64,000 nt of DNA from an uncultured Magnetospirillum sp. (GTDB lineage Bacteria > Pseudomonadota > Alphaproteobacteria > Rhodospirillales > Magnetospirillaceae). Below, in pieces: positions 1-64,000 of this stretch (positions within the stretch are counted from its first letter, which is position 1; every line of letters starts with the position of its first letter). Under the pieces are notes generated by a model. That model searched no databases. It saw nothing but the letters and a program-made list of their open reading frames with translations, and had not been told where the DNA came from. The DNA lies in assembly GCF_903853455.1 (NCBI RefSeq), contig NZ_CAINTR010000008.1, forward strand, positions 62,001 to 126,000, given 5' to 3'. The translations under genes and the position numbers were made by a program.

Positions 1-166
1 TGAAGCGGGTGCTGTCGAACTCGGCCCAGCGGGGGAACATGACCCGCGCCGCGCCCTCCGCCAGCCCCAGCGCCACCACCAGCCCGATCAGCGCCGCGAA
101 CAGATTGCCCAGCAGCGAGCGCGGCCCGGACTCGTGGTAATGATGACTGCGCCGCCGCCTTTTCAT
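1..166 (-). CDS. N-terminus of a membrane-anchored protein (partial, runs off window)
   Basis: The ORF track omits this frame because it is cut by the window edge. Reading the minus strand from the ATG at 166 gives a basic start (MKRRRRSHHYHE), then a hydrophobic stretch at about residues 19-37 (NLFAALIGLVVALGLAEGA), then a periplasmic-looking segment. This is a signal-anchor N-terminus like those of the SGNH hydrolase-like proteins elsewhere in the window, but too little is present to name the family. Its ATG overlaps the stop of the upstream oxidoreductase as ATGA, so the two are probably translationally coupled. The open frame and operon fit are seen; the family is a guess. Confidence 0.65.
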   Translation of the reverse strand, partial: MKRRRRSHHYHESGPRSLLGNLFAALIGLVVALGLAEGAARVMFPRWAEFDSTRF

Positions 167-1221
167 ACCAGTCCCTCCGGAACCGAATCGGACAATCCCC
201 AACGCGCCTTCCAGGCCGGATCGGCGCAGTAGATGCGGTAGACCATCTCCATGGTCTTGAACGCTTCCCGCGACGAGCCGTTGACGATGGGCTTGGCGGT
301 CTTCACCGCCTCGGCGAATTCGGCGATCTCGTCGGCCCAGCTGGGGTCATGGTTGTAGCGGGTGGTCTGTTCCTTGGGGTCGCCGGCGTCGTCGGGATGG
401 GCCCAGGCCACCGTCAAGGTCTCGGCGCCATAGGATTTGGAGCCCGACAGGATACCGGCCAGCACGATGGTTCCCTTCGACAGGGTGATTTCCAGGTTGA
501 AGCGATGCCGCCACTGGGTCGCCGAGGAATGCAGCATGGCCACCACGCCCTCGGTGGAGCGCATCAGGGCGAAGGCGTTGTCCTCGACGTCGTGGTTCCA
601 GAAGTCGTTGGACACGAAGGAATGCACATCGGCGAACTCGCCGCCGAACAGCCGGATCAGGTCGACCATGTGGATGCCCTGGTCCAGCAGGACGCCCCCG
701 CCGGCGATGGCGCGCTTGGTGCGCCAGTGGTCGGGCGAGCGGTAATCGATGATGGTGGACTTGCCGTAGACGCCGCGCAGGTTCAGCACCCGGCCCAGTT
801 CGCCCGACTGCACCAGCGCCAGGGCGTCGCGTACCGAATCGTGGTAGCGATGGTTGAAGCCGTATTTGAGCCGCAGATCCGGATGATGCTTCTCGCAGGC
901 GATGACACGGGCGACGTCGGCCAAGTCGCGGCCCGGCGGCTTCTCGCAGAAGACATGCAGACCATGCTCCAGGCCGGCGATGGTGACCTCGGCGGCGATG
1001 TCGTTGGTCAGGCAGACGAACAGGATGTCGAGCTGTTCCGCCTCCAGCAGGCGCTGATAGGTGGTGTAGTGGCGCACGCCATCAGAAAAACAACCTTCAC
1101 CCTCCAGCCGGCGGTCGCACACCGCCACCGTCACCAGATCGGGATGCAGGTCGATACATTGACGGCGGCGCAGCCCGACCACGCCGTAACCGGCGATGCC
1201 CACCCGCAACCGGTCAGCCAT
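163..1221 (-). CDS. Gfo/Idh/MocA family NAD(P)-dependent oxidoreductase
   Basis: A cytoplasmic sugar or nucleotide-sugar dehydrogenase of 352 residues, normal for the family. The N-terminal Rossmann fold opens with GIAGYGVVG (about residues 8-16), and the family EKP motif appears as FCEKPPGRD near residue 92. The C-terminal half (about 120-340) is the mixed alpha/beta substrate domain, with GGGVLLDQGIHMVDL as the usual His-bearing segment. It overlaps the previous gene by 8 bp and the next by 4 bp, so all three sit in one minus-strand operon. The substrate cannot be read from sequence; oxidation or epimerisation of an amino or deoxy sugar is the usual role in such clusters. Confidence 0.88.
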   Translation of the reverse strand: MADRLRVGIAGYGVVGLRRRQCIDLHPDLVTVAVCDRRLEGEGCFSDGVRHYTTYQRLLEAEQLDILFVCLTNDIAAEVTIAGLEHGLHVFCEKPPGRDLADVARVIACEKHHPDLRLKYGFNHRYHDSVRDALALVQSGELGRVLNLRGVYGKSTIIDYRSPDHWRTKRAIAGGGVLLDQGIHMVDLIRLFGGEFADVHSFVSNDFWNHDVEDNAFALMRSTEGVVAMLHSSATQWRHRFNLEITLSKGTIVLAGILSGSKSYGAETLTVAWAHPDDAGDPKEQTTRYNHDPSWADEIAEFAEAVKTAKPIVNGSSREAFKTMEMVYRIYCADPAWKARWGLSDSVPEGLV

Positions 1222-2329
1222 GGGCGGGGGTCCGGTAGAGATTGGACAGGGCCTCGTTGACCCGGCCCAGCCGGCTCGACTGCTCGGGCGAGTCCACCGC
1301 CACCCAACCGCCCGCCGCCTCGTCGGAGCGATAGAAGGCGTGCAGCAGCTTCAAGGTGCCGAGGCAATCCTCGCGGCTGACCGGATAGGGGGTGCCGTTG
1401 TGAAAAGTATTGGCGATGTCCTGGTACATGGTGGCATGGCCGTAGCCGTAGACCGCGCCATGGCCCTCGATGCCCTTGAAGTCCTCGGAGTTGACGGCGC
1501 AGGCGCCAGGATCGGGGGTGAAGACCTGCAGCTCGTTGACGGCGATGCCGCCGATCTGGGCCAGACCCTTCTCGCCGACGATGGAGATGGAAGCCTCGAA
1601 ATCGTCGGGCCGCGCCGCCGTGGTCACTTCCAGCACGCCCACGGCTTTTCCGGCGTAACGCAAGGTGGCGACGACGGTGTCCTCCACCTCGATATCGGCC
1701 CCCAGGGTGCGCATGGTGGCCGAGACCTGATCGACCTCGCCACCCAGATGGCGCAGCAGATCCACATGGTGGATGCCCTGGTTGGTCAAGGCGCCGCCGT
1801 CATGGCTGAAGGTGCCGCGCCACGGCGCCAGATCGTAATAGCGCTGCGGCCGGCACCAGCGCACCCGCACGCTCATGATGCGGATCTCCCCCAGCTCGCC
1901 GGTCGCCAGTGCCTGGCGGACGCGACGCACCGCCTTGTTGTGGCGGTTCTGGAACACCGGGAAGATGGAGAGTTTCAGCCGGTCGGCGGTCTCCCAGGCG
2001 CGCACCAGCTGCTCCGGCCGCATCATGGTGGGCTTTTCCAGGATGATGTGCTTGCCGAAGCGCTCCATCATCTCCATTCCGTGCTCGAAATGCATGCCCG
2101 ACGGCGTGATCACCGCCACCACCGCCACGTCGGGGTGCTCGGCCAGCATGCGGCGGTAATCGGTGTAGAACGGCACGGCGAATTCGTCGCCATAGGCCTT
2201 GGCCTTGTCCTCCACCAGATCGCAGACGGCGGCCAGTTGGACGCCCTCGGTGGCGACGATGGAGCGGGCATGGTGGCCGGCGATACGGCCGCAACCCACC
2301 AGTGCGATTTTGACGGTGTTACTGGCCAA
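1214..2329 (-). CDS. Gfo/Idh/MocA family oxidoreductase (TTG start)
   Basis: A second sugar dehydrogenase of the same superfamily, 371 residues from the start chosen here. Rossmann motif ALVGCGRIAGHH begins near residue 7 and the EKP motif is ILEKPTMMRP. The tracked 402-residue frame begins inside the upstream gene with unrelated residues. TTG at 2329 (MASNTVKIALVG...) has an AGGGGA Shine-Dalgarno five bases upstream and overlaps the upstream stop by 11 bp, so I prefer it. It has the family's GGALTNQGIHHVDLL segment. Together with the next gene it forms a tandem pair of non-identical dehydrogenases that could act on successive intermediates; this role is inferred. Confidence 0.87.
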   Translation of the reverse strand: MASNTVKIALVGCGRIAGHHARSIVATEGVQLAAVCDLVEDKAKAYGDEFAVPFYTDYRRMLAEHPDVAVVAVITPSGMHFEHGMEMMERFGKHIILEKPTMMRPEQLVRAWETADRLKLSIFPVFQNRHNKAVRRVRQALATGELGEIRIMSVRVRWCRPQRYYDLAPWRGTFSHDGGALTNQGIHHVDLLRHLGGEVDQVSATMRTLGADIEVEDTVVATLRYAGKAVGVLEVTTAARPDDFEASISIVGEKGLAQIGGIAVNELQVFTPDPGACAVNSEDFKGIEGHGAVYGYGHATMYQDIANTFHNGTPYPVSREDCLGTLKLLHAFYRSDEAAGGWVAVDSPEQSSRLGRVNEALSNLYRTPAHG

Positions 2330-3959
2330 GGACGGTCCCCTGCTGATCGGCTGCAGGGTGCATATCACCAAACAGCAGGGATTTCCAGGCATCCATGTCC
2401 GGCGCCGCCAGCAGGTCGGCATAGGACAGCGGCGGCGGCGGCGGCGTGTCGGCCAGGGCCTGCGGCAGCTCGTCCGGCGTCACCGCCACCGCCTTGATTC
2501 CGGCGGGCAGGATGTCCACCGCCAGCCGGTCGTCGGGCAGCAGCCGGAAGGTGGGCAGGCCCAGCAACAGCCCCTCCAGGCTGGAAGTGCCGGTGGCGGC
2601 GATCACCGCCGACAGCGCCGGATGGCCGGTGATGCCGGTCTCGGTGCGCTCCAGATTGGCCTCCTCGGCGAAGTCCAGCGGATACATGGGATGCAGCTTG
2701 ACCAAAACCCGGCGGCCGCTTCGCGCGATCTGGCGCCCGGCCTCCACCTGCATGCGGGCGATGGCGGGAATGGCCGACAGCGGCACGAACACCGGCGCGC
2801 TCGCCTCGTAACGGCCGCCGCTCACCGGCGGCAGCCGCCAGGCGCCGGCGACGACCAGGCGCTCGGCCGGCATGCCCCAGGCGATCAACTCGTCGCGGTA
2901 GGCGGGACCGTCGGGGATGACCACATCGGGTATACTGACCAGTCCATCCACATTGGCGCGGACCGAATAATTGATCTGGTGCGGCCCGATCACGGTGTGC
3001 TGATAGCCCAGGCTGCGCACCCCCAGGCTCCGGGCGGCGCGGCAGAGGTCGCGCTCCCAGGCGTGGTTCTCCCACGGCCAGCACACCGCCGCCGGCTTGA
3101 CCCGTTCGAGGAAGCGGCGCTGGCAGTGCATCTGCCAGGCGTTCATGGCCGGGCCGCCGCCGCCGTTCTCGCGCGCCGCCGCCCGGCGGATCAGCCAGCC
3201 GAACTCCCCCGAAACCTCTTCGGCGGTGGGGCGCCACGCTTGGAACGGCATGGAAAGCGCGAACAGCACCGAGCCCCAACCGTGCAGCGAAGCGGTGCGG
3301 CCGTCCGCCGCCAGCTCGGCGGCACGGGCCGGCGGGCAGTCGCAATGCAGCAGGCGCTTGAGCGCCGGCAGTTCCCGCATCAGCGTGCCGAAATAGACGT
3401 CGAAACCGTCGGTGCGGCTGCCGGGATGGCCGTAGACCAGCAGCACCCGCGAACCTTGCGGAATCGCCGGCTTGAACCGCCGCGTCTTCAGCACCGAGGC
3501 GATCAGGCGAGCCGCCAGCTTGCCCCGGGCGGCGAAACCGCGCAGCGCCCGCTTGGCTTCCATCCCCCGCAGCGGCGGCGGCGTGCCGGCATCGACACCG
3601 GGACGCGACGCCAGTTGGCGGAAGGCCCAGGGATCGTCGCACACCATCAGATGGGTCTCGGGCAACGCCGCCAGCTCGCGGGCGATCAGGTCCCAGGCCA
3701 GCATCAACCCGAAATCCGAGCCGAAGGCGCCGCAGGCGACGCTGTGGGACAGCTCCGCCGTGGGAGTCCGGCCCAGCCGACGGGCGAGGTCCCACCAGGT
3801 CTCGCGGCAGGCCTCGAACGCCGCTTCCAGGCCATGGGCCAAACGCGGCAGTTTGCGCGACGACTCCAGGCCGGAGACGTCGGATTCGGTGACGGCCAAC
3901 CAGTGTCGCCACTGGGCGTCGGACGGCAGGTCGCGGGAGGTGCGCAGCAGGATGGTCAT
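2319..3959 (-). CDS. GT-B-like surface carbohydrate biosynthesis protein
   Basis: A 546-residue cytoplasmic protein starting at ATG 3959; the longer tracked start adds an unconvincing 13 residues and there is no strong Shine-Dalgarno for either. The C-terminal half resembles the nucleotide-sugar-binding half of GT-B transferases: a YQHTVIGPHQ segment near residue 315, KLHPMYP near 430, and GTSSLEGLLLGLP near 470, the last being the Ser/Glu loop seen in CDP-glycerol/Kdo-transferase-like and 'surface carbohydrate biosynthesis' proteins. It is probably a glycosyltransferase of unassigned family. It heads an operon that continues into the two Gfo/Idh/MocA genes and diverges from the methyltransferase at 4136. 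Confidence 0.7.
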   Translation of the reverse strand: MTILLRTSRDLPSDAQWRHWLAVTESDVSGLESSRKLPRLAHGLEAAFEACRETWWDLARRLGRTPTAELSHSVACGAFGSDFGLMLAWDLIARELAALPETHLMVCDDPWAFRQLASRPGVDAGTPPPLRGMEAKRALRGFAARGKLAARLIASVLKTRRFKPAIPQGSRVLLVYGHPGSRTDGFDVYFGTLMRELPALKRLLHCDCPPARAAELAADGRTASLHGWGSVLFALSMPFQAWRPTAEEVSGEFGWLIRRAAARENGGGGPAMNAWQMHCQRRFLERVKPAAVCWPWENHAWERDLCRAARSLGVRSLGYQHTVIGPHQINYSVRANVDGLVSIPDVVIPDGPAYRDELIAWGMPAERLVVAGAWRLPPVSGGRYEASAPVFVPLSAIPAIARMQVEAGRQIARSGRRVLVKLHPMYPLDFAEEANLERTETGITGHPALSAVIAATGTSSLEGLLLGLPTFRLLPDDRLAVDILPAGIKAVAVTPDELPQALADTPPPPPLSYADLLAAPDMDAWKSLLFGDMHPAADQQGTVLGQ

Positions 3960-4064
3960 GGGTGAATGGGTTGTGGCATAGTGCCGTCCGCCGCGCAAGA
4001 CAGCGCGGAGGATGCGTGCCGGAGCGCGATTTCCGGAGCGCAGCGACTAGCCCGTTGAGGGCGC

Positions 4065-4117
4065 GCCGCTCATGCGGCGAAAGCCAAGCGGGCGGAAGCC
4101 CGCGCCGGCGATTGAGG
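4065..4117 (+). repeat. Two-hairpin dispersed repeat, copy A
   Basis: The element has a first hairpin CCGC-TCAT-GCGG, a linker CGAAAGCCAA, a second hairpin GCGGGC-GGAA-GCCCGC and the tail GGCGATTGAGG. Three other copies lie at 5107-5161, 28224-28282 and 41420-41476. This copy sits in the leader of the plus-strand methyltransferase gene, ending 18 bp before its ATG. Together with copy C it brackets that gene in inverted orientation. Confidence 0.75.
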
Positions 4118-4135
4118 CGAGATAAAGGGAACACC

Positions 4136-5095
4136 ATGGGCACTCAAGCATTCTTCCGACAGGTCCTCGCCGCCATCGCCGAGGCCGATCGCAACGGTCT
4201 GGTCTCCGACAAGGGTTCGTCCGTCCTGGGCGGGTTGTCGGGCCGCGCCACCGTCGGCCTGCTCCAGCGTCTGGTCGGGCTGGTGGAGGACCGCAAGAGC
4301 CTGTGTTACCTGGAAATCGGCGTGTTCCAGGGCCTGTCTCTGCTGTCGGTGGCCATCGAGCATCCCGAATTCGCCTGCTTCGGCATCGACAACTTCTCCA
4401 TCCTCGACCCCAAGGGCGAAAACCTGGGGATCGTCCAGGACCGCACCCGCCGCCTCGCCGCCACCAACGCCCATCTGATCAACCGCGACTACGAAGCGGC
4501 GCTGGAGCATCTGCCCGAGCATATCGGCGCGCGCAAGGTGGCGGTGTTCTTCATCGACGGCGCCCACGACTACCGCAGCCAGTTGATGGCGCTGCTGCTG
4601 ATCCGCCCCTATCTGTCCGAGCGCGCCGTGATCATCGTCGATGACGCCAATTATTTCGACGTCCGCCAGTCCACCCGCGACTTCCTGGTGTCGCATCCCG
4701 AGTTCAAGATGGTGTTCGAGGCCTATTCCCCCGGCCATCCCGCCAACCTGGACGATTCCACCCGCGAGACCCACGAGGCCGGCTGGCTGAACGGCGTCAA
4801 CGTGCTGGTGCTGGACCACGAAAACGTGCTGCCGGTGATGCTGCCGCGCGTCGAGCCCCTGGCCCGCGACCTCTACGTCAACGAGTGGCTGGCCCATCGC
4901 CACCGCTTCGCCGAACTGGCGCCCCAGGCCCTCGACCTCGCCGCCGCCGTGCTGAACGGAAGCGACATGGTCGGACCGACCGACCGCATCACCGGCGCCT
5001 ACGCCAAGGACAAGGCCAAGTTCGACGCCCGTCTGGCCGACCGCAATCTGCATTGCGCGGGACTGCCGGCCCGACGTTTCACCGAGTGGGAATAG
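4136..5095 (+). CDS. Class I SAM-dependent methyltransferase (Methyltransf_24-like)
   Basis: A 319-residue cytoplasmic methyltransferase. The tracked 377-residue frame starts in the divergent intergenic region; ATG 4136 has AGGGA at proper spacing. SAM motif I is YLEIGVFQGLSLLS (about residue 60), followed by an acidic FGIDNFSI strand, FFIDGAHDY and VIIVDDANYF. The DGAH and DDAN pairs are typical of the metal-dependent or TylF-like small-molecule methyltransferases. It is alone on the plus strand between minus-strand genes and is bracketed by inverted copies A and C of the dispersed repeat, which suggests insertion as a cassette. It probably methylates a glycan sugar; the acceptor is unknown. 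Confidence 0.8.
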   Translation: MGTQAFFRQVLAAIAEADRNGLVSDKGSSVLGGLSGRATVGLLQRLVGLVEDRKSLCYLEIGVFQGLSLLSVAIEHPEFACFGIDNFSILDPKGENLGIVQDRTRRLAATNAHLINRDYEAALEHLPEHIGARKVAVFFIDGAHDYRSQLMALLLIRPYLSERAVIIVDDANYFDVRQSTRDFLVSHPEFKMVFEAYSPGHPANLDDSTRETHEAGWLNGVNVLVLDHENVLPVMLPRVEPLARDLYVNEWLAHRHRFAELAPQALDLAAAVLNGSDMVGPTDRITGAYAKDKAKFDARLADRNLHCAGLPARRFTEWE

Positions 5096-5106
5096 GTTAT
5101 ATTGCC

Positions 5107-5161
5107 CCTCAAGCGCCGGGCGCCGCCTCCGGCGGCTTGGCTTTCGCGGCACGAGCCGCGC
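5107..5161 (-). repeat. Two-hairpin dispersed repeat, copy C
   Basis: Read on the minus strand this is hairpin GCGGC-TCGT-GCCGC, linker GCGAAAGCCAA, hairpin GCCGCC-GGA-GGCGGC and tail CGGCGCTTGAGGG. Stem bases differ from copy A while loops and linker are kept. It lies between the convergent methyltransferase (ends 5095) and SDR gene (ends 5202), downstream of the latter. Confidence 0.75.
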
Positions 5162-5201
5162 CGGGCCTTGCCCGCAACTCCTCGCCTTCGGCTCGTCAGG
5201 C

Positions 5202-5981
5202 CTACAGCCAGTCGCCGCCGGTCAGCGGGATCATCTGACCGGTCAGGAAGCTGGACCAGCCCGACAGCAGCCAGATCATCAGCGCCGCCGCCTCGTCCAC
5301 ATGGCCGCCGCGCCTTAGCGGCACCAGGGCGGCGCGCTCGTCCATCTGGGCGGGGGTGCGGCTGTGCCACCGCTGGTGGAAGCCCGATTCGATGAAGCCG
5401 AACCGCAGCCCGTTGACCAGGATGGAATGGCCGGCGCCCTCGCGGGCCATGCCCTGGACCATGCATTCGGTGCCGCGCTTGGCGATGGCGTAGGGAAACG
5501 AGGTGGCGGACCCGCCGTGGATGGCCGATTCGGTGCCGGTCAGCAGCACGCGGCCGCCGGCTCCTTGCGCCTTCATCAGCTCCATGGCGGCCCGCGCCAG
5601 GAAGAACGGCTGATCCAGGTTGATCTCCTGCTCGCGCCGCCACTCCTCCTCGCTGATGTCCTTCCAGTGGCCGGTGTAGAGGATGCAGCCCGACAGCACC
5701 ACCAAGGCGTCGATGCCGCCGGCCTTGTCCGCGAACACCTCCACCACGGAGCGGCAGTCGGCTTCGCAGGTAAAGGCCCGTTGCAGCGGAATCAGGTTGG
5801 CCGCCGGTTCGAACGACTGGCTGGCGCCGTGGGCGCCGATGATGCAGTCGCTGCCCGCTTGCAGCATGGTGACCAGGGCGCGGCCCAGCCCGCCGGTGGC
5901 GCCGGTGACCAGGATGCGCATGCCTTTGGGCACGGCCGGCACCCAATCGGGGCGGATGAAGGGGCTGCGGGGTTCGGTCAT
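5202..5981 (-). CDS. Short-chain dehydrogenase/reductase (SDR)
   Basis: A classical-size SDR (259 residues from ATG 5981, preceded by AGAGGA). An N-terminal extension of about 28 residues precedes the cofactor motif LVTGATGGLG. The catalytic region reads LLTGTESAIHGG with the YxxxK motif YAIAK. The C-terminus ends PLTGGDWL, which resembles the usual TGG-containing SDR end. It probably reduces or oxidises a sugar or an acyl intermediate in the cytoplasm. It is 19 bp downstream of the acyltransferase gene in the same operon. Substrate unknown. Confidence 0.85.
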   Translation of the reverse strand: MTEPRSPFIRPDWVPAVPKGMRILVTGATGGLGRALVTMLQAGSDCIIGAHGASQSFEPAANLIPLQRAFTCEADCRSVVEVFADKAGGIDALVVLSGCILYTGHWKDISEEEWRREQEINLDQPFFLARAAMELMKAQGAGGRVLLTGTESAIHGGSATSFPYAIAKRGTECMVQGMAREGAGHSILVNGLRFGFIESGFHQRWHSRTPAQMDERAALVPLRRGGHVDEAAALMIWLLSGWSSFLTGQMIPLTGGDWL

Positions 5982-6000
5982 GCGGAAAGTCCTCTTCCGA

Positions 6001-7050
6001 TCAGAGCGCGACGCCGCGCCAACGCCGGCGCAAGGCGGCGAAGGGCTGCTCGACAAGGCGATGGAGCCCCCAGGCGGCGACCAGACAGACGGCCAGCTCG
6101 GCCGCGAACGGTCCCCATCCGCCATGGGAGCCCCACCCGAAGGCGTAGTCCATCAGCGCGATCAGCGGCACATGCACCAGATACAGCGGATAGGTCAGGT
6201 CGCCGGCCAGGATGTCGCCGTCGTGCAGCGACCGGGGGATCCTGACCTGGATCAGCGCCACCATCAGCGCCATCAGCGCCAGGAACAGCAGCAGCGAATT
6301 GACCCGCGTGGGCTCCAGGGCGAAGGGCGCATAGGCCGAGGGCGAGCTCAGCGACAGCAACAGGTGGACGCTTTCGGCCAGCGACAGCAGCACCAGCACC
6401 AGCGGCGCGCCCCGGAACCGGTTGCGCTGGGCGTAGAACACCGAGGCTCCCAGCATGAACAGCGGCGACCACCGCAGCGAGCCGAAAAAGCGGTAATGGC
6501 TGTGGGTCGCCTCGATCAGCACATAGGCGGCCAGGAAGCCCAGGCCCAGGGCGAACAGCACCGGCCCCCGCCGGCGCCCGGCCCGCTCGGCCAGCATCAC
6601 CGCCACCGCCGAGGCCACGTAGAACTGCGCCTCGACGCTGAGCGTCGCCGCCGGCGCCAGCGGCGCCCAGGCGTAGCCGTCGGCGAAGCCGCCGATCACC
6701 GACGCCGCCAGCACCGCCTGCCTGAGTCCCCAATGGTCCAGTTCCGGTCCGCCGGTCACCAGCACCTGGGCACAGCCCAGGGCCAGACAGACCCACAGCA
6801 GCGGATAGATGCGCAAGGCCCGGTTGACCGCGAAGGCCCCGGGCTTGCCGCGATAAAAGATCTCGTGGGCGGACAGGATCACATAGCCGGACACCGCGTA
6901 GAACAGCCAGACCCCGACGCCGCCCCACAGAATGTGGTCGCGCAACAGCGCCACCTGTTCGCAATGGGCGACGAACACCAGGACCGCCAGGGTCAGGCGA
7001 AAGCCGCCGAGAAACAGGTAGTTGGCCGGACCGGGCGACGCCGCGCTCAT
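6001..7050 (-). CDS. Acyltransferase family 3 integral membrane protein
   Basis: A 349-residue multi-pass inner-membrane protein of the OafA/acyltransferase-3 family, which transfers acyl groups (often acetyl) onto surface sugars. The start is ATG 7050, in ATGA overlap with the upstream isomerase stop; the 578-residue tracked frame is mostly shadow of that isomerase. The family hallmark Arg...His is seen in GGFRLTLAVLVFVAHCEQ, followed by FYAVSGYVI. About ten hydrophobic segments follow, ending with a short basic tail. It probably decorates the glycan made here. The acceptor and the acyl group are not determinable. Confidence 0.85.
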   Translation of the reverse strand: MSAASPGPANYLFLGGFRLTLAVLVFVAHCEQVALLRDHILWGGVGVWLFYAVSGYVILSAHEIFYRGKPGAFAVNRALRIYPLLWVCLALGCAQVLVTGGPELDHWGLRQAVLAASVIGGFADGYAWAPLAPAATLSVEAQFYVASAVAVMLAERAGRRRGPVLFALGLGFLAAYVLIEATHSHYRFFGSLRWSPLFMLGASVFYAQRNRFRGAPLVLVLLSLAESVHLLLSLSSPSAYAPFALEPTRVNSLLLFLALMALMVALIQVRIPRSLHDGDILAGDLTYPLYLVHVPLIALMDYAFGWGSHGGWGPFAAELAVCLVAAWGLHRLVEQPFAALRRRWRGVAL

Positions 7051-7883
7051 GAGTAACACCGCGTCAGCACGTCGCCGCCGCGCGCCACGTCGGCCAGGGG
7101 GTCGGCCTCGGACAGCAGGCGCTGCTCGGCCGAGACCCAACCGGTATAGCCGATCGCGCGCAACCGGCGCCCCAGCAGGGCGTGATCCACCGCGCCGGTG
7201 CTGCCGGGCGGTACCAGTCCGGGATCGTTGGCGTGGAAGTGGTCGAGTCGGCCCCGGACGGCGGCGAAGGTCGCCGCTCCGGTCTCGCCATTCTCCATCA
7301 ACGCCTTGGCGTCCAGTTGCAGGCCGAGACTGGGATGGCCGATCTCCTCCACCAAAGCCAGGCACTCGGCGGCGCTGTTGAGGAAGTCGCTGTCCTTGGG
7401 TCCCAGCGGCTCGAAGCACAGCTTGGTGCCGTGACCCTCCATGCGCGGCAGCAGCTCCGACAGGAAGTGCCGCGTCTCGGCCCGCGCCGCCTCGGCCGAC
7501 AGCTCGCCCCGCTTGCGGCCGCCGCCATAGATCAAGGTGACGCCGCCCAGGTCGCGGCACAGCGCCGACAGATCCACCATGAAATCCAGGGTCCGGGCAC
7601 GCAGCTCCGGCGCCTTGAACAGGCCCAGCTCGGGGCGGTCGAAGAACAGGGAGTGCAGTCCCACCACCGTCAAGCCGGCGGTTTCGACGGCGCGGCGATA
7701 GGCCTCGACCTTGGCCGCATCCCAACCGTCCCGCCACACCCGGCTGGGCGCCACCTCCAGGCCGGTGAAGCCGAGGCCGGGCAGGGCGGCGAGGGCGGGC
7801 AGGTGGTCGAAGGCGGGCAAGGCGATGTTGGAGACGGCGAAAGGCACGGGCGAGATCCCAGATGGCGTCGGGTCGGCCAGCAT
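7047..7883 (-). CDS. Sugar phosphate isomerase/epimerase (AP endonuclease 2-like TIM barrel)
   Basis: A 278-residue TIM-barrel protein from ATG 7883; the tracked start at 8012 reaches into the divergent GNAT gene. Typical xylose isomerase-like segments are seen: LGFTGLEVAPSR early, TLIYGGG mid-protein, KLCFEPLGPK (metal-ligand Glu), LGLQLDAKA, and DHFHANDPG (metal-ligand His) near residue 215. These give the E...D...H metal site of ketose or inosose epimerases. It diverges from the GNAT at 7933 across only 49 bp and overlaps the acyltransferase-3 gene as ATGA. It likely interconverts a sugar precursor; the substrate is unknown. Confidence 0.8.
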   Translation of the reverse strand: MLADPTPSGISPVPFAVSNIALPAFDHLPALAALPGLGFTGLEVAPSRVWRDGWDAAKVEAYRRAVETAGLTVVGLHSLFFDRPELGLFKAPELRARTLDFMVDLSALCRDLGGVTLIYGGGRKRGELSAEAARAETRHFLSELLPRMEGHGTKLCFEPLGPKDSDFLNSAAECLALVEEIGHPSLGLQLDAKALMENGETGAATFAAVRGRLDHFHANDPGLVPPGSTGAVDHALLGRRLRAIGYTGWVSAEQRLLSEADPLADVARGGDVLTRCYS

Positions 7884-7932
7884 GCTAGTTTGCCCGCGCC
7901 GAAGCAACCGGACTTGCACGACAATTCCCGCC

Positions 7933-8436
7933 ATGACCGACGTCATCGAAACCCCGCGCCTGATCCTGCGCCCGTTCCACCCGGTGGACGACGTCGCCGA
8001 CTTCCAGCGCATCTACGGCGATCCGGTCACCATGGAACACATGAACGGCGCCAAGACGCCCGAGGCCGCCAGGATCTCGGTGGAGCGCAAGGCCGCCAAA
8101 TGGCAGACCCAGGGCTACGGGCTGTGGTGCGTGATCCACAAGGCCGACGGGCAGGCCATCGGCCATTGCGGCCTCGACCTGCTGGAACCGCTGGGCGAGG
8201 TCGAATGCGCCTATCTGATCGACCGCCCCTATTGGGGCCAGGGGCTGGCCACCGAGGCGGTGCGAGCCTCCATCGCCTACGGCTTCTCCCGCCTGGGCCT
8301 CGACCATGTCATCGCCATCTCGGAGCCGGAAAATCCCGCCTCCATGGCGGTGATGGCCAAGGCCGGCATGCACCGCGCCGACGCGGTGACGGTGTGGGGC
8401 CGCCCGTTCATCCGCTGGGTGATCAACGCTGCATAA
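7933..8436 (+). CDS. GNAT family N-acetyltransferase (RimJ/RimL-like)
   Basis: A 167-residue GNAT. The start MTDVIETPRLILRPF is the usual opening of the RimJ/RimL-like subfamily; the longer tracked start lies inside the divergent gene. The acetyl-CoA-binding region is seen as YWGQGLATEAV with LGLDHVIAISEPENPASMAVMAKAGM downstream, matching the N-x-x-S-x-x-V-x-x-K-x-G-M signature. It is followed after 18 bp by an epimerase gene on the same strand. In this setting N-acetylation of an amino sugar is plausible, but this subfamily also acts on proteins and small amines. Confidence 0.85.
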   Translation: MTDVIETPRLILRPFHPVDDVADFQRIYGDPVTMEHMNGAKTPEAARISVERKAAKWQTQGYGLWCVIHKADGQAIGHCGLDLLEPLGEVECAYLIDRPYWGQGLATEAVRASIAYGFSRLGLDHVIAISEPENPASMAVMAKAGMHRADAVTVWGRPFIRWVINAA

Positions 8437-8454
8437 CGAAAAGGAACCGTCATC

Positions 8455-9354
8455 GTGAGCCAAGTCACTTCCCTCGTCACCGGCGCCGCCGGTTTTCTCG
8501 GCAGCCACACCGTCGAGGCGCTGTTGGCCAAGGGCCATAAGGTGGTCGCCCTCGACCTGCCGGGAACCTCGTTCGAGGCCAATCTCGGCCCGGTCCTCGC
8601 CAATCCGGCCCTGACCACCGTAGCCCGCGACCTGATGAGCATCCCGGCCGACGATTCGTTCTTCGCCGGTATCGACTACATCTTCCACTGCGCCGGCATC
8701 CCCGACCACATCGCCTCCATGAAGACGCCCGAGCCCTATATCCAGGCCAATGTGGCGGCGGTGGTGCGCGTGCTGGAAGCCGCCCGTGCCCACGCCATCA
8801 AGAAGGTGGTCTACCCCTCCTCGGCGGCGGTCTACGGCACCGCCGTGCCGCCCACCCGCGAGGACCATCCCATCAACCCGGACAATCCCTATGCCCTCAC
8901 CAAGTGGATGGGCGAGGAGGTTTGCCGCCACTGGAGCAAGGTTTTCGGTGTCGGCACCGTGTCGTTCCGGGTCTTCAACGGCTATGGCCCGCGCTCGGCC
9001 ATCAGCGGCCCGGTGGGCTTCTTCCTCAAGCGCAAGAAGGCGGGCGAGCCCCTGACGGTGACCGGCGACGGCAGCCAGACCCGCGACTTCATCTATGTCA
9101 GCGACATCGTCGACGCCCTGATCGCCGGCGCGCTGAGCGACCGCTCGGGCGAGGTTTACAACCTGGCCACCGGCAAGCCGGAATCGGTCAAGCATCTGGC
9201 CGAACTGGTGGGCGGCGACATCGCCTTCATCCCGCCTAGGCCCGAGCCGCCGGTGATCCTGGCCGACGTGTCCAAGCTGAAGACCGAACTGGGCTGGGAG
9301 CCGAAAGTGTCCCTGGCTGAGGGCATCGCCCGCATGGTGGCGTTGCAGAGCTGA
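8455..9354 (+). CDS. NAD-dependent epimerase/dehydratase (extended SDR)
   Basis: A 299-residue nucleotide-sugar-modifying enzyme starting at GTG 8455 with AAAAGGAA upstream. The NAD motif is TGAAGFLGSH, the catalytic stretch is YPSSAAVYG and the YxxxK motif is YALTK. FIYVSDIVDAL and a C-terminal LGWEPKVSLAEGI are standard for GalE/RmlB-like enzymes. It shares a two-gene plus-strand unit with the GNAT and ends before a strong bidirectional terminator. The nucleotide-sugar substrate cannot be assigned; I see no specific mark of a 4,6-dehydratase. Confidence 0.88.
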   Translation: MSQVTSLVTGAAGFLGSHTVEALLAKGHKVVALDLPGTSFEANLGPVLANPALTTVARDLMSIPADDSFFAGIDYIFHCAGIPDHIASMKTPEPYIQANVAAVVRVLEAARAHAIKKVVYPSSAAVYGTAVPPTREDHPINPDNPYALTKWMGEEVCRHWSKVFGVGTVSFRVFNGYGPRSAISGPVGFFLKRKKAGEPLTVTGDGSQTRDFIYVSDIVDALIAGALSDRSGEVYNLATGKPESVKHLAELVGGDIAFIPPRPEPPVILADVSKLKTELGWEPKVSLAEGIARMVALQS

Positions 9355-9376
9355 AAATCAGGGCGGAGTTGACGAA

Positions 9377-9404
9377 AAAGGGGGCGCCTTCCGGCGCCCC
9401 CTTT
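9377..9404. terminator. Bidirectional intrinsic terminator
   Basis: A perfect 12-bp stem (AAAGGGGGCGCC with its complement) closes a TTCC loop. It is followed by CATTTT on the plus strand and by a T-run (TTTTTCG) on the minus strand. It lies between convergent genes ending at 9354 (+) and 9410 (-), so it can stop transcription from both sides. Confidence 0.85.
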
Positions 9405-9409
9405 CATTT

Positions 9410-10714
9410 TCATTTCGGCCAGTTGACCGAAACCTCCTTGAACGCGCCGATGAAGCCGTCCAGCACGTAATCCGCCTGCTCGCGGGTCAGCGAATAGGGC
9501 GGCGTGAACGAGGTGCGGTGCCACTTGGCGTTGATGATCACCTGATGGCGCTCCAGCATGATCTTGGACACCGCCTGGGCGAACCCGTTCTTGTTCTCGC
9601 AATCGTGTTCGATGGAGAACAGCAGGCCGCGGCCACGCACATTGCGGAAGAACGGGTGGTCGCCCAATTCGCCGGTCAAGCGGTCGCGCATGTGCTGACC
9701 CAGGCTGGAGATATGGCCCAGCATCTCCGGGGTGTGGACGATCTTCTGCACCGCCAGCGCCGCCGCCGCGCCGAGGGAATAGCCCTGGTGGGTGTGGCCA
9801 TGCTGGATGCGGCCCTGGCCGGTGGGGCTGACCACGATCTTTTCCAGGCTGTCATTGGTGACCACCGCCGAGAGCGGGGCGTAGCCGGCACCCAGATTCT
9901 TGCCGATGGCGACGAAGTCGGGAGTCACGTCGTCCCAACTGCAATTGTAGATCTTGCCGCTGCGGCCCAGGCCGCAATAGATCTCGTCCAGGATGAGATG
10001 AACGCCGTATTTGTCGCAGACGGCGCGGATGGCCTTCCAGTAGCCCGGCGCCGCCGGCACGTCGCCCACCAGGGAGCCCAGCTGGGTCTCGCCGATGAAG
10101 GCGGCGACATTGTCGGGTCCGATCTCCAGGATCTTGTCCTCGAGCTCCTGCGCGCCGCGCGCCGAATACTCCTCCAGGCTCTCGCCCTCCTTGCGGCCGA
10201 GATAGGGGTTGTGCTGCTGGATCTGCGCCAGCTGCGCCGGCAGCAGCGGCCGGTAGAAGTTCAGGATCGGCAGCTCGGAGACCCCGACCCCGTGCAGGGT
10301 GGCGCCGTGGAACGATTGCAGCCGCGAGATGAACCAGGTGCGCTGCTTGTTGCCGGCGTCGTGATGGGCCTGATAGCTGAGCTTCAGGGCCGCCTCCATG
10401 GCCTCGGAGCCGGAATTGCCCACGTAATAGACCCGGTTCAGCCCCTTGGGCGCCTGGGACAGCAGCAGCTCGCCCAGTTCCTCCAGCATGGGGTTGGTCC
10501 AGACGTTGATGTCCACGTGGCAGAACTTGTCCATCTGGGCCCGCATGGCGTCCAGCACGCCCTGGTGACCCCAGCCCAGCACCGCCAACGAGGTGTTGCC
10601 GGCGGTGGTGTCCAGCAGCTTGCGGCCGTCGGCGGTGTGAATGTAGTTGCCTTCGGCCTTGACCACGACGGGGCCCGGGGCGTCCTTGGGGAACTTCCTG
10701 AGAATATGGTGCAT
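9410..10714 (-). CDS. Class III PLP-dependent aminotransferase
   Basis: A 434-residue fold-type I aminotransferase of the glutamate-1-semialdehyde/ornithine group. Seen are the N-terminal GNTSLAVLGWGH loop, GNSGSEAMEAALK (cofactor phosphate site, about residue 110), HLILDEIYCGLGRSG (Asp holding the PLP ring) and the Schiff-base Lys in FVAIGKNLGAGYAPL. Class III enzymes in glycan clusters commonly aminate a keto group on a sugar or act on glutamate-semialdehyde-like side groups. It lies 6 bp downstream of the TIGR04372 gene and is the last gene of its operon before the terminator. Confidence 0.88.
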   Translation of the reverse strand: MHHILRKFPKDAPGPVVVKAEGNYIHTADGRKLLDTTAGNTSLAVLGWGHQGVLDAMRAQMDKFCHVDINVWTNPMLEELGELLLSQAPKGLNRVYYVGNSGSEAMEAALKLSYQAHHDAGNKQRTWFISRLQSFHGATLHGVGVSELPILNFYRPLLPAQLAQIQQHNPYLGRKEGESLEEYSARGAQELEDKILEIGPDNVAAFIGETQLGSLVGDVPAAPGYWKAIRAVCDKYGVHLILDEIYCGLGRSGKIYNCSWDDVTPDFVAIGKNLGAGYAPLSAVVTNDSLEKIVVSPTGQGRIQHGHTHQGYSLGAAAALAVQKIVHTPEMLGHISSLGQHMRDRLTGELGDHPFFRNVRGRGLLFSIEHDCENKNGFAQAVSKIMLERHQVIINAKWHRTSFTPPYSLTREQADYVLDGFIGAFKEVSVNWPK

Positions 10715-10720
10715 GATGGG

Positions 10721-11902
10721 TCAGGCCTCTATGAGATGGCGGTACTTGACGGCGAAACGGGCGCCGATATCGGGCATGTCGTCGACGTCGCGGACATGCC
10801 CGAAAAAACGGCGTTTGTACAGGGCCTGCAACGCAGCCCCGTCGCCGGGCGGCGCAATGCCGTCCAGCAGATCGGACATGTCCCGGCAAAGGTCGAGGAT
10901 GTCGTCGGGATGGTTTTCCTCGGCGGTCAGGCCGATCTTTTCCAGGTTGCCGGGATATTCCCACCGCCGGGTGTTGGCGAGGTCGTCGTAGTCGTAGGCC
11001 CCCAGCTCGGCGCAGCGAGCATAGGTCAACACCGTGCCGACGGCGATTTCGCGAATCATCTTGGGGATATAAAGGCCGTTGCGCCCCACCGGGGTCGGCC
11101 GCAGCGGCATCATGTTGGCCTTGGCCACCGGCCGGTCGAACAGCGGCGGAATGGACTCGGTGCCGGTGCCGGCGCACAGCAGGAAGCGGCAGTTCCCCAA
11201 CAGGTAGATGTCGCCGAAATCACTGCGATGGCGGGCGGCGTAGTCGACGATGCGCCGCTCGCCGGTCTCCGGCAGCGGCCGCTCGGCGGTGGCGCCCATG
11301 CGCAAGGCCCAGCCGCCGCGCGCGGCGATGGCGTGGGCGGCCGGCAGGTAGTTCTCGATGCCGCAATTGCGGTGGGACCCGCTGTCGCCGAGGCCGCGCT
11401 GCTGATGGAACAGCGCCTCGCGCGCCTGGAAGCACACCCACCATTCACCCGGCCCGACACCCATCTCGGCCAGCAGGCGCTGGCCGCGCGCCTCGTCCTC
11501 GGCGTTGAAGCTCAGCACCGGCTGGTGGCGCAGCGCCCGGTGGTTGGCGAATTCCTGCGGCAGCGGCTTGAAGAAGCGCGTCCCCGACGCCGCCGGGCCG
11601 GCATAGTGATAAAAGGCCGACAGCCAGTCGCTCTCGACGACGGGCAAGACCCGCTTCCACATGTCGAAAAGCTGGCGGTTGGCGGGACGGGCGCCGAAAA
11701 AGACGCGGGTGGTGCGCTGCTCCGCCCCCTCGGTGGCCAGCTTGCCCAGCCACAGATGGGTGTTGAAGGCCAGCGGCCCGAACCGGGCGCACCACAGATG
11801 GGTGAAGCGCAGGCGCCAGAACGGCTCGATCAGCCACAGCAGCGGCAGGATCACGACAACGGTGACGGCTCGGCACGCGATCTGGAGAACAGCCTGTCTC
11901 AT
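10721..11902 (-). CDS. TIGR04372-family putative glycosyltransferase
   Basis: A 393-residue protein. The N-terminus carries a hydrophobic or amphipathic segment (VTVVVILPLLWLIEPFW) that could hold it to the inner face of the membrane. The body has NCGIENYLPAAHAIAARGGWALRMG, LLGNCRFLLCAGTGTESIPPLFDRPV and GLYIPKMI, which I recognise from the TIGR04372 family of putative glycosyltransferases found in surface polysaccharide loci; TGTESIP corresponds to the donor-binding loop of GT-B/fucosyltransferase-like folds. It lies between the 58-codon gene and the aminotransferase in one operon. Donor and acceptor are unknown. Confidence 0.75.
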   Translation of the reverse strand: MRQAVLQIACRAVTVVVILPLLWLIEPFWRLRFTHLWCARFGPLAFNTHLWLGKLATEGAEQRTTRVFFGARPANRQLFDMWKRVLPVVESDWLSAFYHYAGPAASGTRFFKPLPQEFANHRALRHQPVLSFNAEDEARGQRLLAEMGVGPGEWWVCFQAREALFHQQRGLGDSGSHRNCGIENYLPAAHAIAARGGWALRMGATAERPLPETGERRIVDYAARHRSDFGDIYLLGNCRFLLCAGTGTESIPPLFDRPVAKANMMPLRPTPVGRNGLYIPKMIREIAVGTVLTYARCAELGAYDYDDLANTRRWEYPGNLEKIGLTAEENHPDDILDLCRDMSDLLDGIAPPGDGAALQALYKRRFFGHVRDVDDMPDIGARFAVKYRHLIEA

Positions 11903-11909
11903 GGCCGCC

Positions 11910-12086
11910 TTACCAGAGCGGATAGAGATCGTCGCCTGCCCGCTTCTCGCGGCGGATGCGCCGGAGGAGAGCCATGGTCTTTGCCGGCTGGAAAAGGAAT
12001 CGGACCAACAGCCTGGGACCCCACGTCCACACGGACGGGCTGTCTCCCGACTCAGGAAAAGCGGCGCGGATCAGGTCGTGGAGCAT
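11910..12086 (-). CDS. Small conserved-looking protein, 58 aa (not in ORF track)
   Basis: This fills a 190-bp space between the SGNH gene and the TIGR04372 gene. The ATG at 12086 follows a GAGAGG Shine-Dalgarno at five to six bases and starts 9 bp after the upstream stop; its TAA is 7 bp before the next ATG. The product (MLHDLIRAAFPES ... DDLYPLW) has an aromatic N-terminal half, a basic central part (LLRRIRREKR) and an acidic end, with no signal peptide. The overlapping plus-strand frames look like shadows. Tight operon spacing and the ribosome site support a real gene. I do not recognise a family and propose no function. Confidence 0.6.
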   Translation of the reverse strand: MLHDLIRAAFPESGDSPSVWTWGPRLLVRFLFQPAKTMALLRRIRREKRAGDDLYPLW

Positions 12087-12095
12087 ATGGTCCTC

Positions 12096-13235
12096 TCAAA
12101 GCCTCGGGGCGAGGGCCGTCGCCAGTGCCCCGGCCACGGCGTCGGCCATGGCTCTCGTATAGTGGCATACGTCCAGATACAGCACCGCGTCCAGTCCCTT
12201 TCCGGCACGGGACACCTCGATGAAGTCCGATCCGTTGCTCATGCCGGGAAAGCCGTTGGCGTGCAGCCAGTGATAGACCGGAGCGCTGAATGCTCCGGCG
12301 CGGAACAGCCGGTGCATGGAATCCATGACGCGCTGCTCGGGGCGGGTGGCGAAGAACGGGGTCGGCTGCCACGCGAACACCACCGGAACCCCATGGCGTT
12401 CCGCCGCCGCACGGATCAGCGCGACGCTGTCCAGATAGCGCTTCCACACCAGCTTGGCGACACGCTCTCCGGCCTCGCCGAATACGGCCGGGTCGGCGGG
12501 ACGGTCGCTGGCGGCAAGAGCGACCTGGACCGCGCCCTGGGTGATCAGGGGGGCGGCGAAGACCTGATCGGCCGCTTCGTAATTGGACGCCGACGGCAAT
12601 CCCCGGGCGCGGATGGCCTGGGCCTCGCGCCAATAGTCCAGCGTGGCGGCGATCAGTCCCTTGCGACGGCGGCGCTTCTCCGACTGATACAGGCCGTCCA
12701 GCGCCTCCACCAGCTTGGGATTGCCGAAGGCGTAGAAGGAATCATTGTAGCCGTCGATGAACAAAGCCATGTCCGGCACCTCGCCCTCGTCGAGCAAGGC
12801 CAGGAACCGCAGCATTTCATGGCGGCTGGTGTAGCTGCCGCTGCCGAAATTATAGACGCGCCAAGTGTCGTGACCCGCCAAGCCGAGCGCGGCTTGAAGC
12901 CGGGCCGGGATCGTGTCGCCGTCCGCCACGGCAAACCCGAAGGTGGTCGATCCGCCGAACACGAACAGCCGCTTGCAGTCTGGCGGCACCGGCCAGGGCT
13001 GGCCGGTGCCGTCGTCGCGAAAGCCGGCGGGATGAACATTGAGATGAGGGGTACGGCAGGGGTGAACGCCCAGCAGGCCATAGGGCATCACCGGCCGGCT
13101 GAGCGCCAGCGCGGTGTCGCGCAACACAGCATCCACATAGGCGAGGTCCCGGCCAGGGAAGGCGGGCAGCAGGTCTTCCACCCGAGCCCCCACCGCCTCG
13201 ATTTGCCCGACCAAGGCATTGGGATGGGCGGTCAC
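12096..13235 (-). CDS. SGNH/GDSL hydrolase-like protein
   Basis: A 379-residue protein beginning at GTG 13235 (GTGA overlap with the radical SAM stop). The 890-residue tracked frame upstream of this is shadow. Block I appears as FVFGGSTTFGFAV near residue 90, a GYND block as FIDGYNDSFYAFG, and block V as DVCHYTRAMADAVA, giving the Ser, Asn and Asp-x-x-His of the SGNH fold. No obvious signal peptide is seen, so it may act in the cytoplasm or be exported by another route. SGNH proteins in glycan loci transfer or remove O-acyl groups. It is in an operon with the radical SAM enzyme and the glf homologue. Confidence 0.78.
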   Translation of the reverse strand: MTAHPNALVGQIEAVGARVEDLLPAFPGRDLAYVDAVLRDTALALSRPVMPYGLLGVHPCRTPHLNVHPAGFRDDGTGQPWPVPPDCKRLFVFGGSTTFGFAVADGDTIPARLQAALGLAGHDTWRVYNFGSGSYTSRHEMLRFLALLDEGEVPDMALFIDGYNDSFYAFGNPKLVEALDGLYQSEKRRRRKGLIAATLDYWREAQAIRARGLPSASNYEAADQVFAAPLITQGAVQVALAASDRPADPAVFGEAGERVAKLVWKRYLDSVALIRAAAERHGVPVVFAWQPTPFFATRPEQRVMDSMHRLFRAGAFSAPVYHWLHANGFPGMSNGSDFIEVSRAGKGLDAVLYLDVCHYTRAMADAVAGALATALAPRL

Positions 13236-14347
13236 GGTTTCCCGGTCGCCTTGTAGCAGCACTTGCAGACGGCCGGGATGTTGCCGTCCAGGTGATCTTG
13301 ACGGAACTGCCGCCAGGTCTCGCCGAACCAGGTGGCGTTGAAGTCCCGCGCGTCGCCCAGATCCGAGGCCTCGGGACTGGCGATGATGCAGCACGGCACG
13401 GCGCGCAGATCGGACGAGACATAGCCGCGCTCGAACGGCCAGGGGCACAGATGCGCGGGGGTGTCGGTGTCGTATTTGTCGGTGACGCTCCAGAACCGCA
13501 CCCGCACGCCGACCGCCTCGCCCAAGGCGATCAGCTCCAGACCCTCGGCGTAGGAAAAACTGCTTTCCACCGTGACGGCGTCGTTGCGCTCGCGCCAGAT
13601 CTCGCTGCCCCAATCGGTGAGGTTGAGCGAGAACACCATGTTGGTGAAGCCCAGCTCGGCCGACAGCCGCACCAGATCGGCCAGCTGATGGCGGTTGGCC
13701 TTCTGGACCACCGTCCACATTTTGGTGCGGTCGATGCCCAGTTCCCGGCAATAGGCGTTGATCAGCTTGCAGTTGGCCATCACTTGGGCGAACACCGCGC
13801 CACGGCGGATGGCGGTGAAGGTTTCCGCGTCGGCCCCGTCCACCGAGATCTGCAACTCGTTGATGCCGGAATCGATCAGCTTCTTGTAGTTGTCCTTGAG
13901 ATGCAGCAGCGAGGCGTTGGTGACCGAACGCACCCAGATGGCCTGGGAGCGGGCATAGGCGATCATGCGGAAAAAGTCGTCGCCCTGGATGGTGGGCTCG
14001 CCCATGCCCTGGAGCTTGATCTCCACCAGACCGTATTGCTGGTCGACGATGGCCTTGAAGTCGTCGAAGCTCATATCGGCGGCGCGGCGGCCCTTGGGCC
14101 AGTCGCTGACCTGGCACATGGTGCAACGGAAATTGCAGCGGCTGACATTCTCGAAGTCGAGGCGGACCGGCATGTAGTCCACCACCGCCGAACGCCGGTC
14201 CGACGCCATGTAGCGTTCGTAATTCTCCCGCCGCCGGGCGGAGAAGGCCAGCGCCCGCTCGCGCTCGCTCTGGTAGGCGGCGCCGTTGGGCACCGCCTCC
14301 GGAACGGGGAGGTCGGAAAGCGGACGGTCCTGGTCCCCGGTGGCCAT
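13232..14347 (-). CDS. Radical SAM/SPASM domain protein
   Basis: A 371-residue radical SAM enzyme. The [4Fe-4S] motif is CNFRCTMC (CxxxCxxC) at about residue 72, followed by LQGMGEPTIQGDD (the GGEP-like SAM-contacting strand) and ELQISVDGADAETF. The C-terminal part carries additional cysteines (LCPWPFERGYVSSD, VPCC, CKCC) as in SPASM auxiliary-cluster domains. Such proteins in polysaccharide clusters are poorly understood and may act on sugars. It lies 3 bp downstream of glf and overlaps the SGNH gene as GTGA, so it is probably part of a galactofuranose-related or separately modified glycan unit. Confidence 0.88.
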   Translation of the reverse strand: MATGDQDRPLSDLPVPEAVPNGAAYQSERERALAFSARRRENYERYMASDRRSAVVDYMPVRLDFENVSRCNFRCTMCQVSDWPKGRRAADMSFDDFKAIVDQQYGLVEIKLQGMGEPTIQGDDFFRMIAYARSQAIWVRSVTNASLLHLKDNYKKLIDSGINELQISVDGADAETFTAIRRGAVFAQVMANCKLINAYCRELGIDRTKMWTVVQKANRHQLADLVRLSAELGFTNMVFSLNLTDWGSEIWRERNDAVTVESSFSYAEGLELIALGEAVGVRVRFWSVTDKYDTDTPAHLCPWPFERGYVSSDLRAVPCCIIASPEASDLGDARDFNATWFGETWRQFRQDHLDGNIPAVCKCCYKATGKP

Positions 14348-14350
14348 GGG

Positions 14351-15463
14351 CTAGAAGTCCGAGAACATGCCGAGACACTGCTCGACGATATTGCCCACGT
14401 CCAGGTAGCGGTAGGTGCCGGAACGGCCGATGGAATGGACGTTCTTGGGCATGGCGTCGAAGTACAACTGCGCCTGGGCCTGATCCTTCTTGGTGGTGAA
14501 GGGGTAAAGCTTGTTCTTGGTCGAGGGAATTTCCAGGCCGATGATGGAATTGGGCGACTCGTTGAAGAAGAACTTCTTGTAGTCGACGATGCGGGTGAAG
14601 GGCTCGTCGTTGGCGTAGTACAGGAAATACACCTCGTCGGGGAACACCTTCTCGATGGGCAGCACGATCTTGAAGAAGTCGCGGCCCATCCAGCGCAGCG
14701 GGCCATAGGCGTTGTTCATCAGCACTTCCGGGAAGATGGTGCTGATGATGACGTCGTATTGGTGCCACTCGCCGGCCACCTTGACCCGATAATTCTCGAT
14801 GTCATAGGCCTCGATGGTGGTGTCGAGGTGGACCTTGATGTCCTTGGTGGCCAGGGCGAAGTAATCGTCGTAGCCGTTCTGGGCGTAGGGGAACGCCGAC
14901 ATGATGCTGACATCGCCGGCCCAGGCGGCCTTGCCGCCGGTCGCCAGCGACACGCCTTTGGCGGTGTAGCCGAACTCGGTCAACTCGGTGTTGGACTCGA
15001 TCTGCCACATCTTCTTCGAATATTTCTTGACGAACTTCTCGTAGAGGATGTTGCCCACCGACATCTGCCAGTACTCTTCGAGGTTCTTGGCGTTCTCGGG
15101 TCCCTTGCACTGGGCCAGTTCGGCGATGACCTCGGCGGCGTCGGGCATCTCGTCCACTTCGTCGCGGTGCATGGGGAAGTGGTAGAAGCGCTCGTCGCCC
15201 TCGACGAAGGTCAGGAACTCATGGCCCTGATCGAAGTGGCGCAAGGGGCAATACTGGTTCAGCCAGGCGAAATGCTCTTCCTTCTTGGTCAGGAAGTGAC
15301 GCGGTCCGAACGTGTAGGGCAGGCCGCCGTAGCGGAAGGTCTTGCACCCGCCGCCCAGCCATTTGCCCTGCTCGATCATCGTGATGTCATGGCCCTTGCC
15401 GGACAGCAAATGAGAGGCGATGCAGCCGGCGAAACCGCCGCCGATGACGAGAATCTTCGCCAA
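14351..15463 (-). CDS. glf: UDP-galactopyranose mutase
   Basis: A 370-residue FAD flavoenzyme converting UDP-galactopyranose to UDP-galactofuranose, supplying furanose residues for surface glycans. The FAD-binding motif VIGGGFAGCIASHLL opens the protein. A GLPYTFGPRHFLT segment corresponds to the family's substrate-His region, and the C-terminus has SIGRSGTYRYLDVGNIVEQCL, which matches the conserved GRxxTYxYxD(M)D-type end of Glf. Length is normal. It has a GGAGGAATCC ribosome site just upstream of ATG 15463. Its codons are visibly less GC-rich (many AAG/TTC, fewer GCC/GGC runs) than its neighbours, which may reflect conservation or transfer. Confidence 0.85.
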   Translation of the reverse strand: MAKILVIGGGFAGCIASHLLSGKGHDITMIEQGKWLGGGCKTFRYGGLPYTFGPRHFLTKKEEHFAWLNQYCPLRHFDQGHEFLTFVEGDERFYHFPMHRDEVDEMPDAAEVIAELAQCKGPENAKNLEEYWQMSVGNILYEKFVKKYSKKMWQIESNTELTEFGYTAKGVSLATGGKAAWAGDVSIMSAFPYAQNGYDDYFALATKDIKVHLDTTIEAYDIENYRVKVAGEWHQYDVIISTIFPEVLMNNAYGPLRWMGRDFFKIVLPIEKVFPDEVYFLYYANDEPFTRIVDYKKFFFNESPNSIIGLEIPSTKNKLYPFTTKKDQAQAQLYFDAMPKNVHSIGRSGTYRYLDVGNIVEQCLGMFSDF

Positions 15464-15588
15464 TATGGATTCCTCCGAGATTCGCGATGCCTGGCATGTC
15501 AGGAATCGCCTGAATAAAGTGGGGCGTTCATTCGAAGGCCCGCAGCGGGCCTATATTTATCCTGGGGGGGATTGCCGAGGCAATAGCT

Positions 15589-16503
15589 TCATTCAAAACA
15601 GCGCTTTTCCATATCCGGCGCCACGAGGTGGGCGCCGAAGCCGTTGAGGTGGGTGGGATTCTCGAACAGCTCGTCGCCCAGCGGCGCGTCGATCAGATCC
15701 ACGTAGACCGCGCCGGTCCGCCGAGCCAGGTCGGCGAAGCCGGCGCGCACCTCGCCGTATTGGGGATGGGCGGCGATGGCGGCCTGCATCTCCGGAGCGT
15801 AGGGGAAGGCCACGAGGCAAACCCTGGCGCCCTTGTCGCGCAGAAACCGAACCATCTCGGCATAGCCCTGCCACAACCGGTCTCGCCGCGCCGCCGGAAC
15901 CGGCAGCAGCCCCGCCGCCTCGCGTACCGCCGTCACTTGGCGCGTCGCGGGAGCTTCCTGGGAGAACCGGGTGTCCTTCAGCCGGGCGCCGTCGCTTTCG
16001 AAGCCGTATTTGGGGACGAAGGGCTGGCCGGTCAGCGCCAGCTTCCAATAGGTCAGGGACTCGGCGCGGTACACGCCCTCGAACACCTTCAACCCATAGC
16101 CTTGGCCCGCCAGTTGGCGGGGAAACTCGTCGTCGTCGTGGCTGGCCAGATAGCTCTGGGAGAAATGGTGCAGCCCGGCCTCGATGATGACCCGGTCCGG
16201 CCGCCGCTGGGCGAAATAGAGCCGGACCTTGCGGTCGATCTGGGGAAAAGTGTCACCTTCCCGCGCCAGGTTGACGAAGCCGGCGACGCCGGTGAAGCCG
16301 CCGGCCGCCATGGAATCGCCGAACACCACATTGGCGGACTTGGTCTCGCGGAACAGCCGGACATATTTCTGGAGGGGATGAACGCCATCGACGCGGCTGC
16401 GGATGATGGCCTCCGTGCCCCCCAGGAACACGGCCGCCACCGCCGACAGCCCGACGGCGAATCCAGCCAGGAACCGCCTAAAACTGGAAATAGATGAAGG
16501 CAT
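15589..16503 (-). CDS. Membrane-anchored SGNH-like protein (partner of MBOAT, pair 1)
   Basis: About 304 residues, with a signal-anchor (FLAGFAVGLSAVAAVFLGG) right after the N-terminus, so the rest is periplasmic. NVVFGDSMAAGG is a GDS-type block I, and the end carries DAPLGDELFENPTHLNGFGA, with a H-L-N-x-x-G motif as in the catalytic end of AlgX/DltD-like SGNH proteins. It overlaps the MBOAT gene end by about 26 bp. The start is uncertain: ATG 16503, ATG 16515 and a TTG at 16545 are possible and none has a clear Shine-Dalgarno. Together the pair should move O-acetyl groups across the membrane onto a glycan; this is inferred from alginate-type systems. Confidence 0.75.
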   Translation of the reverse strand: MPSSISSFRRFLAGFAVGLSAVAAVFLGGTEAIIRSRVDGVHPLQKYVRLFRETKSANVVFGDSMAAGGFTGVAGFVNLAREGDTFPQIDRKVRLYFAQRRPDRVIIEAGLHHFSQSYLASHDDDEFPRQLAGQGYGLKVFEGVYRAESLTYWKLALTGQPFVPKYGFESDGARLKDTRFSQEAPATRQVTAVREAAGLLPVPAARRDRLWQGYAEMVRFLRDKGARVCLVAFPYAPEMQAAIAAHPQYGEVRAGFADLARRTGAVYVDLIDAPLGDELFENPTHLNGFGAHLVAPDMEKRCFE

Positions 16504-18010
16504 TGGGTTTGACATAGGCAAGGATGAGGGAAAGGCCGCCCACAAGGCCGGCGAAGAGACCTGCCGTCAATCCGGGACGCCAGCAAAGCCGGGACAGGGT
16601 GGCGCTCGGCCGGGTCTCCTCCAGGTGCAGCACCGGGGTGAAATGACGCATCAATTGCTGGGTGTTCGGGGCCGTCAGCGCCAGCACTCCGAACGCCGCC
16701 ACCAGCATCATGTCGATCCGGTTGGGATATCCCGGCACGAACTGGGAATCGAAGGTGACGCCGGCCGGCAGCAGCCCGGCCAGAACGGCCTGCAGGCTGG
16801 ACGGCAGAACCATGCCGTTCAACCCGGCCATGCCCTTGATGAAGCCCAGCCCGACCGCGAAATCCGGCGCCCGGAAAAACACCCAGGCCACCGCCACGGC
16901 GAGCAGGGTCAGCACGCGTCCGCCCACGATCTCCGCCGCCGAACCACCGCCGAATCCGAGCCTGCGCTTGAGGGCGCGCCAGCCCCAATTCACGCAGAGA
17001 TAAAGACCGTGCAGCCCGCCCCAGATGGCGAAGGTCCAGTTGGCACCGTGCCACAGCCCCCCCAGCAGCATGACCGCCATCAGGTTGACGTAGCGCCGGG
17101 TCACGCCGCGGCGACTGCCCCCCAGGGGAATGTAGAGGTAGTCGCGCAGGAAGCGCGACAGGGTGATGTGCCAGCGGCGCCAGAAATCGATGATGCTGGT
17201 GGCCTTGTAGGGCGAGTCGAAATTGGCGGGCAGCCGCACCCCGAACATGCGTCCCAGCCCGATGGCCATGTCGGAATAACCCGAGAAGTCGAAATAGATC
17301 TGCAGCGCGAAGGCCAGGACTCCGATCCAGGCCGGCACGAAGCCCACCGGACCGCCGGATTCCGCGACCTGGAAAATGCTGTCGGCCACCGGTTTGAGGG
17401 AATCGCCCAGCAGGACCTTCTTGGCCAGCCCCATGACCAGGATGTTCAGCCCGACGCAGAAATTGGTGAACTTGGGCGTCCAGGTCTTCTCGTCATCGAA
17501 CTGGGTCAGCATTTCCCCGTGATGGAGCAACGGCCCGGCGATCAGATGGGGGAAGAACACCACGAACAAGACGTAATGGGAAAAACGCTTGGCCGGAGCG
17601 ACGCCGTTCCAGATGTCGACGATGTAGGCGATCTGCTGGAAGGTGAAGAACGAGATGGCCAGCGGCAAGACGATCGCCCCGAGGGAATAGCCGGTACCGG
17701 CCAGCGCGTTGACCGTATCGACGAACAGACCGGCATATTTGAAGATTCCCAGCAGCGTGAGATTCAGACCGATGGCGCCCAGCATGATCGGCCGGCTGCG
17801 GGTGCTCGCGACCGCCATGCCGGCGAAATAGTTGACGACCACCGAGGCAACCAGCAGGCCGATCAGCCGCCAGTCATGCCATCCATAGAAAAAGAGGGAA
17901 CAGCCGATCAGCCAGTGGACCCGCTGGGTGGCGGTGCGGGCAAGCATGACGAATCCGGCGACGACCACCGGCAAAAAGAAAATCAGGAACTCGGTCGAGT
18001 TGAAGATCAC
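16478..18010 (-). CDS. MBOAT family O-acyltransferase (AlgI-like, pair 1)
   Basis: A 510-residue multi-pass inner-membrane protein. AlgI hallmarks are seen: FFTFQQIAYIVDIW, FFPHLIAGPLLHH, ALQIYFDFSGYSDMAIGLGRMFG, RRWHITLSRFLRDYLYIPLGGSRRG, and the catalytic His in MLLGGLWHGANWTFAIWG. These enzymes move acetyl groups from a cytoplasmic donor to the periplasmic side, where an SGNH partner (the next gene) finishes transfer to the polysaccharide. A second, clearly related pair is at 20833-23279; the two MBOATs differ throughout, so they are diverged paralogues rather than a recent duplication. Confidence 0.92.
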   Translation of the reverse strand: MIFNSTEFLIFFLPVVVAGFVMLARTATQRVHWLIGCSLFFYGWHDWRLIGLLVASVVVNYFAGMAVASTRSRPIMLGAIGLNLTLLGIFKYAGLFVDTVNALAGTGYSLGAIVLPLAISFFTFQQIAYIVDIWNGVAPAKRFSHYVLFVVFFPHLIAGPLLHHGEMLTQFDDEKTWTPKFTNFCVGLNILVMGLAKKVLLGDSLKPVADSIFQVAESGGPVGFVPAWIGVLAFALQIYFDFSGYSDMAIGLGRMFGVRLPANFDSPYKATSIIDFWRRWHITLSRFLRDYLYIPLGGSRRGVTRRYVNLMAVMLLGGLWHGANWTFAIWGGLHGLYLCVNWGWRALKRRLGFGGGSAAEIVGGRVLTLLAVAVAWVFFRAPDFAVGLGFIKGMAGLNGMVLPSSLQAVLAGLLPAGVTFDSQFVPGYPNRIDMMLVAAFGVLALTAPNTQQLMRHFTPVLHLEETRPSATLSRLCWRPGLTAGLFAGLVGGLSLILAYVKPNAFIYFQF

Positions 18011-18031
18011 GCTACGCTCGCCCCGCCGCTC

Positions 18032-18451
18032 TCAGCCCGGACCGGTCCGCTCGGGCAAATAGGGGGTCTGCACCGACTGGTCGTCGTAGTGGTGGAACTC
18101 GACCATGGTGCCGTCGGGATCCTTGATCCAGACCTGCAAGGCCCCGTCCTTGCGCCCGCGCTTGATCTCCGTCTCGTAGCCCAGCGCCGCCAGATGGGCC
18201 TGGGTGGCCTCCATGTCATCGACCTGGAACGACAGGTGGCGGAACAGCCCGCCCTCGCCCATGTCGCGATCCTCGTTGAACAGCTCGATGAAACTGCCGC
18301 CGCCGGTGGCAATGAAGACGCCGTAGAGAAAGCCGTCGTCCCGGCGGTACTCGAAGATCACCTCGCAGCCCAGCACCTCCTTGTAGAAGGCAATGGAGCG
18401 AGGCAGGTCCCGCGCGCCCAGGCAGGCATGGGACAGGCGGCGGACGATCAT
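18032..18451 (-). CDS. VOC (glyoxalase/dioxygenase fold) family protein
   Basis: A 139-residue single-domain-pair VOC protein. The N-terminal half has LSHACLGARDLPRSIAFYKEVLGCEV and the C-terminal half has LSFQVDDMEATQAHLAALGY and IKDPDGTMVEFHHYD, both classic bleomycin-resistance/glyoxalase patterns. Potential metal ligands (His8, Glu near 56, His71, Glu at the end) are present, so it may be metal-dependent. It overlaps the C-methyltransferase gene as ATGA. VOC proteins in sugar clusters have been tied to epimerisation and other steps; the reaction here is unknown. Confidence 0.8.
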   Translation of the reverse strand: MIVRRLSHACLGARDLPRSIAFYKEVLGCEVIFEYRRDDGFLYGVFIATGGGSFIELFNEDRDMGEGGLFRHLSFQVDDMEATQAHLAALGYETEIKRGRKDGALQVWIKDPDGTMVEFHHYDDQSVQTPYLPERTGPG

Positions 18452-19689
18452 AGCGGCAAGGGCATGGCGAAGACGCCGCCCTTCTCCGTGAAGGCGCGAT
18501 GCTTGGCCATGATCGGCTCGGCATAGCGCCAGGCCAGGATCACCACCAGGGCCGGGTTCTGGTCGTACAGCGCCGGGGAGGCGACGATGGGAATACGGTA
18601 GGTGGGGCCGGCCAGGGCCTCGCCCAGCGGCTTGTCGTCGGCGATGAAGGCCAGCCGCCGCGACAGGTCGAACTGGTGGATCAGGGTGACGCTGCCCACC
18701 GAGGCGCCATAGGCGGCGAGGGGACGGCCGGTCTTGGCCGCTTCGGCGATCTGGTCTTCCAGCTTGGCGCGGGCGACCTCGATACGATCGGAAAAGGCCT
18801 GGTAGATCGGGCGGCGATCCAGACCCAGCGCCGTCTCATGGGCGATCAACTCGGCCACGCCCGGCAGGATCGGGCGGCCGGCCTCCTTGTGCTGGACGAA
18901 GCCGCGGATGGAGCCGCCCTTGGTCCAGATGCGCTCGACGTCGAACATCTCCATGCCGTGACGGCGGAAGAACCGCTCCAGCGGCCGCACGGTGAAATAG
19001 GACAGATGCTCGTGATAGATGGTGTCCAGCAGCCCCTTCTCGATGACGTCGGCGCCGTAGGAGGTTTCGAACACGAACAGCCCGTCGGCGGCCAGCAGGG
19101 CGACGATGCCCTGGGTGACGTCGTCGCAATCGTCGAGATTGGCGAAGGTGTTGTTGCTGATGATCACCTTGGCGGCGCCGCGCGTCTCGCGCAACTGGCG
19201 GCCCAGCGCCCCGGTGAAGAAGTCGCCGATGGTCTCGATCCCGGCCTCGGTGGCGCGCCGCGCCGTCTCCCGCGCCGGATCGATGCCCAGCACGACCATG
19301 CCGGCATCCTTGAAGAAGCGCAGCAGGGTACCGTCATTGCTGCCGACCTCGACCACCAGATCGCCGGCTTTAAGGCCGGCGCGCTCGATCACCTCGCGGG
19401 CCAGCGCGCCGAAATGCTCGGCCAGGCCCAGCGAGATGGAGGTCGTGTACAGGAAGTTGTTGTACTGGATCGCCGAATCGATCACGTCCAGCAGTTGGAT
19501 GTGGCCGCAATCGTGGCAGACCCACACATCCACCGGCACCATCACCTCGGTGTCGCCCCGGCTGCGCAATTCGTCGGTCATCCCGATATTGGGGCTGGTC
19601 AACGGAATCGGATTCAGCGGCACGAAGATCTCCACCTGGGAGGAGCCGCAGAGCCGGCAGGTGGTGCGATGGTGGAACAACGAGGTCAT
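18448..19689 (-). CDS. Sugar C-methyltransferase (NovU/TylCIII-type three-domain)
   Basis: A 413-residue enzyme with the three-part architecture of nucleotide-sugar C-methyltransferases. The N-terminal zinc-binding part has CRLCG and CHDCG (about residues 10-62). The SAM domain has VVEVGSNDGTLLRFF, then YHEHLSYF, a motif carrying the catalytic His pair of this family. A C-terminal domain contains YGASVGSVTLIHQF and ILAWRYAEPI. The family methylates carbon, usually C-3, of a 4-keto-6-deoxy nucleotide sugar in the cytoplasm, so a branched sugar is likely made here. It is translationally coupled to the VOC gene and lies 9 bp downstream of a Gfo/Idh/MocA gene, which could reduce the product. Confidence 0.88.
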   Translation of the reverse strand: MTSLFHHRTTCRLCGSSQVEIFVPLNPIPLTSPNIGMTDELRSRGDTEVMVPVDVWVCHDCGHIQLLDVIDSAIQYNNFLYTTSISLGLAEHFGALAREVIERAGLKAGDLVVEVGSNDGTLLRFFKDAGMVVLGIDPARETARRATEAGIETIGDFFTGALGRQLRETRGAAKVIISNNTFANLDDCDDVTQGIVALLAADGLFVFETSYGADVIEKGLLDTIYHEHLSYFTVRPLERFFRRHGMEMFDVERIWTKGGSIRGFVQHKEAGRPILPGVAELIAHETALGLDRRPIYQAFSDRIEVARAKLEDQIAEAAKTGRPLAAYGASVGSVTLIHQFDLSRRLAFIADDKPLGEALAGPTYRIPIVASPALYDQNPALVVILAWRYAEPIMAKHRAFTEKGGVFAMPLPL

Positions 19690-19698
19690 GGATTTTCC

Positions 19699-20742
19699 TT
19701 ACAATCCCAGGGCGAGGCGCCACAGGCGCTCGGCGAGGCGCAAATCTTCGACGGAATCGGAACCGCTGGCAAGGGGAGTGCGGGTTTGGCGGATGTCGGC
19801 GACGAACGCCTCGGCCTGACGCTTGAACGACCAGCTCCAGCCCAGGTCGAACCGGGTGACCTCGGTGCCACGGGTCAGGGTGACCCGCGCCGGCTGATTG
19901 CGCACCAGCGGCGAGACGAAGTCCAAGGTCAGGCGGCCGCGCTCGAACACGATCTCGACCCCTTCGGTCCAGGCGGTGCCCTGCTGCTCGCCGAACTCCA
20001 TCACCACCGGGAAGCCGCCGCCGTCGAACGCCGCCACGCGGCCGTTGCGACGCGTGAAGTCGGCGTAGCGCGGCTCGGGGGTGCGGCCCAGCAGATGGCG
20101 CAGCAGGTTAAGGTCGTGACAGAACACGTTGAGGAACCAGGCATAGTCCTCGGCCCGCTCGGCGGGCAGCCAATCGGGGGCGGTGGGCCACAGTTCCAGC
20201 CCGTCCGGGCGCGGCTCCGGGGTCATGACGAAGCCGCCGGTGCCACAGGCGAACTCGCCGCACCACGATGCCAGCCGCAGGGTCAGCACCGCGCCCAATT
20301 CGCCGCTGGCCACATAGTGGTCGAACAGCGCCTTGGCCTTATGGGTGCCGGCGTCGTGGCGCTTCATGTAGCCGACGGAATAGATCCGCCCCGCCGCCTC
20401 GGCCGCTTGCGCCAGCCGCTCGGCCTGCTCCACCGTGTGGGCCATGGGCTTTTCCGACAAGACGTGGCGGCCCGCCGCGAGGCAGTCCAGCACCACCGGC
20501 CCGGTGGCCGGGCGCTTGGTCACCACCACCACCGCCTCGACCTCGGGGTCTTGCAGCAGGGTGCGATGGGAGTCGTAGAGCCGGGGCACGCCGAACCGGG
20601 TCGCGGCCGACTGGCCCAGATCCGGGCGCAGTTCGGCCAGGGCGACCACGCGGCAGCCGGGGATCTCGGCGAAATTGGCGAGATGGGCCAGTTGACCCAC
20701 CATTCCGGCTCCCACCATGCCGATGCCCAGGAGCTTGGTCAT
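19699..20742 (-). CDS. Gfo/Idh/MocA family oxidoreductase
   Basis: A 347-residue dehydrogenase. The dinucleotide motif is GMVGAGMVGQLAHL and the EKP motif is VLSEKPMAHTVEQAERL. The substrate-domain residues NVFCHDLNLLRHLLG replace the more common GGGxxxDxGxHxxD segment. The ATG at 20742 follows GAAGGG. By position next to the sugar C-methyltransferase it is a candidate ketoreductase for a branched deoxysugar, in the manner of the 3- or 4-ketoreductases that partner TylC-type enzymes. This assignment is inference from context. Confidence 0.86.
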   Translation of the reverse strand: MTKLLGIGMVGAGMVGQLAHLANFAEIPGCRVVALAELRPDLGQSAATRFGVPRLYDSHRTLLQDPEVEAVVVVTKRPATGPVVLDCLAAGRHVLSEKPMAHTVEQAERLAQAAEAAGRIYSVGYMKRHDAGTHKAKALFDHYVASGELGAVLTLRLASWCGEFACGTGGFVMTPEPRPDGLELWPTAPDWLPAERAEDYAWFLNVFCHDLNLLRHLLGRTPEPRYADFTRRNGRVAAFDGGGFPVVMEFGEQQGTAWTEGVEIVFERGRLTLDFVSPLVRNQPARVTLTRGTEVTRFDLGWSWSFKRQAEAFVADIRQTRTPLASGSDSVEDLRLAERLWRLALGL

Positions 20743-20832
20743 TCACGTGCACCCTTCATTTGCAAACCCGGCGTTGGAGACCATGGGCAGGATGCCCGGC
20801 CGAACGGGTGCCGCCAAGGGTAAAGAGTTCGG

Positions 20833-21852
20833 TCATGGAGGAGTCTCTCGGCCCCGGCATTCGGCCGGCAGCGGCGGCAGGTTGCCGGGCCACCCCAATG
20901 CCGGATCGATGCGGCCGGCCTCCTCCCGCGTCACCAGGTAGCGCTCGCTGCGCAGGGCGCAGATGGCGCGGCGCGCCCCCATGGTGTTGAGATGGTGGGC
21001 GTCGGAGAAGTTGGCGGGGTCCTCGCTGATCCCCTCGATCCGGCTTAGGTCATGATAGCCCGGCAACACCTTCAGAAACCGCCGCTTTTCCGCCGCCAAG
21101 GTGGCGTGATCGAGACCGGCGACGGCCGCGTCGGGCAAGGTCGGAACATAGTAATGGATGGTCCAGCCCCGGCGATGGGCCAAGGCGTCGATTTCGCCCA
21201 AAAGCGCCAGGGTACCGTCCTCGAACGGCTTGGGCGGAAAAGGCGGAATCGGCCGCTTGGTCCAACTGCCATCGAAGGCGGCGGGATCACGGCTGAGCAA
21301 CGCCCCGTTCTCGCCTCCCACCAGATCCGCCCGGCCCATGGCGATCTTGATGTTGCGGATCAGATCAAGGGGAAGCCGATTGGCCGTCTCGGGAAAATGC
21401 GCCAGTTTGTAGAGCAGAACGGACCAGAACGAGGTGTAGTCGACCTCCTCGATCCCGCAGCCCTGACAGAAGGTGTGACGGTCCAGCAGGTAGAAAATTT
21501 CCCGCACATGCCCCGAACGCGGACCATCAAGCCGATTGAGGAAATCGAGCACCGCCCGGGGGTTGCCGTAGATGGAGTAGAGGTTCAGGGTCGGCTCGCC
21601 GGTGGCGGCCGCCGACACCATGGCCGAGCGGCTGGTTCCGAACACCAGGGCGTAGGACTCCCGATCCAGGCGGTGCAGCATCGCTCCCGCCGTCAAGACC
21701 CGGCTGGCGTAGCGGACCGGCGACGGCCAGGGCTGCCAGCTGTTCTCGCCGAAGGGGTCGAAGGCCTCGGTCACGGCGAACACGGCCAGCGCCATGGCGG
21801 TCAGGGCCAGGACGAAACTGCGCAGGAAGACCGGGGCGGAAGGAGTCTGCAT
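20833..21852 (-). CDS. Membrane-anchored SGNH/DltD-like protein (partner of MBOAT, pair 2)
   Basis: A 339-residue protein from ATG 21852, 8 bp after the MBOAT stop; the 590-residue tracked frame upstream is MBOAT shadow. A single hydrophobic segment (FLRSFVLALTAMALAVFAVTEAF) anchors it, leaving a periplasmic body. VFGTSRSAMVSAA is a block-I-like nucleophile loop and FSDAHHLNTMGARRAI is a typical D-x-x-H-x-N-x-x-G catalytic end. It is the likely periplasmic acyl transfer partner of the adjacent MBOAT. It is only weakly similar to the pair-1 SGNH protein, suggesting different acceptors. Confidence 0.75.
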   Translation of the reverse strand: MQTPSAPVFLRSFVLALTAMALAVFAVTEAFDPFGENSWQPWPSPVRYASRVLTAGAMLHRLDRESYALVFGTSRSAMVSAAATGEPTLNLYSIYGNPRAVLDFLNRLDGPRSGHVREIFYLLDRHTFCQGCGIEEVDYTSFWSVLLYKLAHFPETANRLPLDLIRNIKIAMGRADLVGGENGALLSRDPAAFDGSWTKRPIPPFPPKPFEDGTLALLGEIDALAHRRGWTIHYYVPTLPDAAVAGLDHATLAAEKRRFLKVLPGYHDLSRIEGISEDPANFSDAHHLNTMGARRAICALRSERYLVTREEAGRIDPALGWPGNLPPLPAECRGRETPP

Positions 21853-21860
21853 GGCCGGGG

Positions 21861-23279
21861 CTAAAAGTTGAAGTACAGGAAATGCGACGGCTGGTTCATG
21901 GCGAAGATCGACGCCAGGCTGAAGCCGGCCGCCAGTATCGCCCATCCCGTGCTGGGAACCCAGCGCAGCCGGCCCGTCGCCGTGCCATGGACGATCTCCT
22001 GGGAATTGGGCAGCGTCCACGCCACCAGACACTCCACCACCGTCAGGCCCGCCTGCGTCAGGCCGGGCCGGGTGCCGACGCCGTCCAGGCCCGCCATGCC
22101 GTGCAGCACTCGGCCGGCGGTGGCCACGTCGGGAGCCCGGAAGAACACCCAGGCGACCACCACCGCCAGAAAAGTGGCCAGCCACGCCGCCCCGCGTCCG
22201 AAAAGGCCCGCGCCGCTCCAGCCCAGGCGGGTGGCGAAGCTCCGCCAGAAATGAGCCAGCGTCAGATACATCCCGTGCAGCAATCCCCAGATGATAAAGG
22301 TCCAGCCGGCTCCGTGCCACAATCCCCCCAGCAACATGGTCAGCAGCAGGTTGGCGTAGCGTCGCCCTGCCCCCAGGCGATTGCCGCCCAACGGAATGTA
22401 AAGGTAGTCGCGCAGAAAGGCGGACAGCGTCATGTGCCAGCGCCGCCAGAAGTCGATGATGTCGGCGGCGCGGTACGGCGAATTGAAGTTGTAGGGTAGG
22501 CGGATGCCGAACATCTGCGACAACCCGACCGCCATGTCGCAATAGCCGGAAAAATCGAAATAGATTTGCAGTGTGTAGGCCAAGGCCCCACCCCAGGCCT
22601 GCCACACCCCAAGCGAACCTCCGGGTCCGAACGCCGCGTCGGCGAAGGGGGCGATCTGGTCGGCCAGGATGGTCTTCTTGAACAGGCCGATGGCAAGCAG
22701 CATCAGCCCCTGCGCCATGTTGTCCGCATTGATCCGGAACACCTGCGGCCTGGAGAACTGGGGCATGATGTCGGCGTGGTGGATGATCGGACCGGCGATC
22801 AGATGCGGGAAATAGGTGACGAACAGGAGATAGCGGACCGGCTCGTATTCACTGGCCTTGCGGCGCCAGGTATCGACGAGGAAGGCGACCTGGGTGAAGG
22901 TGAAGAACGAAATTCCAAGCGGCAGGTGGGTGTCGCCGCCATCCATCGCGATGCCGAGCAATCCGTTCAGGGTCGCCACCGCGAACGCCAGATACTTGAA
23001 GAATCCGAGAACCGAAAGGTCTCCGACCAGACCGGCGATCAGCAGCGGCTTCTTCCAACGGGACGGCGCGCGTCCGATCCCATAGGCGATCCCCCAGTTG
23101 AAGCCGGCCGAGGCCAGCAGCAACGGCACGTCGGACAGCCGCCACCAGCCATAGAAGGCCAGCGACGCCAGGGTCAGCCAGGCAACGGACCAGCGCGGCG
23201 ACCAGCGCCCCAGCGTGAAGAACCCGGCAAGGACGACGGGCAGGTAGAGAAATAGAAAGACGTACGAATTAAACAGCAT
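21861..23279 (-). CDS. MBOAT family O-acyltransferase (AlgI-like, pair 2)
   Basis: A 472-residue multi-pass membrane acyltransferase. It shows FFTFTQVAFLVDTW, TYFPHLIAGPIIHH, LQIYFDFSGYCDMAVGLSQMFG, RRWHMTLSAFLRDYLYIPLGGNRLG and the catalytic-His segment MLLGGLWHGAGWTFIIWG. It starts at ATG 23279, 18 bp after the methyltransferase stop, in the operon that begins at the radical SAM gene at 26849. O-acetylation of an exported or lipid-linked glycan is the expected role. It is the second such enzyme in the window. Confidence 0.92.
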   Translation of the reverse strand: MLFNSYVFLFLYLPVVLAGFFTLGRWSPRWSVAWLTLASLAFYGWWRLSDVPLLLASAGFNWGIAYGIGRAPSRWKKPLLIAGLVGDLSVLGFFKYLAFAVATLNGLLGIAMDGGDTHLPLGISFFTFTQVAFLVDTWRRKASEYEPVRYLLFVTYFPHLIAGPIIHHADIMPQFSRPQVFRINADNMAQGLMLLAIGLFKKTILADQIAPFADAAFGPGGSLGVWQAWGGALAYTLQIYFDFSGYCDMAVGLSQMFGIRLPYNFNSPYRAADIIDFWRRWHMTLSAFLRDYLYIPLGGNRLGAGRRYANLLLTMLLGGLWHGAGWTFIIWGLLHGMYLTLAHFWRSFATRLGWSGAGLFGRGAAWLATFLAVVVAWVFFRAPDVATAGRVLHGMAGLDGVGTRPGLTQAGLTVVECLVAWTLPNSQEIVHGTATGRLRWVPSTGWAILAAGFSLASIFAMNQPSHFLYFNF

Positions 23280-23297
23280 CTTTCTTCCAAACCGCGC

Positions 23298-23960
23298 CTA
23301 TTCGAAATAGATGAAGCCGTAATCACCGGTATAGCCGGCCCGCTCGTACAGCCAGCGCCACCCTTCGGGACGGTGGAATCCTTCGCAGGTCAGCTGCCAA
23401 TACAGCATGTTGGCCTTCTCGCTCTCGGTACGGTAGCTCTCGACGCAGAGATAGCCCTTTCCCTTGCCCACCCGCTGCATCTCGCGCAAGGCCTGATCCA
23501 GTTCGAAAACCTGGAGGTTGTGGAAGGTGTTGAGGGAGATCACCAGATCGAAGGTCCCGTCGGCCCAGGGCAGCGAGGTACAGTTGCCCTGCTTGAGGAA
23601 AGGCCGCACCTCCTCCTTGGCGTTGGCGATGCCGTATTCGGAAATGTCCAGCCCCGCCACTTGGAGGCCGGGGCAGGCGCGGGTGAACTCGTAGAGCAGG
23701 AACGCCTTGCCGCAACCGATGTCGAGCACCTTGTCGCCGGCTTTCAGGCCGTAATGCTTGACCATATCCTCGGCCAGCGGCAGCCAGCGGCCGTCATAGC
23801 GCATGCCGCCGAAACCGTACTGGCGTTCGCCGTCCCAGTAATCGGCCCCCCAGCGCTTGGCCGTGGTGGCGCATTCGGCCTTGTCGTAGTCAACCACCCG
23901 CTGGACATAGTCCCGCTTGGTGGCGTTGTGAAAACGTCCGATGAAGTCGATCTCAACCAT
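23298..23960 (-). CDS. Class I SAM-dependent methyltransferase
   Basis: A 220-residue methyltransferase from ATG 23960, which has an AGGGGCAGGGGG ribosome-site region; the tracked start at 24029 lies inside the ABC gene. SAM motif I is VLDIGCGKAFLLYEF (about residue 70), followed by VAGLDISEYGI, then LVISLNTFHNL and EMQRVGKGKGYLCVESY. It belongs to the Methyltransf_11/25 group. It sits between the ABC exporter and an MBOAT in one operon. The substrate is not evident; O- or N-methylation of a glycan residue or lipid-linked intermediate is plausible. Confidence 0.84.
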   Translation of the reverse strand: MVEIDFIGRFHNATKRDYVQRVVDYDKAECATTAKRWGADYWDGERQYGFGGMRYDGRWLPLAEDMVKHYGLKAGDKVLDIGCGKAFLLYEFTRACPGLQVAGLDISEYGIANAKEEVRPFLKQGNCTSLPWADGTFDLVISLNTFHNLQVFELDQALREMQRVGKGKGYLCVESYRTESEKANMLYWQLTCEGFHRPEGWRWLYERAGYTGDYGFIYFE

Positions 23961-23976
23961 TGCCCCCTGCCCCTCT

Positions 23977-25785
23977 TTACACCAAAATCTCCGACAATTC
24001 GGCCATGCGGCGGAAGTCCGCGTTTTCATCGGCCAGATCCTGATGGCGGCCCTGGCCGGCGATTTTCCCGTCCTTCAGCAGGACGATGGTGTCGCAGTTC
24101 CGCAAGGTGCTGAGCCGGTGAGCGATCAGGATCATGGTCTTCTGGCCCGCCAGCCCCTCGATGGCGCGGGTCACCTCGCGCTCGGTCTCGGCGTCAAGCG
24201 CCGACGTCGCCTCGTCGAAGATCAGCAACTCGGGCTGATGGTACAGGGCACGGGCAATGCCGATCCGCTGGCGCTGCCCCCCCGACAGATTGAGGCCGCG
24301 CTCGCCGACCCGAGTGTCGAGACCCCGGGACAGGCCATCGACGAACTCCGTCAATTGAGCCATGTCCACCGCCTGACGTAGTTGCGTCTCGTCGATCTCG
24401 GAATCCGGCAGCCCGAAGGCGATGTTGCGGCGAAGCGTGTCGTCGGTCAGGAAGATGACCTGCGGGACATAGCCGATCCTGCGCTGCCATGCCCGAGAGT
24501 CGGCGGCGATGTCAGCGCCATCGACCAGCACCCGGCCGCCCGTGGGCGTGAGCAATCCCAGAATCACGTCGATCAGCGTACTCTTGCCGGAGCCCGTGGC
24601 TCCGACGATCCCCACCGACAGGCCGCGCTCGATGGTGAGCGATATGCCGTTCAGAATCTGGCGGTCGCCGCCGGGGTAGGTATAGCAGATGTCGTCGAGG
24701 GTCAGGCGCTCGGTGAAGGGCAGCGGGGCGGGATGCGACAGCGGCCGGGCGGCGGCGGCGGAGATAGCCGGCCAATCGTGCATCAGGGTATCGACCGAGG
24801 CCCCGGTCTTGACGATGCTGTTGAGGTAAAGCACCAACCGGTTCAGCGAGGGCTGAAGCCGGAAGCCGGCATAGCCGAACAGCCCCAGCGTCGGCAGAAC
24901 CGCCGCCCGGTCTCCATCCCCCAGCACCACCAGCGCGACAATCAGCACCATCCCGACCACCATCAGGGTCTCGGTGGCCAGACGCGGCGCTTGGCCCAGC
25001 ACGGCGGCAACCCGCTGGTTGCGACTGCGTTCGTGCCGCAGGGCGGTGAAAATATCGGAGAAATAGTCCTCCCGCCCCAGGACCTTGACCTCCTTGACCG
25101 CCCCCAGCCCCTGTTGCACCGCCTGCACCACCTGGACCCCCGACGCCTGGATCGTCTTGCCGACCTCGGCGAAGGTCCGGTGACTGGTCCGATAGACGAC
25201 CAGCATCAGTCCTCCCAGAAACACGGTGGTCACCAGGGAGATCAGCGGCTCGCTGACCAGCAGGACCGTGATCAGACCGAGGGCAATGAGGGCCTCCGAA
25301 ATCACGGTCGCCGCCGATTGCAGGCCGCCGCGGATGGCGTCGTCGGCCGAAAACTCCAAGGCTCGGATCATCTGGGCCGAATTGCGGTGAAAGTAGAAGG
25401 AATAGGGGACATGCATGTAGCCCCGCATCAGCTTCGTCACCACATGGTCGGCCGCGTCGAAGGCGGTCTTTTCCTGGTTGTAGAGCTGAAACAGCAGAAA
25501 CCCGCTCTTGGCGACGAAGAACACCACCACGCCGAGCCCGAAGGCGAGGACGGTGGCGGTCTGGTTGGCCCGGGCCATCTCGGCCAGCGCGGACCCGACC
25601 AGCGGCAGCCGGGCGAGCGAGCCGGGATCGGCGACCACCCCGATCAGGCCGAACACCGCGCCGGTGCCCACCGTCTCCAGCACCGCCGCGATTGCGGCCA
25701 AAACCACCAGCCAGGCCCACCGCCGCCGCAGGGGCGCGTCGAGCATGGACAAGCAGGCCCGAACGATCGCAACCGGCGAGGTCAT
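23977..25785 (-). CDS. ABC transporter, fused permease and ATPase (MsbA/PglK-like)
   Basis: A 602-residue half-transporter from ATG 25785, in ATGA overlap with the radical SAM stop. About six membrane helices occupy the first 320 residues. The ATPase has Walker A GATGSGKSTL, a Q-loop region VPQVIFL, signature LSGGQRQRIGIARAL, Walker B LLIFDEATSALD and switch IAHRLSTL. This type exports lipids or flips lipid-linked oligosaccharides, so in this cluster it is a candidate glycan flippase. No separate permease or polysaccharide-binding ATPase of the Wzm/Wzt type is in the window. Confidence 0.9.
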   Translation of the reverse strand: MTSPVAIVRACLSMLDAPLRRRWAWLVVLAAIAAVLETVGTGAVFGLIGVVADPGSLARLPLVGSALAEMARANQTATVLAFGLGVVVFFVAKSGFLLFQLYNQEKTAFDAADHVVTKLMRGYMHVPYSFYFHRNSAQMIRALEFSADDAIRGGLQSAATVISEALIALGLITVLLVSEPLISLVTTVFLGGLMLVVYRTSHRTFAEVGKTIQASGVQVVQAVQQGLGAVKEVKVLGREDYFSDIFTALRHERSRNQRVAAVLGQAPRLATETLMVVGMVLIVALVVLGDGDRAAVLPTLGLFGYAGFRLQPSLNRLVLYLNSIVKTGASVDTLMHDWPAISAAAARPLSHPAPLPFTERLTLDDICYTYPGGDRQILNGISLTIERGLSVGIVGATGSGKSTLIDVILGLLTPTGGRVLVDGADIAADSRAWQRRIGYVPQVIFLTDDTLRRNIAFGLPDSEIDETQLRQAVDMAQLTEFVDGLSRGLDTRVGERGLNLSGGQRQRIGIARALYHQPELLIFDEATSALDAETEREVTRAIEGLAGQKTMILIAHRLSTLRNCDTIVLLKDGKIAGQGRHQDLADENADFRRMAELSEILV

Positions 25786-26849
25786 ACGAACTGGCCGTGT
25801 TCGGGATCGATGGCGAGGTACTGCATGATCGCCAGATTCTTGGAATGCGACACGCAGTGGTGCCGACACAGGGTCGAGGGGTCGAACTCCGCCATGGCGC
25901 GACGGTTCTCCTCGGAAAACCAGTAGTCCTTGAACGACCGCTGCTTGATCGAACCCAAGGTCCCTTCCTTGGTGTAGGCCTTGTCCTGGCAGGTGTAGAC
26001 GGTCTGGTCGGCGCCGATCACCGTCAGGAATTGCAGGAACGGACAGCGGTGGTAGTCTTTCTCGAACCGGCTTTCCATCTCGTGGAAATGGTCGATGACG
26101 GTAAAGCCGTCACCGGTCAGGCCCAGGCAGCGGTCAATTTCGGCCCGCGCGCCCTCGGCGAATTCCCGGTGATAGCGATTGTTGGCCTCCGCCGAATTGC
26201 CGACCACGGCGGCCGACAGCTTGACGTGGTTGACGCCGATCGCCTTGAACCGGGCGCACACCTCGTGCAGACGGTGGTAATTGTCCTTGCCGGTGATGAA
26301 GCTGACCCCCAGCACGCATTTGGTGCCGGTCTGGACGAAGGCCTTCATGTTCTCGAGCAGCTTGGTGAACTCGCCGTCCTTGGCGCCCCGGCTCTTGACA
26401 TAGGACTCGTCGTCCCAGGCGTCCACCGAGACCCGCACCCAGGTGGCGTGACGGGCCAGGGATTCGGCGACGCGGCCCTTGAGGTTGGCGCCGTTGGTCA
26501 GGGTCGCCACCCGCACCCCGCCGGCCGCCAGACGATCGATCACTTCGGGCAACGGCTTGTAGAGCAGCGGCTCGCCGCCGCCGGAAAAGGTCACCGCCTT
26601 GACCCCCATGGCGACCACGTCGTCGACGATCTCGAACATCTTGGCCTCGGGGATCTGGTCGCCCAGATCCATGTCCTCGCCCAGCTTGAGGTCGTCGGTG
26701 CGATAGGCGCAGTACCAGCAATGATGATTGCAGCGGTTGGTCGGCTTGATGCGGATGTGCACCGGCGCGGCAACCGTGCCGGCGGCCAAGGCGTCCAGTT
26801 GATCGCGGAACCGCAGGAATTTGAGGTTGCTGTAGAGTACGCTGCTCAT
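25782..26849 (-). CDS. Radical SAM/SPASM protein
   Basis: A 355-residue radical SAM enzyme, first gene after promoter P1. The cluster motif is CNHHCWYC (CxxxCxxC) near residue 40. SAM-binding marks are VTFSGGGEPLL, TLTNGANLK and VRVSVDAWD. C-terminal cysteines (HRCPFLQF, VYTCQDKAY, LCRHHC) form a SPASM-like region. It is unlike the radical SAM protein at 13232 outside these motifs. It is translationally coupled to the ABC transporter, which makes action on the exported glycan or its lipid carrier plausible. The precise reaction is unknown. Confidence 0.88.
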   Translation of the reverse strand: MSSVLYSNLKFLRFRDQLDALAAGTVAAPVHIRIKPTNRCNHHCWYCAYRTDDLKLGEDMDLGDQIPEAKMFEIVDDVVAMGVKAVTFSGGGEPLLYKPLPEVIDRLAAGGVRVATLTNGANLKGRVAESLARHATWVRVSVDAWDDESYVKSRGAKDGEFTKLLENMKAFVQTGTKCVLGVSFITGKDNYHRLHEVCARFKAIGVNHVKLSAAVVGNSAEANNRYHREFAEGARAEIDRCLGLTGDGFTVIDHFHEMESRFEKDYHRCPFLQFLTVIGADQTVYTCQDKAYTKEGTLGSIKQRSFKDYWFSEENRRAMAEFDPSTLCRHHCVSHSKNLAIMQYLAIDPEHGQFV

Positions 26850-26908
26850 GACCTCATGCTCTTCCCCGCAGGCGCGGCGCGGCTCTTGGGTTGCTGTCGA
26901 AGGCGCAA

Positions 26909-26938
26909 GCTATAACTTGTTCACGTTGTGAACGTCAA
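26909..26938 (-). promoter_or_regulatory. Promoter P1 with inverted-repeat operator
   Basis: On the minus strand a -35 element TTGACG (26938-26933) and a -10 element TATAGC (26914-26909) are separated by 18 bp. A perfect inverted repeat, GTTCAC-GTT-GTGAAC (26919-26933), covers the end of the -35 and the spacer, where a bound protein would block RNA polymerase. The same arrangement occurs at 47955-47984 and 61675-61704. It would drive the radical SAM/ABC/methyltransferase/MBOAT operon. It overlaps the last codons of the LIC12192 gene. Confidence 0.75.
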
Positions 26939-27359
26939 CCGGCATTGCCGACGAAGCAAGGCTTCGCGGGCATCGCGGCAGGGCTTGGCGAACCAGGGCG
27001 ATGTCCTCCCAGCGCCGCAGGTCGTCCTCGTCGGCCAGCCGCAAATCCTCCAGCGCGGCGTAGAGCACCGCGCCGCTGGCCAGCGCCCGCCGCAGCAGGC
27101 CGAGGCGGCGGGCGCGCCCCTCGGGCAGTTGCACCATGGAATAGAGGATGGCTCCGGCGATGGCCGGCAGTTCGTCCACCACCTGCTCCAGCATCAGGTA
27201 CGAGCCGGGCATGACGTATTCGGTGGCCGACAGCAGGAAGTCCAGCCCCCGCCGGCGGGCGAAGTCGCGCACCACCAGATTCTGCACCGCCTGCGGCACC
27301 CGGTCGCCGCCCACGGGGCGCGATGAGATGTAGCCGCGATAGCCCCGGCGCCCGGTCAT
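26910..27359 (-). CDS. LIC12192-family sporadic carbohydrate cluster protein
   Basis: A 149-residue protein from ATG 27359, ATGA-coupled to the oxygenase gene; the 329-residue tracked frame is extended by shadow. The start RGYRGYISSRPVGGDRVPQ and the following VQNLVVRDF and LLSATEYVMPGSYLML are what I recognise as the LIC12192 family, a marker found sporadically in carbohydrate clusters of unrelated bacteria. No catalytic motif is obvious and its function is not established. The last residues (HNVNKL) are encoded by the P1 promoter/operator, so the C-terminal end is not expected to be conserved. Confidence 0.85.
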   Translation of the reverse strand: MTGRRGYRGYISSRPVGGDRVPQAVQNLVVRDFARRRGLDFLLSATEYVMPGSYLMLEQVVDELPAIAGAILYSMVQLPEGRARRLGLLRRALASGAVLYAALEDLRLADEDDLRRWEDIALVRQALPRCPRSLASSAMPVDVHNVNKL

Positions 27360-28162
27360 GTCTCGAAGCCCTCGGGCAGGGCGTAGGTCAGGCCGACGCG
27401 GCTGGCCGGGCGCAGGGTGATCGGCTCGAAGAACTCGCCAATGCGCTTGTCGGCATAGGGGGTGAACACCCCCTTGAAGCGACAATTCATCGACCAGCGG
27501 GTCGCCGCTTCCTCGTTGACCCGATTGCCGTGCATCAGGGTCTGGTTGAACACCAGGACCTCGCCATAGCGGATGGAAACGAAGGTCAGGTCGGCCGCCG
27601 CGGCCTGATACAGCTCCTCGGTGGAGCGGAATTGAGCCAATTTCGGCGCCCAGCGGGCATTGGCCTCGGGCGAGGCGATGAACATGGACTTGGTGGCGTG
27701 GCAATCCACCAGCGGCAGCCACACCACCAGCTCGAACGCCGAATCGCCCGACCACACGTCGGAATGCAGCGGCAGCAGCGACGATGCGTCCCGAGGCAGT
27801 TGAATGGACAGGTTGACCCGGCGCTGCATGGCCAGCTCGTTGCCCACCAGCTCGAACAGCGCCCGGCGGGCGAGACGGAAATAGACCGGCCGCAGCCACG
27901 CCTCGGCGTTGACGCCGTCGATCACCGCCAGCCGCAGCCCGTTCAGCGCGGCGGCGTCCACATGGTGGTGGATGGTTTCGAGAAACCCGGCGACGTCCTC
28001 GGGCGGCGTCAGCCCGAGATGGGACGCGGTCAGGTCGGCCACCCGCCGCCGCAACCGCTCCAGCCCGGCGGCATCCTCCACCGGCAGCACCACCCGGCCA
28101 TCGCTCAGGAAGCGACCGGCCAGGATCCCTTCGTCGTCATCGAAAAAATCGCTCACCTGCAT
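27356..28162 (-). CDS. Sporadic carbohydrate cluster 2OG-Fe(II) oxygenase
   Basis: A 268-residue non-haem iron oxygenase of the PhyH-like type. I choose ATG 28162 because GGAG lies four to five bases upstream; ATG 28171 lacks one. The iron site is seen as LPLHSDVWSGDS (His-x-Asp) and the distal His in FNQTLMHGNRVNEEAATRWSMNCRFK, with the Arg that binds 2-oxoglutarate about ten residues on. It probably hydroxylates or oxidises a sugar. It travels with LIC12192 proteins in known carbohydrate clusters and is translationally coupled to one here. A repeat-bearing 170-bp gap separates it from the transketolase genes upstream. Confidence 0.83.
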   Translation of the reverse strand: MQVSDFFDDDEGILAGRFLSDGRVVLPVEDAAGLERLRRRVADLTASHLGLTPPEDVAGFLETIHHHVDAAALNGLRLAVIDGVNAEAWLRPVYFRLARRALFELVGNELAMQRRVNLSIQLPRDASSLLPLHSDVWSGDSAFELVVWLPLVDCHATKSMFIASPEANARWAPKLAQFRSTEELYQAAAADLTFVSIRYGEVLVFNQTLMHGNRVNEEAATRWSMNCRFKGVFTPYADKRIGEFFEPITLRPASRVGLTYALPEGFET

Positions 28163-28197
28163 GGTCTCCATGACGGCGGCACGAGTTATACCAAAAT

Positions 28198-28221
28198 GCG
28201 TTGATCGAACCCGATCAACGC
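28198..28221. terminator. Perfect hairpin downstream of the transketolase pair
   Basis: A perfect 10-bp stem (GCGTTGATCG and complement) closes a 4-base loop. On the minus strand it is followed by CATTTTGG, a weak T-tract. It lies 3 bp from dispersed repeat copy D in the gap between the transketolase C-half and the oxygenase. It could reduce read-through between these parts of the cluster; the poor T-tract makes full termination uncertain. Confidence 0.45.
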
Positions 28222-28223
28222 CG

Positions 28224-28282
28224 CCCTCAAGCGGCGGGCGGGCCACCTCCGTGGCCCTTGCCTCCCGCGCCATGAGGCGCGC
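28224..28282 (-). repeat. Two-hairpin dispersed repeat, copy D
   Basis: On the minus strand: hairpin CGCGCC-TCAT-GGCGCG, linker GGAGGCAA, hairpin GGGCCAC-GGAG-GTGGCCC, tail GCCGCTTGAGGG. Its loops match copies A to C while both stems have different bases. It lies just downstream of the transketolase C-half gene, in the same orientation. Confidence 0.7.
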
Positions 28283-28335
28283 GGCCCCTTGGGCCTAACC
28301 AAGCCGCCATGAGTCCCGCTCATCACGGCTTGGTG

Positions 28336-29259
28336 TCACGCGCCCAACGTGGTCCGCACCTTGGCGGCGATCTGCTCGGCCTTGAGGCCGAAGGTCTCGA
28401 ACATGGTCTCCTGCAACCCGTATTCCTTGGGGAAGACGTCGGGAATCCCCAGGCGCAGCACCTTGGGCAGGGCGACGCCCGCGTCCACCAGGCATTCCAG
28501 CACCGCCGAGCCCAACCCACCGGCCAGCAGATGCTCTTCCACCGTCACCAGCAGGTCGCGGCCAGGCACCAGCGCCCGCAGCGCCTCGGCGTCCAGCGGC
28601 TTGACCGTATGCATGTGCAGCACCCCGGCCTCGATCCCGGCGGCGGCCAGGATCTCGGCCGCCTTCAAGCAGCGCTCGGTGGTGGCGCCGGTGGACACCA
28701 TCAGCACCCGACCCGGCTCGCGCCGCAGGATGGCCTTGCCGATGCGGAAATCGTCGGTGGGCTGGCTGATCACCGGGTCGCCGCCCTTGGCCAGGCGGAT
28801 ATAGAGCGGACCCGGCCAGTCCAGCGACACGTCCATCAGCCGCTTCATCTCCTCGGCGTCCGACACCGCCACCACCGCCATGTTGGGCAGCGCCCGCATG
28901 ATGGCGAAATCCTCGATGGCGAGATGGGTGGCGCCCAGCGGTGCATAGACCACGCCGCCGCCATTGCCGATCAGGCGCACCGGCAGGTTATGGACGCACA
29001 GGTCCACCGCCACCTGCTCGTAGCAGCGCCGGGTGATGAAGGTGGCGATGGTGTTGACGTAGGGAATCATCCCGTCCAGCGCCATGCCGGCGGCGATGCC
29101 GACAATGTTCTGCTCGGCGATGCCTTCCATGATGAAGCGGTCGGGCATCTCGGCCTTCATGGCCTTCAAGGTGCCGACACCGAGATCGGAGCCGATGAAC
29201 ACCACCCGCGGGTCCGTCTTGGCCAGGTCGTGGACCTTGTTCAGGCAGGTATTGCGCAT
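28336..29259 (-). CDS. Transketolase, C-terminal (pyrimidine-binding) subunit
   Basis: A 307-residue half-transketolase from ATG 29259; the longer tracked frame is shadow of the N-half gene. The catalytic Glu region is FIMEGIAEQNIVGIAAGMAL (about residue 45). The pyrimidine domain runs to about residue 160, and the C-terminal domain has VSTGATTERCLKAAEIL and VTVEEHLLAGGLGSAV. With the gene upstream it forms a two-subunit ThDP enzyme that moves two-carbon ketol units between sugars. The stop/start overlap TGATG couples the halves. Split transketolases in glycan clusters are usually pathway-specific rather than housekeeping. Confidence 0.9.
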   Translation of the reverse strand: MRNTCLNKVHDLAKTDPRVVFIGSDLGVGTLKAMKAEMPDRFIMEGIAEQNIVGIAAGMALDGMIPYVNTIATFITRRCYEQVAVDLCVHNLPVRLIGNGGGVVYAPLGATHLAIEDFAIMRALPNMAVVAVSDAEEMKRLMDVSLDWPGPLYIRLAKGGDPVISQPTDDFRIGKAILRREPGRVLMVSTGATTERCLKAAEILAAAGIEAGVLHMHTVKPLDAEALRALVPGRDLLVTVEEHLLAGGLGSAVLECLVDAGVALPKVLRLGIPDVFPKEYGLQETMFETFGLKAEQIAAKVRTTLGA

Positions 29260-30116
29260 CACGCATCCTCCAGCGCGGCTTTGATGGCGCGCACTTCGTC
29301 TTCGGTGAACTTGTTCTTGTGGTGCCAGGACGGCTGATGCTCGGCGAACGGCACGCCGCGCCCCTTGACGGTATGGGCGATGATGGCGGTGGGCTTGTCG
29401 CCGCCGAAGTCGAGGCTCTTGAACAGCGCCGACAGGGCGTCCACGTCGTGGCCGTCCACCTCCACCGCGTTGAAGCCGAAGGCGGCCCACTTCTCCGGCA
29501 GCGGGTCCAGCGGCTGGACCTCGTCGGTGAAGCTGTAGGACTGGATCTTGTTGTAATCGACGATGGCGACCAGGTTGGACAGCTTGTGCTTGCCGGCGCT
29601 CATGGCCGCCTCCCACACGGCTCCCTCGTTGATCTCGCCGTCGCCCATCACCACGAACACGCGCGAGGCGCGCTTTTGCAGCCGGGCCGCCAGGGCCATG
29701 CCGATGCCGATGGACAGGCCGTGGCCCAAGGCGCCGGTGGAGGCCTCGACGCCGGGAATCTTGCCGGCCTCGGGATGGCCGCCCAGGATGGAGTCGCGCT
29801 TGCAGAAGGTCCCCAGAATTTCCCTGGGGAAGAAGCCTTTGTCGGCCAACAGGGCGTATTGGGCCAGACAGCCATGGCCCTTGGACAGGATGAAGCGGTC
29901 GCGCTCGGGCTGGTGGGGATCGGCCGGGTCATAACGCATAACCTCGTCATACAGCACCCGCAAGATCTCGATGGGCGACATGGAGGAGCCGATATGGCCG
30001 CGCCTTCCCCCCAGCAAGCCTTCCATCACCAGCCGGCGCAGATGCTTGGAGCGGTTGTCGAGGGGACGCGCCTCGGCCTGACGCGCGGCCTGGCGGATAG
30101 CGGAGGGTTGACTCAT
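29259..30116 (-). CDS. Transketolase, N-terminal (diphosphate-binding) subunit
   Basis: A 285-residue subunit from ATG 30116, coupled by TGATG to the kinase upstream. The phosphate-donor and ThDP features are seen: GHIGSSMSPIEIL, SKGHGCLAQYALL, ASTGALGHGLSIGIGMAL, and the metal-ThDP motif GDGEINEGAVWEAA...VDYNKIQ, ending with a HTVKGRGVPFAE substrate loop. Length matches N-half transketolases. Its place among a HAD phosphatase, a kinase and a nucleotidyltransferase suggests making a chain-extended ketose phosphate for activation. The acceptor is unknown. Confidence 0.9.
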   Translation of the reverse strand: MSQPSAIRQAARQAEARPLDNRSKHLRRLVMEGLLGGRRGHIGSSMSPIEILRVLYDEVMRYDPADPHQPERDRFILSKGHGCLAQYALLADKGFFPREILGTFCKRDSILGGHPEAGKIPGVEASTGALGHGLSIGIGMALAARLQKRASRVFVVMGDGEINEGAVWEAAMSAGKHKLSNLVAIVDYNKIQSYSFTDEVQPLDPLPEKWAAFGFNAVEVDGHDVDALSALFKSLDFGGDKPTAIIAHTVKGRGVPFAEHQPSWHHKNKFTEDEVRAIKAALEDA

Positions 30117-31093
30117 CACGTGGTCACCTTTGAAAGCAAGAAACGGGCCTTGTCCAACTGGCGTGCCCGCGCGGCGACGGCGTCGTCTTGCCCCGCCGCC
30201 TGGCGCCGCGCCCACCGCTCGGGCAGGAACTCGTTGAGCACGATCAGCGCCCAGCGCGCCACGAACAGCGGCCGGAACGCCGCCAGCCGCGCGGCATAAC
30301 CGGGCATGTCCTCATACACCCGGTCGCACCCCCGACGCCAGTGGTCGGCATGGTCGGGGGGCAGGCTCATGCCCGGATGCAGGAGGAATTCCGCCGCCAG
30401 CTTGACCGGGTCGTCCCAGCCGAAATACTCGAAATCGATGAAGACCAGCCCGCCATCGGCCCGGCGGATGGCGTTGTGAAAGCCGAAATCGGCCGGCGAC
30501 AGGGTGCGGCCTGCCGGCTCCAGCGCGCCGAACGCCGCCGCCCCGGCAGATTGATTCACCAGCGGAACGATGCCGTCTTCCAGAATCCCGCTCAAGGCCG
30601 GATGATCCGGCGCCACCTGGCGCAGCCGTTCCAACCGGCTTTCGACCTGCCGCGCCAGTTCAGCCCCGGACACGCAGGCCTCCGACGCCCAGGCCAGCGC
30701 CGCCGCGCCCTCGGCATGGCGCAGACCATGCAGCCGGGCGGCGAATGCCAGCGCCGCGTCCATGTCGGCCAGACTGGGCGCGTCCACCGCCGCGCCCTCG
30801 ATCCACTCGTAGAGGGCATGGCCGGATGCGTCGTCGCGGGCCAGCGCCGCCGGCACCTCGGCGATACCGTTGCGCTTCAGGAACGACAGCGCGGCGAACT
30901 CGGCCCCCAGCCGGTCGCGGCCGTCGCCCGTGGTGCGGGGATAGGATTTCAGGGCAAAGACCCGCCCATCTTCGGCCTCGACCCGATACAGACGGTTGTT
31001 GCCGCCGCGACCGCCGGCCACGACCGCCCGCACCGGCGCTCCCGCCAGCCGGGCCGCCAGCTCAGCCGAGGCGATGGAACAGGTGGCGACCAA
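30116..31093 (-). CDS. Aminoglycoside phosphotransferase/choline kinase-fold kinase
   Basis: About 325 residues from TTG 31093, which has GGAA upstream and overlaps the HAD gene by 32 bp. No ATG or GTG fits, so the start is uncertain. The fold is shown by a glycine loop GGRGGNNRLYRVEA, the ATP Lys in VFALKSYPR, a catalytic loop LSPADFGFHNAIR (Asp and Asn kept, first His replaced by Pro-Ala) and the metal loop VFIDFEYFGWDDP. It phosphorylates a small alcohol or sugar in the cytoplasm. By position it likely works with the HAD phosphatase and transketolase, but substrate is unknown. Confidence 0.8.
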   Translation of the reverse strand: MVATCSIASAELAARLAGAPVRAVVAGGRGGNNRLYRVEAEDGRVFALKSYPRTTGDGRDRLGAEFAALSFLKRNGIAEVPAALARDDASGHALYEWIEGAAVDAPSLADMDAALAFAARLHGLRHAEGAAALAWASEACVSGAELARQVESRLERLRQVAPDHPALSGILEDGIVPLVNQSAGAAAFGALEPAGRTLSPADFGFHNAIRRADGGLVFIDFEYFGWDDPVKLAAEFLLHPGMSLPPDHADHWRRGCDRVYEDMPGYAARLAAFRPLFVARWALIVLNEFLPERWARRQAAGQDDAVAARARQLDKARFLLSKVTT

Positions 31094-31679
31094 GGGAATT
31101 CCAGTCGGAAAAGGCGAGGAAGGCACCGGACGGCAGCGGCTTGCCGGGATGATAGAGGTAGCGCTCGACCCCAGCCGGGAAATCGGGCTCGGCGAACACC
31201 TCTTCCAGGTCGTCAACGAAGGCGGCGCAGCGCAAGGCGCCGATGCGGGCGACCTTTTCCGTCCTCGTGGTGCAGAAATGCACGTTGGTCCGCTTCAGCC
31301 CGAAGCCGCTGTCGGCGAAAAAGCCCTGGACCTCCATCCAGGCCAAGGCGGCATGGCGCAGATTGATCCGGTCGGGATCGTAAGGCGCCGTCTCGGTCTT
31401 GTGGCTGATGATGGCGATGTCCCAGTCGCGCCGCTGGCACTCGGCCAGGAACTCGGCGACGCCCTCGATCAGGTCGGCCTCGGCCATCCGTCGGGCGTAG
31501 ACCTCGGCCTGCAGGCGCTGCCAAGCGATATCGGCCTCCGGCGACAGACGCACCAAGTCGCGCACCTGCTTCTTGGTGGTGGCACGGGCGGCACCGGGAA
31601 ACCCGGCCGCCACGGCGGCGTCGCGAAAGACGCGATCATAGCCGGCGATGGTGTTGTCGAAGTCGAGACCGATCAGCAC
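31062..31679 (-). CDS. HAD superfamily hydrolase
   Basis: A 205-residue phosphatase-like protein. HAD motif I is LDFDNTIAGYD at the N-terminus (nucleophile Asp5, second Asp7). Motif II is likely IAIISHKTE, and the metal end is CAAFVDDLEEVF. An all-helical cap lies at about residues 20-80. It probably removes phosphate from a sugar phosphate of the nearby transketolase pathway. The kinase gene downstream begins inside its last codons. Seen: motifs and order; inferred: substrate. Confidence 0.82.
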   Translation of the reverse strand: MLIGLDFDNTIAGYDRVFRDAAVAAGFPGAARATTKKQVRDLVRLSPEADIAWQRLQAEVYARRMAEADLIEGVAEFLAECQRRDWDIAIISHKTETAPYDPDRINLRHAALAWMEVQGFFADSGFGLKRTNVHFCTTRTEKVARIGALRCAAFVDDLEEVFAEPDFPAGVERYLYHPGKPLPSGAFLAFSDWNSLGRHLFHRLG

Positions 31680-31744
31680 GGGGCAGGGTTCCTATTGCAA
31701 CATCAGCCGGATCTGGACGGATGCGAGGCCGGTCATGCCGCCCC

Positions 31745-33319
31745 CTATTTGAGCAGCGTGTTGACGAATTTGAGTAGCGCCACCTTGTCCACCGACGAGC
31801 GATGGCCGACGATGCCGACCTTGATGGCGCCGGCGGCGTTGCCGACGAAGGCCACCTGATGCATGGGGCAGCCGGCCGCCACCAGCGGTGCCGTCACCGC
31901 CAGGAAGGCGTCGCCGGCGCCGACCGTGTCGACCACCTGCTTGGTGAAGGCGGGAACCCGCTGGACCATCTTGTCGCGCTCGTAGGAGACGCTGCCGTGC
32001 AGGCCGGCGGTGACGATGATCTTGTCGCAGGCCACCAGGGCCGGCAGATGGCGGGCGGCCAGTTCCGCCACGTCGCAATACTTGTCGGCGGCGGCGAAGC
32101 GGGCCTCGCGATGGTCGATGCAGACATAGTCGGCGCTGGCGTATTTGGTGATGAAGTTGAAACCCAGATTGCCGGCATTGGTCTGGGTGTTGACGGTGAG
32201 GAACCTGGAGCGCTCGCGCAGCAGGCCGATGGTGCTGGGCGCCAGCATGCCATGGCCGAAATCGGTCACCACCACCACGTCCGAGGCCGGGCAACGATCA
32301 GCCAGCACCGCGTTCACCTGATCCACCACCTCGGCCGCATAGGGACTGTCGTCCATATGGTAGACCTCGAACAGCTTGCGCACGTAGTTCGGTTCGATGA
32401 AGCGGGTCTTGCGGGTGGTGGGAGCGCCGGGACGGCGAATGACGGTGAGCCGCACATTGGACTTCAGGCTGGCGCGGATCAGGTCCTCGCAGCTGTCGTC
32501 TTCGCCCAGCACGGTGACGATTTCCACCTCGCCCACCAAGTCGGCCACATGGTTGGCCGCCGCCACCACGCCGCCGGCAAAGACTTCGCGGCTGCGGAAC
32601 AGGGTGGCGACCAGTTGCTCCTTGGAGGAGCGCTCCATGGTGTCGACGTAATTGTATTCGTCGATGATGGTGTCGCCGACCATCAGCACCTTATAGGCCT
32701 TGATCTTGTCCATATAGGCGGCGATGGAGGCGGTGGCGTCCTCCTGGCGCAGCTCTTCCAGGAAGTCGCGCAGCGGCGGATCGTAGACGTCGAGATAGCG
32801 GTTGATCAGGGTGGAGGAGCTGAAGGTGATGTCCTTGGTGAACACCAGCCGGCCGCCATGTTGCTCGACCGCGTCCTTCTCGGCGCGGATCTTGCCGGTG
32901 ATGTCGTCTTCCGGGTTTTCGTAGTCCGAGCCCTTGACGTAGACCGACGGGCGCACCGTATCGAGTACGTTCTCGGCGGTGGGGGCATGGTTGACCGCCA
33001 CCCAGTCCACATACTGGCAGGCGGCCAGCATCTCGGCCCGCAGACCTTCCGGGAAAATGGGCCGGCCCGGCCCCTTGTTGACGAAGCGGTCGCCGGTCAA
33101 GGTCACGCACAGCCTGGTGCCTTCGCGGCGCGCCGCCTCCAGATGGCGGACATGGCCCATATGGAGGAGGTCGAACACGCCGTGACACAGCACCACCTGC
33201 TCGCCGGCCTCCCGCTCCCGACGCACGACCTCGGCCATGGCCTCGAGAGTGAGGATCTTGTCGCGGGCGGTCGGCATGCCGTTGGCGGGAGCCGGAGGGA
33301 GGGAATTGTCTGCGGACAT
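31745..33319 (-). CDS. Fused nucleotidyltransferase (RfaE2-like) + PfkB kinase, reversed order relative to HldE
   Basis: A 524-residue two-domain enzyme from ATG 33319 (GGAAG upstream). Residues about 20-165 are a cytidylyltransferase/adenylyltransferase domain with LCHGVFDLLHMGHVRHLEAA and VKGSDY. Residues about 190-520 are a PfkB kinase with VLMVGDTIIDEYNYV, a FAGGVVAAANHV sugar-binding loop and the catalytic DTVGAGDAFLA. In canonical HldE (ADP-heptose synthesis) the kinase comes first, so this is not simply housekeeping HldE. It likely phosphorylates C-1 of a sugar and nucleotidylates it. It heads an operon from promoter P4 with the HAD, kinase and transketolase genes. Confidence 0.87.
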   Translation of the reverse strand: MSADNSLPPAPANGMPTARDKILTLEAMAEVVRREREAGEQVVLCHGVFDLLHMGHVRHLEAARREGTRLCVTLTGDRFVNKGPGRPIFPEGLRAEMLAACQYVDWVAVNHAPTAENVLDTVRPSVYVKGSDYENPEDDITGKIRAEKDAVEQHGGRLVFTKDITFSSSTLINRYLDVYDPPLRDFLEELRQEDATASIAAYMDKIKAYKVLMVGDTIIDEYNYVDTMERSSKEQLVATLFRSREVFAGGVVAAANHVADLVGEVEIVTVLGEDDSCEDLIRASLKSNVRLTVIRRPGAPTTRKTRFIEPNYVRKLFEVYHMDDSPYAAEVVDQVNAVLADRCPASDVVVVTDFGHGMLAPSTIGLLRERSRFLTVNTQTNAGNLGFNFITKYASADYVCIDHREARFAAADKYCDVAELAARHLPALVACDKIIVTAGLHGSVSYERDKMVQRVPAFTKQVVDTVGAGDAFLAVTAPLVAAGCPMHQVAFVGNAAGAIKVGIVGHRSSVDKVALLKFVNTLLK

Positions 33320-33353
33320 GCGTGCTTCCAAACCTTAAACAGCCGTGGGCGAG

Positions 33354-33405
33354 GCTATAGCCCGTTTTTCCGATCGCGGTCAATGCCAGCGTTCAATTCG
33401 TGAAC
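33354..33405 (-). promoter_or_regulatory. Promoter P4 with adjacent near-match operator
   Basis: On the minus strand TTGACC (33383-33378) and TATAGC (33359-33354) are 18 bp apart, the same spacing as P1-P3. An inverted repeat one base from perfect, GTTCAA-TTC-GTGAAC, lies at 33391-33405, just upstream of the -35 instead of over it. It would serve the nucleotidyltransferase-kinase operon starting at 33319. It lies in the last codons of the gene at 33355-35091, so the repeat could be chance. Confidence 0.5.
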
Positions 33406-35091
33406 AGCCAGTTCGGGGATTTCAGCGCAGACCACCTCGTGGTAGGGGCGCTTGTTCAGGTTGACCAGCCCGGCGAAGCGCTCGCGCTCGAAGGTGTCGA
33501 CGCCGTCGCTCCAGCGCTTCAACTGGGCGACCACCGCTTCGGCGCTGGTGGCGCACAGGCCGGGAAATTCGCGGAAGATGGACTTCTTCTGACCGGGGAT
33601 GACGTCGATCATCAGGGTCGGCGTGCCCAACTGAATAGCTTCGGCAATGATGGTCGAGGGGTCCGAAACCACATAATCGGCGCGCGACACCAGTTCGTAG
33701 ACCGGGTCGGCCACATGAACCACGTTGGCCAGGCCCCGGCGGCAGTCCTCGATGAAGTCCGGAATCAGGCTGTCATGGGGATAGCCGCTCTTGACCTGCA
33801 ACAGGATGCGGCGATCAGGGAAGCTCTCGGCCGCCAGCCGCACGGCGCGGACGAATTCCGGGTTGCCGATGGCAAAGCGGGCCATGAACAGAATGTCGTG
33901 GCTGGTCCGGTGGGGCTGGTCGAGAAACTCTTGGGTGAAGGCGAAGGAACCGATGGAATGCAGCCCGCCCACCTCCCAGCTGTCCTTGAAATGGCGATGG
34001 AAGGCGCTGCCGATGGTGAAGTAGCGGTCCATGCTCACCCAGCGCAGCTGCGGCATCAGGATGGTGATGCCCTGGACGGCGTGGTTGAGGCCCCATTGCT
34101 GGGCGCCGACATGGTGCAGTTCCTGCCGCCGCAGCACATGCTCCACGTTGTAATCGTCGCGGGCCCAGAAATATTGAGGCCGGAAGCGGTTGAGCAGCGC
34201 CCGGATCTTCAGGCGGCGAAACGGCAGCAACGCCATCTCGTAGAACAGGCCTGGGGCGAGGTCGCCCCAGCGGGCCCAGATGGAAAATCCGTCCAGCGCG
34301 GTTCCGACCGCCTCCACCGCCCCCTTGGGGTCGAACACGCCGTCGCCGGGCATGCATTGCCGCCATGCGGCGAACGGCTTGGCGGCCTCGTAAGCGGCGA
34401 TCTCGGCATTGCGCATCACCATGACGGTCTCGCCGCCCCGGTTGAAGGCCCGGCACAGTTCCAGGTCGCGCCAGTCGGCGATCTGGTCCACCAGGGCGAA
34501 GACCGGCCGGCGCGGCGCCGACGGCCGCAGCTTGATCGCCACCCAGGCCAGGGCCGCCAGCAGACCGATCAGCAGGGCGGGAAGGTTGACCAGACGGTTG
34601 GGCAACCCCGTCGCCGTCACCCCCGGCAAGGCCGCCGCGCCGAACCAGGCCCGCGCCAGCCCCAGGATCTCCGGCGACAGGCCCACCACCGTGGCTCCGG
34701 TCAGCCCCACATGCTTGTTGAGCAGGAACGCCGCCATGTAGCGGCGGAAGGTGAACATGGTGGCCAGCAGCTTGAGGGCGAAACCGTGGCGCGCGTCCCG
34801 CCCCGCCGTTTCAAAACCGTAATGCCGGCCCTGCCACGGCTCGATGGTTTCCAGCACGTTGTCGGCGAAGATCAAGGTGGGGTAGGCCCATTCCTGGGCA
34901 TGCTCGGGATAGTCGTCGATCAGCCGCCGCGCGCCGCGCGCCAAGGCCCAGGCCTGCACCTTGTCCAGCAAACCCCGCAGGGGCGGCAGCAGCGGGTCCA
35001 CCAGCAGGATTCGCGGCGCCTCGCCGCGGCGCACCCGGCGGATCAGGCCGAAGGCGGTGATTTCGTTGAGGAGGATGACGGTGTCGGTCAT
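33355..35091 (-). CDS. GT-B-like surface glycan transferase with internal membrane segment
   Basis: A 578-residue protein from ATG 35091 (GGGGGA upstream). A hydrophobic segment at about residues 167-187 (LVNLPALLIGLLAALAWVAIKL) splits it into a small N-terminal part and a larger GT-B-like part. The latter has WARDDYNVEHVL, WGLNHAVQG, LLQVKSGYP and SDPSTIIAEAIQLGTPTLMID, which resembles the phosphate-binding loop of CDP-glycerol/poly-glycosyl transferases. It is probably a membrane-associated glycosyl- or glycerophosphotransferase. It is separated by 138 bp with an inverted repeat from the KdsB-like gene upstream. Exact family not recognised. Confidence 0.68.
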   Translation of the reverse strand: MTDTVILLNEITAFGLIRRVRRGEAPRILLVDPLLPPLRGLLDKVQAWALARGARRLIDDYPEHAQEWAYPTLIFADNVLETIEPWQGRHYGFETAGRDARHGFALKLLATMFTFRRYMAAFLLNKHVGLTGATVVGLSPEILGLARAWFGAAALPGVTATGLPNRLVNLPALLIGLLAALAWVAIKLRPSAPRRPVFALVDQIADWRDLELCRAFNRGGETVMVMRNAEIAAYEAAKPFAAWRQCMPGDGVFDPKGAVEAVGTALDGFSIWARWGDLAPGLFYEMALLPFRRLKIRALLNRFRPQYFWARDDYNVEHVLRRQELHHVGAQQWGLNHAVQGITILMPQLRWVSMDRYFTIGSAFHRHFKDSWEVGGLHSIGSFAFTQEFLDQPHRTSHDILFMARFAIGNPEFVRAVRLAAESFPDRRILLQVKSGYPHDSLIPDFIEDCRRGLANVVHVADPVYELVSRADYVVSDPSTIIAEAIQLGTPTLMIDVIPGQKKSIFREFPGLCATSAEAVVAQLKRWSDGVDTFERERFAGLVNLNKRPYHEVVCAEIPELAVHELNAGIDRDRKNGL

Positions 35092-35108
35092 GACGTCCCC
35101 CCAAATCT

Positions 35109-35223
35109 CCCTCGCCACCCGCGAGAGCGGGGGGAGAGGGTCGGGGTGAGGGAGCTGTCGGCGACAGACGAGCCCTCACCCGGCTCGCTTCTGCTCGCCA
35201 CCCTCTCCCGCAAGCGGGCGAGG
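35109..35223. repeat. Long imperfect intergenic inverted repeat
   Basis: The left arm (CCCTCGCCACCCGCGAG... GGGGTGAGGG) and right arm (CCCTCACCCGGCTCGC... GGGCGAGGG) are imperfect reverse complements around a small CTGTCGGCGACAG hairpin. The GGGTGAGGG/CCCTCTCCC words are typical of a common intergenic repeat class in GC-rich proteobacteria. It fills most of the gap between the KdsB-like gene and the GT-like gene and may act as a weak terminator or RNA-stability element. Confidence 0.65.
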
Positions 35224-35229
35224 GTTGCT

Positions 35230-36018
35230 TTAACCTCTGCCATAGGCCTTGGCGTTCCACAGGGGGTCGGTGGCCATGGTCTTGGTCACCCGCGCCAGAT
35301 CCTCGGCGTTGTCGACGGTGTCGGACACGATGGGGGTCACCAGCACCTTCATGGTGCGGCCCATCTCGATCACCCGGTTATAGTCGATGCCCTCGACCTC
35401 CTCGTTGTAGGTCATGCCGAACTCCAGGAACTCTTTCAGGAAGTCCGGCTTGAAGGCGATGATGGCGGTGTGCTTGTAGACCCGCTCGGGCAGCACCCCA
35501 TGCTTCTTGGGGCTGGGGATGGGCGCGCGCGACATGTAGATCAGGCCACCGTCGCTGTCGCGGAACAGCACCTTGACCCGGTTGAGGTCATGGAATTCCT
35601 CGATCAGGGTCAGCGGTTCGACCAGGGTGGAGGACTCCAGCGCCGGCTCGGCGGCATGCGCGGCGATGATCTGGTCCAGCATGGCGGGATGGACCAGCGG
35701 CTGGTCGCCCTGGACGTTGATCACCAGGTCGTACGGGCCGTCGGTCTCGGCGATCTTCTCATAGGCCCAGGCGATGCGGTCATTGCACATGTCGAATTCG
35801 GGGGTCACCACCACCTCGCCCCCCAAGGCGCGGATGTCGGCCGCCACCTCCTCGTTGGGGGTGGCGACCACCACCTTGGTCAGGGTCCGGCACAGGCGGG
35901 TGCGCAAGGCGCAGTGGCCGATCATGGACATGCCGTCGATTGCTTTAAGCGGCTTGCCGGGAAAGCGGCCGGAATTCATGCGGGCGGGGACGATGGCGAT
36001 AGTCCGAAGGGTGGTCAT
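35230..36018 (-). CDS. KdsB-like CTP:sugar-acid cytidylyltransferase
   Basis: A 262-residue nucleotidyltransferase from ATG 36018 (ATGA overlap); the 745-residue tracked frame is mostly shadow of the fusion gene. The CTP motif is IVPARMNSGRFPGKPL and the metal motif is NVQGDQPLV, both as in 3-deoxy-manno-octulosonate cytidylyltransferases, with RAPIPSPKK and KHTAIIAF also matching. Where KdsB has an SGT(D/E)R substrate motif, this protein has CNDRIAWAYE. This argues for a related but different substrate than Kdo. It probably activates the acid sugar made by the neighbouring transketolase/kinase genes. Confidence 0.84.
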   Translation of the reverse strand: MTTLRTIAIVPARMNSGRFPGKPLKAIDGMSMIGHCALRTRLCRTLTKVVVATPNEEVAADIRALGGEVVVTPEFDMCNDRIAWAYEKIAETDGPYDLVINVQGDQPLVHPAMLDQIIAAHAAEPALESSTLVEPLTLIEEFHDLNRVKVLFRDSDGGLIYMSRAPIPSPKKHGVLPERVYKHTAIIAFKPDFLKEFLEFGMTYNEEVEGIDYNRVIEMGRTMKVLVTPIVSDTVDNAEDLARVTKTMATDPLWNAKAYGRG

Positions 36019-37958
36019 GAGCGGTCTTCCACATCCAGAATGATCTTGAGCCGGGCGCCCGAGCGGGCCAGATCCCAGGCCTCGGCGAACGATTCCAGCG
36101 GCAACCGGCAGGCCAGCAGCGGCGACAGGTCGAGGCTGGGCATCAGGCGGATGGCCTCGGCGAAATCCTCCGCCGTGCTGCCGACCGAGCCCACCACCGT
36201 CTTGTCGAAGGCGGCGATGGCCTCGAACGAGAACTCCTTGCGGGCATAGGGCAGGCCCAGCAGCAGCAGGGTGGCGCCGGCCGGGGCCGAATGCAGCGCC
36301 TTGTCCAGCACCTCGGGATGGCCGGTGGCTTCCACCACCACGTTGAACGCCCCCAGGCGGTCGAGATCCTGCGACGTCTCGATGCCGGCCCGGCCCTTGA
36401 ACACCTCCAGCCGGGCGGCGTTGCGGTCGAAGATGGTGACGGGATAGCCCCGCCGCGCCAGCTCCACCGCGCAGATATGACCGATGCAGCCGGCCCCGAT
36501 CACGGCGCAGCGCCGCTCGGCATCGGGAGCCGCCGCCAGCGCCGGCATCAGCCGGCGCATGCCCTTCAGCACCACCGCCAAGGGCTCGCACAGCGCCGCC
36601 TGGCGCAGGTCGGCGCTGGCATCCAGCTTGTGAACGAACCGCGCCGGGACCGTAACGAAATCGGCATAGGCGCCGTTGCGGCGAAACACCCCCAGCTCGG
36701 TGCGCTCGGCACAGCCGATGAAATTGCCGGCGCGGCATTCGGTGCAAGTGCCGCAGCTCTGGATACACTCCACCACCACCGGGTCGCCTTCCTTGACGGC
36801 GGTGACGTTCTGGCCGACCGCGACGATACGGCCGGAGAATTCGTGGCCGGGCACGATGGGATACTTGGCCATGCCGGTCTTGTAATAGCCCAGGCTGCCG
36901 GACAACAGTTCCAGGTCGGTGGCGCAGACCCCCACATGGGCGGTGCGGATGACCACGTCGCCGGGCTTGAGCTCGGGCAGCTCCATCTCTTCCAGCGCCA
37001 CCTTGCCGGGGCCGTGGATGACCACGGCGCGGGTGGAGCGGTCGAACAGCGCGTCTTCGCGTTCCTCGGCAGTCTCCAACGGATGCGCCTCCAACAGCCC
37101 CCGGAAGGTGCCGTAATTGCGGTTGAGCCGGAAATAGACCACTTCGCGCAAACGCTGGCCCAGACTGAGCCGTTGCGCTACCGGATTGACCCCGGGAGCG
37201 ACGGCGCGGCCCAGGTCGGCGACGGTGTTGCCCAGCTCGACCGCCAATTCGCGCAGCACCAGTTTCGGCCCCTTGATCCCCATGCGCCGCGCCGCCACCG
37301 CTTCGCGGTAATAGCGCCGGCGGATCTGGCGCCAGCTTTCCTCGTGCAGGTGATAGAGCGCCGCGTCCGGCTGGTAGACCACCCGATAGCCCTCGCCCAT
37401 CCAGCGCCGGGCCCAGTCGATGTCTTCCAGCCCGGTCAACTCCTCGTCGAACGGGTAGGTTTCCCACAGGTCGCGGCGGATGGCGGAATTGGCGTTGTTG
37501 ACGGCGAAGCGTTCCGGGCTCTCGTCGCGGCCGCGATGACCGAAGCTGCGCTCGAAATCCTCGGCCTCGCTGAATTTGGAACAGGCCTTGCCCAGCTGAC
37601 GGCCATAGGTCATGGCCACCTTGGCGTCGCGCAACGGAGCGATCAGGTTCTCCAGCCAGTGCGCGTCGCAGGGCTCGGTATGGGCCGAGGCGATGGCGAT
37701 GAAGCGGCCCTCGGCGGCGCGGATACCGGTGTTGAGGGAATAGCCGAAGGTGAAGTCGTGGCTGGAGATGCGCAGCACCTTGTGGGCGCGCGCCTCGGCG
37801 ATGTCGCGGGTGCGGTCGAACGACCCCGAATCGACGATGATGACCTCGAAGTCGCGATAGACCTGACGGTCCAGCGCGTCGAACAGGCCGGGCAGGTATT
37901 TCTGCTCGTTGAAGCAGCGGATGACGACCGATGTCTCGACCCGCCGGGACTCAGGCAC
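36015..37958 (-). CDS. Fused GT2 glycosyltransferase and zinc-dependent alcohol dehydrogenase
   Basis: A single uninterrupted 647-residue frame from GTG 37958. Residues about 8-230 are a GT2 GT-A domain: SVVIRCFNEQKYLPGLF, IIVDSGSFDRT, then DDW-like LTGLEDIDWARRW. Residues about 310-647 are an MDR dehydrogenase: GVCATDLELL and GHEFSG (catalytic zinc), CGTCTECRAGNFIGC (structural zinc), IGAGCIGHICAVEL (NAD). Both halves keep their catalytic motifs, so both should work. It is coupled on both sides (8 bp and 4 bp overlaps). It could oxidise a sugar and transfer another, or process one donor. I know of no standard family with this architecture. Confidence 0.87.
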   Translation of the reverse strand: MPESRRVETSVVIRCFNEQKYLPGLFDALDRQVYRDFEVIIVDSGSFDRTRDIAEARAHKVLRISSHDFTFGYSLNTGIRAAEGRFIAIASAHTEPCDAHWLENLIAPLRDAKVAMTYGRQLGKACSKFSEAEDFERSFGHRGRDESPERFAVNNANSAIRRDLWETYPFDEELTGLEDIDWARRWMGEGYRVVYQPDAALYHLHEESWRQIRRRYYREAVAARRMGIKGPKLVLRELAVELGNTVADLGRAVAPGVNPVAQRLSLGQRLREVVYFRLNRNYGTFRGLLEAHPLETAEEREDALFDRSTRAVVIHGPGKVALEEMELPELKPGDVVIRTAHVGVCATDLELLSGSLGYYKTGMAKYPIVPGHEFSGRIVAVGQNVTAVKEGDPVVVECIQSCGTCTECRAGNFIGCAERTELGVFRRNGAYADFVTVPARFVHKLDASADLRQAALCEPLAVVLKGMRRLMPALAAAPDAERRCAVIGAGCIGHICAVELARRGYPVTIFDRNAARLEVFKGRAGIETSQDLDRLGAFNVVVEATGHPEVLDKALHSAPAGATLLLLGLPYARKEFSFEAIAAFDKTVVGSVGSTAEDFAEAIRLMPSLDLSPLLACRLPLESFAEAWDLARSGARLKIILDVEDRS

Positions 37959-38886
37959 GCAGGCCGTCCAGCAGATTCTTGAGGGTGGAGTGGTGGATCC
38001 GCTCCCAGGCCTTGGGGCTGGAATTGCTGTTGTGGGGCGCCAGCATCACGTTATCCATGGCTTTCAACGGGTTGTCGGCGGCCAGCGGCTCGTGCTCGAA
38101 CACGTCCAGGGCGCAGCCGGCGATCTCGCCCGATGTCAGGGCGGCGACCAGGGCGGCCTCCTGCACCACCGGGCCGCGGCCGGTATTGATGATCACCGCA
38201 CTCTTCTTCATGCGCTTGAACTGGGCATGGCTGAACAGGTGATGGGAGGTGGGGTTGAGGTCGCAGCAGACGCTGACATAGTCCGACTGCTCCAGCAGGG
38301 CGTCGAGGCCCATCATCTCCACCCCCACCTCCGCGATGAAGGCGGGATCGATCTCGCGGATGTCGTTGCCCAGCAGCCGCGCGCCGAACGGCTTGGCCCG
38401 GCGCAGCACCGCCGACCCCATGCAGCCCACCCCCACCACCCCGATGGTGGATTCGTTGAGCGCCCGGCCGGGGATCTTGTCCCAGATGCCGGCCTTCATC
38501 ATGCGGTCCATCCACGGCAGGTTGCGGGCGAATGAGAGGATGTAGCCCAAGGCGGTATCGGCCACCGGCTGGGTGAAGGCATCCAGCGTGCGGCCGGTGG
38601 GAATGCCCTTGGTGGCGGCATAGGCCGAATCGATGGAATCGATGCCGGTGCCCCACTTGGAGATGACCTTCAGCTTGGGCGCGGCGTCGATCACCGCCTG
38701 GGTGATGCGGTCGTCGCCACAGACGATGCCGTGATACTGGCCGATGATCGGCAGCAGGTCGGCCTCTTCCAGACGCTCGTTGACCTCGGCCACGGTGATC
38801 GCGATGTCGTGCTCGGCGAACCACGGCCGGAAACGGTCGATGACCGGGATCATGTAGGGCGCGCTGATGAGGACGTTCCAGGTCAT
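37951..38886 (-). CDS. D-2-hydroxyacid dehydrogenase (phosphoglycerate dehydrogenase-like)
   Basis: A 311-residue NAD-dependent D-isomer-specific 2-hydroxyacid dehydrogenase. Seen are WGTGIDSID, the dinucleotide motif GVVGVGCMGS (about residue 150), the catalytic Arg in IINTGRGPVV, Glu in LDVFEHEPL and His in MLAPHNSNSS. It interconverts a 2-keto and a 2-hydroxy acid in the cytoplasm. Its place with a KdsB-like transferase and transketolase suggests acting on a sugar-acid precursor such as an ulosonate. It is a stand-alone enzyme without the ACT domain of serine-pathway SerA. Confidence 0.88.
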   Translation of the reverse strand: MTWNVLISAPYMIPVIDRFRPWFAEHDIAITVAEVNERLEEADLLPIIGQYHGIVCGDDRITQAVIDAAPKLKVISKWGTGIDSIDSAYAATKGIPTGRTLDAFTQPVADTALGYILSFARNLPWMDRMMKAGIWDKIPGRALNESTIGVVGVGCMGSAVLRRAKPFGARLLGNDIREIDPAFIAEVGVEMMGLDALLEQSDYVSVCCDLNPTSHHLFSHAQFKRMKKSAVIINTGRGPVVQEAALVAALTSGEIAGCALDVFEHEPLAADNPLKAMDNVMLAPHNSNSSPKAWERIHHSTLKNLLDGLRA

Positions 38887-38928
38887 GGGAGCTCCGAGGC
38901 TTTCCGATGCAGGCCTCTTTCTCGCGCG

Positions 38929-39558
38929 TCAGGGCCGAGTCGTCAAGACTACCCGGCAAGGCGAGCCGTCGGCGCCGATCAATTTGAGCGGCAGGCAGGC
39001 AAGCTCATAGGCGCCGGAGGCGACGCCGCGCAGGTCCAGCCCCTCCACCGCGATCACCCCGGCGCCCAGCAGGATGCGATGAGTAGTGGGCTCGGCATCG
39101 TGAAAGCGCTGCACCGACAGGTAGTCGATGCCCACCAGCCGGATGCCGCTGTCCACCAGCCATTGCGCTCCTTCCGGGGTGAAGGCGACGAAATCGCGCT
39201 CGAACGCGTGGGCGGGATGGTCCCACAGCGCCGAATTGCGGGTCCGCACCAGCAGGCGGGTGCAGCCGGGCGGGATCTCGAACGCCTCGGGGCCGATGGC
39301 ATCGACCGCGTCGCCGACGCGGGCCACGTGGCACGGTCCCATCAGGATGCCCAGATCCAGGCCGGCCACGTCGCCGCCGCCGGGAATGAAATGGATGGGG
39401 GCGTCGAGATGGGTGCCGTAATGCACCGCGAAATCCATCCGGGTGACGTTGCACTCGTCGCCCTTGGCCATGTCGGACAGGCGCGTGACCACCGGGGCCG
39501 GCTCGCCCGGCCACGGCGGCACGCCGCTGCCGATGGCCAGGGTTACATCATAAATCAC
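38929..39558 (-). CDS. Cyclase/kynurenine formamidase-family hydrolase
   Basis: A 209-residue metal-dependent protein from GTG 39558, overlapping galE by 11 bp; the 323-residue tracked frame is extended by shadow. The family signature appears as HYGTHLDAPIHFIPGG (HxGTHxDxPxHF) near residue 47, and WDHPAHAF and TTHRILL are also typical. Family members hydrolyse amides, lactones or act as cyclases. In a glycan cluster it could act on an N-formyl or lactone form of a sugar. The substrate is unknown. Confidence 0.82.
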   Translation of the reverse strand: MIYDVTLAIGSGVPPWPGEPAPVVTRLSDMAKGDECNVTRMDFAVHYGTHLDAPIHFIPGGGDVAGLDLGILMGPCHVARVGDAVDAIGPEAFEIPPGCTRLLVRTRNSALWDHPAHAFERDFVAFTPEGAQWLVDSGIRLVGIDYLSVQRFHDAEPTTHRILLGAGVIAVEGLDLRGVASGAYELACLPLKLIGADGSPCRVVLTTRP

Positions 39559-40531
39559 GGTTTTCCCACTCCAGCGCCGAGCGGATGATGAGGTCGAGGT
39601 CGTCGCGCTTCGGGATCCAGCCCAGAATCCGCTGCAACAGGGTCGAATCCGCCACCAGGGCCGGCGGGTCGCCGCGTCGGCGCGGGCCGATGTCGATGGC
39701 GAGCTTACGCCCCGCCACACGCTGCACCGCGTCCAGCACCTCGCGCACCGAGAAGCCCCTTCCATAGCCGCAATTGGCGACCAGCGATTCGCCGCCCCGC
39801 TCCAGATGCCCCAGCGCCAGCACATGGGCCTCGGCCAGATCGGAGACATGGATGTAGTCGCGGATGCAGGTGCCGTCGGGAGTGGGGTAGTCCTCGCCAT
39901 AGATGCTGAGACCGGGGCGCTTGCCCACCGCCGCCTCCACCGCGATCTTGATCAGATGGCTGGCCACCGGCGAGACCTGACCGCTGCGGCCCATGGCGTC
40001 GGCGCCGGCGACGTTGAAATAACGCAGCGCCGCGAAGCGCGTGTCGCCCACCGAACAGGCGTCGGCCAAGGCCCATTCCAGCGCCAGCTTGGAGCGGCCA
40101 TAGGGGCTGATCGGCCGCAACGCCGCATCCTCGGCGATGGGCAGGCGGTCGGGGCTGCCGTAGACGGCGGCGGTGGAGGAATAGACCAAATGCCGCACCC
40201 CCGCCCCGATGCAGGCGTCGAGGAAGGCGAAACCGGCGCCGACATTGTTGCGCCAATAGGGCAGCGGCGTTTGAAACGACTCCGAAACGATGATCGAGCC
40301 GGCGAACATCATGACGCTGTCGCAGGCCTGCTCGGCCAGGATGCGGCGCACCAGGGCGCCGTCGCCCATGTCGCCCGGGATGAAGACGGCATCCGCCGGA
40401 ACCAAGTCCCGCCGTCCGGTGGACAGGTCGTCCAGCACCACCACCTTGCGGCCGCCGGCCACCAGCTCCAGCGCCACATGGCTGCCGATATAGCCGGCAC
40501 CGCCGGCGACGAGAACAGCCCTGCCTTCCAT
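39548..40531 (-). CDS. galE: UDP-glucose 4-epimerase
   Basis: A 327-residue extended SDR from ATG 40531, with AGGAG five bases upstream; the tracked GTG two codons earlier is less well placed. Seen are VAGGAGYIGSHVALEL, the catalytic YSSTAAVYGSP and YGRSK, RYFNVAGAD, and RDYIHVSDLAEAH, as in GalE. It converts UDP-Glc to UDP-Gal (and possibly the N-acetyl forms), feeding the UDP-galactopyranose mutase at 14351. It diverges from the TylF-like methyltransferase across 124 bp. Confidence 0.88.
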   Translation of the reverse strand: MEGRAVLVAGGAGYIGSHVALELVAGGRKVVVLDDLSTGRRDLVPADAVFIPGDMGDGALVRRILAEQACDSVMMFAGSIIVSESFQTPLPYWRNNVGAGFAFLDACIGAGVRHLVYSSTAAVYGSPDRLPIAEDAALRPISPYGRSKLALEWALADACSVGDTRFAALRYFNVAGADAMGRSGQVSPVASHLIKIAVEAAVGKRPGLSIYGEDYPTPDGTCIRDYIHVSDLAEAHVLALGHLERGGESLVANCGYGRGFSVREVLDAVQRVAGRKLAIDIGPRRRGDPPALVADSTLLQRILGWIPKRDDLDLIIRSALEWENRDL

Positions 40532-40585
40532 GGTCACTCCTGCCGCTTATCCGTCTCGGGTATATCGTGGCCGCCGCTGTGGCGC

Positions 40586-40614
40586 TTCACAAATTTTTCC
40601 GGCTGGGCTAGTCT
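40586..40614 (+). promoter_or_regulatory. Candidate sigma-70-type promoter for the TylF-like gene
   Basis: TTCACA and TAGTCT are 17 bp apart on the plus strand, about 40 bp before the start codon at 40656, in the divergent region with galE. The -35 differs from TTGACA at one base; the -10 is a weaker match. No GTTCAY-type operator is present. Confidence 0.35.
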
Positions 40615-40655
40615 CCCCCCAATCTCGGAAGGATCAGAATAGGTTAGGATGCGTC

Positions 40656-41354
40656 ATGACGTTCAATGCCAATCCCAAGCTTGAGTTCGCTCGGAAGCTG
40701 CTGGGAAAAAATTACACCAAACTGCTGACCATCCATAACTACTGCAAGATGCAGGAGGTCTTCTCCGACGTCAGCAAGGATGTTCTGTTCGTCGACAAGC
40801 TGCTCAAGGACGGCAATCGCGCCCGTTCCATCATCTTCAAGCACATCGCCGAGAGCGAGCTCAAGGGCGAGCCCATCGACTACCTGGAATTCGGCGTCCA
40901 CAAGGGCGAGAGCTTCCGCGAATGGATGGGGCTGTCGTCCAATCCCCAGTCGCGCTTCTTCGGCTTCGATACCTTCGAGGGCCTGCCCGAGGATTGGGGT
41001 CCCACCCCCAAGGGCTGCTTCGACGTCAAGGGCAAGCTGCCGGAGATTCCCGACGGCCGTGGGCAGTTCTACGCCGGCCTGTTCCAAAAGACGCTGCCGT
41101 CCTTCCTCGCCACCTACGAGCCGAAGAACCGCATGGTCGTCCACCTGGACGCCGACCTCTACACCTCGACCCTGTTCACCCTGACCTCGCTCGACCGCTT
41201 CTTCAAGCCGGGCACGCTGATCATGTTCGACGAGTTCTCCGACTGCCTGCACGAGTTCTCGGCGTTCTACGACTATTGCCGCAGCTTCTACCGCGACTGG
41301 GAGCTGCTGGCGTCCCGCGTGGATCTGTGGAAGACGGTTTTCCGTCTGAAGTAA
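40656..41354 (+). CDS. TylF/MycF-like O-methyltransferase
   Basis: A 232-residue metal-dependent sugar O-methyltransferase; ATG 40656 follows TTAGGA, and the tracked start lies in galE's promoter region. TylF-type marks are YLEFGVHKGESFREWM, FFGFDTFEGLPEDW, the metal-binding VVHLDADLYTST and LIMFDEFSDC. It probably methylates a sugar hydroxyl in the cytoplasm. Like the methyltransferase at 4136, it is alone on the plus strand among minus-strand genes and next to a copy of the dispersed two-hairpin repeat. Confidence 0.85.
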   Translation: MTFNANPKLEFARKLLGKNYTKLLTIHNYCKMQEVFSDVSKDVLFVDKLLKDGNRARSIIFKHIAESELKGEPIDYLEFGVHKGESFREWMGLSSNPQSRFFGFDTFEGLPEDWGPTPKGCFDVKGKLPEIPDGRGQFYAGLFQKTLPSFLATYEPKNRMVVHLDADLYTSTLFTLTSLDRFFKPGTLIMFDEFSDCLHEFSAFYDYCRSFYRDWELLASRVDLWKTVFRLK

Positions 41355-41370
41355 CGCCCACCCTCTCCGA

Positions 41371-41398
41371 CGGCCGAATGAAACCCTTCATTCGGCCG
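41371..41398. terminator. Perfect 12-bp hairpin between convergent genes
   Basis: CGGCCGAATGAA and its exact complement enclose ACCC. The hairpin sits 17 bp after the TylF-like stop and before repeat copy B and the PtmE-like gene end (41486). No T-run follows on either strand, so it may be a stability or Rho-related element more than a strong intrinsic terminator. Confidence 0.55.
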
Positions 41399-41419
41399 GA
41401 GGCAAGGCCAAGGGCCGCC

Positions 41420-41476
41420 GCCGCTCATGCGGCGAAAGCCAAGGGATGCGGAACGCATCCCGCCCGGCGATTGAGG
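41420..41476 (+). repeat. Two-hairpin dispersed repeat, copy B
   Basis: Plus strand: hairpin CCGC-TCAT-GCGG, linker CGAAAGCCAA, hairpin GGGATGC-GGAAC-GCATCCC, tail CGGCGATTGAGGG. First hairpin, linker and tail match copy A exactly, while the second stem has been replaced with complementary changes. Confidence 0.75.
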
Positions 41477-41485
41477 GACACTCTG

Positions 41486-42553
41486 TTAAGCCAACGGCGA
41501 ACCGGCCCCGAAGAACTCGTCGTAATCGCCGTTGGCCTTGGCGAAATCGTCGAGCCGGCCGATGTCGAGCCAGTATTCCCGGATGGGAAAGGCCACCACC
41601 TCCTCGCCGTCATCCATGACCTGTTGCAGCAAGGTGGTCATGTCGCACCGCTCGCCCGCCGTCAGGCGGCGCAGGGTGGCGGGCTCCAGCACATAGATGC
41701 CGGCGTTGATGAAATTGGTCAGCGACGGTTTTTCCTGCAGCCGGCTCACCCGCGAATGCTCGACCTCGACCACGCCATAGGGCACCTGGATGGTGTATTC
41801 GCGCACGCACATGGTGGCGGCGGCGCGATGCTCCTGATGGAAGTCGAGCAGGGCGCGGTAGTTGACCGAGGTCAGCACGTCGCCGTTCATCACCAGGACC
41901 GGATGCTCCGCCGGCTGCGGCAGAACCCCCAGGGCGCCGGCGGTGCCCAGCTTGCTGTCCTCGTGCAGGTAGGAAATCTCCAGGCCCAGGCGCGACCCGT
42001 CGCCGAAGGTCTCCTGGAACTTCTCCGCCATGTAGTTGACCGCCAGGAACACCCGCCGGAAGCCGAACCCCGCCAGTTGGACCAGGATGGTTTCCAGCAG
42101 CGGCCGCCCGCCCACCGGCAGCAGCGGCTTGGGGGTGGTGGCGGTCAGCGGCCGCAGCCGCTCGCCCAGTCCGCCCACCATGAGAACCACCGCGTTGGGC
42201 AGGTCGTCGGCGGCGACGAACTCGCTTTCGGTCTCCACCCCCACCACCACGCCGTCGTGGTTGACCAGCGGAATGTGGCGCAGCTTGCGCGACCGCATCA
42301 GCATCAGCCGCTCGTGGGCGGTGCTGGCGGTGGATGCGGTCAGCGGCTTGGGGTTCATGATCACCGTCACCGGGTCTTCCAGGCGCACGCCGCGCAGGAT
42401 GCCGCGACGGATGTCGCCGTCGGTGATGGTCCCCAGCAGGCGGCGCCCGTCATCCACCACCAGACAGATCTGGGCCGCCGACCGGTCGAGACTCTTGATC
42501 GCCTCGATGATGGGCAGGTCGGCGGCGATGAGGATGTCGGGCCAGTTCTTCAT
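41486..42553 (-). CDS. ptmE: CBS-domain sugar-1-phosphate nucleotidyltransferase (PtmE-like)
   Basis: A 355-residue enzyme from ATG 42553 (ATGA overlap). Residues about 1-115 are a CBS pair (LIAADLPIIEAIKSL, LLGTITDGDIRRGILRG, RHIPLVNHDGVVVGVE). Residues about 120-350 are an NTP transferase with MVGGLGERLRPLTATTPKPLLPVGGRPLLE and VMNGDVLTSVNY. This architecture matches Campylobacter PtmE, which makes GDP-glucosamine for legionaminic acid. It is at the end of the ACP/FkbH operon, next to LegC/G/I/F homologues, supporting that role. A UTP or CTP specificity cannot be excluded. Confidence 0.8.
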   Translation of the reverse strand: MKNWPDILIAADLPIIEAIKSLDRSAAQICLVVDDGRRLLGTITDGDIRRGILRGVRLEDPVTVIMNPKPLTASTASTAHERLMLMRSRKLRHIPLVNHDGVVVGVETESEFVAADDLPNAVVLMVGGLGERLRPLTATTPKPLLPVGGRPLLETILVQLAGFGFRRVFLAVNYMAEKFQETFGDGSRLGLEISYLHEDSKLGTAGALGVLPQPAEHPVLVMNGDVLTSVNYRALLDFHQEHRAAATMCVREYTIQVPYGVVEVEHSRVSRLQEKPSLTNFINAGIYVLEPATLRRLTAGERCDMTTLLQQVMDDGEEVVAFPIREYWLDIGRLDDFAKANGDYDEFFGAGSPLA

Positions 42554-43572
42554 GATGGGGCGTTCAGTGTTCCGCTGGAGGAGTCGGTGATTACCGCATG
42601 GGCCGCCGCCAGAGTCCATGGACACGGATCGGCCCCCGCCGATTTCGGCAGGTCGTTGGTGTCGAGGCGCGGCAGGACGAAGCGGGTCGCCGGACCGGGT
42701 TCGGCCAGGGCCGTCCGGGTGGTCACCGCCGCCTTGAAGTCCAGCCTGGCCAGGATGGCCACGGTGTCCTCGGTGAACTCGCCATAGGGATAGCACATGC
42801 TGCGATAGGCCGGCGCCGTCCCCACCGCCGCCAGCAGCCGCAGCGAGGCGGCGATGTCCTTTTCCTGCTCGGCGGGGGTCAGGCGGCTCAGCCAGTAATG
42901 GGAGGCGCCGTGCGACCCCACATGCATGCCGGCCGACACCATCAGCCGCAATTGCTCCACCGAGACATACAGCCCCTCGGCGAAGGCGGTCTCGTCGGCC
43001 GAGACGTGGCGGGCGAACAGCTCGGCGGTCACCTGGGCGCGCAGCGCCTCGGGCAGGGCCTGCTGCAACATGCGTTTGACGTAGCTGACCTCCACCGGAT
43101 CGTAGCGGTTGGCGTGATAGTTGCCTTTACGAAACGAGTCCAGGCCGGGCAGGCCGAATTCGGCCGCCCGCTCGACGCAGGCGCGCTCGACGGCGGCGAC
43201 CAGATCGTCGGGCGCGGCCCCCGAGGCCAGGATGAAGTGGATCTTGTTGACGTCCAGCATGGCGCGCTCCAGCACCACCTTGGAGGGCGGGAAGAAGGCG
43301 CCGGTCAGGCCGCGCGCCGCCAGCCGGGGAAAAACATAAGTGTAGTGGTCGAGATAGCCGTCGTCGAAGGTCAGCAGCACCGCCTGGGGCGGCAATTCGC
43401 CGCGCCCGTCCAGGGCGTCGATCACCGCTTCCATGGAGACCGGGTTGTAATGGCGCGCCAGATAATCCAGCTGCTGGTCGAACAGCGCCAGGTCCAGGCC
43501 CTTGATGGCGGGAAAGGCGCTGCGCCCCAGCGGCCGCACATAGTGGTACATGACGATCGTCAGCGGCGTCAT
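42550..43572 (-). CDS. Polysaccharide deacetylase family protein (NodB fold)
   Basis: A 340-residue carbohydrate esterase 4-type protein. The first motif is LLTFDDGYLDHYTYVFP (catalytic Asp) and the metal His motif is HVGSHGASHYWLSRL (HxxxH). YHYVRPLG near the start and MCYPYGEF also fit the family. It has an insert of about 90 residues between the two motifs. No signal peptide is seen, so it may act on a cytoplasmic sugar intermediate, for example removing an N-acyl group before a different acyl group is added. It is ATGA-coupled on both sides. Confidence 0.85.
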   Translation of the reverse strand: MTPLTIVMYHYVRPLGRSAFPAIKGLDLALFDQQLDYLARHYNPVSMEAVIDALDGRGELPPQAVLLTFDDGYLDHYTYVFPRLAARGLTGAFFPPSKVVLERAMLDVNKIHFILASGAAPDDLVAAVERACVERAAEFGLPGLDSFRKGNYHANRYDPVEVSYVKRMLQQALPEALRAQVTAELFARHVSADETAFAEGLYVSVEQLRLMVSAGMHVGSHGASHYWLSRLTPAEQEKDIAASLRLLAAVGTAPAYRSMCYPYGEFTEDTVAILARLDFKAAVTTRTALAEPGPATRFVLPRLDTNDLPKSAGADPCPWTLAAAHAVITDSSSGTLNAPS

Positions 43573-44918
43573 GATCCCATCCCCTGGACGCGGCGGATAA
43601 TGGGCAGCATGACGGAAACCGGCTTGGCCGCCGCCACTTTCACGAAGCTGCGGGTCTGGCGGGAATCGATGCGCGGCAACCGCTCCACCACCATGCGCAG
43701 GCGGGGAAACTTCCGCTCAAGGGCGGCGCACAGCCCCTCGCCAGCCTGCTTGGCCAGGGCGTATTCCAGCATGTCGGCCGGCGGCTTGGCCACCGCGACG
43801 CTGGAGGGATAGAACACCGTCAGCGGCGCGGCGGGCCGCAGCTTCGTCAGGCCGCGCATCAGCTCGTAGAAGCCATCGACATAGACCGCGGCGAAATCGG
43901 CGAAATCCTCTGCCTGATACGGCTCCAGCCGGCGGCGGAAGATGCGCGGACTGGCGAAGTAGTAGACCTGGCCGCCGCTCCAGCCCAGCCGGACCAGCTC
44001 GGCCAGTCCCGCCGCCGGATCGGTGACGTCGAGGCGCACCTGCCCGACCGACCGATGGCCGGTAACCACCGGCTCGGCCCCGCCAGCCGCCAGCAGCCGC
44101 GCCGTGGTCGCCCCCAGGCCGGAGCCGCCGCCCACCACCAGCGGCGTCTGACCGGCGAATTCCCCCGGCGCCACCAGACCGGCGACGTCCTCATCCTCTT
44201 CCGGGGCCTCGGGCGCGCCGGCCGAAGCCGCCACCGTGCCGGCAAGGCCGCCGCCCTCCACCGCCAGGGTCACCCGGCTGAAACGGCGGTCCAGCTGGGT
44301 CACCCGGTAACGCAAGGTCCCGTCGCTTTTCCCGGCGAACGTCACCGCCAGATCGGCGAAGACGCTGTGCAAGCCGGGGCATTCCATCCCCACCAGGGTG
44401 GACAGCCCCGCCAACCCGGCCAGCGCGGCTCCGCCCACCGCCCGGGCCAGCCTCGGGAAAGCCTCGGCCAGGGGTGCGGCGGCGGGCAGGGCCATCTCGC
44501 CGCCGCGGTCGGTCATTTCCGCCGGGGACAGAGCGCGGGGAGCGGATGGAAGCACGCCGGCCGGCGGCGGCTCCGCCTCGGCGGCAGGCGGCCCGAAGAC
44601 GAGATCGAGCCGCGCCATCACTTCGTCGCGGGCCAGGACCATCACCACCAGACCGCCCTCGGTCGGCGTCACCTTGGTCTCCAGCCGGTCGCCCAGCAGC
44701 ACCGGCCGCACGAAGGTGACCGCCAGCCGGGCCAGCCCGCGCCCGTCCACCACCTGATCCAGCAGTCCCAGCACCAGATGCATGCCGTGCACCACCACCC
44801 GACCGGGATAGACGGTGGCGGCCCAGTCCGGGTCCACATGCAGGGGGTTGCGATCCCCCGACAGGGCGGCGAAGCGGTGCTGATCCGCCAGGGTGAAGAC
44901 CCGCTCGGGCGTCGTCAT
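43569..44918 (-). CDS. MaoC/hotdog dehydratase-hotdog-ketoreductase fusion
   Basis: A 449-residue three-part enzyme from ATG 44918. Residues about 1-115 are a MaoC-like hydratase with FAALSGDRNPLHVDP and GRVVVHGMH. Residues about 140-235 look like a second hotdog (LVGMECPGLHSVFADLAVTF). Residues about 245-449 are an SDR/ketoreductase with VVGGGSGLGATTARLL, YPSSVAV and the YxxxK motif YALAK. This is the chemistry for reducing and dehydrating, or hydrating, a short acyl chain on a carrier. With ACP, FkbH and GNAT in the same coupled operon it should build the acyl group placed on a sugar. The first start beyond this is shadow of the GNAT. Confidence 0.82.
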   Translation of the reverse strand: MTTPERVFTLADQHRFAALSGDRNPLHVDPDWAATVYPGRVVVHGMHLVLGLLDQVVDGRGLARLAVTFVRPVLLGDRLETKVTPTEGGLVVMVLARDEVMARLDLVFGPPAAEAEPPPAGVLPSAPRALSPAEMTDRGGEMALPAAAPLAEAFPRLARAVGGAALAGLAGLSTLVGMECPGLHSVFADLAVTFAGKSDGTLRYRVTQLDRRFSRVTLAVEGGGLAGTVAASAGAPEAPEEDEDVAGLVAPGEFAGQTPLVVGGGSGLGATTARLLAAGGAEPVVTGHRSVGQVRLDVTDPAAGLAELVRLGWSGGQVYYFASPRIFRRRLEPYQAEDFADFAAVYVDGFYELMRGLTKLRPAAPLTVFYPSSVAVAKPPADMLEYALAKQAGEGLCAALERKFPRLRMVVERLPRIDSRQTRSFVKVAAAKPVSVMLPIIRRVQGMGS

Positions 44919-45970
44919 GCCCCCACCTCGTCCAGCATGTTGGGGCGATCCTGGTCGGCGTCGCCCTTGCAGATCACCCGCCGGCCGGCGGGGCCGCGCA
45001 GGCTGTAGAGCAGCGGCACGTTGCGGGGTTCGAACGGCTCGAAATGGCCGGGCAGGACCAGCCCCTCCACCGCAGCGCAATCCACCAGCCCTGCCGCCCG
45101 CAGCTCGTCGTCCAGGCCACAGCAATAGAAATCCAGGTATTCGGCGCCGGTGTCGCGCAACAACCCGGCCAAAGCCGGCCCCGCTCCCGCCAGGACCTCG
45201 GGGGCGCCGAGGAAATCCACCACCCGCAGGGCGACGGCCCCGTCATGGGCGCAGAGCCGGGTGACGACCAGACCGGCCAGACCGCCCCGGCGGGCGAGGA
45301 AAACCCGGTAATCGTAGAAGGGATGGGCGAGGTAGCGGCTCTCCACATAGGCCCGGGTCTTGAGCGGCACCTGCGGCGGCGCATCCAGACCCAGCCCCTC
45401 GGTGGCCGCCCGGAAATCGCCGCGCGACAGCGGGTGCAGCACCGTCTCGCCGGACGACGGCGGGGTGGCGAAGCCGGCCGGCAGACGTGCCAGGGCGTAA
45501 TCCCCGATGGCGGGGTTGACCAGACAGAACCGGGTCAGCAGACCGGTGGCGTAGCCCAGCGCGTCGTAGAGGCCCCTCGTGGCTGGATTGAGGCCGGTGG
45601 TGCCGATCCAGGCCTCGGGATGGGCCTTCTGCAACCACCGCAGCAACGCCAGACCCAGGCCGTGGGCGCGATCCGGCCGCACCTTCCAGGTGGTCAGCCA
45701 CAGCGTCTCGCGCCCGGCGCCGGTCAGGGTGGAATCGTAGCGGCTGAGCGGGATGTAGCCGAGCATGCCGACGATGCCCTCGGCCGCGTCGCGCGCCACC
45801 ACGAAATTGCAGCGGCCGGCTGCGGGTTCGGCATGCTGCCAGTCGAACAGGGGACGGCTGCGGGCCAGGACATGACGGGCCGACCAGTGGTCGCGGATGA
45901 ACCCCATCACCGCCTCGGCCTCGTCGGCCCGGCAGAAATCCAGCACCGTGGAGGCCTTGGCCGCGCTCAT
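44915..45970 (-). CDS. GNAT-fold acyltransferase, enlarged
   Basis: A 351-residue protein from ATG 45970, about twice the size of a simple GNAT. The acyl-CoA region near residue 95 reads TTWKVRPDRAHGLGLALLRWLQ, with TTGLNPATRGLYDALGY after it. The C-terminal half has a second GNAT-like stretch with RVFLARRGGLAGLVVTRL and FYCCGLDDELRAAG. It may transfer the acyl group assembled on the ACP onto the amino sugar. It overlaps FkbH and the MaoC-ketoreductase gene as ATGA. Confidence 0.76.
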   Translation of the reverse strand: MSAAKASTVLDFCRADEAEAVMGFIRDHWSARHVLARSRPLFDWQHAEPAAGRCNFVVARDAAEGIVGMLGYIPLSRYDSTLTGAGRETLWLTTWKVRPDRAHGLGLALLRWLQKAHPEAWIGTTGLNPATRGLYDALGYATGLLTRFCLVNPAIGDYALARLPAGFATPPSSGETVLHPLSRGDFRAATEGLGLDAPPQVPLKTRAYVESRYLAHPFYDYRVFLARRGGLAGLVVTRLCAHDGAVALRVVDFLGAPEVLAGAGPALAGLLRDTGAEYLDFYCCGLDDELRAAGLVDCAAVEGLVLPGHFEPFEPRNVPLLYSLRGPAGRRVICKGDADQDRPNMLDEVGA

Positions 45971-47616
45971 GGGCCGGACTGGATGGCGGCGGGTTTGGCG
46001 TAGGGCCGGGCCGCATCCCAGGTGAAGAGATTGGGCTCGGATTCGGCGAAGCCCGACTGGCGCCAGAACTCCAGGCAGGGATGGTTGCGCTCGGTGGGGA
46101 TGGCGCGGGCCAGAACCCGCTTGGCTCCGGCGGCCCGCGCCGCCTCCACCGCCAGATGCAGCATGTACGGCTCCACCTGCCGGCCCATGGCGCGGCAACT
46201 GAGCAGGTAGTCGGCGATCTCCAGGTCGTCGCCCCGCCGCTCCCAACTGATCAGGCCGGTGAGGCCGAGATCGCCGAAGCGGTCGGCGACGCCGAGCGTC
46301 ATCACCTGGCGGCCCTCGCCCTCCGCCACCCAGGCCAGCAGCTCGGTCTCGGTCAGGCGGCGGGTGCGCAGGTTCAACTGGTTGGTCTTGTTAAGCAGTT
46401 GGACCGCGCGCTTGAGGTTGACCTCGTCCAACGGCGCCGCTTCCACCCTGATCTCCAGCGAGGCCAGCCAGTCCTCCAGGGAGGTGAAGGCGGCGACGCT
46501 GTCTTTACGCTGGCGCTCCACCACATACATGCCGGTGCGGTTGCGGTCTTCGGCGGTGATGGCGGCCTGCTCGAAACAGTCCAGCCGGCGCAGGGCGTCG
46601 CCGTAGAGGGTCGGGTCCTTGGGCCAGTCGGGGACCAGCACCTCGGGCAGGGCTTCGGCGACCCGGCCGCGCTCGGCGGGGTTATCGTCGATGAACACCA
46701 CCGACGACAGCCCCAGATTGAGCTCGGCCACCAGATCGGCCACGTTGCGGGCCTTGTCGGTCCAGTTGATGCGCCAGCCAGCCAGATCGCCGCGGCGCAG
46801 CACCATGGCGGGATGGTTGTCGATGGCGTCCAGCGCCACCGCCTCGTCGTTCTTGCTGACCAGCGCCACTTGGATGCCGCGCCGGGTCAGCGCCTTCAGC
46901 GCCTTCTGGAAATCGACGAAGGCCTCGCCCACATGGTCGTGGCCGCCCAGGCGCAGCTTCCGCCAGCCGACCTCGCCCACCACGCCCCCCCACATCGTGT
47001 CGTCCAGGTCCACCACCACCAGCTTGCGGCTTTGGCCCAGAGCGCCGCGCAGCGCCGCCTTGACATCGCGCGCCGCCGCCTGGCAGACCGGTTCGGTGAA
47101 TGGGCATTTGAGGGCGAACCAATGCTTGGCCGAGCGGGGACTCCCGTGGCCCGCCTCCAGCCAGCGGCCGGCATCCAGCAGATGGACGCCCCTGGCCCCG
47201 GCCAGCGCCTCGGCCAGCCGCGCGTTCATGCGGGCCAGCACATAGGCGGGACCCATCGGACTCCAGTCCAGCATCCCCAGGCCGCGGTCGTTGCGCGACG
47301 GCACCAGGGTGGCGACCAGCACCAGCGTCTTGCTGTCGGCAAAGCGGCGGATCAGTTGGGCGAAGGCCTCGGTCTCGGCCAGGAGGGCGTCCAGGTCGGC
47401 CGCCTCGCCGTCCAGCAGGCCGGCATAGCGCGGCGACACCCCCTCGGGCCGCGCCCACACCACCCCGACCCCGGCGGATGAGGGCGATTGCAGCGCCTGG
47501 AACAACTGGCCGAACGGGGCCTTGGCGACGGTGCAGACCGGCGTGGTCTGGTCGGCGGCAAGATAACGGCCGAAAACGTCGGTGTTGAAATCCGAGACCA
47601 GCTGGATTTCCGTCAT
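45967..47616 (-). CDS. FkbH-like HAD-IIIC protein (glyceryl-ACP-type loading enzyme)
   Basis: A 549-residue FkbH-family protein. After an N-terminal SGNH-like part, the HAD core starts with KLVVVDLDDTMWGGVVGEVG near residue 195, followed by LVSKNDEAVALDAI and FIDDNPAERGRVAEALP. The C-terminal GNAT-like domain carries LLNKTNQLNLRTRRLTE and ends in an NHPCLEFWRQSGF region. FkbH enzymes take 1,3-bisphosphoglycerate, dephosphorylate it and load glyceryl onto an acyl carrier protein. The ACP gene is directly upstream with ATGA overlap, which fits. Other HAD-IIIC roles are possible. Confidence 0.88.
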   Translation of the reverse strand: MTEIQLVSDFNTDVFGRYLAADQTTPVCTVAKAPFGQLFQALQSPSSAGVGVVWARPEGVSPRYAGLLDGEAADLDALLAETEAFAQLIRRFADSKTLVLVATLVPSRNDRGLGMLDWSPMGPAYVLARMNARLAEALAGARGVHLLDAGRWLEAGHGSPRSAKHWFALKCPFTEPVCQAAARDVKAALRGALGQSRKLVVVDLDDTMWGGVVGEVGWRKLRLGGHDHVGEAFVDFQKALKALTRRGIQVALVSKNDEAVALDAIDNHPAMVLRRGDLAGWRINWTDKARNVADLVAELNLGLSSVVFIDDNPAERGRVAEALPEVLVPDWPKDPTLYGDALRRLDCFEQAAITAEDRNRTGMYVVERQRKDSVAAFTSLEDWLASLEIRVEAAPLDEVNLKRAVQLLNKTNQLNLRTRRLTETELLAWVAEGEGRQVMTLGVADRFGDLGLTGLISWERRGDDLEIADYLLSCRAMGRQVEPYMLHLAVEAARAAGAKRVLARAIPTERNHPCLEFWRQSGFAESEPNLFTWDAARPYAKPAAIQSGP

Positions 47617-47906
47617 GCGGCAAGCCGCTCCAAAATCAGGTCGGCCAGGGCGGCGGGGCTGCGCAGCCCGCCGGCGTCCTCGCCGAAATCGCTGTCGTCC
47701 AGCAGGCCGATCTCGGCACCGGCCAGAGTGGAAACCCGGCTCTCCACCGCCAGGATCAGCGTCACCAGCGCCAGCGAATCCAGGGCGCCGCCCTCGCCCG
47801 CCAGCAGCAGGTCGGGGGTCTTGGCCAGTTGCTCGGTCTCGGAGCGCAGGCCGTTCACCACGTCGATCGCCTGATAAACGATGTCCAGCGCGGTCGCCCT
47901 ATCCAT
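47613..47906 (-). CDS. Acyl carrier protein
   Basis: A 97-residue carrier protein from ATG 47906 (GAGG six bases upstream). The phosphopantetheine site is GGALDSLALVTLI (D-S-L) near residue 45, followed by an acidic helix and a C-terminal LADLILERLA helix. It carries the acyl group made by FkbH and the MaoC-ketoreductase. It is the first gene after promoter P2 and ATGA-coupled to FkbH. Confidence 0.88.
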   Translation of the reverse strand: MDRATALDIVYQAIDVVNGLRSETEQLAKTPDLLLAGEGGALDSLALVTLILAVESRVSTLAGAEIGLLDDSDFGEDAGGLRSPAALADLILERLAA

Positions 47907-47954
47907 AGACAGCCTCAAGCAGTCGAGAGTGAAATTTCCGGCCCGAATGGGGCG

Positions 47955-47984
47955 CTTATAGCCCGTTCACCGGATGAACGTCAA
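47955..47984 (-). promoter_or_regulatory. Promoter P2 with inverted-repeat operator
   Basis: Minus strand: -35 TTGACG (47984-47979), 18-bp spacer, -10 TATAAG (47960-47955). The inverted repeat GTTCAC-CGG-ATGAAC occupies 47965-47979, at the same position as in P1 and P3. The inferred start point is near 47948, about 40 bp before the ACP start. It overlaps the last codons of the methyltransferase upstream. Confidence 0.75.
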
Positions 47985-48835
47985 GCCGGGGCGCCGCTTT
48001 TGCCGGCGGGCGTCTTGACCGCCTCGGCGAAGACCGACCACTGGGGATGGCCGGTGTCGAAGCCGACGATGCGGCCCAGGGAGACCACATGCTCCAGGCC
48101 GAGGAAGTTGCCCTCGCCCCGCATTTCGGGCACCTGGCTGCCTTGCGGCCCGGTGCGGATCACCTGGGTGAAGCCGGCCGCCTTCAGCATGCGCTCCAGC
48201 TTGGGATAGTTGAACCAGTTGATGTGGTTGCCGCCATTGGCGATCTGGGTCTCGCGCGGCACCAGCCCGGTGTATTTGTCGGCGAAATCGTCCTTGGACA
48301 GGGACTGGAGGTCGGCGCGGACCTCCTCCAGCGGCGTCTGGCCGGCCATGCCGGTGGCGAAGGCGCGCAGGAAGGCCCATTCGATCTGGTCGAGCTTGTA
48401 GCGCTGATACTTGAACACCTCCATGTCGCGGCGGAAATAGGCGTCGTAGAGGATGTCGAAATCGGGCATGGACAGCCGCACCACCCCACCCGGCGCCAGA
48501 CAGCGATACAGCTCGGCGAAGATATGGTCGCAATATTCCTGGGGAATATGCTCCAGGGTGTGGGCCGAGTAGAAATACCGCACCGAGCCGTCGGCGAACG
48601 GCAGGGGGTCGTGGGTCATCAGGTTGACGTTGAAATCGACGTAGTCGAGCTTGTAGGGGTAGGACCCGGTCTTGTAATCCAGGCAGGTCCAGCCGGGACG
48701 GCAGAAATAGCCGCCGCCGATGTTGACGCGAAGCCCATCCTTGGGCGTTCCCGCCAGCTTCTTGGCCAGCAGCAGGATGGGCAGCAGGATCTTGTGCTCG
48801 ACCACCAGCCGCAGATACCGCAAGAAACCCGCCAT
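47981..48835 (-). CDS. SAM-dependent methyltransferase (type 11)
   Basis: A 284-residue enzyme with an N-terminal hydrophobic patch (HKILLPILLLAKKL) that could touch the membrane. The SAM region is VNIGGGYFCRPGW, an altered motif I, followed by DPLPFADGSVRYFYSAHTLEHI, YRCLAPGGVVRLSMPDFD and KLERMLKAAGFTQV. ATG 48835 has AGGAGAG upstream. It ends the operon led by the regulator; promoter P2 begins in its last codons. With the FkbH/ACP genes next door, O-methylation of a glyceryl group is one option. Confidence 0.82.
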   Translation of the reverse strand: MAGFLRYLRLVVEHKILLPILLLAKKLAGTPKDGLRVNIGGGYFCRPGWTCLDYKTGSYPYKLDYVDFNVNLMTHDPLPFADGSVRYFYSAHTLEHIPQEYCDHIFAELYRCLAPGGVVRLSMPDFDILYDAYFRRDMEVFKYQRYKLDQIEWAFLRAFATGMAGQTPLEEVRADLQSLSKDDFADKYTGLVPRETQIANGGNHINWFNYPKLERMLKAAGFTQVIRTGPQGSQVPEMRGEGNFLGLEHVVSLGRIVGFDTGHPQWSVFAEAVKTPAGKSGAPA

Positions 48836-48875
48836 TCGTTCTCTCCTGTCCAGGCGACCGGATATAACACAAGCC

Positions 48876-50672
48876 CTATTGGTTCAGCACCCGCCAAACC
48901 GCCGCCGAAGCGTTGGGAATGCGGCTGAAATCGCACATATGGTCGAGGATGGCGTCGCGGTCGGGCACCTCGCCCGCCGCCAGCGCCGCCGCCAGCGCCT
49001 CGGCGTCGGCGTAAAGCGGCACCGGTCCCATCACCGCCGGATCGACGCTGTTGGGCTGCGGCACCAGGGCGTAATAGGGCTTGCCCGCCGCCAGGGTCTC
49101 CACCAGCGAACCGGAATCCGCCGGCCCGATCACCAGATCGGCCCAGACCATCTGCTGCGGCACCGAGCCGCCGGTGACGATCTCCAGGCCCAGGTCGAAT
49201 TCGCGGTCGAGGGCGGCCCAGGCCGCCGGCCCGAAGGCGGGATGGACCTTGAGGCGGATCTCCTGGTAGCCCAGCCGGCGCAGCATGCGGGTGACGTCGA
49301 CGATGTTGGAATAGGTGGTGCCGCGCAGCATGCGGAAATTGTAGATGGAACTGGTGCCGGGCAGCAGCAGCACCCGCCCCCGGCCCACCGGCGGCAGGCT
49401 CAGCGCCGCCGATCCCCGCCGCACCGGGTCGAGGCCGGGATAGCCGACGCGGGCGGTGGGCAGCTTTGAGCCGATGCGGCGCAGCCAGTCCTCCTGCGAC
49501 GGCCCCCAGGACAGCAGCCGCGACAGTTTGGGCGGGCCGCAACGGTCGCCGCAGCGGATGTCGTAGGCGCAGTCATGCACGAACATGCCGTTCAGCAGCT
49601 CGTCGGCGGGAATGCCGGCGGCATGGGCGGCCTCGACGATCAGCCGGCCCGAAGTGTTGGTGGCGTCGCCCACCACCACCCGGGCCACCCGATGGCGGGT
49701 CAGCAGGGCGCGGTAGGACTTGGCCTCGGCGGCGAAGTCCAGCAGCCGGCCGTTGGTGAGGATCTTCTCCTCCACATGGGCGCGCCGCGCGGCCTCCACC
49801 GGCGCGGCCGGCGGATGAGTCCGCCAATGCTCCCTTAAGTCTGCCGCCCCGGCCTCCAGCCGCCGCACCTCCTCCCTGGTGAGGGACAGACGCGGCAGGC
49901 TGGCCAGGGTGGCGCCGCGCCGCAGGCAATCCCGCAGGAAGGACAGGGACTTGGGCGAACGCTGGGCGATCAGCACGGTTCCCGCCGGCCCGCCCGGCCA
50001 GGACTCCAGCAACCCTTGCTCCATCAACGGGTTGAGGAAGAACAGCACGCCGCCGGTCTTGCGCCGGAACGGCCGCAGCAGGCGAAACGCCAGATCGGTG
50101 AGGTCGGCCAGCAGATTGCGCAGAACCGCCTTGGCCCCCTTGGGACGCAGCGGCGCGCCGATCCCCAGCACGTCGTGGAAATGGCGGATGTCGTCGGGCG
50201 GGTCGAGGCGATCCACCACCGTCAGCCCATGACTCGCCGCCAGGGCCTGGACCAGGATGCGCTTCTGGGTGTCGCCGACCTGGCCGTATTCGCCGCGCAG
50301 GTCGTAGAGCACCAGTTCCTTGGGGGCGTAAACGCGACAGAAGCCGTCCAGCGCATGCCACAGCCGCTGGAATCCCAGCACCGACAGCTCCACCTCGCGA
50401 TTGAGCGCCTTGGCGGTGGACATGCCATCCAGCAGACCGACCTCGCCGCCGGCCTCGATCATCCATTCGCCGTGGCGCAGCAGCACGTCGGCGGGCGGGT
50501 CGTAATCGCCCAACATGGCGTCCACATGGCGGACGGCGACGCCCTCCCGCTCCAACTGGCGGCAGGTCAGCCAATCGGTACTCACCACCAGCGCGCCGGG
50601 GCCGGCATTACGGGCGGCGTCGAGATGGCGGGGATGGCTGATCAGCACCAGCCGGGTGACGGGCTCGGCCAT
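48876..50672 (-). CDS. GT-B-like glycosyltransferase, candidate nonulosonate transferase
   Basis: A 598-residue cytoplasmic protein of no named family that I recognise. The C-terminal 250 residues look like GT-B: VLLLPGTSSIYNFRML, EIRLKVHPAFGP, and ADLVIGPADSGSLVETLAAGKPYY, the last being the donor-phosphate loop. A mid-protein VVVGDATNTSGRLIVEAAHAAG and CAYDIRCGD follow an N-terminal Rossmann-like half. It starts in TGATG overlap with the CMP-sugar synthetase stop. Position right after legF makes it a candidate enzyme using the CMP-nonulosonate; this is inference. Confidence 0.68.
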   Translation of the reverse strand: MAEPVTRLVLISHPRHLDAARNAGPGALVVSTDWLTCRQLEREGVAVRHVDAMLGDYDPPADVLLRHGEWMIEAGGEVGLLDGMSTAKALNREVELSVLGFQRLWHALDGFCRVYAPKELVLYDLRGEYGQVGDTQKRILVQALAASHGLTVVDRLDPPDDIRHFHDVLGIGAPLRPKGAKAVLRNLLADLTDLAFRLLRPFRRKTGGVLFFLNPLMEQGLLESWPGGPAGTVLIAQRSPKSLSFLRDCLRRGATLASLPRLSLTREEVRRLEAGAADLREHWRTHPPAAPVEAARRAHVEEKILTNGRLLDFAAEAKSYRALLTRHRVARVVVGDATNTSGRLIVEAAHAAGIPADELLNGMFVHDCAYDIRCGDRCGPPKLSRLLSWGPSQEDWLRRIGSKLPTARVGYPGLDPVRRGSAALSLPPVGRGRVLLLPGTSSIYNFRMLRGTTYSNIVDVTRMLRRLGYQEIRLKVHPAFGPAAWAALDREFDLGLEIVTGGSVPQQMVWADLVIGPADSGSLVETLAAGKPYYALVPQPNSVDPAVMGPVPLYADAEALAAALAAGEVPDRDAILDHMCDFSRIPNASAAVWRVLNQ

Positions 50673-51361
50673 CAGCCCCGATCCGCCAGCAGCAGCTCGG
50701 CCAGCCGGAAGTCCAGGACGCTGTCGATGTCCACCGAACGTTCGGCCGGCATGACATAGCCGACCGTGCCCTCGGCCATGAAGGTCAGCGACTGACGGAA
50801 CCAGGGAATCTTGGCGACGAACACCGCCCCGTTGGCGGCGAAGGCGGTGGGCAGGTCCTGACGCCGGGTGACGCCGCCGGACTCCAGCAGCCGCGACAGC
50901 CGGCCCTGCTCGTCCATGCGGTACATCCAGTAGGGCGACTTGGCCGCCTCGGTCACCCCGACGCAGGCGGGAGCGTCGGCGGCGACGCAGGCGGCCAGCG
51001 CCGCTTCCAGGTCCTCGGCCAGCCGCAGCGGCGAGGTGGGCTGCAGCAGCACCAGCAGGTCGAACGCCTCGTCCAGGGCGTCCAGGGCATGGATCACCAC
51101 CGGCGCCGAGGGGGTGTCGTCGCGGGCCAGCTCGGGCGGACGCACGAAGGGAGCCTCGCAGCCAGCCGCCACCGCCGCCGCGATGATGGCGGGGTCGTCG
51201 GACGAGATCACCACCCGGTCGATAGAGGGCGCCGCCAGGGCCTGCTCCACGCTCCAGGCCACCAGCGGCTTGCCACCCAGCGGCCGGATGTTCTTGCCCG
51301 GCAGCCCCTTGGAGCCGCCGCGCGCGGTGATCAGGGCGAGAACCTTGCGTCCGGCGATCAT
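50672..51361 (-). CDS. legF: CMP-nonulosonate (legionaminate/sialate) synthetase
   Basis: A 229-residue acylneuraminate cytidylyltransferase. The CTP motif is LITARGGSKGLPGKNIRPLGGKPL; LLVLLQPTSPLRLAEDL and the C-terminal RSVDIDSVLDFRLAELLL are standard. It activates a nonulosonic acid with CTP in the cytoplasm. LegI, LegG and LegC homologues are in the same operon. Distinguishing legionaminate from neuraminate or pseudaminate specificity is by context only. Confidence 0.87.
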   Translation of the reverse strand: MIAGRKVLALITARGGSKGLPGKNIRPLGGKPLVAWSVEQALAAPSIDRVVISSDDPAIIAAAVAAGCEAPFVRPPELARDDTPSAPVVIHALDALDEAFDLLVLLQPTSPLRLAEDLEAALAACVAADAPACVGVTEAAKSPYWMYRMDEQGRLSRLLESGGVTRRQDLPTAFAANGAVFVAKIPWFRQSLTFMAEGTVGYVMPAERSVDIDSVLDFRLAELLLADRG

Positions 51362-51368
51362 AATTCTC

Positions 51369-52037
51369 TCATTTCCGGCACGTGATCAGCCATTCGCGCA
51401 CCTCCCTGGTGCGGTTGCGGTCGGTGCGGATGACGTAATCCAGGGCGATGTCGGGGAAGACGCCGTAGAGGCCGGGGATCTCCTCCTCGGCGGTCAGGCG
51501 GATCAGGCCATATCCCTTGTTGAACGGGCCGTCGGGGATTTCCAGGAAGGTGTTGGGCTCGCCCTCCATCCTGCGGCCGGTGGCCTCGCCGCTGGTGCCG
51601 GTCATGAAGGCCTTGGAGAACAGCAGCCCGCCGGGTTTGAGCACCCGGTGGGCCTCGGCGACGATGCGGCGCGAATCCGCCAGCGTGTTGGCGTAGATGC
51701 ATTCGATGTCCAGCACGCAGTCGAAGCTGGCATCGGCGTAGGGCAGCTCCATGGCGTCGCCCTGGTCGAGGCGCGCCGCCAATCCCCGCTCGGCCAGCCG
51801 CTCGGCGGCGCGGTCCAGCCCGACCCGGCTGCCGTCCAACCCGGTGGCGTCGAAACCCTCGCCGGCCAGGAACACCATGTTGGCGCCGGCGCCGCAGCCG
51901 ATTTCGAGGAATTTCACCGCCTTGCGATCAGGGGCACCGAAATAGGTGCGCCCGATGAACCGCACCAGCTCCTCCGGGGGATATTTCCCCCAGTCCTTGG
52001 CGCTGAATACGTCGTCCCAGCCAGGATTCCACATCAT
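51369..52037 (-). CDS. Class I SAM-dependent methyltransferase
   Basis: A 222-residue methyltransferase. Motif I is KFLEIGCGAGANMVFLA, followed by ATGLDGSRVGLDRA, FDCVLDIECIYANT and HRVLKPGGLLFSKAF. It starts at ATG 52037 with ATGA overlap to the FemAB-like gene and lies 7 bp before legF. Its place inside the nonulosonate operon suggests methylation of the nonulosonic acid or its acyl group. Substrate unknown. Confidence 0.85.
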   Translation of the reverse strand: MMWNPGWDDVFSAKDWGKYPPEELVRFIGRTYFGAPDRKAVKFLEIGCGAGANMVFLAGEGFDATGLDGSRVGLDRAAERLAERGLAARLDQGDAMELPYADASFDCVLDIECIYANTLADSRRIVAEAHRVLKPGGLLFSKAFMTGTSGEATGRRMEGEPNTFLEIPDGPFNKGYGLIRLTAEEEIPGLYGVFPDIALDYVIRTDRNRTREVREWLITCRK

Positions 52038-53080
52038 CGATACCTGTATTTGAGAAAGCGTCCGCCGAACCGTTCGACCAGATCGGGATGGTCTTGCGCC
52101 CAGCCGGCGCAGACCGAATCATAGGCGGCACGGTCGATCATCACCTTGCCGAAGCGGAAGGTGGTCCGCTCGGGCGAATAGCCCGCCTTGAAGCGCAGCA
52201 GGCTGTCGTCGGCAGCGGCGGTGCGGCCGCCGCCATAATGCAGCCGCTCACGCCCACCGCCCAGCAGGTCCATGGTGACGGCGTGGCGCAGCAGGTTGTT
52301 GGGGCCGAACGCCGTGTAGGCCTTCAGCGACGACGACAGATGGTAATGGGCCCAGCGCGCCGACAGCAGGATCAAGGCGCCGCCCAGCACTTCCCCCTCC
52401 CGCTCGGCCAGGTAAACCCGCCACGAATTCGCCCCCAGGCTGGGGATGGCGCGGAAATAGTCGTCGCCGAAGAAGTAATCCTCGTGGGCATCCAACTCGC
52501 GCATATGGGTCTCGTAGAGACGGGCGAAGACCTCCAGCGCCGCCTGATCGGCGCGCCCGGTCACCACCACCCCGGCCTGCTCGGCCTTACGCACCTTGCG
52601 CCGGGTCTCGGAGGCATAACCGGCCAGCACGGTGTCGCGGTCCTTGGACAGGGTCAGGGCCACGGTCTGGCGGTCGTCGATCACCGTCACCGCCCCATGC
52701 GCCGCCCAGCGGTGGTTGTCCAGCAGCGGGTGAAAGCGGATGAAGCCGCAGACGACGCCACGGGCGCGGCAATGCGCCACCAGTGCCTCCCACGCCGCCG
52801 CCAGAAACGCCGCGTCGTCGCTGGTGGACAGCGGCCCGCCATAGCCGTAGGCGGTCTCGAAGTCGAACAGCGGCCGGTCGGACTGGCTTTCGATCTCCCG
52901 CACCAGCCAGGGCAGCAGGAAGGTCTCGCCGCCCTGCTCGAACACGAACAGTTCGTTGACGTCGCCCGGCCGGGCGTAGAGGGCGGCGTAGGCGGGACGG
53001 AAATAGACGTCGGCGAGACCGCCCAATCCATCGAGCAGGCGGTTCCAGGACCCGTGATCTTGGATCAGGCGGACGCTCAC
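52034..53080 (-). CDS. FemAB/BioF2-like GNAT acyltransferase
   Basis: About 348 residues from GTG 53080 (GTGA overlap with legI); ATG 53095 is an alternative. The fold is the two-GNAT FemAB type: VYFRPAYAALYA, FIRFHPLLDNHRWAAHG, RRKVRKAEQAGVVV (a typical FemAB arginine/lysine stretch), LGGALILLSARWAHYHLSSS and LLRFKAGYSP. Such proteins make amide bonds, often from aminoacyl-tRNA or acyl-CoA donors, to amino sugars or peptides. In this operon it could N-acylate the nonulosonate precursor. Confidence 0.8.
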   Translation of the reverse strand: MSVRLIQDHGSWNRLLDGLGGLADVYFRPAYAALYARPGDVNELFVFEQGGETFLLPWLVREIESQSDRPLFDFETAYGYGGPLSTSDDAAFLAAAWEALVAHCRARGVVCGFIRFHPLLDNHRWAAHGAVTVIDDRQTVALTLSKDRDTVLAGYASETRRKVRKAEQAGVVVTGRADQAALEVFARLYETHMRELDAHEDYFFGDDYFRAIPSLGANSWRVYLAEREGEVLGGALILLSARWAHYHLSSSLKAYTAFGPNNLLRHAVTMDLLGGGRERLHYGGGRTAAADDSLLRFKAGYSPERTTFRFGKVMIDRAAYDSVCAGWAQDHPDLVERFGGRFLKYRYR

Positions 53081-54111
53081 CGCAGGTCGGCCCATTGCAG
53101 CGGCTCGTCCTCGGCCAGGGCACGGTTGACGGTGAAGCCGGCCAGCCGGTCCAGGTCTTCGGGCTCGATGCCGCCGCCGGGGCGCTTGCAGGTCAGCATC
53201 TCAGGCCGCAGCACGGTGCCGGCGGCGATGGGTACCAGGGCCACCACGCCGCGGCGGATGCCGTTCATGTTGGCGATCTCGGCCTTGGTCGGGCGCTTGA
53301 CGCCGTCGCCCAGCATGGCCTCGATGCGGCGGATGGAGGCCACATAGGCAGCCAGCCCGGCCGGGTCCAGCGAGGCCTGATGGTCGGGACCGGGCAGCGA
53401 GCGGTCGAGGGTGAAGTGCTTTTCCACGATCGCCGCCCCCATGGCCACGGCGGCCAGCGAGGCTTCCGAGCCCAGGGAATGGTCGGACAGGCCCACCGGC
53501 AGGCCGAAGGCATGGCCCAGCGTCACCATGGCGCGCAGGTTGATCTGGTCGTCGGGGGCGGGATATTCCGAAGTGCAGTGCAGCAGGGCCAACGGCCCGA
53601 CGCCGCCTTTGCGCAGCGCCGCCACCGCCTTTTCCACCTCGCCCAGGGTGGACAGGCCGGTGGACAGGATGGCGGGACGGCCGGTACGGCCGATAGCCTC
53701 CAGGTACTGAAGATGGGTGACCTCGGTGGAGCCGATCTTGACGATGGGCATGTCCAGCTCGCCCACCAGGAAGGCCAGGCTGTCGAAGCCGTCGGGGGTG
53801 GACAGGAACAGGATGTTCCGGCTCTCGGCATGGGCCTTCAGCTCGCGGAACGCCGGATAGGGCAGGGCCAGCCGGCAGGACAGCTCGTAGCGGCTTTCCG
53901 CCGCGTCGGTGGTGGTCTCCAGATAGTCCACCTTGTAGGCGAACTTGCCGGTGATCTCGCCCGGTCGCCAGGTCTGGAACTTGACCGCGTCGGCCTTGGC
54001 CTCGGCGGCCACGTCGATCAACCGCTTGGCGCGGGCGATGTCGCCGTCATGGTTGACGCCGGCTTCGGCGATGATGAAGGCACGGCCGGCAGTGGCATAG
54101 GGCAGGGTCAT
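53077..54111 (-). CDS. legI: Legionaminate/N-acetylneuraminate synthase
   Basis: A 344-residue NeuB-family enzyme that condenses a six-carbon amino sugar with phosphoenolpyruvate. The TIM barrel has IIAEAGVNHDGDI, VKFQTW, FLSTPDGFDSLAFL, VKIGSTEV, HCTSEYPAP and GLSDHSLG, with the metal residues in KHFTLDRSLPGPDH. The C-terminal SAF/antifreeze-like domain starts at RRGVVALVPIAAGTVL. It is ATGA-coupled to legG. The family also contains NeuB and PseI; the LegC partner and PtmE homologue favour legionaminic acid. Confidence 0.88.
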   Translation of the reverse strand: MTLPYATAGRAFIIAEAGVNHDGDIARAKRLIDVAAEAKADAVKFQTWRPGEITGKFAYKVDYLETTTDAAESRYELSCRLALPYPAFRELKAHAESRNILFLSTPDGFDSLAFLVGELDMPIVKIGSTEVTHLQYLEAIGRTGRPAILSTGLSTLGEVEKAVAALRKGGVGPLALLHCTSEYPAPDDQINLRAMVTLGHAFGLPVGLSDHSLGSEASLAAVAMGAAIVEKHFTLDRSLPGPDHQASLDPAGLAAYVASIRRIEAMLGDGVKRPTKAEIANMNGIRRGVVALVPIAAGTVLRPEMLTCKRPGGGIEPEDLDRLAGFTVNRALAEDEPLQWADLR

Positions 54112-55277
54112 GGCGAGGGGGTATCCACGAAGCTCTTGCGGATCAGACCGTCGAGCGGATGGGTGGCGAGGATGTCGCGGATGCGCTCCGAGGCATGGCC
54201 GTCGCCGAAGGGGTTGACCAGCCCGGCCAGTCCGGCGCGAAACCCGGGCGACAGCAGCCGGCGCAGAGCGGCGGCGATGGCGGCGGCTTCGGTGGGGCAG
54301 TCGATGATGGAGGCGGCGCGCAACCGGCCTTTCTGGCGGTCGCCGATATTGACGGTGCCGATGCCGAAGCTGGGCACCTCGATCAGGCCGGAGGAGGAAT
54401 TGCCGACCACGCCGGAGACCAGCGCCAGGGCCGACAGATAGCCCTGATGGCCCAGCGACTTGACCGCCACGGCACGGCCAGGGCGCGTCGCCACGAAAGC
54501 CTCCACGGCGGCGGCGATGGCGCGGCCGCCGGCATCGGCATTGACCCCGGTGAAGATCAGCCGGACGTCGTCCTCGATCCCGGCCAGGGCGGCCAGCAGC
54601 TCGGCCACCTGACGCTCGGGGGCCAGGGCCGACAGGGTCTCGGGATGGAAGGTGACCAGCAGCGAGCGCTGGCCCAGGTCCAGCCCCAGCCGCGCCTCCA
54701 GCTCGGCGCGCGGCAGACGCTGGCCGTCGCGGATGGCGTCCAGCCCGGTGGAGCCCACCACGAACACCCGCTCCGGCGCCTCGCCCATCTGGACGATGCG
54801 GCGGCCATAGGCCTCGATGGCGGTGAAATGGAGGTGGGCCAGCTTGGTGATGGCGTGGCGGATGGCATCGTCCACCGCGCCTTCGGTCAACTGTCCGCCG
54901 GCGATATGGGCCAACGGCAGGCGCAGCGCCATGGCGGCGCTGGCGGCACCCAGCATCTCGTAGCGGTCGCCGAACACCAGGACGAGATCGGGCGTGAGGC
55001 GGGCGAAGGCCTCGGCCAGGCCCATGGTGGCCAGGGCCAGCGACTTGGCCATGCCGAGGCCGCTGTCGGAGGCCAGCACGATCTCCACCCGCTCGGCGAT
55101 GGCCACGCCCTCGGCCTCGATCTCGGTGACCGTCATGCCGAATTCGGGAGCAAGGTGAGTGCCGGTGACCACCACCAGCGGCTCGGTCCGCCCGTCCTCG
55201 GCCAGCAGCCGGATCAGCCGCGACAGCAGGCCGTATTCGGCCCGCGACCCGGTGACAATGGCGATCCGGCGCTTCAT
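54108..55277 (-). CDS. legG: UDP/GDP-sugar 2-epimerase, hydrolysing (LegG/NeuC-type)
   Basis: A 389-residue GT-B-fold epimerase that releases UDP (or GDP) while inverting C-2, giving the substrate of LegI. Seen are IVTGSRAEYGLLSRLI, VFGDRYEMLGAASAA, HIAGGQLTEGAVDDAIRHAITKLAHLHF, LVTFHPETLS and GNSSSGLIEVPSFG. Length and motifs match hydrolysing enzymes rather than the non-hydrolysing WecB type. It sits between legI and the AMP-ligase with ATGA overlaps. Confidence 0.88.
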   Translation of the reverse strand: MKRRIAIVTGSRAEYGLLSRLIRLLAEDGRTEPLVVVTGTHLAPEFGMTVTEIEAEGVAIAERVEIVLASDSGLGMAKSLALATMGLAEAFARLTPDLVLVFGDRYEMLGAASAAMALRLPLAHIAGGQLTEGAVDDAIRHAITKLAHLHFTAIEAYGRRIVQMGEAPERVFVVGSTGLDAIRDGQRLPRAELEARLGLDLGQRSLLVTFHPETLSALAPERQVAELLAALAGIEDDVRLIFTGVNADAGGRAIAAAVEAFVATRPGRAVAVKSLGHQGYLSALALVSGVVGNSSSGLIEVPSFGIGTVNIGDRQKGRLRAASIIDCPTEAAAIAAALRRLLSPGFRAGLAGLVNPFGDGHASERIRDILATHPLDGLIRKSFVDTPSP

Positions 55278-56632
55278 TCGAACGTCACGATACCGCGCAG
55301 GTCCATGCGCTGGTCCAGATAGCGGTGCTTGCCGATGCGGGTGCGCGGAATGTCGTCCACCAGCTGCACCTCGATGTGGAATCCGGCCAGGATGGCGCCG
55401 ATGCGCCGTTCCAGCAGGGCCTTGACCACCGCCGGATCGTCAGCGGCCAGTTCGGCCTCGGGCTGGATCAGGATGGTCAGCGCGCCGGCCTGCTCCTGGA
55501 TCACCCGGAACTCGCGGATGCCCTTCCAGTCCATGTCGTTGTAGTTGAACACCGCCGGGGCCAGCGGGGTGGGATGGCCGGCGGCGTCGATGACGAAGTC
55601 CTGGAAGCGGCCCTCGACCCCTTTCAGGATCTTGTAATGGCGACCGCAGGGGCAGTCCTGGCTGTCACCGAGATAGCCGATGTCGCCGGTGCGGTAGCGG
55701 ATCAGCGGCATGGTGGGATTGTTGAAGCCGGTCACCACCATCTCGCCGCGCCCGCCCGGCTCGGTGACGTCGCGGCCCTGCTCGTCCAGCAGTTCCACGA
55801 TCCCCACCTGGGGCAGGAAGTGCAGGGCGTCGGAGTGCTGGCAGGGAAAGCCGGCGGCGCAGGCCTCGGTGTGGCCGAAGATGTTGATCAGCCGGGCCTG
55901 GAAGGCGCGCTCGATCATGGTGCGCTGGCCGTCGGTCAGATATTCGCCGTCGCAGGCGATGGTGCGGATGGGCCGGATCTCCAGCCCGTCCTGCAGGATG
56001 TACTTGGCCAGCGGCAGGATGGAGGACGGCCGCGTGTGGATATAGCGCGGCGCGAAGGCGTTGATCTCGGCCACATAGGCCGGGGCGGTCTCGGCGGTGA
56101 TGTGGTAGCACGACATCACCAGCTTGCGGCCGTCCTCCACCCGCCAGTAGCGGTTCTCGGCCAGGATCTCGGGGGCGAGCTTGTCGCCGTAGAGCCGCAC
56201 CGAGCGCCAGTTGAAGACGTCGAGGCCAAACGTCTCCATGTAGTGGTTGGTGCAGGCCTTGTCGCGGGCCAGGAAGTCGTCGTCGTACCAGATGGTCAAG
56301 GGCGTGCCGGTGCTGCCGCCGGTGGTGCGGTGGCGCAAAGTGGCGCGGTCCGCGTTGTCGGCCAGGAAGGCGTCGGGATCGGCCTGGATCGCCCGCTTGT
56401 CGATGATGGGAAAGCGCTTGAGGTCGGCCAGGGTGACGATGTCGTCGGGTCCGAACCCGGCCGCCGCCATGGCGCGGCCATAGGCCGGCACCCTGGCATG
56501 GGCGTGGCGCACCAGCCGCCGCAGGGAATTCAGCTGGTACTCGTCCTGCTGCCGGCGCGACCAGAACTGGCTCTGCTCGAGGAAGATCCGGCGTTCGACG
56601 AAGATCGGATTGGAAAAAGGATCGGCGCTCAC
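55274..56632 (-). CDS. AMP-dependent ligase, CapK/phenylacetate-CoA ligase-like
   Basis: A 452-residue adenylate-forming enzyme from GTG 56632 (GTGA overlap with legC). The ATP loop is TGGSTGTPLTIWYDD near residue 100, followed by IACDGEYLTD, INIFGHTEACAAG, MPLIRYRTGDIGYL and a C-terminal cap IPRTRIGKHRYL. CapK-like proteins occur in polysaccharide clusters with uncertain roles. Here, in the middle of the nonulosonate operon with ACP and GNAT genes nearby, activation of an acyl group for N-acylation is plausible. Confidence 0.83.
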   Translation of the reverse strand: MSADPFSNPIFVERRIFLEQSQFWSRRQQDEYQLNSLRRLVRHAHARVPAYGRAMAAAGFGPDDIVTLADLKRFPIIDKRAIQADPDAFLADNADRATLRHRTTGGSTGTPLTIWYDDDFLARDKACTNHYMETFGLDVFNWRSVRLYGDKLAPEILAENRYWRVEDGRKLVMSCYHITAETAPAYVAEINAFAPRYIHTRPSSILPLAKYILQDGLEIRPIRTIACDGEYLTDGQRTMIERAFQARLINIFGHTEACAAGFPCQHSDALHFLPQVGIVELLDEQGRDVTEPGGRGEMVVTGFNNPTMPLIRYRTGDIGYLGDSQDCPCGRHYKILKGVEGRFQDFVIDAAGHPTPLAPAVFNYNDMDWKGIREFRVIQEQAGALTILIQPEAELAADDPAVVKALLERRIGAILAGFHIEVQLVDDIPRTRIGKHRYLDQRMDLRGIVTFE

Positions 56633-57798
56633 CGTTCGCCCTCCCCGGCAAGGCGTGGACTGGACGGAATGTTGATCAGCCGGGCGGCGACGCTGTCGGT
56701 CACCTTCAACTCCATGCGTGGGCAGTCGGCGTACATGGGCAGGTGGTGCATGGGAGTCCAGGCCGGCCGGCATTGCAGGCCGCGCTGGTTGGACAGGGTC
56801 AGCACCGGCTCCAGCAGGGCTTCGTTGCCCGGCTCCAGCAGCGCCACGTTGAGCCAGTAATTGCTGCGGCCGAAATCAGTCTCGACGAAGGCGCGGATGC
56901 CGGCCAGCGGCGCGAAGGCGGCATGATAGCGCCCGGCCAGCAACCGCTTGCGCTCGAGGAAACCGGGCAGCCGCTCCAACTGGGCGCAGCCGATGGCGGC
57001 GTTGACGTTGGGCAGGCGGTAGTTGTAGCCCACCATGTCGTGGCGGAATTCGAACGGATGGGGCTGCTTGGCGGTGGTGGTGAGGTGCTTGGCCCGCTTG
57101 GCCAGCTCGGCGTCGTTGGTGAGGATGGCGCCGCCGCCGCCGGTGGTGACGATCTTGTTGCCGTTGAAGCTGAGCGACGCCAGCTTGCCGTGATTACCGG
57201 TGTGGCGACCCTTGTAGGTGCTGCCCAGGCTTTCGGCGGCGTCCTCCACCAGCGGCAGGCCGAAGCGCTCGCACACCGCCACCAGCGGATCCAGATCCAC
57301 CGGATGGCCGAAGGTGTGCATGCAGACCACGGCGCGGATCGGCCGCCCGGTCAGGCGGTTGACGACACAGCCGTCGCCGGGACGGGCGATGTCGGCCAGA
57401 TAGTCCGCCAGCCGGGCCGGGTCGAGGCCCAGGGTCCGCTCCTCGATCTCGGCGAAATGGGGCGTGGCGCCGCAATAGGCCACGGCGTTGGCGGTGGCGA
57501 CGAAGGTCAGCGACGGGATGATCACCTCGTCGCCGGAACGCACCCCGGTCAGCAGCAGGCCGGCATGCAGGGCGGCGGTGCCGTTGACCACCGCAACCGC
57601 GAAGCCGGCGCCGGTAAACTCGGCCAGCATCTTTTCGAAGCGGTCCACATAGGCGCCTACGGTGGAGACCCATTCGGTGTCGAGGCATTCCTTGACATAG
57701 GTCCACTCGTTGCCGGCGATCTCGGGGGCGTGCAGCAGCGCCTTGCCGCCGGTGACGCTTTCGATGGCGGCGACCACCTGTTCGGCGGTAAGCGTCAT
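56629..57798 (-). CDS. legC: LegC-like PLP-dependent sugar aminotransferase
   Basis: A 389-residue DegT/DnrJ/EryC1/StrS-type enzyme from ATG 57798. It has AVVNGTAALHAGLLL, EVIIPSLTFVATANAVAYCGA, LVEDAAESLGSTYKGRHTG, the Schiff-base Lys in SLSFNGNKIVTTGGGGA, and MVGYNYRLPNVNAAIG. The N-terminal extension (EQVVAAIESVTG) and C-terminal INIPSS fit the LegC branch, which aminates C-4 of a UDP-4-keto-6-deoxy-HexNAc. The last residues PRLAGEGER look like read-through into an intergenic repeat. The matching LegB dehydratase is not in this window. Confidence 0.85.
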   Translation of the reverse strand: MTLTAEQVVAAIESVTGGKALLHAPEIAGNEWTYVKECLDTEWVSTVGAYVDRFEKMLAEFTGAGFAVAVVNGTAALHAGLLLTGVRSGDEVIIPSLTFVATANAVAYCGATPHFAEIEERTLGLDPARLADYLADIARPGDGCVVNRLTGRPIRAVVCMHTFGHPVDLDPLVAVCERFGLPLVEDAAESLGSTYKGRHTGNHGKLASLSFNGNKIVTTGGGGAILTNDAELAKRAKHLTTTAKQPHPFEFRHDMVGYNYRLPNVNAAIGCAQLERLPGFLERKRLLAGRYHAAFAPLAGIRAFVETDFGRSNYWLNVALLEPGNEALLEPVLTLSNQRGLQCRPAWTPMHHLPMYADCPRMELKVTDSVAARLINIPSSPRLAGEGER

Positions 57799-59816
57799 GC
57801 CCGCGCCTCCTTCTCCACCTGATAAAAGAACATGTCCGGCGAGGCGTATTCCGCCATCTTGCGCAGCGTCAGGTTGATGTTGTTCGAGCGGAACTGCTCG
57901 AACCGCGATCTGAGCGCGCTGCGCTGGGCATCCGCCAGCGTGAGGTGGTAGCTCACGGCGCCGGCATAATCGGCGATGGGATGGGTGTGGCCGTCCCGCT
58001 TCCACGCCAGCACGTCGTGGGACACCGCCAGCCGGCGTTCGTCGGCAAAGCCGCTCTCGTCGATGTCGATGCGGGCGGCGGCGGTGAAGCGCAGCACGTC
58101 GTCGAAACGGGCCAGCGCGTCGGGCCGGTCGGCCGCCAGTCCCCGGAACACCGTCCGCAGCATGGCCTCGAACGCGCCGGCGCAATGCAGCAGCAGCCGC
58201 GCGGTGTAGACGTAGTTGAGCTTGCCGTAGGAGCCGTCGCCCAGCTTGTCGAAATTCTCCGGCACCGACCAGAATTCGGCCAGTTCGTCGTAGGTGCCGA
58301 AGCGCTCGGTGTCCTGGTCGTGCTCGAAATCGGCCTTCAGCGCCGCCAACTCACCTTCGCCCTTGGGCCAGGCGGCGATGGCGGCCAGGGCGAAGTCCAC
58401 CGGATGAACGCCCGCCTCCTGGCGGACCAGCTGCATCAGGTCATGGTAATAGCCGCGCCCCCACATCATCTGGAGCAGGAAGTGGATGTAGCGGAACGAA
58501 CTCAGTTCCTCGAAGCTCATGGTCGAGGTGGCCAGCACGATCTCCTGGCCCTCGAACAGCTTGCGGCCGTCATAGATGCCGAAGGCGTTGTCATGCAGCC
58601 GCCAGCCGGTGCGCTTGAAATAGGCGGCGCGGGATTGGGCGCCCTCCATCTTGGTGCCGGGCAGGAGGTGGAGATTGTAGTTGAACACCTCGGCGCCGAT
58701 ATCCATCAGCGTCTTATTGGCATCGATATGGGTCTGCCAAGTCTCTTCCGGCAAGCCGACGATCAGCTCGGACACCATGCGGGTCTGGATGCCCTCGTCG
58801 GCGAGACGCCGGTTCAGCGTGATGACCTCGCCGATGGGCAGGTTCTTGCGCTCGATGGCCTTGAGGGTCGGCGGATGGAAACTCTGCATGGAAGCCCCCA
58901 CCTGCGACAATCCGCGCATCTGGCGCACCGCCTCGAACACCCGGTCGGGGCGGGTCTTGTTCCACTGGGCGTTGACCCGAAGCGGAAAGCCCTTGTCCTG
59001 GCTGCGCTCGTACAGGCGGGCCGCGAACAGGGCGTCGCGCTCCAGGATGCCGAAATTGGCGTCGCCGACGAACAGGCTGGTGGACTGGGTGCAGTGATCG
59101 GCGATGTAGTCGATCTCGGCCATCACCCGGGCCTCGCTGAAGCGGGCCAGCTTCTCGTTGCCGATGCCCCAGGCGCAGAAGGTGCAGCGATAGGGGCACG
59201 AGCGGTTGGTCTCGATGATCGGCGAAATGGGTTCTTCGAAGAACTCGTCCATCATGCCGTTGAGATAGGGCGACGGAATGACGTCGAGATCGTCCAGCGC
59301 CTTCAGCGACTCGCCCACATGGATGCGGCCACCGGCTCCCAGGTCGTTGACCAGACAGCCGGCCACCGGATCGCGGCGCAGCCGGACGGGATCGCCGCCC
59401 AGGTCGAGGAAGCGCCCCAGCAGCTCGGCGAAGCCGCGCTCGCCCTGGTTCAGCACGAAGGCGTCAAAATCGGGCGAACCGGCGAAGAACGGGGTGGCGC
59501 CCTCGGATGAAGCGTTCATGGAGGTGAAGATGGGGCCGCCACCCACCAGCAGCACCGCCGGATTGGCTTCGCGGGCGATCTCGGCGATCAGGCGGTTGAG
59601 GTTGACGTTCCACACATAGTGGGACAGGGCGACCACGTCCGGGCGTTCGGCCCGAATCGCCTCGATCATCCGCTCGGGACGCTTGAACAGCCGGATATCG
59701 AGGGGCTCGGTCAGCTGGGTGCGGGCGTAACCGGACACGAAGCCGATATTGATCGGCATGGTCCAGATGCCGATCTTGCCCCAGGTGTGAACCAGGTCCC
59801 CGAGAAAAACCTTCAT
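57795..59816 (-). CDS. B12-binding-type radical SAM protein
   Basis: A 673-residue enzyme with an N-terminal Rossmann part (about 1-150; NIGFVSGY, VVALSHYVWNVN, LLVGGGPIFTS) resembling cobalamin-binding domains but without a visible DxHxxG lower-ligand motif. The radical SAM core has CPYRCTFCAWG (CxxxCxxC) near residue 212, LFVGDANFGI and MVSELIVGLPEETWQTH. The C-terminal 250 residues are unassigned, mostly helical. It is the third gene of the regulator operon and ATGA-coupled to legC. It may rearrange or methylate a sugar. No named member is recognised. Confidence 0.82.
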   Translation of the reverse strand: MKVFLGDLVHTWGKIGIWTMPINIGFVSGYARTQLTEPLDIRLFKRPERMIEAIRAERPDVVALSHYVWNVNLNRLIAEIAREANPAVLLVGGGPIFTSMNASSEGATPFFAGSPDFDAFVLNQGERGFAELLGRFLDLGGDPVRLRRDPVAGCLVNDLGAGGRIHVGESLKALDDLDVIPSPYLNGMMDEFFEEPISPIIETNRSCPYRCTFCAWGIGNEKLARFSEARVMAEIDYIADHCTQSTSLFVGDANFGILERDALFAARLYERSQDKGFPLRVNAQWNKTRPDRVFEAVRQMRGLSQVGASMQSFHPPTLKAIERKNLPIGEVITLNRRLADEGIQTRMVSELIVGLPEETWQTHIDANKTLMDIGAEVFNYNLHLLPGTKMEGAQSRAAYFKRTGWRLHDNAFGIYDGRKLFEGQEIVLATSTMSFEELSSFRYIHFLLQMMWGRGYYHDLMQLVRQEAGVHPVDFALAAIAAWPKGEGELAALKADFEHDQDTERFGTYDELAEFWSVPENFDKLGDGSYGKLNYVYTARLLLHCAGAFEAMLRTVFRGLAADRPDALARFDDVLRFTAAARIDIDESGFADERRLAVSHDVLAWKRDGHTHPIADYAGAVSYHLTLADAQRSALRSRFEQFRSNNINLTLRKMAEYASPDMFFYQVEKEARA

Positions 59817-59819
59817 GGG

Positions 59820-60986
59820 CTATGCCTCTGCCGCCGGGTAATCGATGGCGTAGTTGCCGAAGAAGCTGGCCGGCTGCTCCACATTGCGGAACAGGCCCGA
59901 GCGCAGGGCGGCGATCAGCTCGGACACCCCGTCGTGGACGGTGTAGCGCGGCTGGAAGAACAGCCGCTCGCGGATCTTGGTGAAATCGACCCGGTAGTTG
60001 CGCGGGTCGCTGCCATGCTGCTGGTAGCCGACCTTGGCGTCGGGCAGCTGGGTCAGGATGGCGTCGACGATCATCTGCTTGGTGAAGTTGTTGACCTCGC
60101 CGCCGGCGTTGAACACCTCGAAGGCGACACGTTCGGGCTTGGCCTCCAGCACCCGGCGGATCACCTCGGAAAAGTCGCCCAGATGGCAATAGGGCCGCCA
60201 GGTATGGGCGTCGTAGACCACCAGTTCGTGCCCCAGATACATGGCGCGGGTGAACTCGGAGACGGTGAGGTCGAAGCGCATGCGGGGCGACAGGCCGAAG
60301 GCGGTGGCGAAGCGCAGCACCGTGGTCTGGTAGTCCACCCGGCCCTTGATGCCCAGCAACGCCGTCTCCATGGCCACCTTGGCCTTGGCGTAGAGCGACA
60401 GCGGCGACAGCTCGTAATTCTCGTCGGCCAGGGTGTCCTGGGGGATCAGGCCGTAATTGGAACAGGTGGAGACGAACACCACCCGGTTGAGGCCGCGGCC
60501 GTCGAGGCGGTCGATCAGGGCCAGCATGCCGTCGTGATTGATGCGCTGGGATTCGTTCGGGTACTTCTTGGTGATGGGGTCGCCCACCAACCCGGCCAGG
60601 ATCACCACGTCGGTGACGCCCTCCAGGCAGGCTTCCATGTGGTCGCGGTCGGCGTAGTCGCCTTGGACGAATTCATAGCCGGGGCGGCCGAGGAAGGGCA
60701 GCACGGTTAGCTGGTTGTGATAAAGCAGCAGATCCTGGCTGCGGACCCGGTAGCCCTGGCGCAGCAGTTGCTCGGTCAGCACGCTGCCGATATAGCCGGC
60801 GCCGCCGACGATCAGGACCAGCCGCTCCTCCAGGCCGCGCGGCGCCAGCACCGACTCCGCCACCCGCAGCGATTCCTCGAACAGCTCGACCTGATAGGCT
60901 TCGGGCAGGTGGGCGTTGTTGACGAAGGCCACCGTTTTGGCGCGTTCGAACTGCTGGTGGGACAGGCCCTTGCGGATGGCGGTCAT
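59820..60986 (-). CDS. NAD-dependent epimerase/dehydratase (extended SDR, N-terminally extended)
   Basis: A 388-residue SDR from ATG 60986 with GAGGGAGA upstream; the tracked 516-residue start is shadow of the regulator. About 55 extra residues (FERAKTVAFVNNAHLPEAYQ) precede LIVGGAGYIGSVLTEQLL. Catalytic marks are VSTCSNYGL and the YxxxK motif YAKAK; FNAGGEVNNFTKQ is in the substrate domain. It acts on a nucleotide sugar. It is the first enzyme gene after the regulator in the nonulosonate operon. I see no specific evidence that it is the LegB 4,6-dehydratase. Confidence 0.84.
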   Translation of the reverse strand: MTAIRKGLSHQQFERAKTVAFVNNAHLPEAYQVELFEESLRVAESVLAPRGLEERLVLIVGGAGYIGSVLTEQLLRQGYRVRSQDLLLYHNQLTVLPFLGRPGYEFVQGDYADRDHMEACLEGVTDVVILAGLVGDPITKKYPNESQRINHDGMLALIDRLDGRGLNRVVFVSTCSNYGLIPQDTLADENYELSPLSLYAKAKVAMETALLGIKGRVDYQTTVLRFATAFGLSPRMRFDLTVSEFTRAMYLGHELVVYDAHTWRPYCHLGDFSEVIRRVLEAKPERVAFEVFNAGGEVNNFTKQMIVDAILTQLPDAKVGYQQHGSDPRNYRVDFTKIRERLFFQPRYTVHDGVSELIAALRSGLFRNVEQPASFFGNYAIDYPAAEA

Positions 60987-61021
60987 TCTCGTCTCCCTCT
61001 TTTTTCGAAAGCGCGGCCTTG

Positions 61022-61648
61022 TTAAGCCGTTTTTACGCCGATGGCGTCTTCGGATTGGCTGACAACGCACTGAACCTCGAGCAGGGGCAGCGGCAGCACC
61101 CGCTCGGGCGGCATCAGGCCGGCGAGGCGCTCCCAGGCGGCCTGCGGATTGGTCAGGTCGGCCAGGATCACCGCGTCGAGCCGGCCTTTGGCCGCCAGTT
61201 CGGCGGCGATGGCGGCGATGGGCCGCTCGGGGTTCACTTCCACCGGCCCTACCGTGTCGATGGGGAATTCGCGCGCCGCCAGGATGGCGATCTCGGCCAG
61301 GTCGCCGGTGCCGCACACCGCCACCCGCCGCCAGCCCTTGGCCTCGCAGATGCGGAAAACCCCCTCGCACTGGCCCTTGGCGTCGCGGAAGAACTGGAAG
61401 GAATAGGACAGGTAGCGGGCGACCAGGGCGCTTTTTTCCGCCAACCCGCTGGGCGTCAGGTAATAGGCGTAGCGGTTGGTCGGCACCGAGCTGACCTTGA
61501 CGTAACCCTTGCGGATGCAGCGGCGCAGATAGGAATTGGCCAAGCCCAAGGCGATGCCAAGCTCGTTGGCCAGCCGCCGCTGGGTGACGTTGGCGTCGGT
61601 CTGGATCAGCTTCAGCATGTCCAGCGTAAGGCGACCTTCCTTTTCCAT
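61022..61648 (-). CDS. Winged-helix transcriptional regulator (MarR/EPS-type), probable local regulator
   Basis: A 208-residue protein from ATG 61648, which follows TAGGAGCGGC. The winged helix is at about residues 6-60: LDMLKLIQTDANVTQRRLANELGIALGLANSYLRRCIRKGYVKV, then a YLTPSGLAEK wing, much like the EPS-associated MarR-type regulators. Residues about 95-200 form a Rossmann-like domain (VAVCGTGDLAEIAIL, AVILADLTNP) that may sense a nucleotide sugar or cofactor. Its own promoter P3 carries the inverted repeat also found at P1 and P2, so it is the best candidate binder. Autoregulation and repression are inferred from operator position. Confidence 0.85.
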   Translation of the reverse strand: MEKEGRLTLDMLKLIQTDANVTQRRLANELGIALGLANSYLRRCIRKGYVKVSSVPTNRYAYYLTPSGLAEKSALVARYLSYSFQFFRDAKGQCEGVFRICEAKGWRRVAVCGTGDLAEIAILAAREFPIDTVGPVEVNPERPIAAIAAELAAKGRLDAVILADLTNPQAAWERLAGLMPPERVLPLPLLEVQCVVSQSEDAIGVKTA

Positions 61649-61674
61649 GCCGCTCCTAGGGAAAACCGTATGGG

Positions 61675-61704
61675 CTTCTACCGCGTTCATGCCATGAACG
61701 TCAA
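61675..61704 (-). promoter_or_regulatory. Promoter P3 with perfect inverted-repeat operator (regulator gene)
   Basis: Minus strand: -35 TTGACG (61704-61699), 18-bp spacer, -10 TAGAAG (61680-61675). A perfect inverted repeat GTTCAT-GCC-ATGAAC covers 61685-61699. The inferred start point near 61668 leaves a 20-base leader before the regulator ATG. The site lies between the regulator and the divergent bi-domain dehydrogenase and could affect both. Confidence 0.78.
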
Positions 61705-61761
61705 GCTGGGCCTAACGTCTGGTTCGTGACAGAGGGAAAAATCCGGGTTAAGAAGAACGCC

Positions 61762-63924
61762 ATGAAACAGGTCATCCAAAGTGCCAAATCCGGCAAGCTG
61801 AGCTTGCGCGAAGTCCCGGAACCCCGCGTGCGGTCGGGCCATCTGCTGGTGGCGACGCGCGCCTCGCTGATCAGCGCCGGCACCGAGCGTCTGGTCATCG
61901 ACTTCGCCCGCAAGAGCCTCGCCGCCAAGGCCTCGGCGCGGCCCGACCTGGTGCGCAAGGTGGTCGACAAGGCCCGGCGCGACGGCATCGTCTCCACCTT
62001 CAAGGCGGTGATGGCCCGGCTCGACGAGCCGCTGCCGCTGGGCTATTCCGCCGCCGGCCGGGTGGTGGCGGTGGGCAACGGCCTGGAGGGCGCCTTCGCC
62101 GTCGGCCAGCGGGTCGCCATGGCCGGGGCCGGCCTGGCCAACCATGCCGAACTCAACGTGGTGCCGCGCAACCTCGCCGTCGCCATTCCCGACGGAATCG
62201 CCGACGAGGAGGCCGCCTTCGGCACCGTCGGCTCCATCGCCCTGGCGGGAGTCCGCACCCTGGGCAGCCAGTTGGGCGACGTGGTGGCGGTGCTGGGCGT
62301 CGGCCTGATCGGCCAGATGGCGGTTCAACTGCTGAGTCTGGCCGGCGCGCGGGTCGTCGCCCTCGATATGAATCCGCAACGATTGGCCCTGGCCAAGGCC
62401 ATGGGGGCCGAGCTGACCTGGAGCCTGGGCGAGCCCGGCCTGCCCGAGGCGGTTGCCGCCCTGACCGGCGGGGTGGGCTGCGATTCGGTGCTGATCGCGG
62501 CGGCCACCGATTCGTCGGAGCCGCTGGCCTTGGCCGCCGAGCTGGCCCGCGACCGGGCGCGGGTGGTGCTGGTGGGCAAGACCGGCACCGAATTCGACTA
62601 CGCCGCCTATATGAAGAAGGAGCTGACCCTGACGGTGTCACGCTCCTACGGCCCCGGCCGCTATGACGAGGATTTCGAGGGGCGCGGCGTCAAGTATCCG
62701 GTCGGCTGGGTCCGCTGGACCGAGACCGAGAATCTGCGGGAAGTGGTCCGCCTGATGAGCCCCGGCCTGACCCGGCGCCTCGACGTGGGCGCCCTGATCA
62801 CCCACCGCTTCGCCTTCGAGCAGGCCGAAAGCGCCTATGAGCTGGTCACCGGCGGCACCACCCCCCATCTCGGCGTGGTGCTGCGCTACGACGACACCGC
62901 CAAGGCCGCCCCGGTCACCGCCTTCCCCGCTCCCAAGACGGCGGCCGGCACCTGTGTGCTGGGGGTGATCGGCGCCGGCAACTTCGCCCGCACCGTGCTG
63001 CTGCCCGAACTGGCCCGCATCCCCAAGCTGGAGATGCGCACCATCTGCACCCAGCGCGGCGCCACCGCCGAGCATGGCCAGCAGACCTTCGGCTTCGCCC
63101 ATGCCACCACCGACCTGGACGAGGTCCTGAACGACCCCGCCATCAACGCGGTGCTGGTGGCCACCCGCCACGGCAACCACGCCGAAATGACCGCCCGGGT
63201 GCTGGCGGCGGGCAAGTCGGTTCTGGTGGAAAAGCCGCTGGCCCTGGACCGCGCCCAGTTGGAACAGGTGCGGACCGCCCGCCAGGGCTCGGCCGGCTTC
63301 TTCCTGGTCGGCTTCAACCGCCGCTTCGCCCCTATGACCGTCAAGGCCAAGGCCCATCTCGCCCGCCATGCCGGCCCCAAGGTGCTGGTGCTACGGGTCA
63401 ACGCCGGGGCGCTGCCGGCGGAAAGCTGGGTCAACGCGGCGGAGGAAGGCGGCGGCCGCATCCTGGGCGAGCTGTGCCATTTCGTCGATCTCGCCCGCGC
63501 CCTGATCGGCGCTCCCATCGCCACCGTCCAGGCCGACGCCGCCGCCGTCACCCATGGCGGCTGCGACGATCTGGCGGTGTCGCTGACCTTCACCGACGGC
63601 TCGCTGGCCACCATCGTCTACACCGCCCTGGGCGACACGTCGCACAGCAAGGAACGCTTCGAGTGTTTCGCTGGCGGAACGGTTGTCACCCTCGACAATT
63701 TCCTGACCCTCGCGGTCACCTCGGGCGGCCGCACCAAGGTCGAGAAGTCGCTCGGCCAGGACAAGGGCCACCGCGCCGAGCTGGAGGCCTTCGTCACCGC
63801 CGTGGCCCATGGCGGTCCCGCGCCGGCCGACGAGGCCGAGTTGATCGAAACCAGCCTTGCCACCATCGCCGTGCTGGAGAGTCTGCGCGACGGGCGGCGA
63901 GTCCATCTGACCGAGGCGCCATGA
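61762..63924 (+). CDS. Bi-domain oxidoreductase: MDR dehydrogenase fused to Gfo/Idh/MocA
   Basis: A 720-residue fusion from ATG 61762; the tracked start at 61726 is a GTG 12 codons earlier. Residues about 1-380 are an MDR domain lacking the structural-zinc cysteine set (GYSAAGRVVAVG, AVLGVGLIGQMAVQLL). Residues about 395-720 are a Gfo/Idh/MocA domain with VIGAGNFARTVLLPEL and VLVEKPLALDRAQ. Such bi-domain proteins are recurrent in polysaccharide clusters, so this is a known architecture, not a frameshift artefact. It is divergent from the regulator and overlaps the next gene as ATGA. Confidence 0.88.
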   Translation: MKQVIQSAKSGKLSLREVPEPRVRSGHLLVATRASLISAGTERLVIDFARKSLAAKASARPDLVRKVVDKARRDGIVSTFKAVMARLDEPLPLGYSAAGRVVAVGNGLEGAFAVGQRVAMAGAGLANHAELNVVPRNLAVAIPDGIADEEAAFGTVGSIALAGVRTLGSQLGDVVAVLGVGLIGQMAVQLLSLAGARVVALDMNPQRLALAKAMGAELTWSLGEPGLPEAVAALTGGVGCDSVLIAAATDSSEPLALAAELARDRARVVLVGKTGTEFDYAAYMKKELTLTVSRSYGPGRYDEDFEGRGVKYPVGWVRWTETENLREVVRLMSPGLTRRLDVGALITHRFAFEQAESAYELVTGGTTPHLGVVLRYDDTAKAAPVTAFPAPKTAAGTCVLGVIGAGNFARTVLLPELARIPKLEMRTICTQRGATAEHGQQTFGFAHATTDLDEVLNDPAINAVLVATRHGNHAEMTARVLAAGKSVLVEKPLALDRAQLEQVRTARQGSAGFFLVGFNRRFAPMTVKAKAHLARHAGPKVLVLRVNAGALPAESWVNAAEEGGGRILGELCHFVDLARALIGAPIATVQADAAAVTHGGCDDLAVSLTFTDGSLATIVYTALGDTSHSKERFECFAGGTVVTLDNFLTLAVTSGGRTKVEKSLGQDKGHRAELEAFVTAVAHGGPAPADEAELIETSLATIAVLESLRDGRRVHLTEAP

Positions 63925-64000
63925 TCGTTACGGCCGTCATCGCCCTGACCACCGTCATCATGAGCGCGGCGACGACCCGGCTGGTGCTGGGCTGGCTGCA
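63921..64000 (+). CDS. N-terminus of a membrane protein, possibly WecA-type sugar-phosphate transferase (partial)
   Basis: The frame opens with ATG in ATGA overlap with the bi-domain gene and runs off the window. The 26 residues seen (MIVTAVIALTTVIMSAATTRL...) form one hydrophobic helix followed by a region like the start of GT4 polyprenyl-phosphate sugar-1-phosphate transferases. That identity is a guess from the N-terminus and context; only an inner-membrane protein is supported. Confidence 0.5.
   Translation, partial: MIVTAVIALTTVIMSAATTRLVLGWL

Follow-up and report, generated by a model that had tools for sequence, protein, structure and literature searches.

Which nine-carbon sugar does this Magnetospirillum locus make, and does the cell decorate it with an acyl group assembled for the purpose? 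The original prediction, made on part of the window (the whole 64,000-nt stretch of DNA that was analysed), was a legionaminic-type nonulosonate operon in which an N-acetyl group is removed and replaced by a custom acyl. Our analysis indicates, with a probability of about 0.5, that the operon directs synthesis of a CMP-activated, legionaminic-acid-type nine-carbon surface sugar by a route with three departures from the legionaminate route of Campylobacter. No paper on nonulosonate synthesis in Magnetospirillum was found by title in the open-licence literature.

Layout of the operon and destination of its sugar

The nonulosonate operon consists of 18 co-directional genes on the minus strand (window 61690 to 41486), with intergenic gaps of -19 to +74 bp and a predominance of 4-bp overlaps. 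Every gene named in the original prediction was found as an intact minus-strand ORF. The extent given there, 41486-57798, holds as the core but not at the 5′ limit: the operon reaches 61690, and the MarR_EPS regulator, the Cj1427-like SDR and the B12-radical-SAM gene upstream had been overlooked. Among the features of the operon, the replaced LegB and the radical-SAM gene are more unusual than those proposed earlier. From the first gene to the last, the features are:

61025..61690, minus strand: MarR_EPS-like winged-helix regulator, first operon gene (TIGR04176 62 bits, cut-off 88; HTH_24)
59823..60986, minus strand: SDR in the LegB slot, predicted Cj1427-like NDP-sugar C4-dehydrogenase (PDB 6vo6, 144 bits)
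57798..59816, minus strand: B12-binding radical-SAM protein, predicted C-methyltransferase (Radical_SAM and B12-binding domains)
56632..57798, minus strand: LegC-family PLP aminotransferase (TIGR04181 510 bits, cut-off 420)
55277..56632, minus strand: PaaK-like AMP-dependent acyl ligase (NF045666 127 bits; PaaK models 94-111 bits; all below cut-off)
54111..55277, minus strand: LegG/NeuC-type hydrolysing 2-epimerase (TIGR03568 437 bits, cut-off 236)
53080..54111, minus strand: LegI, NeuB-family nonulosonate synthase (NeuB 280 bits plus SAF; TIGR03569 393.6, just below the cut-off of 399.65)
52037..53095, minus strand: FemAB/Acetyltransf_6-type GNAT, candidate acyl- or aminoacyl-transferase (PF13480 45 bits)
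51372..52037, minus strand: SAM methyltransferase 1 (Methyltransf_25 73 bits)
50675..51361, minus strand: LegF/PseF-type CMP-nonulosonate cytidylyltransferase (CTP_transf_3 76 bits; best-scoring model PseF, 158 bits, below the cut-off of 206)
48879..50672, minus strand: 598-aa protein, candidate glycosyltransferase (weak GT28_C match)
47984..48835, minus strand: SAM methyltransferase 2 (Methyltransf_11/23)
47616..47906, minus strand: 97-aa putative acyl carrier protein, ACP (DSL at residue 43; 17 acidic vs. 6 basic residues)
45970..47616, minus strand: FkbH-domain protein, HAD-IIIC with C-terminal GNAT-like region (TIGR01686 267 bits, cut-off 147)
44918..45970, minus strand: 351-aa GNAT-like protein, candidate acyltransferase (Acetyltransf_1 18 bits, below the cut-off of 20.7)
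43572..44918, minus strand: fusion of MaoC-type hydratase, second hotdog-like region and SDR ketoreductase (MaoC 51.5 bits)
42553..43572, minus strand: NodB-type polysaccharide deacetylase family protein (PF01522, Polysacc_deac_1, 75 bits; TFDDG, HxxxH)
41489..42559, minus strand: PtmE-type CBS plus sugar-1-phosphate nucleotidylyltransferase (NTP_transferase 148 bits, CBS 43 bits)

In relatives, the MarR_EPS-like regulator gene stands ahead of SDR- or LegB-type clusters. No PglD-type acetyltransferase gene (LegH) occurs among the 18 operon genes; a LegH-type gene is present in many related clusters. The 598-aa protein gave no Pfam or NCBIfam family match at cut-off, and its homologues adjoin nonulosonate genes in loci L044, L049, L051, L103, L112 and L213.

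As regards the destination of the sugar, a separate Pse locus lies beside flagellar genes on another contig of the genome, and no Maf gene was found in the 64,000-nt window. Because of these two observations flagellin is disfavoured as the target, and our main reading, at the confidence given above, includes a surface polysaccharide as the destination.

The SDR in the LegB slot

The SDR, whose gene adjoins those for LegC, LegG, LegI and PtmE, reaches only 56 bits against the LegB model TIGR04180 (cut-off 475). In place of the LegB dehydratase motif, TSTSEVYG, the SDR has STCSNYG, which is invariant in 34 aligned orthologues from several phyla. The dehydratase acid/base positions are Cys/Ser/Asn in every orthologue aligned (n=34), and the SDR Y-x3-K is kept. 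The nearest solved relative is PDB 6vo6, which we take to be Cj1427. Cj1427 is a GDP-sugar C4-dehydrogenase that is run with 2-oxoglutarate (PMC10680097). The best reading of these sequence features is that the SDR would oxidise C4 without 6-deoxygenation, leading to a 9-hydroxy legionaminate-type sugar; the usual first enzyme, LegB, has been replaced by one that probably keeps an oxygen lost in the standard sugar. A LegB encoded elsewhere was considered and rejected: a profile search of the genome gave no TIGR04180 match over cut-off (best 152 of 475 bits), and the best matches with a readable motif are epimerase-, decarboxylase- or RmlB-like.

Among 248 genomes the SDR was found in 14 and LegB in 62, with no co-occurrence (hypergeometric P 0.016, or 0.04 within the genus, relatedness of the genomes being uncorrected). 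Across 84,980 species genomes there are 148 matches to the SDR. Paramagnetospirillum caucaseum and P. kuznetsovii both encode it. A DegT-type aminotransferase is encoded in 72 of 80 SDR loci, some of them without LegI; in the SDR clusters L120-L122, LegC is missing from the locus. The same genus also holds a syntenic LegB-type operon (L213) with the 3′ end LegF-PtmE-GalE-cyclase-dehydrogenase. On the LegC, LegI and LegG trees SDR and LegB swap at least 10-16 times, 4-6 of the swaps being forced by well-supported branches. Enzymes from the two kinds of cluster interleave on these trees; the mixing of labels led us to reject a separate clade of SDR-linked downstream enzymes, and the pattern would also fit one substrate shared by SDR and LegB clusters.

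LegI Asp69 aligns with residue 74 of N. meningitidis NeuB and lies in a loop held to determine C4-C6 specificity (PMC7371886). Residue 69 is polar in 25/40 SDR-linked vs. 2/28 LegB-linked synthases, a position chosen after scanning all alignment columns and with only three independent supported pairs. Two SDR clusters of the same genus have Gly there.

Putative acyl-assembly and methylation genes

The FkbH, MaoC fusion, deacetylase and AMP ligase genes of the original prediction are present by profile or motif matches, and so are both methyltransferases. In FkbH the HAD-IIIC motif DxDxT is conserved as DLDDT. In the MaoC-ketoreductase fusion D22/N24-P25/H27 and S372/Y386/K390 are invariant in seven homologues; the HMM match of the ketoreductase part is weak (18 bits), yet its Ser/Tyr/Lys are kept. 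The earlier claim of two GNAT-fold transferases stands for the FemAB-type protein, whereas the 351-aa protein falls below the cut-off and is backed by a homologue in L210 that passes it (Acetyltransf_1, 26.2 bits). The proposed ACP fared similarly: the ORF, which overlaps the FkbH start, and the DSL motif were recovered, but there was no Pfam match even at E=1, and hhalign gave a probability of 40%. A homologue sits just upstream of FkbH in L150. The 97-aa protein is a putative ACP on the grounds of its DSL motif, its acidity, its adjacency to FkbH and this homologue.

Three distant bacteria (L139, L150, L174) likewise have FkbH, GNAT-like and deacetylase genes next to SDR-type, legionaminate-like clusters, and ACP genes belong to this recurring set. 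In a congeneric species (L210), LegC and LegG flank a GNAT and deacetylase pair, as removal of an N-acetyl and addition of another acyl would predict, and an ACP domain is encoded downstream. A homologue of the FemAB-type GNAT adjoins LegI in L103/L161 and L227. The idea of custom acyl assembly for the nonulosonate thus gains support from gene neighbourhoods, but its exclusivity to nonulosonates did not hold. An FkbH-domain gene, cj1302, is present in Campylobacter (PMC7099621). Nonulosonate genes with FkbH and ACP genes as neighbours are established there; the arrangement as such is not new.

The B12-radical-SAM protein carries CxxxCxxC at 207 and matches TokK (151 bits) and CysS (106 bits); against the KedN5 family model it scores 175 bits, far below the cut-off of 700. 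SAM methyltransferase 2 has a 51% homologue inside the SDR cluster L042. Searches of the open-licence literature for legionaminic acid with ACP and FkbH, for nonulosonic acid with radical SAM and for nonulosonic acid with C4 dehydrogenase found nothing.

Proposed pathway, alternatives and known systems

From these data we infer the catalytic steps and the product of the operon as follows. PtmE would supply a GDP-linked amino sugar, which the SDR would oxidise at C4 with no loss of water at C6 and LegC would then aminate at C4. FkbH, the PaaK-like ligase or both may charge the ACP with an acyl unit, which the MaoC-ketoreductase fusion would shape; the deacetylase would expose an amine onto which the GNAT-like protein could move this acyl, probably before the LegG step. 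LegG would free the hexose, LegI add PEP and LegF activate the product with CMP, so that the terminal CH2OH (C9-OH) would be retained in the final sugar. The B12-radical-SAM protein may contribute a C-methyl, most likely on a sugar carbon, and the two SAM methyltransferases may add O- or N-methyls.

The interleaved trees bear on an alternative in which the SDR is an isofunctional LegB substitute (a divergent dehydratase), or the 4-keto-6-deoxy substrate has another source, e.g., PseB, and the product is 9-deoxy legionaminate with unusual N-acyls. SDR and LegB exchange without the downstream enzymes separating, and the genome encodes a PseB over cut-off that could give a 6-deoxy 4-keto sugar; PseB, however, is standardly UDP-dependent and 5-inverting. 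Dehydration by the SDR itself is opposed by the replaced acid/base residues in every orthologue and by its closest characterised relative, which does no dehydration. We regard this alternative as unlikely.

The acyl and methyl groups could also have other recipients. The MaoC-ketoreductase/ACP/FkbH trio occurs with MBOAT/SGNH genes in exopolysaccharide loci without nonulosonate genes (L053, L054, L056, L057), so the nonulosonate as its acceptor remains a proposal; two MBOAT/SGNH pairs, recognised by eye, lie in the window itself (15589-18010 and 20833-23279). The acyl might then serve, for instance, polysaccharide O-acylation by a window MBOAT, sharing only its position with the sugar genes. 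This seems improbable, more so than a 9-deoxy product, given the translational coupling of the acyl genes within the nonulosonate operon and the recurrence of FkbH, GNAT and deacetylase in the three unrelated genomes with SDR-type clusters. Somewhat more credit, still short of even odds, goes to the radical-SAM protein working outside nonulosonate synthesis, its substrate being a different sugar or a lipid from the same polysaccharide: many glycan loci across the order encode remote homologues of it (~30%), whether or not nonulosonate genes lie within 1.5 kb. Its close orthologues (46-55%), on the other hand, all adjoin nonulosonate genes (L042, L043, L044, L045), and the gene is enriched in SDR genomes (8/14 vs. 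38/234).

Returning to the preferred reading, we tentatively suggest, at slightly below an even chance, that a Cj1427-like dehydrogenase in place of LegB marks a widespread, undescribed branch of nonulosonates, 5,7-diamino sugars with a 9-hydroxyl, combined here with a C-methyl and an ACP-built acyl. If this is true, genome-based prediction of nonulosonates via LegB/LegC/LegI is wrong or silent for clusters in several phyla, and among the sialic-acid-like sugars of bacteria there is a class in which, as in neuraminic acid, the terminal hydroxyl is retained. The SDR would be a testable marker gene, and the deacetylase/GNAT/ACP set a genetic handle on placing unusual N-acyl groups on such sugars.

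With the C. jejuni legionaminate pathway (PtmE, LegB, LegC, LegH, LegG, LegI, LegF) the operon has PtmE, LegC, LegG, LegI and LegF homologues and, likely, the GDP-linked route in common. In contrast to that pathway it is without LegB and LegH, has an SDR of another type in the LegB slot and adds radical-SAM, FkbH, MaoC-ketoreductase, deacetylase and GNAT genes. The C. jejuni flagellar glycosylation locus with cj1302 likewise has FkbH beside nonulosonate genes, and a methylated glyceryl nonulosonate (di-O-methylglyceric acid Pse) has been reported in this species (PMC7099621; PMC3958885). That locus concerns Pse and flagellin, whereas the one described here is of legionaminate type, belongs to a polysaccharide locus and has the deacetylase, the GNAT and the MaoC-ketoreductase fusion. 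The GDP-heptose C4-dehydrogenase Cj1427 and our SDR share a RFATAFGLSPRMRFDLTV-like stretch, and neither has the dehydratase acid/base; Cj1427 functions in capsular heptose synthesis, without an aminotransferase, while the SDR has LegC and a nonulosonate synthase as partners. Finally, the B12-radical-SAM methyltransferases TokK, KedN5 and CysS have the same B12-binding plus radical-SAM architecture as the protein found here, but they sit in antibiotic clusters and it sits in a nonulosonate operon.

Operon structure and gene identities

Window positions 41486-61690 hold 18 genes in one operon, with gaps of -19 to +74 bp and 4-bp overlaps being the commonest.

41486-61690, reverse strand: legionaminate-type nonulosonate operon
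59823-60986, reverse strand: short-chain dehydrogenase-type (SDR) gene in the LegB slot

The original prediction placed a legionaminic-type operon with its own acyl-assembly line at 41486-57798. Family searches bore out the genes it named (LegC, LegG, LegI, LegF, PtmE, FkbH and deacetylase), but the operon starts further upstream, with a MarR_EPS-like regulator, the SDR and a B12-radical-SAM protein at its 5′ end. LegC and LegG exceeded curated cut-offs and FkbH scored far above its own; LegI is a NeuB-family synthase slightly below the Neu cut-off, and LegF was nearest to the PseF model, below its cut-off. PtmE has a CBS plus nucleotidylyltransferase architecture, and the deacetylase retains TFDDG and HxxxH motifs. 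Three assignments had weaker HMM support and lean partly on motifs and context: the ACP, the GNAT-like protein of 351 aa and the ketoreductase portion of the MaoC fusion (MaoC-KR). Neither LegB nor LegH was found by family searches among the 18 genes.

The SDR in the LegB position and its likely product

Against NCBIfam the SDR gave epimerase matches, all of them weak, and scored 56 bits with the LegB model (cut-off 475). Its best solved relative was 6vo6 (144 bits; runner-up 79 bits), which we take to be Cj1427 of C. jejuni. Cj1427 is described as a C4-dehydrogenase that, in a reaction including 2-oxoglutarate, converts GDP-heptose to its 4-keto form (PMC10680097). LegB proteins from the same order carry the catalytic stretch TSTSEVYG; all 34 of 34 aligned SDR orthologues have STCSNYG, so the acid and base of 4,6-dehydration are absent, and Tyr-x3-Lys is retained.

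Of 248 genomes sampled from the order, 14 carried the SDR (E<=1e-60), 62 carried LegB (E<=1e-100) and 0 carried both (P 0.016, and 0.04 inside the genus, both values ignoring relatedness). Comparison of neighbourhoods showed that the order SDR-LegC-LegG-LegI-LegH-PtmE-LegF parallels LegB-LegC-LegG-LegI-LegH-PtmE-LegF of other species, and L213, a locus of the same-genus genome G185, reads LegB-LegC-LegG-LegI-LegF-PtmE-GalE-cyclase-dehydrogenase, its downstream order matching the window. When one genome was scanned for each species, 148 SDR loci turned up, spread over several phyla. Among the 80 kept, some of them short, the SDR lay near a DegT-type aminotransferase in 72 (part of these only ~30% identical to LegC), PtmE-type genes in 56, LegG in 40 and LegI in 38, and LegB at >=45% identity in 0.

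SDR-type nonulosonate clusters L120, L121 and L122 (~10001-14000) have LegG and LegI without adjoining LegC, a LegH-type gene still being present in L122. Seven Bradyrhizobium loci (L140, L143-L147, L152) combine PtmE-type, DegT aminotransferase and SDR genes but lack both LegG and LegI; they may encode a pathway to a 4-amino-4-deoxy sugar other than nonulosonate. L190 (Euryarchaeota MAG NAT11), an SDR-LegC-LegH-LegI-LegG cluster, lies on a contig bearing an archaeal label. A further SDR paralogue, 32% identical, is found at L106:13307-14317, ~12 kb from the first.

On trees, the SDR/LegB labels require 10 (LegC), 13 (LegI) and 16 (LegG) changes, fewer than shuffled labels, yet far from a single split. 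SDR and LegB have been exchanged repeatedly upstream of common partner enzymes, as would be expected if both lead to one product or if the partners are tolerant. Residue 69 of LegI, which corresponds to N. meningitidis NeuB residue 74, is Asp, Ser, Asn, Glu or Gln in 25/40 SDR-linked vs. 2/28 LegB-linked enzymes, the latter having mainly Gly or Ala. Loop 70-85 is held to determine specificity at C4-C6, and the C6-OH is present on the Neu substrate and absent from Leg substrates (PMC7371886). The pattern favours a different product, as support rather than proof, because the column came from a scan, ranked third and has only three independent supported pairs. We consider C4 oxidation without 6-deoxygenation, then amination, the likeliest route, at even or somewhat better odds (about 0.5-0.6). 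The SDR would oxidise C4 with the C6 oxygen kept, amination would follow, and the pathway would yield a sugar of legionaminate type retaining its 9-hydroxyl.

The radical-SAM gene and the destination of the sugar

The radical-SAM protein is related to TokK and CysS. Its orthologues (46-55% identity) adjoin LegC/LegG, LegF or SDR in 4/4 other genomes found, and remote homologues are common among glycan loci of the order; a C-methylated nonulosonate would be the simplest reading. The window is a polysaccharide locus. A Pse locus adjoins flagellar genes on a different contig of the same genome, and the genome's two MptE/Maf-type genes lie elsewhere. A 598-aa protein accompanying nonulosonate clusters is a candidate transferase. 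Two unusual fusions were also seen: a 647-aa GT2 glycosyltransferase plus zinc alcohol dehydrogenase (36018-37958), conserved downstream of GalE in L112 and L213, and a 720-aa zinc alcohol dehydrogenase plus GFO/IDH/MocA oxidoreductase (61762-63921).

The acyl module and known systems

MaoC-KR homologues occur in 7 other sample genomes, each with an FkbH gene within ~6 kb; at 4 annotated loci a small ACP adjoins and MBOAT or SGNH-type genes lie in the neighbourhood. MaoC-KR, ACP and FkbH are therefore a mobile acyl-ACP module, able to act for acceptors of other kinds. By eye, two MBOAT-like plus SGNH-like gene pairs lie in the same polysaccharide locus of the window (15589-18010 and 20833-23279). 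SDR-LegC-LegG clusters are adjoined by FkbH, GNAT and deacetylase genes in an Opitutia MAG (L150), a Rhodobiaceae MAG (L174) and a gammaproteobacterial MAG (L139), the last additionally carrying a ketosynthase, a ketoreductase and a MaoC-KR fusion. A glyoxalase-family gene stands between FkbH and the GNAT-like gene at L150:16995-17396 and L174:19184-19588; the window operon has none. L210 (same genus, LegB type) has GNAT and deacetylase genes placed between LegC and LegG, and an ACP-domain protein is encoded downstream of them. This placement suggests that the sugar would be deacetylated and acylated while still bound to the nucleotide.

Our literature search, covering open-licence papers, found no description of LegB replacement or of a B12-radical-SAM gene in a nonulosonate operon. 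The acyl-assembly part has a precedent in the C. jejuni cj1302 locus, whose ACP genes are presumably cj1299 and cj1308. As in the window operon, the FkbH-type gene cj1302 lies near nonulosonate genes (PMC7099621), and a di-O-methylglyceric derivative of Pse has been reported in C. jejuni (PMC3958885); this part is therefore a variation on a known theme.

Follow-up and report, generated by a model that had tools for sequence, protein, structure and literature searches.

Surface-glycan clusters, including those for nonulosonic (sialic-like) acids, are widespread, but the switches that control them have seldom been worked out beyond a handful of models. A MarR-type protein encoded in a polysaccharide cluster, ExpG/WggR (MucS) of Sinorhizobium meliloti, binds short palindromes at a number of promoters, its own region among them (PMC1403797, PMC10458429), and specialised NusG paralogs serve capsule operons (PMC7593976). 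For the family MarR_EPS (TIGR04176), we found no published operator or function in the literature searched, and the same literature (on MarR_EPS, the motif and Magnetospirillum regulators) held no description of the operator reported here.

We analysed a window of 64,000 nucleotides from an uncultured Magnetospirillum sp. and computed the operator sites, their register to promoters, the conservation of operator with regulator and the conservation of the target at one promoter, that of a radical SAM operon. The window encodes a winged-helix regulator that very probably controls, by way of a 15-base palindrome, the operon it belongs to and three sugar/acyl-coat operons nearby. As the palindrome precedes regulators of this kind in many Proteobacteria, it is very probably part of a widespread switch for surface-glycan genes.

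A palindrome at four neighbouring promoters

A pattern scan for GTTCAY-N3-RTGAAC returned three exact matches in the window, at precisely the positions given in a preliminary description of this DNA, whereas 100 shuffles of the window gave a mean of 0.01. The 5.18 Mb assembly as a whole holds no further exact copy, and the reversed pattern had 0 exact matches in it; the many scattered copies that would have told against the preliminary description are thus absent. The chance of three genome copies falling inside 34.8 kb is about 1e-4. With the -35 attached, the operator (TTGACGTTCAYNNNRTGAAC) again had 3 exact genome matches, the next best place having 2 mismatches. A scoring matrix built from 99 ortholog sites, all from other genomes, ranked four places in the window (61685, 26919, 33391 and 47965) at 20.4-24.8 and the next at 10.2; scores of at least 18 are expected in random sequence at 0.1 per window. 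The fourth place, 33391-33405, had been missed in the preliminary description, which listed three promoters. A relaxed pattern gave 5 genome matches, 4 of them within a 35-kb stretch of the window, and its reversed control gave nine genome-wide, so that site 4 is singled out by its position and matrix score and not by the relaxed pattern alone. The sites and the minus-strand promoters they accompany are as follows.

26919-26933: operator 1, GTTCACGTTGTGAAC, in the spacer of the radical SAM operon promoter; matrix score 23.5
47965-47979: operator 2, GTTCACCGGATGAAC, in the spacer of the acyl operon promoter; matrix score 20.4
61685-61699: operator 3, GTTCATGCCATGAAC, in the spacer of the regulator's own promoter; matrix score 24.8
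33391-33405: operator 4, GTTCAATTCGTGAAC, upstream of the HldE-like/transketolase operon promoter; matrix score 21.1
Radical SAM operon promoter, minus strand: -35 TTGACG 26938-26933, 18 bp, -10 TATAGC 26914-26909
Acyl operon promoter, minus strand: -35 TTGACG 47984-47979, 18 bp, -10 TATAAG 47960-47955
61675-61704, minus strand: regulator/nonulosonate promoter, -35 TTGACG 61704-61699, 18 bp, -10 TAGAAG 61680-61675
Operator 4 operon promoter, minus strand: -35 TTGACC 33383-33378, 18 bp, -10 TATAGC 33359-33354

Operators 1-3 each share the last base of the minus-strand TTGACG and sit inside the 18-bp spacer. The common register to a TTGACG-18 bp-TATA-like promoter that had been proposed for these sites thus holds at all three, although the third -10, TAGAAG, is weaker than 'TATA-like' implies. 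The centre of operator 4 lies 17 bp upstream of the centre of its -35. The sixth base of operator 4 is A, as in several orthologs, and at 26910-26933 operator 1 coincides with the 3' end of the upstream minus-strand reading frame.

Because TTGACGTTCA is common to all three promoters with exact sites, they might be copies of one duplicated promoter cassette, or the palindromes might be functionless products of chance. We give this reading almost no credence: the shuffle expectation speaks against chance, and the N3 core and the flanks differ among the sites while the half-sites are kept, which speaks against a copied cassette.

A divergent zinc-dehydrogenase/Gfo-Idh fusion (61726-63924, plus strand) starts about 60-80 bases from operator 3 and may share it; no sigma-70-like promoter for this gene was found on the plus strand near operator 3.

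A two-domain relative of MarR_EPS

The gene next to operator 3 encodes the candidate reader of the palindrome.

61022-61648, minus strand: regulator, 208 aa, with a winged HTH, a long helix and a Rossmann-like C-terminal domain

The start at 61648 is taken as the right one because a longer, 222-aa frame would start upstream of the -10. The regulator matched HTH_24 (PF13412; 40.2 against a gathering score of 21.9), fell short of MarR_2 of the Pfam MarR superfamily (18 bits against 27) and matched TIGR04176 over residues 21-99 of the 222-aa frame with 61.9 bits (E 5e-17), below the cut-off of 88. The profile match and the alignment both place its winged helix with that of TIGR04176, and its gene is sited with surface-polysaccharide genes, as expected of the family. 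Its length and Rossmann-like domain depart from the family's short single-domain layout (about 105 positions). By these comparisons the regulator is a variant of MarR_EPS-type proteins, related but failing the family score and domain layout. No further homolog was found in this genome; in another genome (G031; L027 / G031:C93), a second, stop-interrupted copy adjoins the intact one.

An AlphaFold model gave the Rossmann-like half a pLDDT of about 90 (residues 100-190) and the winged-helix part, with a six-sequence alignment, a low-confidence 40-58. A conserved stretch in the C-terminal half, G..DLAEIA..CA, suggests a bound nucleotide-type metabolite. A PDB sequence search with the regulator had no match, and Foldseek with the model returned nothing at E<=0.001, its best matches being generic alpha/beta folds only, so that no particular ligand can be named.

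Predicted operons at the four sites

Genes were assigned from Pfam, NCBIfam or their translations, and the operon extents given are predictions. All are on the minus strand.

47981-60986: rest of the regulator/nonulosonate operon, after the regulator
59820-60986: SDR dehydratase/epimerase
57795-59816: B12 radical SAM enzyme, KedN5-like, below cut-off
56629-57822: DegT-type aminotransferase, in frame, assigned from its translation
55274-56773: AMP-binding enzyme
54108-55277: NeuC-type epimerase
53077-54111: NeuB
52034-53095: GNAT/FemAB
51369-52037: methyltransferase
50672-51361: cytidylyltransferase
48876-50672: protein without assignment
47981-48835: methyltransferase
41486-47906: acyl operon
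47613-47906: small ORF, the ACP of the preliminary description, with no Pfam match
45967-47616: FkbH
43569-45125: MaoC-like
42550-43572: polysaccharide deacetylase
41486-42553: nucleotidyltransferase
26910-33319: operator 4 operon, including genes without assignment, to 26910
31745-33319: HldE-like PfkB plus cytidylyltransferase
29259-30215 and 28336-29310: transketolase halves
21861-26849: radical SAM/ABC/MBOAT operon
25782-26849: radical SAM/SPASM
23977-25785: ABC exporter
23298-24029: methyltransferase
21861-23279: MBOAT

These contents indicate nonulosonate synthesis, acyl assembly (FkbH, MaoC-like), methylation, O-acylation (MBOAT) and ABC export, and the presence of a B12-dependent radical SAM enzyme among the nonulosonate genes may point to an unusually C-methylated sugar. 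The earlier idea that nonulosonate, acyl and export genes would be coordinated fits the operons as annotated, with the addition of the operator 4 operon, which was not in the earlier list and whose gene order is homologous to that in three other genomes (G038, G039 and G047).

The operator is conserved at regulator loci

We scanned 350 upstream bases and the first codons at 60 distinct ortholog loci. The palindrome was exact at 40, had one mismatch at 19 and two at 1, so that in 59/60 it lies, with at most one mismatch, before the start codon or across it; loss of the site at loci that keep the regulator, which had been named beforehand as a check, was not seen. Neither the reversed pattern nor equal stretches of gene body at these loci gave a match at one mismatch or fewer. 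The offsets from the gene vary and the flanks are unrelated, so the site is not just conserved DNA, and the persistence of the half-sites at other offsets amid diverged flanks contradicts both chance and a copied cassette. The palindrome also precedes homologs whose bins carry the labels Gammaproteobacteria and Nitrospira (L007, L008), and it was found at one mismatch or fewer at 11/13 canonical short TIGR04176 loci. One family of the class has proteins of about 700 aa whose N terminus scores near the TIGR04176 cut-off (L122-L127, L129); these were considered as relatives and set aside, having no palindrome nearby, and they perhaps have another operator or function.

The commonest layout in relatives is TTGAC, operator, -10 and a second operator. 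The two operators are 22-25 bp apart in 36 of 48 spaced pairs, and both lie inside the polymerase footprint. This genome has the first operator only, with no second operator at the start site.

Site and regulator occur together

Homologs of the regulator were found in 18/55 genomes of the family and 82/385 genomes drawn from the class. Within the family, the exact site was present in 15/18 genomes with the regulator versus 6/37 without (Fisher 2e-6), and in the class sample in 49/66 versus 8/33 (Fisher 2e-6). The 33 class genomes come from order- and class-level rows, family rows being left out, and absence of a homolog in them was judged by P0001 or, in part, by TIGR04176 only. As the reversed pattern matches about 7 of these 33, the 8/33 is near background.

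These counts also bear on whether an unrelated regulator such as LexA reads the palindrome, the nearby winged-helix gene being coincidental. The GTTC half-site and the 7-bp gap do resemble a LexA box; the alphaproteobacterial box, however, is a direct repeat, GTTC-N7-GTTC, and the sites here are inverted, GTTC-N7-GAAC. We consider a LexA-like reader highly improbable, since the site tracks the winged-helix regulator across families, is absent from most genomes without it and lies at the regulator's own promoter in nearly every ortholog locus.

At the radical SAM gene the site is confined to genomes with the regulator

The same-gene conservation test covered operator 1, at the radical SAM promoter. 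Orthologs of this radical SAM gene were found in 10 other genomes of the genus. In G048, G049 and G043, which have the regulator and in which the gene is the first of its unit, the palindrome lies directly before it, as in G000; G048 and G049 keep the TTGACG-operator-TAT arrangement, with regulator and target on different contigs. No palindrome precedes the gene in G040 (89% identity), G044 or G046, all without the regulator, and within the genus a site at the radical SAM promoter was found only in genomes with the regulator. In G040, the gene seems to come straight after its upstream neighbour. Four regulator-bearing genomes (G034, G038, G039 and G047) have no site directly upstream of the gene. 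In the last three it lies inside a longer cluster, with a site at or near the start of that cluster's transketolase gene, and G034 has a second site in its nonulosonate region.

Taken at the level of sequence, the proposal that the 208-residue winged-helix protein reads the palindrome is strongly supported by phylogenetic footprinting at ortholog loci, by the co-occurrence of site and regulator and by their co-loss at the radical SAM promoter.

Elsewhere, genes next to non-self sites often encode PseB/CapD-type dehydratases (three genomes), RmlD, NeuB or a nucleotidyltransferase, with a UDP-glucose dehydrogenase/oxidoreductase pair as a further neighbour. In three regulator-bearing genomes the palindrome lies directly before Na+/H+ exchanger genes (L166, L167, L168, L170, L171), a recurrent non-glycan target, so in other genera the regulon extends beyond glycan genes.

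A probable autoregulated repressor

We think it highly likely that the 208-aa protein is autoregulated and controls the four neighbouring minus-strand operons by binding the palindrome as a dimer; most likely it represses them. From the findings above we infer binding, dimerisation, repression and a ligand in the following way. A dimer would occupy GTTCAY-N3-RTGAAC with one winged helix per half-site, and its regulon would comprise its own nonulosonate operon and the ACP/FkbH acyl, radical SAM/ABC/MBOAT and HldE-like/transketolase operons. Since the operator takes up the -35/-10 spacer of three promoters, RNA polymerase should be shut out there once the protein is bound. A pathway metabolite, for example a nucleotide sugar or cofactor, is probably what the Rossmann-like domain senses, and it would release the protein. 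Overlap of the operator with the regulator's own core promoter is a feature of autoregulated repressors, and the position of both tandem operators of relatives under RNA polymerase fits repression with autoregulation.

The same protein and site might instead serve mainly in activation, in the manner of ExpG/WggR or of a MerR-like activator that binds the spacer, which we regard as unlikely. A spacer of 18 bp is close to optimal, so that at the three of four promoters with the operator between -35 and -10 no spacer correction would be needed, and the tandem sites in relatives cover both the spacer and the start site. Operator 4 does lie upstream of a -35, where activators bind too, and ExpG, itself MarR-type, activates an exopolysaccharide cluster by way of short palindromes at several of its promoters (PMC1403797). 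On the positions of the sites, repression seems the likelier sign of control.

Comparison with known systems

The regulator shares with MarR_EPS a homologous winged helix, with the pattern LGI(S/A)LG..N..L+..I.KG.VK, and a palindrome upstream of the gene; the family's name points to exopolysaccharide loci, as here. Unlike the canonical proteins, it has a wing four residues shorter and, in place of their short charged C-terminal tail, a Rossmann-like domain of about 100 residues. Its likeness to ExpG, by description and not by sequence or operator letters, lies in one palindrome at several promoters of a cluster; unlike the regulator proposed here, ExpG/WggR is described mainly as an activator working with PhoB/MucR.

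As with the RfaH/NusG paralogs that accompany polysaccharide operons, the regulator in relatives would often gate an antiterminator-type gene: the gene directly after it encodes a NusG-family (RfaH-like) protein of about 167 aa in 34/52 ortholog loci (L048-L107). This genome, in contrast, has one NusG-family gene only, on another contig, and none adjoining the regulator. That the two genes recur as a pair suggests that glycan clusters couple the control of initiation to antitermination. On balance, we favour the view that the two branches of this winged-helix family, the short-tailed one and the one bearing a Rossmann-like sensor, have in common a single ancestral 15-bp operator, present throughout Proteobacteria and in at least one Nitrospira bin, and form a general metabolite-sensing gate on surface-glycan clusters that often acts through an adjacent RfaH-like antiterminator. 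A family-wide operator would make the regulator's set of operons predictable from sequence in many genomes, and would make a named but uncharacterised family, MarR_EPS with its two-domain relatives, testable.
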